Shown here in pieces: positions 1 through 33,430 of a stretch of DNA of 33,430 nt. The stretch is taken from positions 1-33,430 of the forward strand of contig JAPPGU010000039.1 of assembly GCA_028821265.1 (NCBI GenBank). The letters are read 5' to 3'. The translations under genes were made by a program, and so were the position numbers. Below the pieces are notes generated by a model that was not told the DNA's origin, did no database searches, and worked only from the letters and a program-made list of their open reading frames with translations. This stretch comes from a bacterium. Lineage in GTDB: Bacteria; Actinomycetota; Acidimicrobiia; Spongiisociales; Spongiisociaceae. The first letter of the stretch is position 1, and each line of letters opens with the position of its first letter.

Positions 1-132
1 TCGCAGGCGAGCGACGCCGAGGACGAGGTGCTGGTCGCCGATCTGGACCTGTCGGTCATTCCCCAGATCCGCAACGACTGGGGTTTCTTCCGTGACCGCA
101 GGCCGGACCTGTACGGGCAGCTGAGTACCTGA
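1..132 (+). CDS. C-terminal fragment of nitrilase-superfamily carbon-nitrogen hydrolase
   Basis: Reading frame 1 is open from the window edge to a TGA at 130-132 and encodes 43 residues. It contains DLDLSVIPQIRNDWGFFRDR followed by RPDLYGQLST. A V/A-D-[LV]-D-L segment followed by I-R-N-x-W-x-F-F-R-D-R-R-P-[DE]-x-Y is the usual C-terminus of the N-carbamoylputrescine amidase / beta-ureidopropionase branch of the carbon-nitrogen hydrolases, which cleave amide or carbamoyl C-N bonds in the cytoplasm with a Glu-Lys-Cys triad. The catalytic part lies outside the window, so the substrate cannot be stated. The next gene converges on it from the other strand. A diverged copy of this tail occurs at 5165-5212. 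Confidence 0.72.
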   Translation, partial: SQASDAEDEVLVADLDLSVIPQIRNDWGFFRDRRPDLYGQLST

Positions 133-192
133 TCAACCTCGAAAAGCCGGAGAGCGGCGCCGGCCTGTTTGAGCCCTGGCTATGGCCCTTGG

Positions 193-3100
193 TCAGTCGT
201 TGTCGCGTTCGACGACCCTCACGTCGGGGCCGCTGATCGTTCTCTGGCCGACGGTGATGGTGTGGCGCATCACGACGATCCCGTTGTCGGAGTCGCGGTC
301 TTCTGCGGCCGATAGCGTGAAGGTGAGTCCGGTGTTCCAGTTGTCCTTGTCGAACGTGTCGTTGTCCGGGTAGGTCACATAGATGTCGTCGTCGCCGTCT
401 ATTCGCCAGTTCAGGCGGACGGTTTCGCCTTCTGCAGGGGCTTTGCTCAGCCGTACCGTGTAACGGGTCTCGGCGCCGCCTTCGTTGACGTTGACCGAGG
501 TGGTGCTGACCCGGACCTGTAGGTCTTCGGTTACGTCGGTGGTCTCCGGGTCGTCTGCTGCGACCGGCAGGTGCGCGGTCAGGGTCGTCCAGTCACCGTC
601 GCCGTAGACGGTTCCCGTCCGTACCCGGAAGCTGTAGCTCTCGCCGGGCGCCAGGCTGGAGAAGCTCACTGTCCGGTCGTTGGGTGATTTCACGAAGCAC
701 TTCTCGGGATCGGTGGGCCACAGTTCGCGGTCCCATATCGCGTACTCGCAGTCGTCGTGGAAGGGCGCCATCTCGTACACGTAGTGCGTGACCGGCCTCC
801 CGCCGTCGTCGGCAGGTGGGTCCCATGTGATCGTCACCCGGTTGGTGCTCACGCTGCTGAGGCGCGCTACGGGTGGATCCGGGCTGCGTGCGTACTCGCC
901 GGTGGTGTCCTCGCAGTCCTCGTCGGAGTACGGGCCCACCCCGGCGCTGCTGTTGGCCGCCACCCGGTAGCAGTAGTACTCGCCCGAGTACAGGCCCCGG
1001 TCGGTGTGGTTGGTGACCGAAGCCCCGGTCGTGGCGATCCTCACCCAATTGTCGTACCCGCCGACCCGGTCGTTGCGTTCCACCTGGTAGCCGGTGATCC
1101 GGGACCCGTTGGTCGGCGGCGTGGTCCACTCGAGGGTGAGCGTGTCGTCGGTCGCACCGCCGAAGCTCAGCTCCGGCTTGCCCGGCGCCTGCGCCGAGAT
1201 CGTGACGGTCCGCACCGCCGACCAGGCCCCATCGCCGTTGGCGTTCACCGCCCGCATCCGGTAGCGGTGCGTCGTCCCCCCGCCGAAATCGTCCTGGTGC
1301 AAGTACTCGGTGACATGAGACCCGAGGTTGTCGTCGAGGTCGGTCCAGTCCCCGTCGTCCGTGTAGTGCTCCAACTGGTAGCGGCTGATCTCCGAGCCGC
1401 CGTCGTTGGGTTTGCTCCACGACAGCCTGATCTCCGACGCGCTGTTGGCCCGAGCGGAGAGGCCGGGCGCGGCCGGCACCCCCTCCGCAGCCGTGGCGGC
1501 ACTCGCAGGGAACGACCAATCGCCGCACCCGGCGCTATTGCAACCCCGCATCCGGTACTGGCGGGTGTCGCCGGGTCTGAGACCCGCGTGGTTGTAGGTG
1601 CGGTCCCGCGCCCCGGGGCTCGGAAGCCTGGAGTATGTGTCCCCGTCGTCGGTGGACACTTCCAACTCATAGCGAGTGACCGTCCCGCCACTCGAAGCGT
1701 CACCCGGCGGCGCCCAGGTGATGAGAATCGCGTTGGGACCGTTCGGCTCGGCCCAGAACAACGCCGGTTCGCCCGGCGGCGTGAACGCGGTGGCCTCGTT
1801 GCTCCACCGCCCCGGGTCGGCGCCTGCCATCGCCCGCACCCGGTAGCTCCGCTCCGTTCCCGAATCAAGTTCCAGGTCCTCGAAAGACGTGACCGTCGGC
1901 CCCAGGGACTCCAACAGCGTCCAGGAGCCCCCCACCAGGTACTCCAACTCGTACCCGGTCACCGCGTCCTGGTGGTTCGACGGCGCCGTCCAGCGCAACC
2001 GGATTGTGTCGTCGGTGGTGGTCCGCACCGTCAACGAAGGCGCCGCCAACTGGCCTCCCCGCTGGGACACCAACCGATCGAACAGCCCCGACCACGGCCC
2101 CGCCACCCCGGCCTCGTTCACCGCCCGCACCCGATATACCGGCACCTTCTCGGACCCCACATTGAAATCGGTGAACTCCGTCCCGCCCACCTCGCGCTGC
2201 AACGTCTCCCACGCCCCCGACATGAACTTCTGCACCTCGTAATGGCCCACCCCAACACCGTACAAATACCGAACCGCCTCCCACGCAATCGACACACTCC
2301 GAGAATTCGCGGTCGCGCCCTGCAACCCCGGCACGCCGGACCCTCCGCCGCCGACGCCCCGCGTTGCGGTGATCGTGGTTGTGTTGTTGGCAGCGTTGTA
2401 GTCATACACCGGCGTGGAGTTCCAACTGGCGTTGGCAACCGCCTCGCAAGCGGCCTTCGTGGTGTGAGGAAGGTCTCCGGGATCACTCTTGGGACCCACG
2501 CAAACCTCATAGTTCTCGGGGCTGGCAATAGACACCGTGGCGGTGTCCCCGGCAGCCGCAGCCAACACCAGAGTCGGCTCGGGCCTGCCCGCGGACCGGT
2601 ACCAGTCTCTGGGCCGCAATTCGTCGATGTCCCAAACGCCGGCCGTTCCGTCGTAGCTGCCCTCGCTGATGTAGAGCACCACCGCGCCCATCGGCAACCC
2701 TGTCACCCGCGCGCTGGTCGGGTGGGTCGGCCCGTTATTGACAGCAACTACCGTCAACGCATCCCGATCGGCAGCAACGTAAGAACTGGCGCCAGAACTG
2801 GCGCCGCCGTCGCGCACTGCCAAGTCTGCCATCGGCCCGACGACGAAGGTGTAGGTTTCGGAGGCACAAAACCTCTGGTTGACATTGCTGCTGTCAGGGT
2901 CGCAGTTTTCGTCGCCTTCTGCCGTGGCCCGAGTTAGCTTCGCCGTGATTTGCAACTTATATGTGCCGAGTTTCTCGAACTCGGCATTGTATGTAAATGG
3001 ACCGTTATCTGAACCCGGGTTATAACCTATTGCATCTTCGCCAGTCCACGGGGGAGTAGTGCCGGGGGTCATTTTATAGATTATTTGGAAGGTGGTGTCT

Positions 3101-4536
3101 TCGAAAGCTCGAATGTGAACCGAGCCGGGAGGTGCTCCGCCGTTGCTTCCGCTGGCAGTAAAAGCATCGCGGTAGTTAGTCCATTGAGTGTTTATAGTGT
3201 CCAATTCACTACCGTCCCAGATCACCGGAATTTGCCAGGAGACTCTGTTAGCCGCGTTGACACTATTGGCGTGGGCATCGTACTTTCTGTTCGGCTTATC
3301 CTGTACATGAACAATTGTGTTTCCTGATGTGAGGATTCTTTGGAGTGAGGTGGTCTTGGCCCGCACTCGCACATCGTCCGTACTGTCGCAAGGTGGGTTC
3401 GTGTTGCCAACGCAAGGAAAGATGGTAAAGACATCAACCTGATTGCTCTTCAGCGGGTCCGCCGGTTGGTCACCCAGGCACAGTTTGGCCACGTTGTCGG
3501 AGATGTCGTCGTCGAAGGGGCCGGGGCCTGGTGGGGGCTTCCCGGATATCGTCACGGTGATGCACTGTTCGTTCACGACCGCGTCGCTTGCCACCCTGAT
3601 CGGCAACGTTGCGGACAGGGTCGATACCCAATTGTCCCCTTTCCGCGTCCCGATGTTGAACACCCCGTTGCTGTAACTCACCGTTTTTGGGCCACGATAT
3701 CCGTTTGCCGTGTAACTCACCTCACGCGGGGGGGAAGCGCTGGGATCCTCGTCAATGGTGAGGCCATCAGTCAGGTCGATGGTGACCTTCGAATCAAAGT
3801 TGATCTGGGATCTTCGGCCTCCCAACTGGTGAGCGGGACTTGCTTCAAACGTGAAATTGACGATTTCGCCCGGTGAAGGATGATGTTCGTCCACTGACAC
3901 ACTTCCGACCGAATAGTCTCCCTTTGCTCGCACAGCCCCTTTAGTAACGTGATCTGTTAACGCATACCAGAACCGATCTGTGTTGTTTCCCTTGTGGATC
4001 TCACTCTCAAAAGATGAGGTGGTCACCTCTCCGAAGATTTCATGGAGATCCAGAGACTTGTCAAAGATCAAGTTTGGATCTCCGACGGGGTTATCTGAAT
4101 TGCGAATCCTGAGACGACCTCTTTCACGTTCCAGCCCACCGAGTTCGGGTATGTTCCAACGGAAGGTATACCCACCGCCTTGGCTTGTACCAACAGAGCC
4201 CGGCGTGAGCGTGCCCTCAAGGGCCCAGGTCCCGACCGACACGTCTACCCAGTTCGGTCGCCAATAGCTCGAGTTGGCGGGGTACACGATATCCACCACC
4301 ACTTCCACGTCGTAGGCGGTCCTGGACCCGTGATTCATAACGATGACAAAAACCTCGCGATCGCCACCTCCATTTTCCTCGTTAAACTCGAGGGTCACAG
4401 CCACATCGACGTAGTCGTTTTCGCCGGCCGGCCCCTGGGCCTGGACGGTGGCCGGGTGCAGCACCATGGCCGCCGCCAGGGTCAGCAGGCATAGGGCGAG
4501 GACCTTCCAGCCGAATAACCCGCGCGTCGCGCACAT
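193..4536 (-). CDS. Large secreted multi-domain fibronectin type III protein
   Basis: 1447 residues. Residues 1-34 are a signal peptide: a basic start, the hydrophobic run VLALCLLTLAAAMVL and an AxA-like site before QGPAGEN. Residues ~40-150 and ~567-720 look like DUF11/CARDB-type beta-sandwich repeats (DVAVTLEFNEEN; MADLAVRD). From ~733 to ~1335 I count six fibronectin type III domains, each with [IL]xLxWxxP, a YxLE/YxVE strand and a YRVRAxN strand. The last ~105 residues (VNVNEGG) resemble a Calx-beta-like sandwich. No catalytic motif, transmembrane anchor or LPXTG signal is visible, so a secreted adhesin, matrix or polymer-binding role is inference. The ATG at 4536 precedes the signal peptide. 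DNA encoding roughly residues 60-570 is clearly more AT-rich than the rest. It is convergent with the amidase tail and preceded by a long leader. Confidence 0.85.
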   Translation of the reverse strand: MCATRGLFGWKVLALCLLTLAAAMVLHPATVQAQGPAGENDYVDVAVTLEFNEENGGGDREVFVIVMNHGSRTAYDVEVVVDIVYPANSSYWRPNWVDVSVGTWALEGTLTPGSVGTSQGGGYTFRWNIPELGGLERERGRLRIRNSDNPVGDPNLIFDKSLDLHEIFGEVTTSSFESEIHKGNNTDRFWYALTDHVTKGAVRAKGDYSVGSVSVDEHHPSPGEIVNFTFEASPAHQLGGRRSQINFDSKVTIDLTDGLTIDEDPSASPPREVSYTANGYRGPKTVSYSNGVFNIGTRKGDNWVSTLSATLPIRVASDAVVNEQCITVTISGKPPPGPGPFDDDISDNVAKLCLGDQPADPLKSNQVDVFTIFPCVGNTNPPCDSTDDVRVRAKTTSLQRILTSGNTIVHVQDKPNRKYDAHANSVNAANRVSWQIPVIWDGSELDTINTQWTNYRDAFTASGSNGGAPPGSVHIRAFEDTTFQIIYKMTPGTTPPWTGEDAIGYNPGSDNGPFTYNAEFEKLGTYKLQITAKLTRATAEGDENCDPDSSNVNQRFCASETYTFVVGPMADLAVRDGGASSGASSYVAADRDALTVVAVNNGPTHPTSARVTGLPMGAVVLYISEGSYDGTAGVWDIDELRPRDWYRSAGRPEPTLVLAAAAGDTATVSIASPENYEVCVGPKSDPGDLPHTTKAACEAVANASWNSTPVYDYNAANNTTTITATRGVGGGGSGVPGLQGATANSRSVSIAWEAVRYLYGVGVGHYEVQKFMSGAWETLQREVGGTEFTDFNVGSEKVPVYRVRAVNEAGVAGPWSGLFDRLVSQRGGQLAAPSLTVRTTTDDTIRLRWTAPSNHQDAVTGYELEYLVGGSWTLLESLGPTVTSFEDLELDSGTERSYRVRAMAGADPGRWSNEATAFTPPGEPALFWAEPNGPNAILITWAPPGDASSGGTVTRYELEVSTDDGDTYSRLPSPGARDRTYNHAGLRPGDTRQYRMRGCNSAGCGDWSFPASAATAAEGVPAAPGLSARANSASEIRLSWSKPNDGGSEISRYQLEHYTDDGDWTDLDDNLGSHVTEYLHQDDFGGGTTHRYRMRAVNANGDGAWSAVRTVTISAQAPGKPELSFGGATDDTLTLEWTTPPTNGSRITGYQVERNDRVGGYDNWVRIATTGASVTNHTDRGLYSGEYYCYRVAANSSAGVGPYSDEDCEDTTGEYARSPDPPVARLSSVSTNRVTITWDPPADDGGRPVTHYVYEMAPFHDDCEYAIWDRELWPTDPEKCFVKSPNDRTVSFSSLAPGESYSFRVRTGTVYGDGDWTTLTAHLPVAADDPETTDVTEDLQVRVSTTSVNVNEGGAETRYTVRLSKAPAEGETVRLNWRIDGDDDIYVTYPDNDTFDKDNWNTGLTFTLSAAEDRDSDNGIVVMRHTITVGQRTISGPDVRVVERDND

Positions 4537-4915
4537 AGGACTACTTGCGCTCCACGTGAGTTGGTGAGGAAGGGCGGTTCCCGCCCCATGGTTGTGAGAC
4601 CGGGACCTGCCGAGGGGCGTCGCCGGTTAGGGCTCTAGGTGCTCGGCTGCCCCCAACGGCGCCGGCCCGGTCGCCGGAGAGGATCACTGCGGGCCAGGAA
4701 CCGGCACGCGGCTCCGCCGGGGGGGGGGTGGCGTGGAGGCTTAAGTTCTCACCACCGCCCTCTAGGGAGTGGCCGGAGCCGGCGCCGACCTCTGCGGGCG
4801 CGTCACGGCGAACAGGGCGGTGTCGATAGTTCAGCGACCGCGCTCCCGGCAGAGCCGGCGGTCTAAGGCCAAACCCGGCCCATCGGTTATGTACAGAACT
4901 CCACACTGTGCTGAA
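4537..4915 (-). promoter_or_regulatory. Long structured 5' leader of the FnIII gene (candidate ydaO-like RNA)
   Basis: No convincing gene lies here. The leader, read on the minus strand, is rich in complementary segments. Near its 3' end GCCGAG (complement of 4642-4647) pairs with CTCGGC (complement of 4609-4614), enclosing AGCCCTAACCGGCGACGCC; a GGTGGTGAGAAC stretch lies further 5'. This arrangement resembles, imperfectly, the 3' half of the c-di-AMP (ydaO/yuaA) riboswitch (CCGAACCCGACAGCTCACCTCG, then CAGG), which in actinobacteria often controls wall-associated or secreted proteins. A compact hairpin follows at 4572-4586. A G10 run (plus strand 4719-4728) lies inside the leader. The 5' half of the consensus is poorly matched, so the riboswitch identity is tentative; a structured leader is the firmer claim. 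Confidence 0.33.
4572..4586 (-). promoter_or_regulatory. Hairpin between leader RNA and FnIII start codon
   Basis: GGGCGG-(3 nt)-CCGCCC is a perfect six-base-pair hairpin, 36 bases upstream of the FnIII ATG on the minus strand. It has no T-tract, so it is not a classic terminator. It could be the expression platform of the leader or simply a stable local structure. Confidence 0.4.
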
Positions 4916-4936
4916 TGAGAATAATTATCATTCTCA
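4916..4936. promoter_or_regulatory. Fur-family (Fur/Zur-type) operator
   Basis: The 21-bp sequence is TGAGAAT, seven central bases (AATTATC), then ATTCTCA. The outer heptamers are perfect inverted repeats, and the whole differs from the classical 21-bp Fur box (TGATAAT, GATAATC, ATTATCA) at four positions. It stands out as AT-rich in GC-rich surroundings. It lies about 380 bp upstream of the FnIII gene on the minus strand and about 400 bp upstream of the SDR gene on the plus strand; the former, with its long leader, is the more natural target. Which metal it responds to cannot be read from the site. Confidence 0.6.
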
Positions 4937-5219
4937 AAACTTCACAATCTCCGTAATTCGAGCGCCTCGGAGAAGGTGCTGACATCCACCGGCTGCCACC
5001 CGATGTTGGGACCGCCGAGCGAGTGGTCTTGGCGAAGTACCAGTTCAGCGCCGTTTTAACGCCAGTGATGGTCAGGGCTCGCCTGATGGCGCGGGCTAAC
5101 GAGACACTGGAAGCGATCCTTCCCGAACGGCTCGAACTGCACAGCGGCGCCTCCGGTATGAGTGTTCTTCCGCGAGTCGCTGGCCGATCTGCACGGGCAG
5201 TTGAGCGGCTGAAACGCCG
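4937..5219. other. Gene-poor stretch with degenerate coding traces
   Basis: A plus-strand frame is open from about 4955 to a stop at 5253, with GTG at 5023. It contains a coding-looking section (ARANETLEAILPERLELHSG) but matches no family I recognise. The next part switches frame to a nitrilase-like tail at 5165-5212. The likeliest reading is decayed gene remnants between the surface-protein locus and the SDR gene. Confidence 0.3.
5165..5212 (+). pseudogene. Remnant of a nitrilase-type C-terminus
   Basis: These 48 bases encode FFRESLADLHGQLSG followed by TGA. They line up with the last 16 codons (FFRDRRPDLYGQLST, TGA) of the partial amidase at 1-132, sharing roughly two thirds of the bases. 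A TGA lies in frame two codons upstream (5159-5161), so nothing longer is encoded. It looks like the residual 3' end of a paralogous or duplicated amidase gene. The short length limits confidence. Confidence 0.4.
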
Positions 5220-5319
5220 GGGAGGGTGCCGAAAACCCCCTGTCGCCCGGTGATCGATGACAGAATGTACGGGCACGGGCGACGGGCCAACCACCACCGC
5301 CCGCTTTCAACACCCTCCT
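5220..5319 (+). repeat. M-element copy 1 (100-bp repeat with complementary ends)
   Basis: It begins GGGAGGGTGCCGAAAA and ends CTTTCAACACCCTCCT, two imperfectly complementary arms, with GGGCCAACC in the 3' part as in the other copies (16551-16649, 23697-23796, 29764-29866). It ends 18 bp upstream of the SDR start codon. It is the most diverged copy in the 3' region. Confidence 0.6.
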
Positions 5320-5337
5320 AGAGCAAGGAGCGAACCG

Positions 5338-6120
5338 ATGGACCTGGGCCTCAAGGACAAGGTAGTCGTGGTGACCGGCGCCAGCCGCGGGATCGGGCGG
5401 GCGATCGCGCAGGCGTTCGCCGCCGAGGGCGCCCGCGTGGCCGCCCTGGCCCGGACTGCCGATGACCTGGCGCGTACGGTCGAGATGCTGGAGGGTGAGG
5501 CCGGCGCCCACCTGGCCGTGACCTGCGACGTGACCGATCCCGGCCAGGCGGTGTCGGCTCTCGACCGGGTGCGGTCCGAACTCGGGGGCCTCGACGTCCT
5601 GGTCAACAATGCCGGGCGCCGCCAGAACTTCAGCCGGCTCGACACCCTTGAGCTGGACGAGTGGCGCGTGGGGATAGAGGCCAACCTGTCATCGGTCTTC
5701 TACATGTCCCGGGCGGCGGTCACCTCGATGATCGAGCAGCGTTCCGGTTCGATCGTCAACATCTCATCCATAGCCGGTCCGGTGGCGTTCGCCAACATCG
5801 GCGCCTACTCGGCCGCCAAGGCGGGCGTCATCGCCCTCACCAAGGTGATGGCGATCGAGTGGGCCGAGTTCGGCATCCGGACCAATTCGGTGGCCCCCGG
5901 CTGGACCGAGTCCTACATGAACTACGAGCTCCGGACCGACCCCGCCAACCGCGAGCTGTTCGAGTCGATCCGCGACCAGGTCGTGATGAAAAGGTTCGCC
6001 GACCCGTCCGAGACCGCCAACGCGGTGTTGTTCCTGGCGGGAGACTCGGCCAGCTACATCACCGGCGAGACCATCTTCGTCGACGGAGGCTGGACGGCCG
6101 AAGGCTGGACGGCGGACTAG
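5338..6120 (+). CDS. Short-chain dehydrogenase/reductase (SDR), FabG-like
   Basis: 260 residues, the usual size of a classical SDR. The NAD(P)-binding motif TGASRGIG is at residues 13-20, NNAG near 91-94, the catalytic Ser in NISSIAG near 143, and Tyr-x3-Lys (YSAAKAG) at about 157-161. The C-terminus reads FVDGGW, as in FabG-like reductases. It should catalyse NAD(P)(H)-dependent oxidation or reduction of a hydroxyl/carbonyl in the cytoplasm; the substrate is unknown. The ATG at 5338 is chosen because AAGGAG (5325-5330) precedes it by seven bases; the frame stays open to 5257 but without a ribosome site or SDR homology. A repeat element ends 18 bp upstream. It stands alone, with no co-directional partner in the next 2 kb. 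Confidence 0.9.
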   Translation: MDLGLKDKVVVVTGASRGIGRAIAQAFAAEGARVAALARTADDLARTVEMLEGEAGAHLAVTCDVTDPGQAVSALDRVRSELGGLDVLVNNAGRRQNFSRLDTLELDEWRVGIEANLSSVFYMSRAAVTSMIEQRSGSIVNISSIAGPVAFANIGAYSAAKAGVIALTKVMAIEWAEFGIRTNSVAPGWTESYMNYELRTDPANRELFESIRDQVVMKRFADPSETANAVLFLAGDSASYITGETIFVDGGWTAEGWTAD

Positions 6121-6547
6121 CCGCAGCGACCAACCTTTAGAACTCTCGGCGAGTCCCGCCGACCCCGACGACGCCCGAGGCAGGCGCCGGTGTCCGTTTG
6201 AGCCGGATACCCACAGTGTCCGATGCCTCCGGTAGGCCGCGTTCTGTGACCCGTCGTGAGCGGCGTTGGTGCGGCGTACGAACAAGGGGGTTGAACATGT
6301 CACGGGCCCGCCACATACTGTCCGGTAGTCACAAGCACCACCGGTTTCCTGCTATTCGACGTCGAGGGAACCGGAACCGGGATCAATTCGGGAGCGGACC
6401 CGCCGGGGGATAGCGGAACGCGTTCGGACCGAAGGAGGTGGTGGCTGGGGGATGGGCCCGCGGGTTGGGGGCGTGTTCCGGCGTTTTTCGCGTTCTCGTC
6501 GTTTGGCGTGTCGTAGCGGACTACCGGATCCGGACACGCCGGAAGGC
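6121..6547. other. Intergenic region with dispersed repeat copy D1
   Basis: No gene is supported. 6327-6500 aligns with 19115-19310: both have AGTCRCMAGCACC near one end, then GAGGGAAC, a GGTGGTGG-rich block ending in GGGCCCG, and GTTTTTCGCG at the other end. The two are diverged but collinear. The function is unknown; a decayed mobile element or a non-coding RNA are possibilities. Confidence 0.45.
6505..6540 (-). terminator. Inverted repeat downstream of the esterase gene
   Basis: GGCGTGTC (6505-6512) pairs with GACACGCC (6533-6540) around a 20-base loop that itself contains the palindrome CGGATCCG. It begins eight bases after the stop codon of the minus-strand esterase. There is no T-run on the minus strand, so intrinsic termination is plausible but not typical. 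Confidence 0.4.
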
Positions 6548-7912
6548 TCACTCCTGCGACAGGAGCCAGTCCACGAGCGCGTCCACGAACGCGTCGCCGT
6601 AGCCGGGCGCATGGCTGCTCCCGACGGTCATCCAGAGCCCTATCTCGACTCCCTCGGCGCAGCCTGATTCCAGGCGGAATGCCCTGGTCTCGGCTCCGAC
6701 CACATGCCCGTCCAGATCGAGCGTGGCATAAGGCTGGGGTTGTTCAGGCCATTCGCAGCCGGCCCGCCGGCTCCACCGGTTCACCATTTCCATAGCCCCG
6801 GCGTAGAAGGCCGGTTCGCCGTCGCCCTTCGGATCCGGCTCGCTGTCGCCTTCGAAGCGGATCACGTCGTCCGCGGTGCCGTGGATGTGCAACACCGACA
6901 CGGGGGATGCGCCGTCGCAGCTGCTGTCCTCGACGTAGCTCGTACCGGCCAGGCTGGCGACGGCGCGCAGGCCGGGCAGGCCCTTGCAGGCGATATGGTA
7001 CGACATGAAGCCGCCGTTGGAGTAACCGAAGAAGTACACCGGCCCGAAGTCCATGACCTGCTGTGCTCCGGCCACCAACTCGGTCAGGTAGGCGACATCA
7101 TCCTGGCCGCCCTTGGCGGAGTCGCAGCACTCGTCGGTGGGGTTCCAGAAGCGGTTGCCCTCGCTGTCCGGGATCCCGTTGGGGAGCAGCAGCGCGAACC
7201 CGTCGGTGTTAACCCGCTCGTGGAGGGGCATGTAGGTGGTCTGATAGGAGGAGTCCCCTCCATAGCCGTGCAGGGAGACGATGAGTGGGGTCTCTCCGTC
7301 AACCGCGGCGAGAGGCACCAGCAGAACGGCGGGGTCTTCCCGTTCGGGGTGGTCGATGTGGTGGACCTTGCCTCCGGACTCCGCCGCCAGCCGGACGGTC
7401 CTTTCCAGGACGGTGCCCTCCAGCAGCGACAAGGGATCGTCCTGTCCCTTGGCCCACTGCTCCACGGAGCGGAGGACCCACTCCACGGTGGCGGCGAGGT
7501 CCTCCATGTCCCGCACGCGGGCGTCCAGATCGTCCAGGCGCTCGAGAACGTCGGTCCGGCCGTCTTCGTGGATGGCCGGCTGTTCCTCCTGATCCTCCTC
7601 CAAGGCCGCCACCCCCTCCTGTTCCCTGGCGGAACCGGCGGCTTCACGTCCCTCCACGGAGTCGGCCTGTTCCGACAGGATCGCAACCTCATCCCTCAGC
7701 GCAGCGTTCTCACGGGCAAGCGCTTCGAGCGACTCCTCCAGCGAACTGGTCTTCGCTTCCAGCGCGTTCAACCGCTCGTCCGAGGCGGGATCCTGGCTCG
7801 AGCCGGCACATGCGAACGAGATGGTGGCCACCAGGATGCAGACCGCTGACCTACCAAGATGTCGCAGCGAGCCCACCCGAGACTCAGGCCACCGGGGATG
7901 CGGCAGTAGCAC
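6548..7912 (-). CDS. LpqC-like lipoprotein esterase with coiled-coil stalk
   Basis: 454 residues. The N-terminus is a lipoprotein signal with a hydrophobic run and a lipobox ending SFAC at Cys35. Residues ~45-155 are Glu/Leu/Ala-rich heptads (LNALEAKTSSLEESLEALAR), predicted coiled coil. From ~180 it is an alpha/beta hydrolase of the polyhydroxybutyrate depolymerase / feruloyl esterase (LpqC) group: LHGYGGDSS oxyanion region, nucleophile elbow GYSNGG near 297, acid in HGTADD near 344 and His in SSHAPG near 434. It should be a membrane-tethered extracytoplasmic esterase; the substrate is unknown. GTG 7912 overlaps the upstream LLM gene by 29 bases; GTG 7876 is an alternative without overlap that keeps the signal peptide. 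It is co-directional and probably co-transcribed with the LLM gene. Confidence 0.85.
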   Translation of the reverse strand: MLLPHPRWPESRVGSLRHLGRSAVCILVATISFACAGSSQDPASDERLNALEAKTSSLEESLEALARENAALRDEVAILSEQADSVEGREAAGSAREQEGVAALEEDQEEQPAIHEDGRTDVLERLDDLDARVRDMEDLAATVEWVLRSVEQWAKGQDDPLSLLEGTVLERTVRLAAESGGKVHHIDHPEREDPAVLLVPLAAVDGETPLIVSLHGYGGDSSYQTTYMPLHERVNTDGFALLLPNGIPDSEGNRFWNPTDECCDSAKGGQDDVAYLTELVAGAQQVMDFGPVYFFGYSNGGFMSYHIACKGLPGLRAVASLAGTSYVEDSSCDGASPVSVLHIHGTADDVIRFEGDSEPDPKGDGEPAFYAGAMEMVNRWSRRAGCEWPEQPQPYATLDLDGHVVGAETRAFRLESGCAEGVEIGLWMTVGSSHAPGYGDAFVDALVDWLLSQE

Positions 7913-8942
7913 CGGGGGAGGAGCCGCCGGGAGCCCGGTGGGGTGCGAACACCTCGATGATCTCCTCGTAGTTCTCGGTGATCGGGAGCAGGGCCGGGTG
8001 GATGTTGGGCCGGACCGAGTAGGCGGCCACCTGTTCCCGGCACTGGTCGGGTGTTCCAGCCGCCGTCAGCGATCTGACGACGTCGATGGGTACGAGGGGC
8101 ATCGCGGCCTCGATCCCGCCGTCCCTCGGCGGCCAGCCTCCCATGGCCTCGCGCACGCGGTCCAGCAGGTCCTGGTCGACGCCGCTGGCCAGTGCGATGT
8201 GGGGTTGCTGGTCCAGGTACATGGTCGTCATCCTGGTGGCCACCTCGAGCGCCTTCTTCTCGTCCTCGTCCATGGCGATCACGATGGTCTGGGGGAGGTC
8301 CAGGTCGTCCACCCGCCGGCCGCTCCGCCGGGCGCCCCGCTCGATGTGCCCGAGGGCGTCAGTCAGGTAGGTGAGGGACGTGAACCCGTTGAGCATCACC
8401 CCGTCGGCCAGCTCGCCGGAGAGCGCCAGCATCTGCGGTCCGGTGGCGCCGACGTAGATCGGAACCCGCTTCGGGATGCGGGCCACGCCGTGCCCGAGGT
8501 CCAGGCGCAGGTCGCGCACCGCCACCAGCTCGCCCTCGTAGGTGACGGTCTCGAGCGCCAGCAGGCGGCGGGTGACCTCGATGTATTCCCGCATCTGCTT
8601 CACGGGCTTGCGCCGGTCGATCCCCTGCTTCCGCGCCAGCGGGTCCCAGTAGGCGCCGATCCCGAGCAGCATCCGGTCGGGGGCCAGTTCGTCCAAGGTG
8701 GCGAAGGTGACCGCCATCAACGACGCCGGGCGGGTCCACGAGTTGACCACCCCGCTGCCCACCTTGATACGGTCGGTCGCGTAGGCGATGGCGCCCATAA
8801 CGGAGATGGCGTCCCTGGCGGTGCGGGTCTCGCAAACCCACACCGAGTCGTATCCCAGCTCTTCCATCCTGATGGAGAGCGCCACCTGCCGCCGAGGGTC
8901 CGGCCGGTCGAGAAAACACATTCCCACGCGCCCACCAGTCAT
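7884..8942 (-). CDS. LLM-class (F420-type) flavin-dependent oxidoreductase
   Basis: 352 residues from the ATG at 8942, where the family-like sequence begins (MTGGRVGMCFLDRPD). GGGAGG precedes it by about 11 bases. The open frame continues to 9080 but with non-homologous sequence. Features of the luciferase-like monooxygenase / methylenetetrahydromethanopterin-reductase fold include ELGYDSVWVCETRTARDA, IKVGSGVVNSWTRPASLMA, LDELAPDRMLLGIG and PIYVGATGPQMLALSGELAD. It should be a cytoplasmic TIM-barrel enzyme using F420 (or FMN); actinobacterial members are mostly F420-dependent, but the cofactor is not proven by sequence. It is divergent from the aminotransferase at 9064, with a ~120-bp shared intergenic region, and overlaps the esterase gene downstream. 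Confidence 0.87.
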   Translation of the reverse strand: MTGGRVGMCFLDRPDPRRQVALSIRMEELGYDSVWVCETRTARDAISVMGAIAYATDRIKVGSGVVNSWTRPASLMAVTFATLDELAPDRMLLGIGAYWDPLARKQGIDRRKPVKQMREYIEVTRRLLALETVTYEGELVAVRDLRLDLGHGVARIPKRVPIYVGATGPQMLALSGELADGVMLNGFTSLTYLTDALGHIERGARRSGRRVDDLDLPQTIVIAMDEDEKKALEVATRMTTMYLDQQPHIALASGVDQDLLDRVREAMGGWPPRDGGIEAAMPLVPIDVVRSLTAAGTPDQCREQVAAYSVRPNIHPALLPITENYEEIIEVFAPHRAPGGSSPGATAASPVA

Positions 8943-9063
8943 GAAGTGATCGTCCTCCCTGTCAATGCCGATCGATGGCAACTCTACCGGGGGTGCCCTT
9001 CCGGGCTGCTGCCGGGCGGTGCCGGCAGGCGGTAGGCTGACCGGCAGTCTCGGAGAGGTGAAG

Positions 9064-10350
9064 GTGACCGCCGACTTCAACTACACAGAAGCCCTCCGCC
9101 GGGTCAGCGACGAGTACGTGGCCCGGAATACTCGTTCCATGGAGATCGCTGAGCGTGCCGCGGTGGTCCTTCCCGGAGGTACGACCCGGACCACGACCTT
9201 CTTCGCGCCTTTTCCCCCGGTCCTCGTGGCGGGGGAGGGAGCGGAGATCGTGGATGCGGATGGCAACCGCAGGGTCGACTACCTCAACAACTACACGTCG
9301 CTGATCCTCGGCCACGCCCATCCCGACGTGTTGGAGCGAGCCATGTCGGTGGCCCGCCGGGGAACCGCCTTCTCGTCGCCTACCGAGCAGGAGGTTGTCC
9401 TGGCCGAGGTGCTGGTCGAGCGGGTTGCCTCGGTCGACCAGGTCCGTTTCACGAACTCCGGAACCGAGGCCACGATGGCAGCCATGCGGTTGGCCCGGGC
9501 CTTTACAGGCCGCCCGGTCGTGGCGCGCTTCGAGGGCGGCTATCACGGCACGCACGATTACACGGCCACGCCGGGGGCGGGGATCCCGGACCCGATCGGC
9601 GACTTGGTGGTCACCCTGCCGCTGAACGACATCGCCGGTTGCGAGCGGAGGATGGCGGACGTGGCCGGCTCGCTGGCGGCGGTCATCATCGAGCCCGTGC
9701 TGGGTGCCGGGGGCGTGATCGCTGCCGACCACGAGTTCCTCGCCTACCTGAGGGACGCCACCAGCCGGATTGGCGCCCTGCTGATCTTCGACGAGATCGT
9801 CACCCTCCGCCTGCACACTGGCGGGGCCCAGGCGATCCGCGGGGTCCGCCCGGATCTGACCACCTTCGGCAAGATAATCGGCGGCGGGTTCCCGATCGGT
9901 GCCTTCGGCGGGCGGAGCGAGGTGATGGCCCTGCTCCACCCGACGGAGGGAACCATCAGCTGGGGCGGCACCTTCAACGGCAACCCGGTGAGCGCCGCCG
10001 CCGGCATCGAGACTCTGGAGGCGCTCACCGCGCCGGTCATCGACGAGCTGAACCGGTCCGGGGAGGAGCTCACGGAGCGCCTCGACAAGGCCCTCCAGTC
10101 ATCAGGACTCCCAGCCGGCGCGACCGGCACGGGGTCCCTCTTCAACATCCACGCCACCGGCGAGGAGGTCACCGACCATCGCGCCGTGCGGCGAGCCGAT
10201 CCCGAGCTGACCGAGCTCCTGCACCTGGGCCTGATGAATCGCGGGTACTTCCTCGGCCCCCGCGGCATGGGCTGCCTGTCCACCGCCATGACCTCCGAGC
10301 AACTGGACGGCTTGGTGGATGCCGTCGAGGACCTCGTCAACAGCCTGTGA
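9064..10350 (+). CDS. Class III PLP aminotransferase, glutamate-1-semialdehyde aminomutase-like
   Basis: 428 residues. LPGGTTRTTTFFAPFPP followed by NYTSLILGHAHPDV is the N-terminal signature of the HemL-like branch of class III aminotransferases. Further on are NSGTEATMAAMRLARAFTGR, GGYHGTHD, IFDEIVTLR (the Asp that contacts the PLP ring nitrogen) and TTFGKIIGGGFPIGAFGG, where Lys ~269 forms the PLP Schiff base. It probably moves an amino group on an amino acid or amino ketone. Heme-pathway HemL itself is unlikely, because no heme genes are nearby and the motifs are not those of canonical HemL. The GTG at 9064 is preferred over GTG 9058 because GGAGAGG then lies at a workable distance. Divergent to the LLM gene; convergent to the VWA gene. 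Confidence 0.87.
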   Translation: MTADFNYTEALRRVSDEYVARNTRSMEIAERAAVVLPGGTTRTTTFFAPFPPVLVAGEGAEIVDADGNRRVDYLNNYTSLILGHAHPDVLERAMSVARRGTAFSSPTEQEVVLAEVLVERVASVDQVRFTNSGTEATMAAMRLARAFTGRPVVARFEGGYHGTHDYTATPGAGIPDPIGDLVVTLPLNDIAGCERRMADVAGSLAAVIIEPVLGAGGVIAADHEFLAYLRDATSRIGALLIFDEIVTLRLHTGGAQAIRGVRPDLTTFGKIIGGGFPIGAFGGRSEVMALLHPTEGTISWGGTFNGNPVSAAAGIETLEALTAPVIDELNRSGEELTERLDKALQSSGLPAGATGTGSLFNIHATGEEVTDHRAVRRADPELTELLHLGLMNRGYFLGPRGMGCLSTAMTSEQLDGLVDAVEDLVNSL

Positions 10351-10428
10351 CGGTTGGCGGCAGCCTTTCCGGGCCGCTGACCCGTTCTTCCGATGGGGCC
10401 ACTGTTCGGTAACAGGCGACCGGTAGGG

Positions 10429-11574
10429 CTATGCCACCGCCCAGCCTTCCAGGACTCGGGCTAGGTCTTCCAGGCCTTCGATGCTGTGGCCTGCGATGAG
10501 TTCGTCGACGAACGGTAGGGCTGCCACCAGCCCGCGGGCCAGCGGTTGGAACTTCGGATCGCCTGCCAGGGGGTTGACCCATATGACGCGGTGCGCCTGG
10601 TGGGACAGGCGCCGCATGGCCCATGCCAGCCGGTCGGGCTCGCCCCGCTCCAGGCCGTCCGAGCAGATGATCACCGTGGCTCCCCGGTTGAGGCGGTGTT
10701 TGCCCCACCTTGTCACGTAGGCGCCCAATGACTCGCCGATCCTGGTGCCCCCGTCCCAGTCGACCACCAGATCGGTTGCCTCGTCGAGGGCCGCGTTGGG
10801 GTCGCGCACCCGCATGGCGTTCGTGAGCCGGGTGAGCCTGGTCCCGAAACAGAACACCTCCACCCGTCGCGAGGCTCGGCTCATCCCGTAGGCGAACTGG
10901 ACCAGGGCCCGCGAGAAGCCGGCCATGGACCCCGAGACGTCGACTATCAGGACGATGGGCCGGGGCCGCTCCATCCGGCGGCGCCGGCGGAGGTGGACCA
11001 GATCACCCCCGTAGCGAAGGGAGTGGCGGACGCTGCGCCGGAGGTCGATCCGGGGGCCTCTCGGAGACGGGCGGGTGCGCCGGGTGATCTTCTGGGGCAG
11101 CTGCAGGGTCGGTAGCAGCCGGGCCAGCCGGCGGAACTCCTCCTCCGTCCAGCGGTCGAAGTGCTTGGTCCTCAGGATCTCGGCGCTCGAGGCCCGTGGC
11201 CCTCCGGCCGCAGGCAGTTCCTCATCGCCGGCATCGAGCACCTCGACCTCCTGGTGGTCGGTGCCGAAGGAGATGGAGGCCGGATCCCCGTCACCGCCGT
11301 CGGCGGTCGCCAGCGGCAGGATGGCGGGAGTGGAGTCGTTCTCGGAACCGATAAAGAAGGCGTCGAAGGCGGCGTCATAGACAGCCAGGTCGGCTCGGTG
11401 GTTGATCAGAGTGATCCGGCCCGCCCAGTAGAGGTCCTCGATGCCGGCCGGGTCGAGGTCGGCCACCGCGCTGGCGTAGGACACCACCTGGCCCGCCCCG
11501 ACCTTGACCCCGTGGATCCGCAACAACCGTCCGAAACGGACCAGTTCGGTGGTCGGTCCGGGCTCAGGTCCCAT
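10429..11574 (-). CDS. VWA-domain protein, CoxE-like
   Basis: 381 residues. The N-terminal ~100 residues (RFGRLLRIHGVKVGAGQVVS) match the start of the CoxE/YeiN-type VWA family. An Arg-rich linker (LRYGGDLVHLRRRRRMERPR) leads into a von Willebrand A domain with the MIDAS motif DVSGSM near 213, the conserved Thr in WDGGTRIGESL and ICSDGLERG. Such proteins work with MoxR ATPases as chaperone pairs for metal-centre or complex maturation, for example in CO-dehydrogenase clusters. The ATG at 11574 lies inside the 3' end of the MoxR gene (11-bp overlap), so the two are translationally coupled. No CO-dehydrogenase subunits are in the window, so the client is unknown. Confidence 0.85.
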   Translation of the reverse strand: MGPEPGPTTELVRFGRLLRIHGVKVGAGQVVSYASAVADLDPAGIEDLYWAGRITLINHRADLAVYDAAFDAFFIGSENDSTPAILPLATADGGDGDPASISFGTDHQEVEVLDAGDEELPAAGGPRASSAEILRTKHFDRWTEEEFRRLARLLPTLQLPQKITRRTRPSPRGPRIDLRRSVRHSLRYGGDLVHLRRRRRMERPRPIVLIVDVSGSMAGFSRALVQFAYGMSRASRRVEVFCFGTRLTRLTNAMRVRDPNAALDEATDLVVDWDGGTRIGESLGAYVTRWGKHRLNRGATVIICSDGLERGEPDRLAWAMRRLSHQAHRVIWVNPLAGDPKFQPLARGLVAALPFVDELIAGHSIEGLEDLARVLEGWAVA

Positions 11575-12451
11575 CCAGCATCTCGACTGCCCGGCTCCGG
11601 ACCGTGGACAGGTCGTCGTGGTCCTTGATCACCGAGCCCAGGCTGATGTCGAGGTTGTCGCCGGTCACCTCATGCTCACCGAGCTGGTTCAGCGCTCGGG
11701 CCCAGTTGATGGTCTCGGCGACACCCGGTTGCTTCACCAGTTCCAGCCCGCGCAGCCTGGACACCACCCGGCTGGTGCTGCGAGCGAGGCGCGCGGGAAC
11801 CTCGGGAGCACGCGCCGCCACGATCTCCACCTCCCTCTCCAGGCCCGGGAAGTCGATCCAGTGATAGAGGCAGCGGCGCTTCAGGGCGTCGTGCAGCTCA
11901 CGGGTGCGGTTGGAGGTGATGATGACGAGGGGCGGGTCGGATGCCCTAACCGTGCCTATCTCGGGAATCGTGATCTGGAACTCGGAGAGGATCTCGAGGA
12001 GGAATGCCTCGAACTCGTCGTCCGCCCGGTCGATCTCGTCGATGAGCAATACGCAGTTGGCACCCTTGCGTATCGCCTGCAGCAAAGGACGCTCCACCAG
12101 GAAGCGTTCGGCGAAGAGATCGTCCGATCCGTCGCCATCCGCTTCCGCCCCCGCGGCCTGTCGCAGGTAGAGGAGTTGGCGCGGGTAGTCCCACTCGTAG
12201 AGGGCCTGGTTGGCGTCGATTCCCTCGTAGCACTGGAGCCGGATCAGATCCACTCCCAGTCCTCCCGCCAGCGCCTTCGCCACCTCGGTCTTGCCCACCC
12301 CTGCCTCACCTTCCAGCAGGAGCGGCTGCGGCAGCGTGAGGGAGAGGTAGATGGCGGTCGACAGACCCCGGTCGGCCAGGTAGGCCTGGCCGGCCAGCAT
12401 CTCGGTGACCGTGGCTATGTCACCGGTGAACCTGCCGGCGGGTGCGGTCAA
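11564..12451 (-). CDS. MoxR-family AAA+ ATPase
   Basis: 295 residues from a TTG at 12451 that overlaps the thiolase stop (TTGA); upstream starts reach 12496 but would lie inside the thiolase. Walker A is GEAGVGKTEVAKAL near residues 45-58, Walker B VLLIDEIDRADDEFEAFLLE, sensor 1 ITSNRTRELHDALKRRC, and the C-terminal lid ends in DNLDISLGSVIKDHDDL. This is the MoxR (CoxD-like) type that partners with CoxE-like VWA proteins; ATP hydrolysis remodels or activates a client protein. It sits between thiolase and VWA genes with overlaps on both sides, so the three are almost certainly one transcript. The start codon is uncertain. Confidence 0.86.
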   Translation of the reverse strand: MTAPAGRFTGDIATVTEMLAGQAYLADRGLSTAIYLSLTLPQPLLLEGEAGVGKTEVAKALAGGLGVDLIRLQCYEGIDANQALYEWDYPRQLLYLRQAAGAEADGDGSDDLFAERFLVERPLLQAIRKGANCVLLIDEIDRADDEFEAFLLEILSEFQITIPEIGTVRASDPPLVIITSNRTRELHDALKRRCLYHWIDFPGLEREVEIVAARAPEVPARLARSTSRVVSRLRGLELVKQPGVAETINWARALNQLGEHEVTGDNLDISLGSVIKDHDDLSTVRSRAVEMLDGT

Positions 12452-13623
12452 GGGCGCTCGAAGATCGCCGCCATGCCCTGGCCGCCCCCGATGCACATCG
12501 TCACGATGCCGCGCCGGCCTCCGGTCCGCTCCAGAGCGTGCATGAGCTTGATGGCCAACATCGTCCCGGTTGCGCCCACCGGGTGGCCGAGTGCTATCGC
12601 GCCACCGGAGATGTTGGTCTTCTCCGGGTCCAGGCCCGCGTCCCGTATGACGGCCACGGCCTGGGCGGCGAAGGCCTCGTTGAGTTCGATCAGGTCGATG
12701 TCATCGAGCGTCAGGCCCGCCTTGTCGAGCACGGCGGGGACGGCCAGTGCGGGGGCGTAGCCCATCACCTCCGGATCGATGCCGCTTACCGCCCACGCCA
12801 CCAGGCGCAGGCGCGGCTCGGCGCCCCGGGCCCGGGCCACCTTCTCGCTCGTCAGGACTACCGAGGCGGCACCGTCGTTGATGCCCGAAGAGTTGCCGGC
12901 CGTGACCGTTCCGTCCTTGACGAACACCGGTCGGAGCCGGCCGAGGCTCTCTTCCGTGGTGTTCGGCCTCGGGTGCTCGTCCACCAGGAACGGGTCGTCC
13001 TTAGGGCGCTCCACGCCGACGATCTGGTCCTCGAACAAACCCTCCTTGATGGCGACAGCGGCCCGGTGCTGGCTCTCGGCGGCGAACCGGTCCTGCGCGC
13101 TACGGCTGACGTTGTAGCGCTCGGCCACCCGCTCGGCGGTGGTGCCCATCGGGTACCCGCCGAAGGGGTCGGTCACCAGGGACAGGGTGCCGTCGATGGA
13201 CTTCCGAGGGCCCAGCCTCCAACCGTCACGCGCCTGGTAGTCGAGGAACGGCTGGCTGCTCATGTTCTCGTTCCCCCCGGCCACGACGATGTCCGCATCC
13301 CCCAGCATGATCTGCTGGGCGCCGGTAATGATCGCCTGCAGACCGGACGAGCAGAGCCGGTTGACGTTCATGGCCGTGGTGGATGACGGAAGCCCCGCCT
13401 CGAGGGCGCACCGCCGAGCGTTGTAGGCGTCAGGACCCACCTGGCCGATCTGGCCCATGACCACCTCGTCGACCTCTCCGGCTTCGACGCCCGCCCGGCT
13501 CAACGACTCCTTGATCGTTATGGCGCCGAGCTTGTAGGAGTCGATCTTGGCGAGCGACCCTCCGTACGTTCCGATGGCGGTCCGAGCCGCCCCGACTACG
13601 ACCACCTGATCCGTATCAACCAT
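12448..13623 (-). CDS. Acetyl-CoA C-acetyltransferase (thiolase)
   Basis: 391 residues, typical for biosynthetic-type or degradative thiolase. The nucleophilic Cys is in NRLCSSGLQAI near residue 89, the His in GGAIALGHPVGATG near 348, and the second Cys in MCIGGGQGMA near 376; NENMSSQPF is also typical. It condenses two acetyl-CoA to acetoacetyl-CoA or cleaves 3-ketoacyl-CoA. The ATG at 13623 follows AAGGAA. It is the first gene of a three-gene overlapping set with MoxR and VWA genes, an unusual association since neither is a fatty-acid enzyme. The 226 bp upstream (13624-13849) hold no gene or motif I can support. Confidence 0.92.
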   Translation of the reverse strand: MVDTDQVVVVGAARTAIGTYGGSLAKIDSYKLGAITIKESLSRAGVEAGEVDEVVMGQIGQVGPDAYNARRCALEAGLPSSTTAMNVNRLCSSGLQAIITGAQQIMLGDADIVVAGGNENMSSQPFLDYQARDGWRLGPRKSIDGTLSLVTDPFGGYPMGTTAERVAERYNVSRSAQDRFAAESQHRAAVAIKEGLFEDQIVGVERPKDDPFLVDEHPRPNTTEESLGRLRPVFVKDGTVTAGNSSGINDGAASVVLTSEKVARARGAEPRLRLVAWAVSGIDPEVMGYAPALAVPAVLDKAGLTLDDIDLIELNEAFAAQAVAVIRDAGLDPEKTNISGGAIALGHPVGATGTMLAIKLMHALERTGGRRGIVTMCIGGGQGMAAIFERP

Positions 13624-13849
13624 GCCTGTTCCTTTACACGACCGCGAACACCCACCCTTGGCTACAGAATCAGGCCGGGAGGCCGGCCGAGATACCGGGC
13701 GAATGGACAGTCAGTGATGCTAGTTGTTCTTGCCCGCAGCGGTGGTCGACAACTCGGATGATGGTGGTTGGCCGCCTGCCGCTCCGGCGGTCATCGGTGG
13801 CCCCACGGCGTTTCGCGCCGTCATCGGGAACTCACGGCCGGGTGTGGGG

Positions 13850-15061
13850 CTAGCGGCTCCGGCTGATCAACTGGTCGGCGATGGCGTCGAACCGGTCGGC
13901 TGCCGCGGCGTACCCGGCGGCCGCCGCCCGGCGGTCGGAGCCGTCATCCGGTTGGGGGAGGCGGAGGCCGGCCAGGACGTCTCGCGCCAGGGCGGACAGC
14001 TCACCGGCCAGCTCAACCGGGCCTCCCGGCCCGTCGTGAAGGTCGGCCAGGTCGACCGGTGGGGTCAGGTTCCGGACCGCGGCCTCGAGTGTCCGGGTCC
14101 TGTCGATGAGGTCGAGGAGGGCGGCCTCGGTCTGGCGGTAGGAAGCCCCGATGTCCAGCTGGCCATCCCAGGCCCGGTTGGCATCGGTAAGGTCGTTTAG
14201 GAGCCGAGTGGCTGCCGAGGTCAGGCTCGACAGTTCCTCGAGATAGAGAGCCGCATCCTCCGCCAACCCGTCCGAGTCCGGCTCCGCGGTGGCGACCCCC
14301 AGGTCCTCGGCATCGTCTTGCACCCGGTCGATCAGCCCGTTGATCGTGGTGACGAGTCCTTCGGAGGCGGCGGTGTAGTCGGCGAGGGCAGCCCTGCGGG
14401 CGGATCCGTCCTCGGGGAAGGGGAGCCTCAGCCCGGCCAGGACCGATTCGGCGAGGGGGACGAGGCCGGCGGTCAACTCGATCAGATCGCCCGATCCCTC
14501 ATGGAGGTCGGCCAGGGCGGTCGGAACATCCATCCCGGCGGCCTGGCCGACCAGAGCCTGCACACCGGCCACAACGGTACGGATGGCGTCACGGGTCATC
14601 CGGTAGTCCGGCCCGGTCGAGTGGCGGTTGTCGAATACCCGGTTGGTGTCCGCCATCTCCTCGACCAGGAGCGTGAGGGTCCGGCGGGCCTCCGCCAGCC
14701 CGGCGGCGTATTCCGGACCCGCCGCATCGGCGAGGGTGGTGGTCGTGGCCCCGGCGGTCGTGGCGGTGGTCGCCGAGGTCGTGGCGGTGGTGACCGCGGT
14801 CGTGGCGGTGGTGACCGAGGGTGCGGTGGTGGTTGGCGCGGCTGTGGTGGACGTGGTTGCTGCGGTGGTGGCCGCCGTCGGCGGGGTGGTGGTCGTGACC
14901 TCGGTGGAGGGGGTCCCGGCCGGTGCGGTGGTCGTACCGCCCGATGCGATCGTCGTTGCGGGCCCGAGGTCGTCACCGCCGTCCCGGTTGGTGAGGACGA
15001 ACACCAGGACCGCCACGAGCACCAGCCCCAGGATGACCTGGCCTAGCGCTCGTCTCCTCAT
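13850..15061 (-). CDS. Membrane-anchored Thr-rich protein with duplicated helical domain
   Basis: 403 residues from the ATG at 15061 (GGAGGGG six bases upstream); the frame extends to 15187 without support. Residues 1-27 are MRRRA plus one transmembrane helix (VILGLVLVAVLVFVL), so the protein is exported and anchored or a signal-anchor. Residues ~35-115 are a Thr/Ala/Pro low-complexity stalk. The rest is two homologous ~110-residue units starting near 137 (DTNRVFDNR) and 292 (DANRAWDGQ); shared blocks include ALADLH / DLADLH, the motif VLAGLRLP and a DGSxRRAA segment. No known family is recognised. The duplicated helical units, outside the membrane on a flexible stalk, suggest a wall-associated or sensor role, but function is unknown. 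Divergent from the EthD gene. Confidence 0.75.
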   Translation of the reverse strand: MRRRALGQVILGLVLVAVLVFVLTNRDGGDDLGPATTIASGGTTTAPAGTPSTEVTTTTPPTAATTAATTSTTAAPTTTAPSVTTATTAVTTATTSATTATTAGATTTTLADAAGPEYAAGLAEARRTLTLLVEEMADTNRVFDNRHSTGPDYRMTRDAIRTVVAGVQALVGQAAGMDVPTALADLHEGSGDLIELTAGLVPLAESVLAGLRLPFPEDGSARRAALADYTAASEGLVTTINGLIDRVQDDAEDLGVATAEPDSDGLAEDAALYLEELSSLTSAATRLLNDLTDANRAWDGQLDIGASYRQTEAALLDLIDRTRTLEAAVRNLTPPVDLADLHDGPGGPVELAGELSALARDVLAGLRLPQPDDGSDRRAAAAGYAAAADRFDAIADQLISRSR

Positions 15062-15272
15062 GCTCGACCCCTCCGATCGGCAATCCTGCGCCCATGGTTG
15101 ACCGATTGAGCGCTCGGTGGTCGCATTCGGGTGCCCATGAGATCCGGAGGCCGATCCTATCCGGGTAACTGTGCCGGATCGCGCCAATCATCATTGTCCC
15201 GCCCGAGCGCTACTTCGTGCCGAGCGTTTTGATAGATTCGGCGGCGAGAAGCCGGGAGCCTGGAGGTACAGG

Positions 15273-15638
15273 GTGATCAAACTCATAGGGACGGCCTATA
15301 AGCGGGAAGACTTCACGAAGGACGAGTTCTTCGACTACTGGTTCGATGTCCACGCCCCGATCTCCGCGCAGCTTCCGGGGCTGCGTGGTTACGTGGTGTC
15401 CGAGGTCGTCAGCAAGATCGGCGGCGAGTTGGAGACCGAAGCTTTCGTGGAGCAGTGGTATGACGATGAGGCGGCGTGGGACCGGGCATCGGCGACCGAG
15501 CAGGCGGCGGCCGCCTGGGACGACGTGGGCCGGTACGCCAAGACCACCGGTAGTTTCTGGATAGTGAAGGAGCATGTCATCGTGCCCCCGCCGGACCGCG
15601 GCCCCGGGCTGGCCTCGACATGGGAGACGGGCTCGTGA
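15273..15638 (+). CDS. EthD-domain protein
   Basis: 121 residues from a GTG at 15273, preceded by GGAGG (15262-15266) at six bases. The sequence VIKLIGTAYKREDFTKDEFF followed by DYWFDVHAPISAQLPGLRGY is the EthD signature: [KR]-x-F-x-x-Y-W-x-x-x-H with a following LPG. EthD-like ferredoxin-fold dimers act in oxidative catabolism clusters (ETBE, aromatic lactones and others), often with unclear catalytic role. It overlaps the following SDR gene by four bases (GTGA), so they are translationally coupled and may act on the same substrate. A -10-like TAGATT lies at 15233. Confidence 0.85.
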   Translation: MIKLIGTAYKREDFTKDEFFDYWFDVHAPISAQLPGLRGYVVSEVVSKIGGELETEAFVEQWYDDEAAWDRASATEQAAAAWDDVGRYAKTTGSFWIVKEHVIVPPPDRGPGLASTWETGS

Positions 15639-16420
15639 GGAGGTTCGAGGGCAAGAACGTCTTCGTCACCGGCGCCGGCAGCGGGTTCGGGCGCCGGACG
15701 GCCCAGCGGTTCGCCGAAGAGGGCGCCCACCATGTCTACCTGGTGGACTACAACCAGGAACGCTTGGACGACACGGCTCCATCCATCGAGGCCAATGGAG
15801 CGGTGCCGCACAAGATCTGCCTGGACATGGTGGACATGGACAACTGCGTAGACGCCGTGGCGCAGGCGCTGGCGGTCGATCCCAAGCTCGACGTGATGGT
15901 GTCGAACGCCGGTGCCTGGGTGGACGCGCAGTTCATCGACATGTCGACCGAGGACTGGCGGAGGATCATGTCGGTCAACCTCGACGCCTACTTCGTGCTG
16001 GCGCGGGAGGCGGCCAGGGCCATGCGGGACACCGGAGGCGGCGTCATCCTGTTCACCTCTTCGATCGTCGCCCTCGGCCATGGGCGCGGTTTCACCGCCT
16101 ATTGCGTGTCGAAGGCGGGGCTCGTTTCCCTGGCCAGGGCGATCGCGGTGGAGTGCGCCCCGTACGGGATCAGGGCGAACTGCGTCAGCCCGGGCCCGGC
16201 CGACACCCAGCAGTCGGTGGACCTGGTCGGGGACGAGTTGATGGACAAGTGGCGGCAGGAGGGTTTCCCGGTAGTACCGGCCAACCGCCTGGCCGACGAC
16301 GTGGACATCGCCGAGGCGTTCCTCTACCTGGCGTCCGACGCCGCCAAGTACGTGAGCGGAGTCAACCTGGTCGTTGACGGCGCCCTCACGGCCCAGACCT
16401 ACGACGTCCCGGACAACTGA
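15635..16420 (+). CDS. Short-chain dehydrogenase/reductase (SDR)
   Basis: 261 residues from GTG 15635, which shares GTGA with the EthD stop and has GGGAG (15622-15626) at eight bases; ATG 15620 is an in-frame alternative adding five residues without its own ribosome site. TGAGSGFG near 12-19 binds NAD(P), SNAG replaces the usual NNAG, FTSSIVALG holds the catalytic Ser, YCVSKAG is the Tyr-x3-Lys pair, and VSPGPADT follows. The C-terminus LVVDGALTAQTYDVPDN is SDR-like. It is a cytoplasmic oxidoreductase of unknown substrate, presumably in the same pathway as the EthD protein. Confidence 0.9.
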   Translation: MRRFEGKNVFVTGAGSGFGRRTAQRFAEEGAHHVYLVDYNQERLDDTAPSIEANGAVPHKICLDMVDMDNCVDAVAQALAVDPKLDVMVSNAGAWVDAQFIDMSTEDWRRIMSVNLDAYFVLAREAARAMRDTGGGVILFTSSIVALGHGRGFTAYCVSKAGLVSLARAIAVECAPYGIRANCVSPGPADTQQSVDLVGDELMDKWRQEGFPVVPANRLADDVDIAEAFLYLASDAAKYVSGVNLVVDGALTAQTYDVPDN

Positions 16421-16550
16421 GAACTCCCTCCGCCCATCGGTCCCGGCGGGCGGTCGGTTGACCGGCCACTAACAGGTCGCCGGGGCGGGCACCGCTCTCC
16501 GGGCGAGGTAGGCGGGCCCGCCGGCCGATGGCTCGGTGCGGTCGACCGCG

Positions 16551-16649
16551 AGGAGGGTGCTCAAAGACGGGGATGGTTCGCCGTGGTCCATTGATCCGGG
16601 GTTGGATTGCAAGCTATCGGGCCAACTGGACATTTCTCGGTACCCTCCT
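16551..16649 (+). repeat. M-element copy 2
   Basis: 99 bp. It starts AGGAGGGTGCTCAAAG and ends CATTTCTCGGTACCCTCCT; the arms pair with few mismatches. The 3' portion GGGCCAACTGGACATTTCTC is nearly identical to copies 3 and 4. It ends 15 bp upstream of the lipoprotein start codon at 16665, and no Shine-Dalgarno lies between them. Confidence 0.7.
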
Positions 16650-16664
16650 ACCCTCCCCACCGGG

Positions 16665-18098
16665 ATGAGAACCGGAGCCGCGCCACGCACCATTGCGACC
16701 GCGGGTGCGTGGATGGCGCTCCTGCTGGGTGTCGCGGGCTGCTCCACGGGCCAGCCCGCACCTCCGACCGAACCGGACAGCACGTCCTCGACCAGCACCC
16801 TCCCCCCGACAACCACCACCTCGACTAGTACGCCTACCACCTCGACGACCACCACCACGATCCCCACGACGACCACCACCACGCCGGCTCCTTGGGCGAT
16901 TCCCGCCGGCCAGGTTGCCTATGTCGAAGCGCTGGTCGCCACCGTCGAAGCTCTCAGGGGCCGGTCCTTCGAGGAGCGACCCTGGGTGGAGGTCGTCACC
17001 GCCGAGGACTACCCGGTCCGGCACCTGGCCGCCGCGGGCGCCGGTCCCGGCGGCGCCGGGGTGGATTACCTGTCGGCCTTCTTCGAGCTGCTGGGAATGG
17101 CATCTGCGGATACCGACCTGGCGAGCTTCTACGCGCGGCTCGAGAACGCGCCACCCGGTCCCTTCTACGACCCGGTCGAGAGGGCGGTGCTGATCCCTGA
17201 GCAGCTGCTACCGCTGGATGATTACCAGAGCCTGGTACTGGTCGGAGAGCTGACCAAGGCCTTGTCCCACCAGCACCATCCATCCCTGGTGGAAGCTCTT
17301 GTCGCGGCGGAAGGGAGCGACGTGGACCGCTCGGCCGCCCACCGCGCCCTGCTGGAGGGCGAGGCGATCCTGGTCCAGACGTTGTACATAGAGTCGTTGC
17401 CGCCGGAGCGGCGGGCGCTCCTCGCCGACCAGGCGCGCCGGGCCACGGAAGTCGCCGACACGGGGGACGGTTCCGTACCCTCTCCGGACGAGGTACCCAG
17501 GCTCATGCTGGAAACGACTCGTTTCCCCACCCGGGCCGGCGCGTCGCTGGTCATCGACCTGTACCGGCAAGGGGGGTTCACCGCCCTCGATCAGGCCCTA
17601 GACCATCCGCCCGAGACCACCGAGCAGGTTCTCCACCCGGACCGCTATAGGGCCTTGGAGCCGGCGGTGGAGCTGGAGCCGTTCGGGCTGGTGGTGAGCG
17701 GGTACGAGGTGGTCGAGGAGGGGACTTGGGGCGAGTTGCGCTGGCGCGGTTTGCTGGCTCATCACAGCGACCCGGTCAGCGCCGCCCGGGCCGCCGAGGG
17801 ATGGGGCGGGGATCGCTACCAGCTGCTCTGGGCCCCGGGCTCCGGGAAGGTGGCCTTCGCCGTGCGGCTGGCTGCGGACTCGTTCGTGGACGAGTCGGAG
17901 GTGAACGCCGCCGTCCGGGACCTGATCAGGTCGGGGATGGATGTGGGCGGCTCGCGGGTGGTGGACACCGCCACCGAGTGGGAAGGTGCCGACTACGCCA
18001 TGATCTCCTGGGATGTGGGCGTGATCACCTGGGTGGTCGCGTCCGACCCGGAGGTAGGACGTCAGATCGCCGCCCAGCTCGGGGTCAACCTCGCATGA
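16665..18098 (+). CDS. Lipoprotein with degenerate metallopeptidase-like domain
   Basis: 477 residues. The start at ATG 16665 gives a clean lipoprotein signal: basic N-terminus, WMALLLGVAGC, with lipobox Cys26. Residues ~35-80 are a Thr/Ser/Pro stalk. The central region, LVLVGELTKALSHQHH at ~190-205 followed by ALLEGEAILVQ near 232, lines up with actinobacterial secreted peptidase-like proteins that carry HELTHALQDQHF and a downstream EGDA motif. Here both zinc-binding His of HExxH are replaced (Gly194, Lys198), so zinc peptidase activity is unlikely. The C-terminal ~150 residues have no recognised domain. It is an extracytoplasmic, membrane-tethered protein. rsmI follows after 10 bp, so the two may share a transcript. 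Confidence 0.78.
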   Translation: MRTGAAPRTIATAGAWMALLLGVAGCSTGQPAPPTEPDSTSSTSTLPPTTTTSTSTPTTSTTTTTIPTTTTTTPAPWAIPAGQVAYVEALVATVEALRGRSFEERPWVEVVTAEDYPVRHLAAAGAGPGGAGVDYLSAFFELLGMASADTDLASFYARLENAPPGPFYDPVERAVLIPEQLLPLDDYQSLVLVGELTKALSHQHHPSLVEALVAAEGSDVDRSAAHRALLEGEAILVQTLYIESLPPERRALLADQARRATEVADTGDGSVPSPDEVPRLMLETTRFPTRAGASLVIDLYRQGGFTALDQALDHPPETTEQVLHPDRYRALEPAVELEPFGLVVSGYEVVEEGTWGELRWRGLLAHHSDPVSAARAAEGWGGDRYQLLWAPGSGKVAFAVRLAADSFVDESEVNAAVRDLIRSGMDVGGSRVVDTATEWEGADYAMISWDVGVITWVVASDPEVGRQIAAQLGVNLA

Positions 18099-18108
18099 GA
18101 AGCGGGCG

Positions 18109-18933
18109 ATGACCGGCCGGTTGGTCCTGTGCGCCACGCCGATCGGCAATCTCGGCGACGCCTCGCCGAGGCTGGCTGCTGCACTGGCCGAGGCTGACGT
18201 CGTCCTGTCGGAGGACACCCGCCGGGCCCGGGTCCTGCTGGACCACCTGGGAGTCGAAACCCGCCCCGAGTCGTACCACGCCGGCAACGAGGCCGACCGG
18301 TCCGGCCGGCTGGCGCAACTCCTCGAGGGGGGCGCGTCGGTGGCGCTGATCTCGGACGCCGGGACCCCCGCCGTCGCCGATCCAGGCCTCTCCGCGGTTC
18401 GCATCGCCCGCCAGGTGGGGGCCGAGGTGTCGGTCATCCCGGGTCCGAGCGCGGTGGTGGCCGCGCTGGCCGTTTCCGGGCTCCCGTCCGAACGGTTCGT
18501 GTTCGAAGGATTCCTGCCGCGCAGGGGCAAGGAGCGCTCCGCGCGCCTGGCCGCGCTGGTGGCCGAGGTCCGCACCATCGTGCTGTTCTCCGCCACGGCC
18601 CGCGTGGTGGAGGACCTGTCCGCCCTCGCCGGAGCCTTGGGGGACGACCGGTGCATCACGATTTCCCGGGAGCTGACCAAGGCGCACGAAGAGGTGTGGT
18701 CGGGCACCCTGGGAGGGGCGGTGGACGAGTGGACCCGCCGGCGGCCGCGCGGGGAGTTCACGCTGGTGGTGCAGGGAAACCCCGGCCGGGTCCCTCCCAT
18801 CGAGAGTGCAGTCGGTGAGATCAACGCCCGGATCGAAGCGGGGGAGCCCATGTCCGAGGCGGTCCGTCGGGTGGCGGACGCGCTCGGAATATCCCGTCGG
18901 GCCCTATACGAGGCGGTGCTCCGCCAGGACTGA
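18109..18933 (+). CDS. rsmI: 16S rRNA (cytidine1402-2'-O)-methyltransferase RsmI
   Basis: 274 residues, the family's usual length. The N-terminus LVLCATPIGNLGDASPRLAA, then VVLSEDTRRARVLLDHLG, SYHAGNE, VALISDAGTPAVADPG and VIPGPSAVVAALAVSGLP are the tetrapyrrole-methylase-fold motifs of RsmI. It methylates the ribose of C1402 in 16S rRNA using SAM; with RsmH it makes m4Cm1402, which tunes decoding at the P site. ATG 18109 is ten bases after the stop of the lipoprotein gene. The C-terminus (ISRRALYEAVL) is the small helical domain usual in RsmI. In many actinobacteria metG lies between rsmI and tatD; here that gap contains only repeats. Confidence 0.95.
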   Translation: MTGRLVLCATPIGNLGDASPRLAAALAEADVVLSEDTRRARVLLDHLGVETRPESYHAGNEADRSGRLAQLLEGGASVALISDAGTPAVADPGLSAVRIARQVGAEVSVIPGPSAVVAALAVSGLPSERFVFEGFLPRRGKERSARLAALVAEVRTIVLFSATARVVEDLSALAGALGDDRCITISRELTKAHEEVWSGTLGGAVDEWTRRRPRGEFTLVVQGNPGRVPPIESAVGEINARIEAGEPMSEAVRRVADALGISRRALYEAVLRQD

Positions 18934-19337
18934 CCCGGCTTGGCATCAGGCGGATCGGGAACGACCGGACGCTACCGGCCCGCCGGGAAGGCACGCATCC
19001 CCGCTCTGCGACCGGTCGCGAGCCCCGCCCCCAGCAGGCTCATCCCTGAGTAGGGCGAGATTCTCGCGTTCTCGCCAAAGGGCCCCGATCTGTCACACCT
19101 CCCATATACGTTGCCAGTCGCCAAGCACCTACACCGGCCCGAAGGCTTTCATCGATCGATTCGGCCGTCCGGAGGGAACATTCAAGGCTTCGTGGAGCGA
19201 ACCGCCGATCCCCGGCATCCCGCCGGGCATGGCCGACCACGCTCCAAGCCAGGACAGGTGGTGGTGGGGGAGGGCCCGGTGCGGAGCGCCCGTTTTTCGC
19301 GAGTTTTGGCCGGAATCTCGGTTCTTGATGCACAGGG
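18934..19337. other. Intergenic region with dispersed repeat copy D2
   Basis: No gene is supported. 19115-19310 is the second copy of the D repeat seen at 6327-6500, with AGTCGCCAAGCACC, GGAGGGAAC, a GGTGGTGGTGGGGGAGGGC block and GTTTTTCGCG. The first ~150 bp contain nothing I recognise. The region precedes a 35-bp tandem array. Confidence 0.45.
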
Positions 19338-19442
19338 CACCATCTATGACGCCCTAATCCTCAGGAACACCGCACCGTGTATGGCGTCTTGATCCTCAGG
19401 AACACCGCACCGTGTATGACGTCCTGATCCTCAGGTTCCAGG
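19338..19442 (+). repeat. Three tandem 35-bp repeats upstream of tatD
   Basis: Units begin at 19338, 19373 and 19408 with CACCRTSTATGRCG and contain the shared core TAATCCTCAGGAACACCG or TGATCCTCAGGAACACCG; the last unit decays after CTCAGG. The core contains the small palindrome TCCTCAGGA. The array ends about 38 bp upstream of the tatD ATG, so it may be a multi-site operator. There are no spacers, so it is not a CRISPR. Confidence 0.8.
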
Positions 19443-19479
19443 TATCCGACCATCTACGGCCCGTCGCTAGCCTCGCGCC

Positions 19480-20229
19480 ATGGCCGAATGGGTTGACACG
19501 CACTGCCATCTCCAGATGGATACGCGTGACCCCGCCATCCTCCTCAACCGGGCGGCACATGTGCGGTACGTGGTGGTGCCCGGGGTGGATGTGGCATCGA
19601 GCGTGGCCGCTCGCGAGATCGCTCGCGGGGCACCCGGGCGGGCGTTCTACGCCGCCGGGTTGCACCCGCACGAAGCTGATCGCTGGAACACCGAACGGGA
19701 GGGGCTCCTGCCGCTCATGGAGGGAGCGGTGGCCATCGGCGAGACCGGCCTGGACTTCTACCGCAACCTCTCGCCGCCCGAGGCGCAGATGGAGAGCTTT
19801 CTGGAGCATCACCGGCTGGCGGTGCAGATGTCCAAGCCGCTGATCGTCCATTGTCGGGACGCATTTCTGCAGGTCTACGAGGTCCTCGAACAGCATGGGG
19901 CCGGTCCGTGGGTGGTGCTTCATTGCTGGACCGGTGGGCCGAAGTGGTCCAAGCGGTTCCTTGAGATGGGCGTCACCTTCTCGTTTGCCGGACCGGTCAC
20001 CTACAAGACGGGCGATACGATCCGCCGGGCTGCCGCGGTTATCCCACCCGAACGAGTGGTGGTCGAGACCGACTCGCCCTACCTGGCCCCCGAGCCCCAT
20101 CGGCGTGGCCCGAACGAGCCCCGCTACGTCAACCTGACAGGAGAAGCCCTGGCGCGTATATGGGGGATGGATGCGACGGAGGTGGCCCGGATGACCAGCG
20201 AGCGCGCGATCGGTGTCTTCGACCTGTGA
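19480..20229 (+). CDS. tatD: TatD-family metal-dependent DNase
   Basis: 249 residues. Metal-ligand motifs of the amidohydrolase-fold TatD family are all present: DTHCHL at 6-11, AAGLHPHEAD, IGETGLDFYRN near 84-94, LIVHCRDA, VLHCWTGG and VVETDSPYLAPEP with the catalytic Asp near 197. TatD proteins are Mg-dependent 3'-5' exo/endonucleases in the cytoplasm involved in DNA repair or degradation. ATG 19480 starts just before the first metal motif. It overlaps the rsmA start by four bases (GTGA). The tatD-rsmA-ispE order is common in Gram-positive bacteria, usually after metG, which is absent here. Confidence 0.93.
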   Translation: MAEWVDTHCHLQMDTRDPAILLNRAAHVRYVVVPGVDVASSVAAREIARGAPGRAFYAAGLHPHEADRWNTEREGLLPLMEGAVAIGETGLDFYRNLSPPEAQMESFLEHHRLAVQMSKPLIVHCRDAFLQVYEVLEQHGAGPWVVLHCWTGGPKWSKRFLEMGVTFSFAGPVTYKTGDTIRRAAAVIPPERVVVETDSPYLAPEPHRRGPNEPRYVNLTGEALARIWGMDATEVARMTSERAIGVFDL

Positions 20230-21047
20230 GCCAGACCCGTTCCGAGATCGAAGCCCTGCTGCGGCGGCATGCGGTAATGCCTCGCAGGGGGCTGGGACAG
20301 CACTTTCTGGCCGATCGCAACCTGGTGGACAAGATGGTGGACCTGGCCGGCGATCCGGCGCGGTCCAGAGCACTCGAGATCGGACCAGGCACCGGTACCA
20401 TCACGCGGGCGCTGGCAGAAGCAGGATTCGCGGTGACGGCCTACGAGATCGACGAGCGGCTCCGGCCCGTCCTGGAGGAGAGCCTGGCGGGTCTCGATGT
20501 GGACCTGCGCTTCCAGGATGCGACCCGATTGGACACGAGGGAGTTCGGTGCCGGAACCGATTGGGTGCTGGTGTCCAACCTTCCCTACCAGGTCGGCACG
20601 TCGATCCTTCTGGAACTCCTACAGGAGGCGGCCGGTCTGGGCAGGTGCGTGGTGGTGGCCCAGCGAGAGGTTGCCGAAAGGCTCACGGCGGGTCCCGGAT
20701 CCAAGGCCTATGGCCTGCCCAGCGTGATAACCGCCCTCTACGGGCAGGCCCGGCTGGAGTTTCGCATCCCTCCACAGGTGTTCCTGCCGGTGCCCAAGGT
20801 GGACTCGGCGGCAGTGTCCATCCTGCGTGTCGCCCCGCCCGAGCCCGTGCGGAGGCTGGCGGTGCGGGTTGCTGCTGCAGCATTCCGGAAACGGCGCAAG
20901 ATGGTTCGCTCTTCGCTGCGCGGCGTGCTCCCGGCTCGGGTGGAGGAGATACTGCCCCGTGCCGGGGTCGACCCCACCGAGCGACCCGAGGACCTGGAGC
21001 CCGGCGCCTACCTGTCCATAGCGGCGGCCGTCCTGGAGGTGGCCTAG
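20226..21047 (+). CDS. rsmA: 16S rRNA dimethyladenosine transferase RsmA (KsgA)
   Basis: 273 residues. GTG 20226 is chosen because it couples with the tatD stop and starts just before MPRRGLGQHFLADRNLV; the frame is open to 20160 but overlaps tatD. SAM-binding EIGPGTGTITRALAE, the catalytic NLPYQV, FLPVPKVDSAAV and the basic RKRRKMVRSSL region are intact. It dimethylates A1518 and A1519 in helix 45 of 16S rRNA during small-subunit assembly. The TAG stop at 21045-21047 coincides with the first bases of a 167-bp palindromic element, so the present C-terminus may have been set by that insertion, although the length is normal. Confidence 0.95.
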   Translation: MSQTRSEIEALLRRHAVMPRRGLGQHFLADRNLVDKMVDLAGDPARSRALEIGPGTGTITRALAEAGFAVTAYEIDERLRPVLEESLAGLDVDLRFQDATRLDTREFGAGTDWVLVSNLPYQVGTSILLELLQEAAGLGRCVVVAQREVAERLTAGPGSKAYGLPSVITALYGQARLEFRIPPQVFLPVPKVDSAAVSILRVAPPEPVRRLAVRVAAAAFRKRRKMVRSSLRGVLPARVEEILPRAGVDPTERPEDLEPGAYLSIAAAVLEVA

Positions 21048-21212
21048 TGGCCTGTCTGCGAAACAGGCAGCCGTGTTGTGGCGGTCATCGGCGTCCCGTC
21101 GCTGCGTTCCGTCTCCTTGACGTACCGCTGCGGGTACGCCTTCGTCAGCGGGCCTTGCGAGGAACACCGCTGCCGACGCCATACCACACCGCTATCCCAC
21201 AGACAGACCACT
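21046..21212. mobile_element. 167-bp palindromic MITE-like element
   Basis: The ends are inverted repeats: AGTGGCCTGTCTGCG at 21046 and, on the opposite strand from 21212, AGTGGTCTGTCTGTG. Inside is a hairpin GCCTGT/ACAGGC (21049-21069) and a long imperfect palindrome framed by GGCGTC and GACGCC, centred on GTACCGCTGCGGGTAC. The element fills the whole space between the rsmA stop and the ispE start. It encodes nothing; it looks like a non-autonomous element or a REP-type structured repeat. Confidence 0.65.
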
Positions 21213-21213
21213 G

Positions 21214-22080
21214 ATGTCCGCGCGTCGTGCTTTGGCGCCCGCCAAGCTCAACCTGTCCCTCCACGTGCGGCGCGTGGACTCCTCGGGCCTCCACCCCGTG
21301 CGGGGGCTCACCCTCTCGATCAGCCGGAACGACATCCTGGTCATGGAGCCGGCCGAGTCGGATCACCTGGAGATCCACGGGGCCGACCTCCCTACCGGTG
21401 ACGAGAACCTGGTGTGGAAGGCGGTGTCCGCGCTCCGGAGGGGCCAGACCGATCCTCCACCGGCGAGGTTCGAGCTGTGGAAGCGGATCCCGGTGGCCGC
21501 CGGTTTGGCGGGGGGAAGCTCGGACGCGGCGGCCGCTCTGCTTCTCTACGGCAACTTGACCGGAAGGGACCGGGCCCACCTCACGCGGCCGGCGGTGAAG
21601 ATAGGCGCCGACGTTAGCTTCTGCCTGCGGGGCGGCCTCCGGTGGATCGGAGGTTACGGTGAGCAGATCGGCGACCGGCTGGATCGGGATCGTGACTTCG
21701 TCCTGGTTGTTGCGGTACCACCCTTCATGCTCGAGACCGCTCGGGTGTACTCGGCCTGGGATCGCTTGGGTGAGCCGAAGGGCCGGACCGTGGCCGGGAC
21801 AGCCATCCCTCCCGGCCTCCGGCGCCACGGCCTGCTGGTCAATGATCTCTACCCGGCCGCGACCTCGATCGAGCCGGACCTGGACGACTGGAGGGTCGAA
21901 CTGGAGAGCCGCTGGGACCGTCCGGTGCTCATGTCGGGGAGCGGACCCTCCCTCTATGCCTTCTTCACCGACCAGGCCGAAGCCGGGGAGGGCCTCGAGT
22001 TGGTCCCAGAGGAAGCCAGAGACGCCTTCGTAGCCTCTCCACAAAGCCAGGGCGCTCACCTGGTCGAGGATGGAGGATGA
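21214..22080 (+). CDS. ispE: 4-diphosphocytidyl-2-C-methyl-D-erythritol kinase IspE
   Basis: 288 residues. The GHMP-kinase motifs are PAKLNLSLHV near 9-18, PVAAGLAGGSSDAAAALLL (the ATP-binding glycine/serine loop) and MSGSGPSLYAFF near the C-terminus. It phosphorylates the 2-hydroxyl of CDP-methylerythritol in the MEP isoprenoid pathway. The ATG at 21214 directly follows the palindromic element, and no Shine-Dalgarno is visible, so translation must rely on leaderless or coupled initiation or on RNA structure. The N-terminal substrate-binding LHPVRGLTLSIS replaces the more usual R.DGYH.L pattern, a moderate divergence. It is co-directional with rsmA and glmU. Confidence 0.92.
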   Translation: MSARRALAPAKLNLSLHVRRVDSSGLHPVRGLTLSISRNDILVMEPAESDHLEIHGADLPTGDENLVWKAVSALRRGQTDPPPARFELWKRIPVAAGLAGGSSDAAAALLLYGNLTGRDRAHLTRPAVKIGADVSFCLRGGLRWIGGYGEQIGDRLDRDRDFVLVVAVPPFMLETARVYSAWDRLGEPKGRTVAGTAIPPGLRRHGLLVNDLYPAATSIEPDLDDWRVELESRWDRPVLMSGSGPSLYAFFTDQAEAGEGLELVPEEARDAFVASPQSQGAHLVEDGG

Positions 22081-22215
22081 CCAGGTAGCCACGGTATTCC
22101 GGCGAGACCGAACCGGGCCGGGGAGACCGCTCCGGAGGCGGCCGGCGGTGGATCGTCCTAAACTCGCACGTTGCACCCGTCTGCCGGAAACGCCGGTGCG
22201 GGAGCCCCGAAGCCG
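22081..22215. other. Spacer before tRNA-Gln
   Basis: 135 bp between ispE and the tRNA. I see no terminator with a T-run and no strong promoter; the tRNA and glmU may be read through or served by a weak promoter here. Confidence 0.4.
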
Positions 22216-22290
22216 TGGGGGGTAGTGTAAATGGCAGCACAGCGGGTTTTGGTCCCGCTAGTACGGGTTCGACTCCTGTCCCCCCAGCCA
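22216..22290 (+). tRNA. tRNA-Gln (anticodon TTG)
   Basis: A seven-base acceptor stem TGGGGGG/CCCCCCA closes the cloverleaf. The D-arm region is GTGTAAATGGCAGCAC, the anticodon arm GCGGG-TTTTGGT-CCCGC with anticodon TTG at 22249-22251, and the T-arm has GGTTCGACTCC. Discriminator G is at 22287, and CCA is encoded at 22288-22290. glmU begins 18 bp downstream, so tRNA and mRNA are probably on one transcript that needs processing. Confidence 0.95.
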
Positions 22291-22307
22291 GACAGAGGAG
22301 TAGCGAC

Positions 22308-23687
22308 GTGGCCATAAGGGCGGTGGTGCTGGGGGCAGGCGAGGGCTCCCGGATGAAGTCGATCCTCCCCAAGGTGATCCATCCTGTGGCGGGGCGGCCG
22401 ATGATCGAATGGGTCCTCAACGCCACCGCATCCCTGGACCCGGTCCAGACCGTGGTGGTGGTCAAGCCGGATGCCGACCAGGTGGTGGCGATGCTGCCCG
22501 ATGGGGCCACACCGGTGGTGCAGCCCAAACAGCTGGGTACCGCACACGCCCTCCAATACGCTCTCGAGGTTATCCCGCTGGATGCCGAAGACCATGTGCT
22601 GGTCGTGCCCGCCGACACGCCGCTCATCACGAGCGACACGCTGGCCGAGATGGCCAAGCTCCACCGGCGGACCGGAGCGGCCGTCACCTGCGTCACCGCC
22701 AACATGGAGGATCCGACCGGTTACGGACGGGTGGTGCGTGACGGCTGGGGCCGGGTGGAGAGGATCGTGGAACATGCCGACACCAACACCCACGAGCGGG
22801 AGATCAACGAGATCAACGGCGGCGTCTACATGTTCGACGGATCCTTGATCCGGGAAGCGGTGGCACGTGTGGAGCGCGACAACGTCCAGGGTGAGTACTA
22901 CCTGCCCGACATGGTGGCCATTCTCGGCGCGGAGGGGTACGGGATCAGCGCCTACCGGACCGATGCCGAGGAGTTGTCCGGCGTCAACACGCAGGATCAG
23001 CTCGCCGGTGTCGCAGAGATCTTCCGGCACCGGATCAACCGGGCCTGGATGCGGGACGGGGTCTGGATGCAGGACCCGGGCCGGGTCTATATCAACGCCT
23101 CGGTGCGCCTAGAGGCGGGAGTACGGATACTTCCTGGGGTGCACCTGGAAGGATCGACTTCGGTTGCGGAAGGCGCCGAGCTCGGTCCCGACTGCTTCAT
23201 CAAGGACAGCCGGATCGGCTCCGGCGCGAGGATCTGGTATTCCGTGCTCAGGGGCGTATCGGTGGGGGCCGATGCCGAGGTCGGTCCCTTCGCCTCGCTC
23301 CGGCCCGGGGCGGAGTTGGGCGACGGCGCCAAGGCAGGCACCTTCGTGGAGGTCAAGAACTCGGTGGTCGGCGCCCGCGCCAAGGTTCCCCATCTCTCGT
23401 ATGTAGGAGATGCCGAGATCGGCGAGGAGGCCAACGTGGGTGCGGGGACCATCACGGCCAACTACGACGGGTACGACAAGCACCGAACCCGCATCGGAAG
23501 CCGCGCGCAGATCGGCTCCAACACCGTACTGGTGGCGCCGGTCGAGGTCGGGTCCGAGGCCTACACGGGCGCCGGCTCGGCCATCACCCGTGATGTTCCC
23601 GATGGCGCTCTCGGCGTGGAGAGGGCTTCCCAGCGGGAGATTCCCGGCTATGCGAAGCGGCGGAAAGCTCGCCACGAGGCCGAGTAG
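22308..23687 (+). CDS. glmU: Bifunctional UDP-N-acetylglucosamine pyrophosphorylase / glucosamine-1-phosphate N-acetyltransferase GlmU
   Basis: 459 residues, normal for GlmU. GTG 22308 is chosen for the GAGGAG seven to eight bases upstream; the longer frame runs through the tRNA. The N-terminal uridyltransferase has VVLGAGEGSRMKSILPKVIH (a variant of the LAAGxGTRMxS-LPK loop), QLGTAHAL and GEYYLPDM. From ~residue 265 left-handed beta-helix hexapeptides appear (GVRILPGVHLEGSTSV; IGEEANVGAGTITANYDG; IGSNTVLVAPV), containing the acetyltransferase site. It makes UDP-GlcNAc for peptidoglycan. The C-terminal KRRKARHEAE tail is basic. prs follows after ~115 bp occupied by an M-element. Confidence 0.96.
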   Translation: MAIRAVVLGAGEGSRMKSILPKVIHPVAGRPMIEWVLNATASLDPVQTVVVVKPDADQVVAMLPDGATPVVQPKQLGTAHALQYALEVIPLDAEDHVLVVPADTPLITSDTLAEMAKLHRRTGAAVTCVTANMEDPTGYGRVVRDGWGRVERIVEHADTNTHEREINEINGGVYMFDGSLIREAVARVERDNVQGEYYLPDMVAILGAEGYGISAYRTDAEELSGVNTQDQLAGVAEIFRHRINRAWMRDGVWMQDPGRVYINASVRLEAGVRILPGVHLEGSTSVAEGAELGPDCFIKDSRIGSGARIWYSVLRGVSVGADAEVGPFASLRPGAELGDGAKAGTFVEVKNSVVGARAKVPHLSYVGDAEIGEEANVGAGTITANYDGYDKHRTRIGSRAQIGSNTVLVAPVEVGSEAYTGAGSAITRDVPDGALGVERASQREIPGYAKRRKARHEAE

Positions 23688-23696
23688 GCGGGCGCC

Positions 23697-23796
23697 GGAG
23701 GAGTCGGGGATGGGCCTCCATCGTTGTCCCGCGATCCCCGGACCGGAGTCTCGTCGCCGGCCAATGGGCCAACCGGACATTTTTCAGTACCCTCCT
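23697..23796 (+). repeat. M-element copy 3
   Basis: About 100 bp. The 3' end GGACATTTTTCAGTACCCTCCT is preserved, as in copy 4; the 5' end is decayed (GGAGGAGTCGGGGATGGG in place of AGGAGGGTGCTCAAAGACGG). It ends five bases before the prs ATG, leaving no room for a normal ribosome-binding site. Confidence 0.65.
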
Positions 23797-23801
23797 AGGA
23801 C

Positions 23802-24773
23802 ATGGAGCTCGTAACCCGCAAGCGCTTCATGCTGTTCACCGGATCGGCCAACCCCGAGCTGGCCGAGGCGGTGGCGGACGAGCTGGGCGTGAGGCTCGGC
23901 AAGATCCAGCTGTCGCGCTTCGCCAACACGGAGGTGTACACCCGCCCTTCGGAGTCGGTCCGCGGGTATGACTGTTTCGTCATCCAGAGCCACGCCCCCG
24001 AGATCAACTTCCACATCATGGAGCAGTTGATCCTGATCGACGCCCTCAAGAGGGCATCAGCCCACCGTATCACCGCGGTCGTGCCGTTCTTCGGGTATGC
24101 CCGGGCCGACAAGAAGGTACTGCCGCGTGAACCCATCTCCGCCCGGCTGATGAGCGACCTCTTCCTGGCGGCCGGGGCCGACCGGATAGTGTCGGTCGAC
24201 CTCCACACCGGCCAGATCCAAGGCTTCTTCCCGAAGCCGTTCGACCATCTGACCGCGCTGCCGATCGTGACCGACTATCTCAAGGAACGTCTGGATGGTC
24301 CTACCACCGTGGTCTCCCCCGACGCCGGCGGCGTGAAGCGGGCCGAGAAGTACGCCCGCTACCTGGGGGCCTTCGTGGCCTTCGTCCACAAGCGCCGCGA
24401 GCTCGATGTCCACAACGAGTCCCAGGCCCTGACCGTGGTGGGAGCGGTACGGGGGCGCAATGCGGTGATCGTGGACGACATGATCGACACCGGCGGAACC
24501 GTGGAGAATGCGGCCCGGTTACTACGCGAAAGAGGCGCCCGGAAGGTGTACGTGGCGGCTACGCACCCTGTGCTGTCGCCCCCCGCCCTCAACCGGCTGA
24601 AGAAGGCTCCGATCGATGAGGTGGTGGTCACCGACACGCTTCCGATCAGCAAGGAAGCTCGGGACTTCGACAAGTTGACCCGGTTGTCGGTCGCTCCGAT
24701 GCTGGCCGAGGCCTTGCAGGCGATCTTCATGGACAGTTCGGTGTCGGCGCTATTCCTCGGTGACAACAACTGA
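23802..24773 (+). CDS. prs: Ribose-phosphate pyrophosphokinase (PRPP synthase)
   Basis: 323 residues. Class I PRPP synthase motifs are LFTGSANPELAEAVADELG, GYARADKKVLPREPISARL (the ATP/flexible-loop region; most have YARQDRK), VSVDLHTGQIQGFF, VVSPDAGGVKRAEKYAR and the PRPP-binding loop VIVDDMIDTGGTV. It makes PRPP from ribose-5-phosphate and ATP for nucleotides, His, Trp and, in actinobacteria, arabinan precursors. Next to glmU, as in most Gram-positives. The ATG at 23802 lies five bases after an M-element whose last bases are CCTCCT, identical to the anti-Shine-Dalgarno core, and no SD is seen. yjbQ starts immediately after the stop. Confidence 0.95.
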   Translation: MELVTRKRFMLFTGSANPELAEAVADELGVRLGKIQLSRFANTEVYTRPSESVRGYDCFVIQSHAPEINFHIMEQLILIDALKRASAHRITAVVPFFGYARADKKVLPREPISARLMSDLFLAAGADRIVSVDLHTGQIQGFFPKPFDHLTALPIVTDYLKERLDGPTTVVSPDAGGVKRAEKYARYLGAFVAFVHKRRELDVHNESQALTVVGAVRGRNAVIVDDMIDTGGTVENAARLLRERGARKVYVAATHPVLSPPALNRLKKAPIDEVVVTDTLPISKEARDFDKLTRLSVAPMLAEALQAIFMDSSVSALFLGDNN

Positions 24774-25187
24774 ATGGCTCTTGATACCGAGATCTTCCGG
24801 GTGAGGACCGGCGCCGAACCGGCCGTTGTCGACATCGGCTACCGGCTGGCCACGTTCGCCCAGGGCCGTGGCGATGGCCTGCTGTCGGTGTTCGTGCCCC
24901 ACTCCACGGCCGGGTTGGCCGTCATGGAGGTGGGCGCCGGGTCCGATAGAGACCTTCTCCGGTACCTGCGGGATGGTATGTCCCCCGACCGCTACCGCTG
25001 GGAACACCGGCACGGCGCTCCCGGTCATGGCGCCGATCACGTCATTCCCGCCTTCATATCGCCCAGCCTGGTGCTTCCCGTCCGGGACGGTGCGCTGGCC
25101 CTGGGCATGTGGCAGACCGTCGTGCTGGTGGACACCAACGTGGGCAATCCGGTACGGAACGTGAGGCTCAGCTTCCTGGCTGCTTGA
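24774..25187 (+). CDS. YjbQ/UPF0047 family protein
   Basis: 137 residues. The family core is intact: GLLSVFVPHSTAGLAVMEVG, then RWEHRHGAPGHGADHVIPAF, and PVRDGALALGMWQTVVLVD (normally ...LALGTWQ.I.L.). The His residues in these motifs are the presumed metal or active-site ligands. Some homologues have weak thiamine-phosphate synthase activity, but the physiological role is unsettled. Its ATG directly abuts the prs TGA, so the two are co-translated. Its 3' end overlaps the convergent LysM gene by 20 bases. Confidence 0.87.
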   Translation: MALDTEIFRVRTGAEPAVVDIGYRLATFAQGRGDGLLSVFVPHSTAGLAVMEVGAGSDRDLLRYLRDGMSPDRYRWEHRHGAPGHGADHVIPAFISPSLVLPVRDGALALGMWQTVVLVDTNVGNPVRNVRLSFLAA

Positions 25188-26004
25188 GCGTCCACGCTCG
25201 CGTACCGAGGTCGGGGAGGACTATCCGCTCGCCGGGGAAGATGAGGTTGGGATCTCCGGAGCCGATCAGGTCCCGGTTCATTTCGATCACCTGTTTCCAG
25301 AGCGGGGCGATCTCCTCGGCGCCGGCCGTCCGGCCCAGGTGTGCGGCCAGGTAGCTGGCGGTGATCGACCACAGGTGGTCGCCCCGCTGCACCGTGTAGG
25401 TGACGGACGCCTCCCCGTGATCCAGGAGGGCACCGGGCGCTCCGCCGGCGAGGTGTGGAACCGGCACGATGACTCCGCCGGTGTCCGGAGACGATGTCAG
25501 GGGATGGTCCCCGTCGGGACTCGTGGCTGCCATGGGGACCGGGACGGTGGCGGCCGTCGGCGAGGCCGGAAGGACCGTGCTGGCGGCCGGGTCGAAGGCG
25601 GCTCCCGGGTGCTCGGCCGTGACGGCATAGGGAACCGGAGGGGCGTGGGCTGCGCCCGCCGGCGTCGAGATCGACAAGCTCCCCACCGCCAGCACCAGCG
25701 CCGCGGCGCGGCGGGCCAGATGGCGAATGGGAGCGATCGTCATCCACCGGGTTGCTCGCACCGCAACCGGGATACGGGTCACGTAGGCGAGGACGGAGAG
25801 GACGGTGGTGAGGCCGACCCAAGCCGTGATCGCGGCTGCGAGGAGCCAGACTGCTCCGTAAATCGCCTCCTCCGGGCCGGCGGTGAGGATCCGGCCCGGA
25901 GGGGGAAGCCAGGATGACTCCCTCAATCGGAGGAGTAGTAGGGCGCTGCCGGCCACTCCGGAGCCCAGGGCGGCCATCTGGATGAGCGTGCGTATCGGTC
26001 TCAT
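25168..26004 (-). CDS. Membrane-anchored LysM-domain protein
   Basis: 278 residues from ATG 26004; the frame is open to 26052. Residues ~5-25 (LIQMAALGSGVAGSALLLL) and ~50-75 (AIYGAVWLLAAAITAWVGLT) are transmembrane; a third hydrophobic segment lies near 105-120 (AAALVLAVGSLSISTPAGAA). A Pro/Ala/Thr linker leads to a C-terminal LysM domain (YTVQRGDHLWSITASYL, then NPDLI-like NRDLIGSGDPNLIFPGERI), which binds peptidoglycan GlcNAc. It is probably a wall-linked membrane protein. No clear ribosome site precedes ATG 26004; a TACGTAT-like -10 a few bases upstream suggests a leaderless message. Divergent from whiB, sharing a region with two CRP-type boxes. Confidence 0.8.
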   Translation of the reverse strand: MRPIRTLIQMAALGSGVAGSALLLLRLRESSWLPPPGRILTAGPEEAIYGAVWLLAAAITAWVGLTTVLSVLAYVTRIPVAVRATRWMTIAPIRHLARRAAALVLAVGSLSISTPAGAAHAPPVPYAVTAEHPGAAFDPAASTVLPASPTAATVPVPMAATSPDGDHPLTSSPDTGGVIVPVPHLAGGAPGALLDHGEASVTYTVQRGDHLWSITASYLAAHLGRTAGAEEIAPLWKQVIEMNRDLIGSGDPNLIFPGERIVLPDLGTRAWTLKQPGS

Positions 26005-26082
26005 GCCGTATACGTATCGCGCCGTGCCCGGGCTTTCAAGACCCTTGGTCAAGGCCGGAGAAATCCGAGATCGTCAAAAGTT

Positions 26083-26098
26083 TGTGAAGGAAATCACT
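26083..26098. promoter_or_regulatory. CRP/FNR-type box 1
   Basis: TGTGA, six bases, TCACT: nine of ten conserved positions of the CRP consensus TGTGA-N6-TCACA. It lies 200 bp upstream of the whiB start and 79 bp upstream of the divergent LysM start, so it could serve either gene. Confidence 0.6.
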
Positions 26099-26169
26099 TG
26101 CGGGCCGGCGAGGGGCCTGGTTAGTCTTTACGGCAAGTCGGCTCGCCGGCTCTTAATTTGGCCCGTCCT

Positions 26170-26185
26170 TGTGAAACAGTTCACA
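26170..26185. promoter_or_regulatory. CRP/FNR-type box 2 upstream of whiB
   Basis: TGTGA, six bases, TCACA, an exact CRP consensus, extended to the perfect 8+8 inverted repeat CTTGTGAA/TTCACAAG (26168-26187). It lies 112 bp upstream of the whiB GTG. In Mycobacterium tuberculosis whiB1 is controlled by the cAMP receptor protein Rv3676 through two sites; the match of both gene and operator supports a conserved circuit. Confidence 0.72.
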
Positions 26186-26297
26186 AGCGAGAGGGTCGGA
26201 CCCCGAAACTGCGGGCGTATGGCGCTGCGCCTGGACACCGCCCGGACGGAGGGGGGAGCCGAGATCCGACGGTTTCGCGACTAGAAGGTGCAAGACC

Positions 26298-26570
26298 GTG
26301 TTGACCATTACCGAGCCGGACTGGCGTGAGATAGCGGCATGCCGGGACTCCGAGCCGAGTCTTTTCTTCCCCATCGGCACGACGGGGTTGGCCATAGAGC
26401 AGATCCAGGAAGCCAAGGGCATCTGCTCGCTCTGCTTGGTGACTGATGAGTGTTTGCAGTACGCGCTTCAGACCAACCAGGAGGCCGGGGTCTGGGGAGG
26501 TTATGCGGAGGATGAGCGGCGCCGGCTTCGCAAGCGCTGGATGGCCGAGCGGCGCCGGGCGGCTAGCTGA
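26298..26570 (+). CDS. whiB1: WhiB-family iron-sulfur regulator, WhiB1-like
   Basis: 90 residues from GTG 26298, with AGAAGG (26283-26288) upstream. The four cluster Cys are in AACRD (Cys15) and the CSLCLVTDEC block (C-x2-C-x5-C). GVWGGY is the family turn, and the basic tail RRRLRKRWMAERRRAA is the DNA-contact region. The sequence DWREIAACRDSEPSLFFPIG, AKGICSLCLVTDECLQYAL and GVWGGYAEDERRRL is closest to mycobacterial WhiB1, an essential [4Fe-4S] protein that binds SigA and reacts with nitric oxide. It sits alone behind a ~245-bp control region with two CRP-type boxes. The Met/Leu-rich start differs slightly from WhiB1, but length and motifs agree. Confidence 0.92.
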   Translation: MLTITEPDWREIAACRDSEPSLFFPIGTTGLAIEQIQEAKGICSLCLVTDECLQYALQTNQEAGVWGGYAEDERRRLRKRWMAERRRAAS

Positions 26571-26676
26571 AGCGGAGCGGATCAGCCCCTCGTCTCGGTG
26601 GGTGCCACTAGGGGCCCGTCGGGGGGTGAAGAGAGCCGGTCCCGTCGTACTCCACATGGTGGGGTGACCGTTCCTA

Positions 26677-26882
26677 GCCCTGATTATTCATGTCCCCAGC
26701 ACACCGACGCGGATCAGGCCACTTCAACCACATCATTTGCGCAGAGGCCACCTTTCACCTGCTAGGTGACACCACATCCGGCCGGAGGATTGGGTAGCCA
26801 AGATGGCTATAACCCCGGTCAGGGAGATGAAGCGCCCGTTTCCTGTCACCCGCCCAAACCCCCATCCATGAATAATTGGGGC
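26677..26882 (-). mobile_element. MITE-like element, copy A
   Basis: 206 bp flanked by TA on both sides (26675-26676, 26883-26884), with terminal inverted repeats GCCCTGATTATTCATG and, from the other end, GCCCCAATTATTCATG. It is in opposite orientation to copy B (32596-32795). The ~60 bp at the end with ACATGAATAATCAGGGC are nearly identical between copies; the interior is diverged but collinear. It encodes no plausible protein. TA duplication would fit an IS630/mariner-type mover, inferred only from the flanks. It fills most of the whiB to DUF3107 gap (26571-26881). Confidence 0.72.
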
Positions 26883-27103
26883 TACCGGCCGAAGCCCACG
26901 GCTTTGTCGGGGGATTCCACCAACTCGATGAAGGCGATGCGCTCCAGCGGGACTCCTATGTCGCCGCCCTTGGCGTCCTGGAACCACAGGAGGGACACCC
27001 CGTCGCTGTAGGCGTCCTCGAGCCGCCTGACGATCTCGTCCCTGCTACCGACTTCCACCTCGATCTCACGCCCGGTATCCGCGATTCCGATACGTGCTCT
27101 CAC
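26882..27103 (-). CDS. DUF3107 family protein
   Basis: 73 residues from a GTG at 27103 with GGGAGG five to six bases upstream. The start RARIGIADTGREIEVEVGS and the central GVSLLWFQDAKGGDIGVPLERIAFIEL match the short, conserved, actinobacteria-specific DUF3107 family (the mycobacterial member is ~74 residues). Function is unknown in the family. The stop TAG (26882-26884) lies exactly on the TA flank of MITE copy A, so the last codons (ESPDKAVGFGR) may have been altered by that insertion. Confidence 0.85.
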   Translation of the reverse strand: MRARIGIADTGREIEVEVGSRDEIVRRLEDAYSDGVSLLWFQDAKGGDIGVPLERIAFIELVESPDKAVGFGR

Positions 27104-27167
27104 CCGAACCTCCCCGGCCTTTGTGAGCTAGATGCGTCCAGGATCGTAGCCCAGTGGCCAGTGACCA

Positions 27168-27962
27168 CTAACCAGCCTTGCGGTGAGCGGTCTGCTCCCT
27201 GGTCGCCTCGACGGAGGCCTTCAGGGCTTCGAGCAGATCCACCACCCGGGTTGGTTCCGGGGTCTCCGTGGCGACGATTTCCTTGCCCTCGATCTTCTGG
27301 CGCACCAGTTCCTCGATCTTCTCGCGGGTGGTGTCCGTCCATTGGTCGGGCACGAAATCCGTGGCGAGGTTCTCGATCAGCATCTTGGCCATGGCCATCT
27401 CGCTCTCCAGAGGCTCCACCTCCGTCTCGAGGTTCTCGAAATCGGCGGCGCGGATCTCGTCCGGCCAGTACATGGTCTCCAGGACGAGCAGGTCCTTCTG
27501 CGGCCTGATCGCCGCCAGGTGCTGGCGGGACCTTATCGCCACGGTTGCGATGGCGACCCGGTCGGTCTCGGCCAGGGCGGCCCGGAGGAGGCGGTAGGCC
27601 TTCTCTCCCGTGGGGCCGGGTTCCAGGTAATAGGACGTGCGGTAGTAGACGGGGTCGATCTGGAGCGCGTCGACGAAGGCCGCCACATCGACGATGCGAG
27701 GGCCGCCCTGGTAGGCGGCCGCGGCGATCTCGTCGTCGGTAAGCACCACGTACCGGCCCTTCTCGAACTCGTAGCCGCGCACGATCTCCTCGCGAGGGAC
27801 CTCGCGACCGTCGGCATCGGCCACCTTGCGATACCTGATCGGGCTGTGGTCCTGCTCGCGGAGCTGGCGGAACTTGGGCCGCCGGCTGGTCGTAGCCGGA
27901 TACAGGCGAACCGGAATGGTTACCAAGCCGAACGATACGGCGCCGCTCCGGATGGGTCGCAT
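27168..27962 (-). CDS. ku: Ku homologue, non-homologous end joining
   Basis: 264 residues, typical of bacterial Ku. MRPIRSGAVSFGLVTIPVRL is the universal Ku start; HSPIRYRKVADADGREVPRE and VRGYEFEKGRYVVLTDDEI are Ku-core motifs, with YYLEPGPTGEKAYRLLRAAL and LETMYWPDEIR following. The homodimer threads onto DNA double-strand ends and recruits LigD; no ligD is in this window. The C-terminal tail after ~245 is short and mildly basic (ATREQTAHRKAG). ATG 27962 has no SD; TAGACT seven bases upstream could be the -10 of a leaderless promoter. Confidence 0.95.
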   Translation of the reverse strand: MRPIRSGAVSFGLVTIPVRLYPATTSRRPKFRQLREQDHSPIRYRKVADADGREVPREEIVRGYEFEKGRYVVLTDDEIAAAAYQGGPRIVDVAAFVDALQIDPVYYRTSYYLEPGPTGEKAYRLLRAALAETDRVAIATVAIRSRQHLAAIRPQKDLLVLETMYWPDEIRAADFENLETEVEPLESEMAMAKMLIENLATDFVPDQWTDTTREKIEELVRQKIEGKEIVATETPEPTRVVDLLEALKASVEATREQTAHRKAG

Positions 27963-28230
27963 GTGCGGAGTCTAGGGGGATGCCGGGAGAAGAAAGGGGA
28001 CGGGCTTGGATCGCACCCGGTCCGCTCCCCTGTGGACAAACCGCGGGCGGCTGTTCTATACTCCATCGACCCACCAACGGCAGGAAACCACCTGCCATCC
28101 GGCCGGGGCGCCGCGTTCTCTCCCCCTAGAACCGCGCCCCGGCCTTCCAAATTCCGGCGCCGGCCAAGCCCGGCCTCGTCCGCCCGATCCCGGCGTACTG
28201 GTAGGCTTCGCTGCCCGCATTCGAGCGCCA
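27963..28230. other. Ku / tRNA-Arg intergenic region
   Basis: 268 bp with no gene. On the plus strand it contains a promoter-like pair (28033-28062) and a strong imperfect hairpin at 28105-28141 (GGGGCGCCGCGTTCT against AGAACCGCGCCCC). Confidence 0.5.
28033..28062 (+). promoter_or_regulatory. Sigma-70-type promoter candidate for tRNA-Arg/lysA
   Basis: TGGACA (28033-28038), 18 bases, TATACT (28057-28062): five of six matches in each hexamer. It is about 170 bp upstream of tRNA-Arg, so the transcript would have a leader with the hairpin at 28105-28141. Confidence 0.45.
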
Positions 28231-28302
28231 GCCCTCGTAGCTCAGGGGATAGAGCACCGGCCTCCGGAGCCGGGTGCGCAGGTTCGAATCCTGCCGAGGG
28301 CG
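28231..28302 (+). tRNA. tRNA-Arg (anticodon CCG)
   Basis: Acceptor stem GCCCTCG/CGAGGGC, D-arm AGCTCAGGGGATAGAGC, anticodon arm CCGGC-CTCCGGA-GCCGG with anticodon CCG (28264-28266), T-arm GGTTCGAATCC. Discriminator G at 28302; the next bases are CCT, so CCA is not encoded, unlike the tRNA-Gln in this window. In many actinobacteria argS precedes lysA; here a tRNA-Arg stands in that position. Confidence 0.96.
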
Positions 28303-28373
28303 CCTAGCTAGTCTGTAGTCAGTAGTCGGCAATTAGCGTTACTCAGTTTGTGACAACCGGCTGGAAACCAGCG

Positions 28374-28415
28374 ACTATCAGCTAGCAACTACCAGCTAGG
28401 AACTAATCATCTAGT
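28374..28415 (+). repeat. Three tandem 14-bp repeats upstream of lysA
   Basis: ACTATCAGCTAGCA, ACTACCAGCTAGGA and ACTAATCATCTAGT follow one another without gaps, AT-rich in a GC-rich context. They end 30 bp before the lysA ATG. Earlier in the same leader TAGTCAGTAGTC is a further short repeat. They may be operator-like or slippage products. Confidence 0.6.
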
Positions 28416-28445
28416 CTGGTGCGGCCCATTCCCAGAAGGTTCGCT

Positions 28446-29765
28446 ATGGCGCTGCGCGATGTGCTTCCCTTGACCTGGACCCTACGGAACGACCGAGCTT
28501 CGATCGGTGGTGTCCGGCTGCGCGCGATCGCAGAACACTTCGGAACACCTGCGTACGTGTTCGACATGGCCCATCTCGAGGCGCGCCTAGATGAATTCAC
28601 GAGCGCCTTCGACGGGATCGGTGTGCCCGTGTATGCCACCAAGGCCTTCATCTGCCCTGCCCTGGCCGAGATGGTCTCGTCACGGGGCTGGTGGGCGGAC
28701 GTGGTGTCGGTCGGAGAGACCGCCATCGCCCGGCGAGGAGGGATTCCGGCCTCCCGCATCCTCCTTCACGGCAATCTGAAATCCGAGGCCGAGATCGACC
28801 TGGCGGCCTCGGGACAGGTGGGCATCACGGTCATCGACAGCCTGGACGAGATCGACCGGCTGGCCCGGGCCGCCCGGGCGGCGGGTCGTACCGTGGACGT
28901 GATGATCAGGCTCAACGAGGCGGTCGACCTGGTCACCAACCGGAAAGTCCTCACCACGGGCGATCACGCCAAGTTCGGGTTGTCGCCGGACGCGACCGAC
29001 CAGGCCATAGCCAGGGTGGCCGCCACCGAAACCCTCCGGCTACGAGGGCTGCATCTCCATGCCGGGAGCCACATAACCGACCCGGAACTGTATGCCCGGA
29101 TCCTGGAACGTCTGGCGGCGGTCGTGGCACGGAACCGGTCGGCCTTCACCACCACGCCGGTCATTCTCGACGTGGGAGGCGGCATGGCCTCGCCATACCT
29201 ACGCGCCGATCCGAAGATCAGCCCGGCCGAGGTGGCCGCCGCCTTGCGGCGAGCCCTCGGGTCGCCGGAGATCGTGGAGCGGATAGGGCCGGTCGAGGTC
29301 ATGGTGGAGCCGGGCCGGGCGCTGGTGGCCAACGCCGCGGTGCTGCTCTACACGGTCGGGGTTCGCAAGCCGTTGCCGGGCGGTGGCGAGATGCTGGCCC
29401 TTGACGGCGGCCTCACCGACAACCCGAGACCGGCCCTGTACGACTCCAGGTACGAGTTGTTGGCCGATGGCCGGCTTGACCAGCCGGCGGACCATCCCTT
29501 CCGGGTGTTCGGCCGGATGTGCGAGACAGACGTGATGCTCGAGGAGGTCCTGCTACCGGCGACCATGGCCCCCGGTGATCTGGTCGCCATGCCCGCGGCG
29601 GGCGCCTACACCTTCGCCATGTCGTCCCGCTACAACGTGTTGCCCCGCCCGCCCGTCCTGTTCGTCAAGGACGGCGAGGTGCGGGAGGTGGTGCGCCGGG
29701 AGACACTCGAGGAGGTTCTGGCGGGTCAAAGAACATTGAATGAGACCGAACCGTTGGTCGTCTAG
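28446..29765 (+). CDS. lysA: Diaminopimelate decarboxylase LysA
   Basis: 439 residues from ATG 28446 (AGAAGG six bases upstream); GTG 28419 is in frame but lacks an SD. It is a fold-III PLP enzyme: VYATKAF holds the PLP Lys, HLHAGSH replaces the usual H.GSQ, DVGGGM is the phosphate-binding glycine loop, VEPGRALVANA contacts PLP, RMCETDVML carries the cross-dimer Cys, and PAAGAYTFAMSSRYN is the C-terminal signature. It decarboxylates meso-diaminopimelate to lysine. lysA, hom and thrC are co-directional, as in mycobacteria and corynebacteria. The stop TAG is shared with the first bases of M-element copy 4. Confidence 0.95.
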   Translation: MALRDVLPLTWTLRNDRASIGGVRLRAIAEHFGTPAYVFDMAHLEARLDEFTSAFDGIGVPVYATKAFICPALAEMVSSRGWWADVVSVGETAIARRGGIPASRILLHGNLKSEAEIDLAASGQVGITVIDSLDEIDRLARAARAAGRTVDVMIRLNEAVDLVTNRKVLTTGDHAKFGLSPDATDQAIARVAATETLRLRGLHLHAGSHITDPELYARILERLAAVVARNRSAFTTTPVILDVGGGMASPYLRADPKISPAEVAAALRRALGSPEIVERIGPVEVMVEPGRALVANAAVLLYTVGVRKPLPGGGEMLALDGGLTDNPRPALYDSRYELLADGRLDQPADHPFRVFGRMCETDVMLEEVLLPATMAPGDLVAMPAAGAYTFAMSSRYNVLPRPPVLFVKDGEVREVVRRETLEEVLAGQRTLNETEPLVV

Positions 29766-29866
29766 GAGGGTACTGAAAAATGTCCAGTCGGCCCGAAAAC
29801 CGGAAACAAGACCCCAGGCAGAAGTATCGCGGGCCAACCCATCCTCGTCTTCTTCAGCACCCTCCT
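29764..29866 (-). repeat. M-element copy 4 (inverted)
   Basis: 103 bp. In plus-strand reading it begins AGGAGGGTACTGAAAAATG and ends TTCTTCAGCACCCTCCT, near-perfect complementary arms (~15 bp). Relative to copies 1-3 it is reversed: the conserved GGACATTTTTC arm is on the lysA side. It starts inside the lysA stop codon and ends 20 bp before the hom ATG. Confidence 0.72.
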
Positions 29867-29886
29867 CGCGTGGATGGGAGCAGAGT

Positions 29887-31176
29887 ATGAGCATGCAGAT
29901 CGGTGTCGGATTCCTTGGCGCCGGCACGGTCGGGAGCGCCCTCATCCGCCGGCTCATCTACGAGTCGGACGCGATCGCCGCCAAGACGGGCCTCGACCTG
30001 GTGGTACGCGGGATCGCGGTCCGCGACCTCGCCAAGGATCGGGGGATCGTGATTCCTCCCGGGTTGCTGACCGATCGACCTCGCGACGTGGTGGACGACC
30101 CGAAGGTCCAGATCGTGATCGAGGTCATGGGAGGTCTGGATCCGGCCGGAGACCTGGTGATGAGAGCTCTCAACTCCGGCAAGGCCGTCGTGACGGCCAA
30201 CAAGGAGCTGATGGCGTCTCGGGGACGCGACCTGCTGGCCGCCGCCGAAACTGCAGGTGTATCGCTGCTGTTCGAAGCGGCTGTGGGAGGAGGTATTCCG
30301 ATCATCCGCCCCCTCTCCGAGTCCCTGGCCGGCGAGAGGATCACCTCGGTGCTCGGAATCGTGAACGGAACCACCAACTACATCCTGACCCGCATGGTGG
30401 AGGAGGGAATCGCCTACGAGGAAGTGCTGGCCGAGGCGCAGGAGTTGGGCTATGCGGAGGCCGATCCCACCGCCGACGTGGGCGGCGGCGACGCGGCCTC
30501 GAAGGCCGCCATCCTGGCGAGCCTGGCCTTCGGGACCTGGGTGGACGGCTCGCAGGTCACCAGGGAGGGCATCGAGGACCTCAGCACCGAGGACTTCGTG
30601 TTCGCCCGGCGGCTCGGCTACATCCCCAAACTCCTGGCGATCGCCGAGTATTCCGAAGACAGCATCGCGGTTCGCGTCCATCCCACGCTCGTGCCGCTGG
30701 ATCATCCCCTCGCCTCGGTCCGGGGAGCCACCAACGCCATTTACGTCTCCGGACCTTCGATAGGCGAGCTGTTGTTCACCGGTCCCGGAGCAGGGGGAGA
30801 GCCGACCGCGACAGCTCTGCTCGGCGATGTGATCATGTCGGCCCGGGAACGCTTGGCCGGGACACAGGTCAAGTCCAGGATTCGATTCGGAACGGGTCGC
30901 CTCCGGGACGTGGCGGACTTCTCGACCAAGTGGCTGATCCGGACTACCGTGGCGGACCGCCCCGGCGTGCTGGCCCAGATAGCGGCGGTGTTCGGCCGTC
31001 ATGAAGTGTCGATCAAGTCGGTCTGGCAGGATGGCCGCGGCGACGAGGCCTCCCTCCTGCTGGTGACGCACGAGTCTCCAGAGGGCGACCTGCAACTGGC
31101 GGTATCGGAGCTGGCCGGGCTCGAAGTCGTGTCCTACGTGGATTCGGTCATGCGGGTCTACAACGACGAGTCCTGA
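29887..31176 (+). CDS. hom: Homoserine dehydrogenase with C-terminal ACT domain
   Basis: 429 residues from ATG 29887 (GGGAG six bases upstream); a second ATG is two codons later. GFLGAGTVGSALIRRL is the NAD(P)-binding loop, VVTANKELMA, AAVGGGIPIIRPL and GIVNGTTNYILTRM are the catalytic-domain motifs, and EAQELGYAEADPTADVGGGD is the dehydrogenase signature with the catalytic Lys in DAASKAAILA. Residues ~350-429 (TTVADRPGVLAQIAAVFGRH) are an ACT domain, giving feedback inhibition by threonine. It reduces aspartate semialdehyde to homoserine. Directly followed by thrC. An M-element separates it from lysA and carries the 5' leader. Confidence 0.96.
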   Translation: MSMQIGVGFLGAGTVGSALIRRLIYESDAIAAKTGLDLVVRGIAVRDLAKDRGIVIPPGLLTDRPRDVVDDPKVQIVIEVMGGLDPAGDLVMRALNSGKAVVTANKELMASRGRDLLAAAETAGVSLLFEAAVGGGIPIIRPLSESLAGERITSVLGIVNGTTNYILTRMVEEGIAYEEVLAEAQELGYAEADPTADVGGGDAASKAAILASLAFGTWVDGSQVTREGIEDLSTEDFVFARRLGYIPKLLAIAEYSEDSIAVRVHPTLVPLDHPLASVRGATNAIYVSGPSIGELLFTGPGAGGEPTATALLGDVIMSARERLAGTQVKSRIRFGTGRLRDVADFSTKWLIRTTVADRPGVLAQIAAVFGRHEVSIKSVWQDGRGDEASLLLVTHESPEGDLQLAVSELAGLEVVSYVDSVMRVYNDES

Positions 31177-32544
31177 GTGTCGGTCCGGCTGGTCTCGACG
31201 CGAGGTGGCCCGGCGGTCGACATGCCGGCCGCCGTCCTCGCCGGGCTGGCGCCCGACGGAGGTCTGTACGTTCCCGAAGAGTGGCCTCGGCTCGATCCCG
31301 CCGGTCTGGACGCCGGCTCCGGCTTCACGGCGGTGGCCACCGCGGTCCTCGGTCTGTTCACATCCGACCTGCTGCCCGCCCCCCGGCTGGAACGGCTGGT
31401 AGGGGAGGCGTTCGCCCGCTTCGACCACCCCGAGGTGGCGCCCCTGGTGGAACTCGGTCAGGACCTCTACCTGATGGAGTTGTTCTGGGGCCCCACCCTT
31501 GCCTTCAAGGACTTCGCTCTCCAGGTCCTCGGCCGCCTGGTCGACGTGGCGCTGGGCGAGAGCGGCGGCAACGCCATGATCCTCGGCGCCACGTCCGGCG
31601 ACACCGGTTCGGCGGCCATGGAGGCGTTTCGGGATCGGGAGCGGGTGGACGTGGTGATCCTGTTTCCCGAGGGACGGACCACCGAGGTGCAGCGCCGGCA
31701 GATGACCACCATCGAGGCGCCCAACGTCCACGCAGTGGCCGTAGAGGGGACCTTCGATGACTGCCAGGACCTGGTCAAGGGGGTGTTCGCCGATCCCGGA
31801 GCCCGTGAAGACCTGTCGTTGTCCACGGCCAACTCGATCAACTTCGGCCGGCTGATCACGCAGGTCGCCTACTACTACTGGGCGGTGGCCCGGCTGGGCG
31901 GGCCGGTCTCGTTCGCCGTTCCCAGCGGCAACTTCGGCAATGTCTATTCCGGTTATGCCGCCACCCGGATGGGCCTCCCGGTGCAGCGCCTGATCGTGGG
32001 GAGCAATGCCAACAACGTGCTCGACGGGTTCTTCCGGGACGGCCGGCTGGACCTCGGAACCGTGATCCCGACCCTGAGCCCCTCGATGGACATCCAGGTC
32101 CCGTCCAACCTGGAGCGTCTCCTGTTCGACTTGTTCAGGCGGGACGGGGAGAGGCTGATGGCGGCCATGATCCGCCTGCGCGAGAAGGGCTCTCTAGCGG
32201 TTACGGCCGGTACGGATGACCTCTTCGTGTCGAGGTGGTACGACGACGAGGACACGATGGCGACGATGCGGCAGGTCTACCGATCCTCGGGGAGGATCGT
32301 GGACCCGCACTCGGCGGTCGGGATAGCGGCAGCCCGGGACACACCGACGGATGGTCCGGTGGTCTGCCTGGCGACGGCCCACCCTGCCAAGTTCGCCGAT
32401 GCGGTCGAGAGTGCTCTCGGCCGGCCGTCACCCGTTCCTCCGGCGCTCGAGGGCATCCACGATCGCCCCGAGAGGGTCACCCGGATCCCCAGGGATCTCG
32501 GTGCCATCCACCGGTTGCTCAGGGAGAGAAGCCGCTTCGCCTAG
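31177..32544 (+). CDS. thrC: Threonine synthase ThrC
   Basis: 455 residues from a GTG at 31177 that immediately follows the hom TGA, so they are translationally coupled. STRGGPAVDMPAAVLAGLAP followed by DGGLYVPEEWP is the Thr_synth_N signature of the long (yeast/E. coli-like) class; WGPTLAFKDFALQVLG carries the PLP Lys, and GATSGDTGSAAMEAF and VPSGNFGNVYSGY bind phosphate and PLP. It converts O-phosphohomoserine to threonine. Its usual partner thrB (homoserine kinase) is not in the ~890 bp downstream, which begin with intergenic sequence and MITE copy B. Confidence 0.95.
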   Translation: MSVRLVSTRGGPAVDMPAAVLAGLAPDGGLYVPEEWPRLDPAGLDAGSGFTAVATAVLGLFTSDLLPAPRLERLVGEAFARFDHPEVAPLVELGQDLYLMELFWGPTLAFKDFALQVLGRLVDVALGESGGNAMILGATSGDTGSAAMEAFRDRERVDVVILFPEGRTTEVQRRQMTTIEAPNVHAVAVEGTFDDCQDLVKGVFADPGAREDLSLSTANSINFGRLITQVAYYYWAVARLGGPVSFAVPSGNFGNVYSGYAATRMGLPVQRLIVGSNANNVLDGFFRDGRLDLGTVIPTLSPSMDIQVPSNLERLLFDLFRRDGERLMAAMIRLREKGSLAVTAGTDDLFVSRWYDDEDTMATMRQVYRSSGRIVDPHSAVGIAAARDTPTDGPVVCLATAHPAKFADAVESALGRPSPVPPALEGIHDRPERVTRIPRDLGAIHRLLRERSRFA

Positions 32545-33049
32545 GAGTGCTCCGAGTCTCTCGTTGCTGAGGTGTTAAACCGTCTCGAGTCCTTAGCCCC
32601 AATTATTCATGGTGGGGGTCTGTCCGGGTGACGAGAATGGATGCTTCGTACTCCTGGCCTGGGGTACAACCATTGACAGCCCCGTCTTCCAGTTGGTGCG
32701 GTGTCAACCGCAGGGTGAAGTGTGGCCGCTTGCGAATTATGTGGTTGAAGTGGCCCGATCCGCGTTGGTGTGCTGGGGACATGAATAATCAGGGCTAGCG
32801 AGGCCGTAGCCGGTTACCGACGTCCTATCCCATCACGGCCCACCCCCCCCAACTGGTGGCTTCGGGCTTGGGGGACCTGAAAGGCCACAGCTACGCTGCT
32901 CCTCGGAGGGCGAGCGTGGCGACGTGCAGTTCGCAAGGTACATGCTATTCCCGCGCTGGTAACGGGTGTACTCGGCGCGCGGCAAGCCCGCGGCGCCAGC
33001 CCAGGATGGTGGGTTGTGCGACTGCCTCACCAACGAGCATCTCTGCGAT
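32545..33049. other. Intergenic region downstream of thrC
   Basis: Apart from MITE copy B (32596-32795), the remaining ~250 bp (32798-33049) hold no supported gene. A C8 run lies at 32843-32850, and several GC-rich complementary segments follow (for example GCGCGCGGC with GCCCGCGGCGC near 32977-33000), which suggests a structured leader for the lipoprotein, but I recognise no known RNA family. Confidence 0.4.
32596..32795 (+). mobile_element. MITE-like element, copy B
   Basis: 200 bp flanked by TA (32594-32595 and 32796-32797), with ends GCCCCAATTATTCATG and CATGAATAATCAGGGC. It is inverted relative to copy A at 26677-26882. The last ~60 bp, from TGTGGTTGAAGTGGCC onward, are almost identical to copy A; the middle is diverged but alignable. 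No ORF of note. The pair brackets the DUF3107-Ku-tRNA-lysA-hom-thrC block. Confidence 0.72.
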
Positions 33050-33430
33050 GTGGATACGAATCTGTTGAGGCTGCGCGATTTCGTGGGGTTGGCTGCCTTG
33101 TTAGCGCTCGCAGCGGCAGCGTGTGGCTCCGAGGAGGTAGCCGTGCCGGCGTCGGTTGCCCAGGCCGACGCAACGACTACCACGTTTGCGGCGGTTGAGG
33201 AGGTCTCTTCCACCGCTGGAGCGGTGGAGGTTGCGGAGGTCGGGACGGTGGTTGTTGAGGGGGAGGCGCCCGCTACTGCTGAGGTCGTGGAGGTGGTGCT
33301 GAGGAGGCTTCTTCCACCGCTGGAGCGGTGGAGGTTGCGGAGGTCGGGACGGTGGTTGTTGAGGGGGAGGCGCCCGCTACTGCTGAGGTCGTGGAGGTGG
33401 TTGTTGAGGAGGCTTCTCCCACTACTACTA
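33050..33430 (+). CDS. Lipoprotein with Val/Glu-rich 35-residue repeats, frameshifted, partial
   Basis: From GTG 33050 (TTG 33065 is an alternative) the frame gives a basic start LLRLRDF, a hydrophobic segment and a lipobox ending AAAC before GSEE, so an exported lipoprotein. It continues with TTTTFAAVEEVSSTAGAVEV, AEVGTVVVEGEAPATAEVVE. A second copy of the same DNA follows at a spacing of 104 bp, not 105: GTGGTGCTGAG replaces GTGGTTGTTGAG, so the second repeat is read out of phase (RRLLPPLERW). With one base restored it would read EEASSTAGAVEVAEVGTVVV. The gene runs off the window. Either a real frameshift or an assembly/sequencing error in a repeat. Confidence 0.6.
   Translation, partial: MDTNLLRLRDFVGLAALLALAAAACGSEEVAVPASVAQADATTTTFAAVEEVSSTAGAVEVAEVGTVVVEGEAPATAEVVEVVLRRLLPPLERWRLRRSGRWLLRGRRPLLLRSWRWLLRRLLPLLL
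33208..33415 (+). repeat. 105-bp tandem repeat with one-base deletion
   Basis: TTCCACCGCTGGAGCGGTGG occurs at 33208 and again at 33312, and the following ~85 bp are the same in both. The spacing of 104 bases is one short of 35 codons. The inner CCACCGCTGGAGCGGTGG is itself a perfect palindrome (stem CCACCGCT/AGCGGTGG). Confidence 0.88.

What the first reader, a model, noticed from the sequence alone, without database searches (positions are those of the whole stretch)
5220..29866. Four ~100-bp elements with SD/anti-SD ends, each just upstream of a start codon
Copies at 5220-5319, 16551-16649, 23697-23796 and 29764-29866 share length (99-103 bp), ends AGGAGGGTRCTGAAA ... TTTCAGTACCCTCCT and an inner block GGGCCAACYGGACATTTTTC. 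They end 18, 15, 5 and 20 bp before the start codons of an SDR, a lipoprotein, prs and hom. In RNA the arms would form a long stem; one arm contains AGGAGG (Shine-Dalgarno) and the other CCUCCU (anti-Shine-Dalgarno core). For prs and the lipoprotein no other SD is visible. The element may be a MITE family domesticated as a translation-control leader. One copy is inverted and still sits upstream of a start, as expected if the palindromic arms, not the orientation, matter.
Basis: partly seen in the sequence, partly recalled or inferred. Interest (0 to 1): 0.75.

Follow-up and report, generated by a model that had tools for sequence, protein, structure and literature searches.

The report
Tiny mobile hairpins near gene starts
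These four repeats belong to a large family of ~100-bp non-coding jumping DNA elements in uncultured Acidimicrobiia that lodge beside stop and start signals of genes; they look like ordinary bacterial MITEs rather than translation switches, though they sit near start codons more often than chance.

Summary
The repeats are real: four members of a MITE-like family, about 103 bp, imperfect palindromes with inverted ends GGAGGGTRCTGAAAA, flanked by TA. The genome holds 46 model matches (E<=1e-4), the ten searched genomes of its genus 473. Arm matches occur in 13 of 59 genomes searched, all in one family. Mobility is shown by empty sites: hom is filled in 4 of 10 genomes (two insertions in opposite orientations), prs in 8 of 10, the SDR in 1 of 9, the lipoprotein gene in 4 of 7 alignable. 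The duplicated target is most simply TA.

Translation control is not supported. hom and the SDR keep their SD filled or empty; the lipoprotein gene has none in empty genomes either. Arms covary slightly but significantly, equally near and far from starts.

Two target classes account for much of it: TAG stops in tight gaps, and TANNNT boxes before SD-less starts. A residual excess is unexplained, and no mobilising transposase was found. New member of a known kind.

The parts
5221..5318 (-). Copy A, core GG...CC, upstream of the SDR gene; right TA at 5319-5320, left TA decayed
   Evidence: E 3.2e-4, minus orientation; absent in 8 of 9 aligned genomes
5325..5330 (+). Native SD AAGGAG of the SDR gene, outside the element
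   Evidence: AAGGAG in 8 of 9 aligned genomes, GAGGAG in G001
16552..16648 (+). Copy B, core, upstream of the lipoprotein gene
   Evidence: filled in 4 of 7 alignable genomes, the G002 copy being partial
16649..16654 (+). TACCCT box whose TA is the target of copy B; -10-like (function inferred)
   Evidence: Present in 7 of 7 alignable genomes, 3 of them empty
23687..23795 (+). Copy C, core, between glmU-like gene and prs; left arm decayed
   Evidence: filled in 8 of 10 genomes
23685..23687 (+). TAG stop of the glmU-like gene at the left edge of copy C
   Evidence: Gene call 22308-23687; empty G008 reads TAG GCC ATG
29765..29865 (-). Copy D, core, between the lysA-like gene and hom; right TA decayed to TC
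   Evidence: filled in 4 of 10 genomes, two orientations
29763..29765 (+). TAG stop of the lysA-like gene, target of copy D
   Evidence: the stop is TAG in 9 of 10 genomes and TAA in G008
29876..29880 (+). Native SD GGGAG of hom, outside the element
   Evidence: GGGAG in 9 of 10 genomes, AGGAG in G009

Best explanation
The elements are copies of a MITE-like, non-autonomous mobile element of about 103 bp: an imperfect palindrome bounded by GGAGGGTRCTGAAAA inverted ends that inserts at TA, usually within TAG or CTAG, and duplicates it. Shown: copy number, ends, empty sites, insertion in both orientations at the same hom site. Best reading of the junctions: a 2-bp TA duplication (TAG not strictly excluded). 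Inferred: a transposase encoded elsewhere moves them in trans. They sit close to starts because their target is common at two kinds of place where insertion is survivable: TAG stops in tight gaps between genes, and TANNNT boxes of genes that start without an SD. There the duplicated TA, with the element's first G, re-makes the stop codon or leaves the box intact. Once inserted they mostly drift. AGGAGG and CCTCCT are transposon ends, not ribosome signals.
For: 46 matches in the genome and 473 in ten genus genomes; arms 62 against 2 for the reversed pattern. Orthologous filled and empty sites at all four window genes. 23 filled/empty pairs for 13 copies, of which the 2 for one copy are mis-paired; of the other 21, 11 overlap by exactly 2 bp, the rest range from -5 to +1. 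Base after TA at near-start sites is G in 41 of 54 against 163 of 462 controls. Native SDs of hom and SDR lie outside the element; the lipoprotein gene has none even when empty. Orthologous filled copies: left arm 90.9%, interior 87.6%, right arm 92.5% identical.
Against: No transposase with these ends was found. Placement near starts exceeds TA and TAG/CTA controls, which target choice by TA or TAG alone does not explain. Arm pairing is slightly above chance. Arms are a little better conserved than the interior, and the start-proximal left arm tends to be better kept (p 0.07). Interiors differ between types while length stays near 100 bp, which drift alone does not predict.
Confidence: 0.86

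Rival explanations
1. Domesticated translation-control leader: the arms fold in mRNA and hide or present AGGAGG to the ribosome at the downstream start.
For: Placement near starts is non-random. Genes starting within 16 nt of an element show an SD in 9 of 40 cases against 229 of 414 other genes (not de-duplicated). Three of four window copies fold well. At prs the start-proximal arm varies less over 8 species.
Against: Presence differs between species; native SDs persist at hom and SDR; arm covariation is small and the same far from starts. Only 8 of 28 near starts show an SD even after the element is removed in silico. The prs copy does not fold better than shuffles. AGGAGG lies about 100 nt from the start.
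Confidence: 0.06
2. Hybrid-promoter element, like the Correia 'Black' promoter: the right end brings promoter parts (TGGACA 16 bp before the target TA, and an internal TACCCT) and the target completes the -10 box, giving leaderless or short-leader transcripts, for instance at prs.
For: TANNNT peaks 10-13 nt before starts in this genus, 48 among 443 starts. All 8 filled prs copies keep TACCCT or TACTCT 12 nt before the ATG. Correia elements complete -10 boxes at their insertion sites (PMC2649163, passages).
Against: Near-start orientation is not biased to the right end (18 of 43); the left end has no such parts (read by eye). At 9-12 nt, T at the sixth place is no commoner than in controls: 7 of 10 against 24 of 41.
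Confidence: 0.12
3. A REP/BIME-type palindrome moved by a RAYT (Y1) transposase rather than a MITE moved by a DDE transposase.
For: Palindromic, with TAG at the edges; [quoted passage not shown]
Against: TA at both ends and 2-bp overlap at empty sites; one ~100-bp palindrome, not 20-40-bp units.
Confidence: 0.06

Closest known systems
RUP of Streptococcus pneumoniae (PMC3049150, passages seen)
   Same: About the same length (107 bp), inverted ends, causes target duplication, about 110 copies in a genome, thought to be moved in trans by IS630-Spn1
   Different: RUP is AT-rich and overrepresented between convergent genes; this one sits in tight gaps and before starts. No IS630 transposase was found in the genus (0 of 10 genomes). 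No sequence relation was tested.
Correia elements (CREE) of Neisseria (PMC2649163, passages; review PMC10969869, sections 3 and 4.1)
   Same: Short palindromic MITE, often at a TA target, often 5' of genes, can complete promoters
   Different: Different ends and host; promoter, IHF and RNase III roles are reported there and untested here
GTAG REPs (PMC3733652, passages)
   Same: Palindromic; ends often supply TAG stops to neighbouring genes
   Different: REPs are 20-40 bp and tied to RAYT transposases; here ~103 bp with TA at both edges

Membership tests
MITE (general class) | Short, interspersed, multicopy | tested here: met
   About 103 bp; 27-75 matches per genome in ten genomes
MITE (general class) | Terminal inverted repeats | tested here: met
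   GGAGGGTRCTGAAAA at both ends
MITE (general class) | Target-site duplication and empty sites | tested here: met
   Empty sites at all four window genes; TA overlap in 11 of 21 credible pairs; of 141 copies, TA is still intact at the left edge in 89, at the right edge in 97, at both in 67
MITE (general class) | No transposase gene of its own | not tested
   At ~103 bp it cannot hold one; coding potential was not computed
MITE (general class) | Autonomous relative with the same ends | tested here: inconclusive
   36 of 37 transposase matches (PF13358, PF01609) examined, none bounded by the ends; PF07592 gave nothing but its control was silent too; genomes are fragmented
IS630-related MITE (RUP-like) | IS630 transposase with matching ends in the host | tested here: inconclusive
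   PF13358 in 0 of 10 genus genomes and 3 of 15 family genomes, no matching ends
Known RNA family (Rfam 15) | Covariance-model match at gathering score | tested here: not met
   Window: only two tRNAs reach the threshold
Structured cis-regulatory RNA | Compensatory changes beyond relatedness, tied to the gene start | tested here: inconclusive
   2 of 19 predicted pairs have a double change; pairing excess 0.24 of 13, significant, but equal near and far from starts
REP/RAYT element | Y1 transposase flanked by the repeat | not tested

The most novel reading that the evidence does not exclude
A hairpin element suited to stop/start junctions. Being one long palindrome bounded by TA, it could fold out of the mRNA and leave the upstream stop or SD next to the downstream start, so that coupled genes keep being translated across a 100-nt insert (hairpin-bridged initiation). 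That would explain the about fourfold excess 4-14 nt before starts (27 of 94 against 6.8 expected). Against it: the prs copy no longer folds well, and only 8 of 28 near starts have an SD in the joined sequence.
Probability: 0.07. Interest if true: 0.7.

Novelty: new member of a known kind. Interest (0 to 1): 0.36.

Why it matters
It adds a MITE-like family to an uncultured actinobacterial lineage, with up to 75 matches per genome in the genus. It gives natural pairs of start regions with and without a 100-bp insert, some at genes usually essential (prs), which can test how SD-less and coupled starts tolerate insertions. It also shows a trap: palindromic transposon ends containing AGGAGG and CCTCCT can imitate a translation switch.

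Tried and rejected
Autonomous partner: 36 of 37 transposase matches examined, none bounded by the ends; one locus (L202) has a short copy nearby. Long-distance arm pairs were found in 10 of 72 loci (L032-L103); I opened 4 of the 10, and there the arms belong to short copies or are unpaired. L214 has one intact arm without a good partner, unexplained. Viral contigs: 8 one-arm matches, none with an opposing arm of up to 2 mismatches; 0 two-arm matches. Plasmids and phages: no blastn match of the consensus at E 1e-5. Four-base CTAG duplication: judged unlikely, since at prs the base before the left TA is G, in empty G008 too, while the right copy reads CTAG in most filled genomes. Start-proximal arm better conserved as a rule: a trend only (edit distance 1.19 proximal, 1.56 distal; left arm p 0.07, right arm p 0.69).

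Papers: (Acidimicrobiia + MITE) listed 4 papers, none on the subject by title; one search listed 1 (used); two searches gave the comparisons cited. I claim no more about absence in print than these searches show.

Limits: starts and genes come from my own caller; it put the lipoprotein start 48 nt too far downstream. Copies from other genomes are best-scoring ones from a capped list: 92 matches in 80 loci of four congeners. Of 52 own hits that I listed (two with E above 0.01), 2 had no fetched flank and 1 duplicate contig copy was dropped, leaving 49. Of 116 distinct sites, 16 that fell inside a called gene after excision are left out of the intergenic fractions. Model R1 was built from copies picked by their right arm, which favours right-arm conservation.

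Full report
What is there. The window holds four copies of a ~103-bp imperfect palindrome. The majority consensus of 30 copies begins CTAGGAGGGTGCTGAAAAAGACGGGG and ends GGGCCAACTGGACATTTTTCAGTACCCTCCTAG. As single-stranded DNA that consensus folds far better than shuffles (z -4.91). The genome (2.6 Mb in 87 contigs, 84.56% complete) has 62 arm matches at up to 3 mismatches against 2 for the reversed pattern, and 46 model matches at E<=1e-4. No Rfam family reaches its threshold in the window except two tRNAs.

Where it occurs. Of 59 genomes searched (the own one and 58 relatives), 13 have arm matches at up to 2 mismatches: all 10 of the genus and 3 of 5 of other genera of the family; 0 of 44 in other families of the order. 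Ten genus genomes hold 473 model matches, 27 to 75 each; only the best 150 first-look candidates per genome were scored. Other genera of the family carry the same ends with another interior and nearly the same length, as does one copy in L083. One subfamily within the genus has GGAGCATGC...CACTCC ends.

It moves. hom: G000 and G006 carry the inverted copy, G002 and G005 a direct copy, six genomes none; the target is the upstream gene's stop, and GGGAG (AGGAG in G009) before hom lies outside the element. prs: 8 of 10 filled; in empty G008 the stop TAG is followed by GCC and ATG, with GAGG 8 nt before the ATG, which in filled genomes is about 110 nt upstream. SDR: only the window genome is filled of 9 aligned (no strong match in G009); GGAGCG is kept in 9 of 9. 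Lipoprotein: 4 of 7 alignable genomes filled (one partial), two further orthologues not alignable at the start and none strong in G004; the TACCCT box, its TA 14 nt before the ATG, is present in 7 of 7. A flank comparison over 141 copies gave 23 filled/empty pairs for 13 copies; the two pairs of one copy are mis-paired; of the other 21, 11 overlap by exactly 2 bp, i.e. TA, the rest range from -5 to +1. Over 141 copies TA is intact at the left edge in 89 and at the right in 97. The base after the right TA is G in 56 of the 67 copies with TA at both edges, so TAG is preferred.

Placement. 141 copies (49 own, 92 from four congeners) fall into 116 distinct sites, 100 intergenic after in-silico excision. 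Within 30 bp of a start: 43 of 100 against 355 of 1797 intergenic TA sites and 209 of 1055 TAG/CTA sites. Within 3 bp of a stop: 38 of 100 against 233 of 1797 and 193 of 1055. Tight stop/start tandem: 26 of 100 against 98 of 1797 and 74 of 1055. Limited to gaps under 300 bp, which removes most effects of missed genes: 4-14 nt before a start 22 of 69 against 78 of 714 TA and 46 of 414 TAG/CTA; at a stop 32 of 69 against 103 of 714 and 90 of 414. Counted per gap rather than per TA site, the shift is slight: about 56% of the 64 copies in tandem gaps sit in gaps of 0-80 bp, against about 46% of 280 tandem gaps.

Why near starts. Two target classes appear. In tight gaps, TA plus the element's first G forms the TAG stop of the upstream gene. 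At the other sites 9-12 nt before a start, 7 of 10 read TANNNT, like 24 of 41 control TA sites there, so the class reflects where TA occurs rather than an extra taste for the box. TANNNT peaks 10-13 nt before starts in these genomes (48 among 443 starts), which I read as leaderless promoters (inference from known actinobacterial practice). Genes starting within 16 nt of an element show an SD in 9 of 40 cases against 229 of 414 other genes. After excision only 8 of 28 such starts show one, so surviving insertions mostly sit where there was no SD to break. That explains why no other SD is visible, without making the element an SD. The excess over TAG/CTA controls remains; target choice beyond TAG or selection against insertions elsewhere may cause it.

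Tests of an RNA role. RNAalifold finds a double change in 2 of 19 pairs. Own-arm pairing beats shuffled partners by 0.24 of 13 pairs (0 of 2000 shuffles reach it) and by 0.10 within subfamilies (p 0.003), so there is some covariation; but it is the same at sites within 30 bp and beyond 60 bp of starts (105 of 116 sites usable), as expected if subfamilies and transposition cause it. In one pair per shared site (22 sites) left arm, interior and right arm are 90.9, 87.6 and 92.5% identical; start-proximal arm 93.1%, distal 91.2%. Some shared sites may be separate insertions (one pair is 59% identical), which would lower the interior most. At prs alone the start-proximal arm clearly varies less than the distal arm over 8 species, so exaptation there, perhaps as a promoter, stays open.

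Closest known. RUP and Correia elements are nearest in size and target; GTAG REPs share the habit of supplying TAG stops (passages or named sections seen, no whole paper read). What it works like: a MITE. Whether it is one in full: all tested defining features are met except a partner transposase, which was not found, so the mobilising enzyme is unknown.

Noticed in passing
26674-26884 and 32594-32798 (inverted pair): A second repeat family of about 210 bp, ends TAGCCC.GATTATTCATG...CATGAATAATTGGGGCTA; similar copies (70-91% identity) in about ten other fetched loci. Possibly another MITE.
   Followed up: partly
33196-33401: A 102-bp stretch repeated in tandem at 104-bp spacing, 98% identical, at the window's right end.
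   Followed up: no
443 predicted starts in the window and fetched genus loci: TANNNT peaks 10-13 nt before starts (48 occurrences), suggesting common leaderless transcripts in this genus.
   Followed up: partly
L214:644 (G013 C140:24642): An intact element end without a good second end in the 2.5 kb fetched; a fragment or part of a longer element.
   Followed up: partly
G000 C28:6441-6555 and C69:2363-2477: Two copies identical with their printed flanks, so probably a duplicated or redundantly assembled stretch.
   Followed up: no
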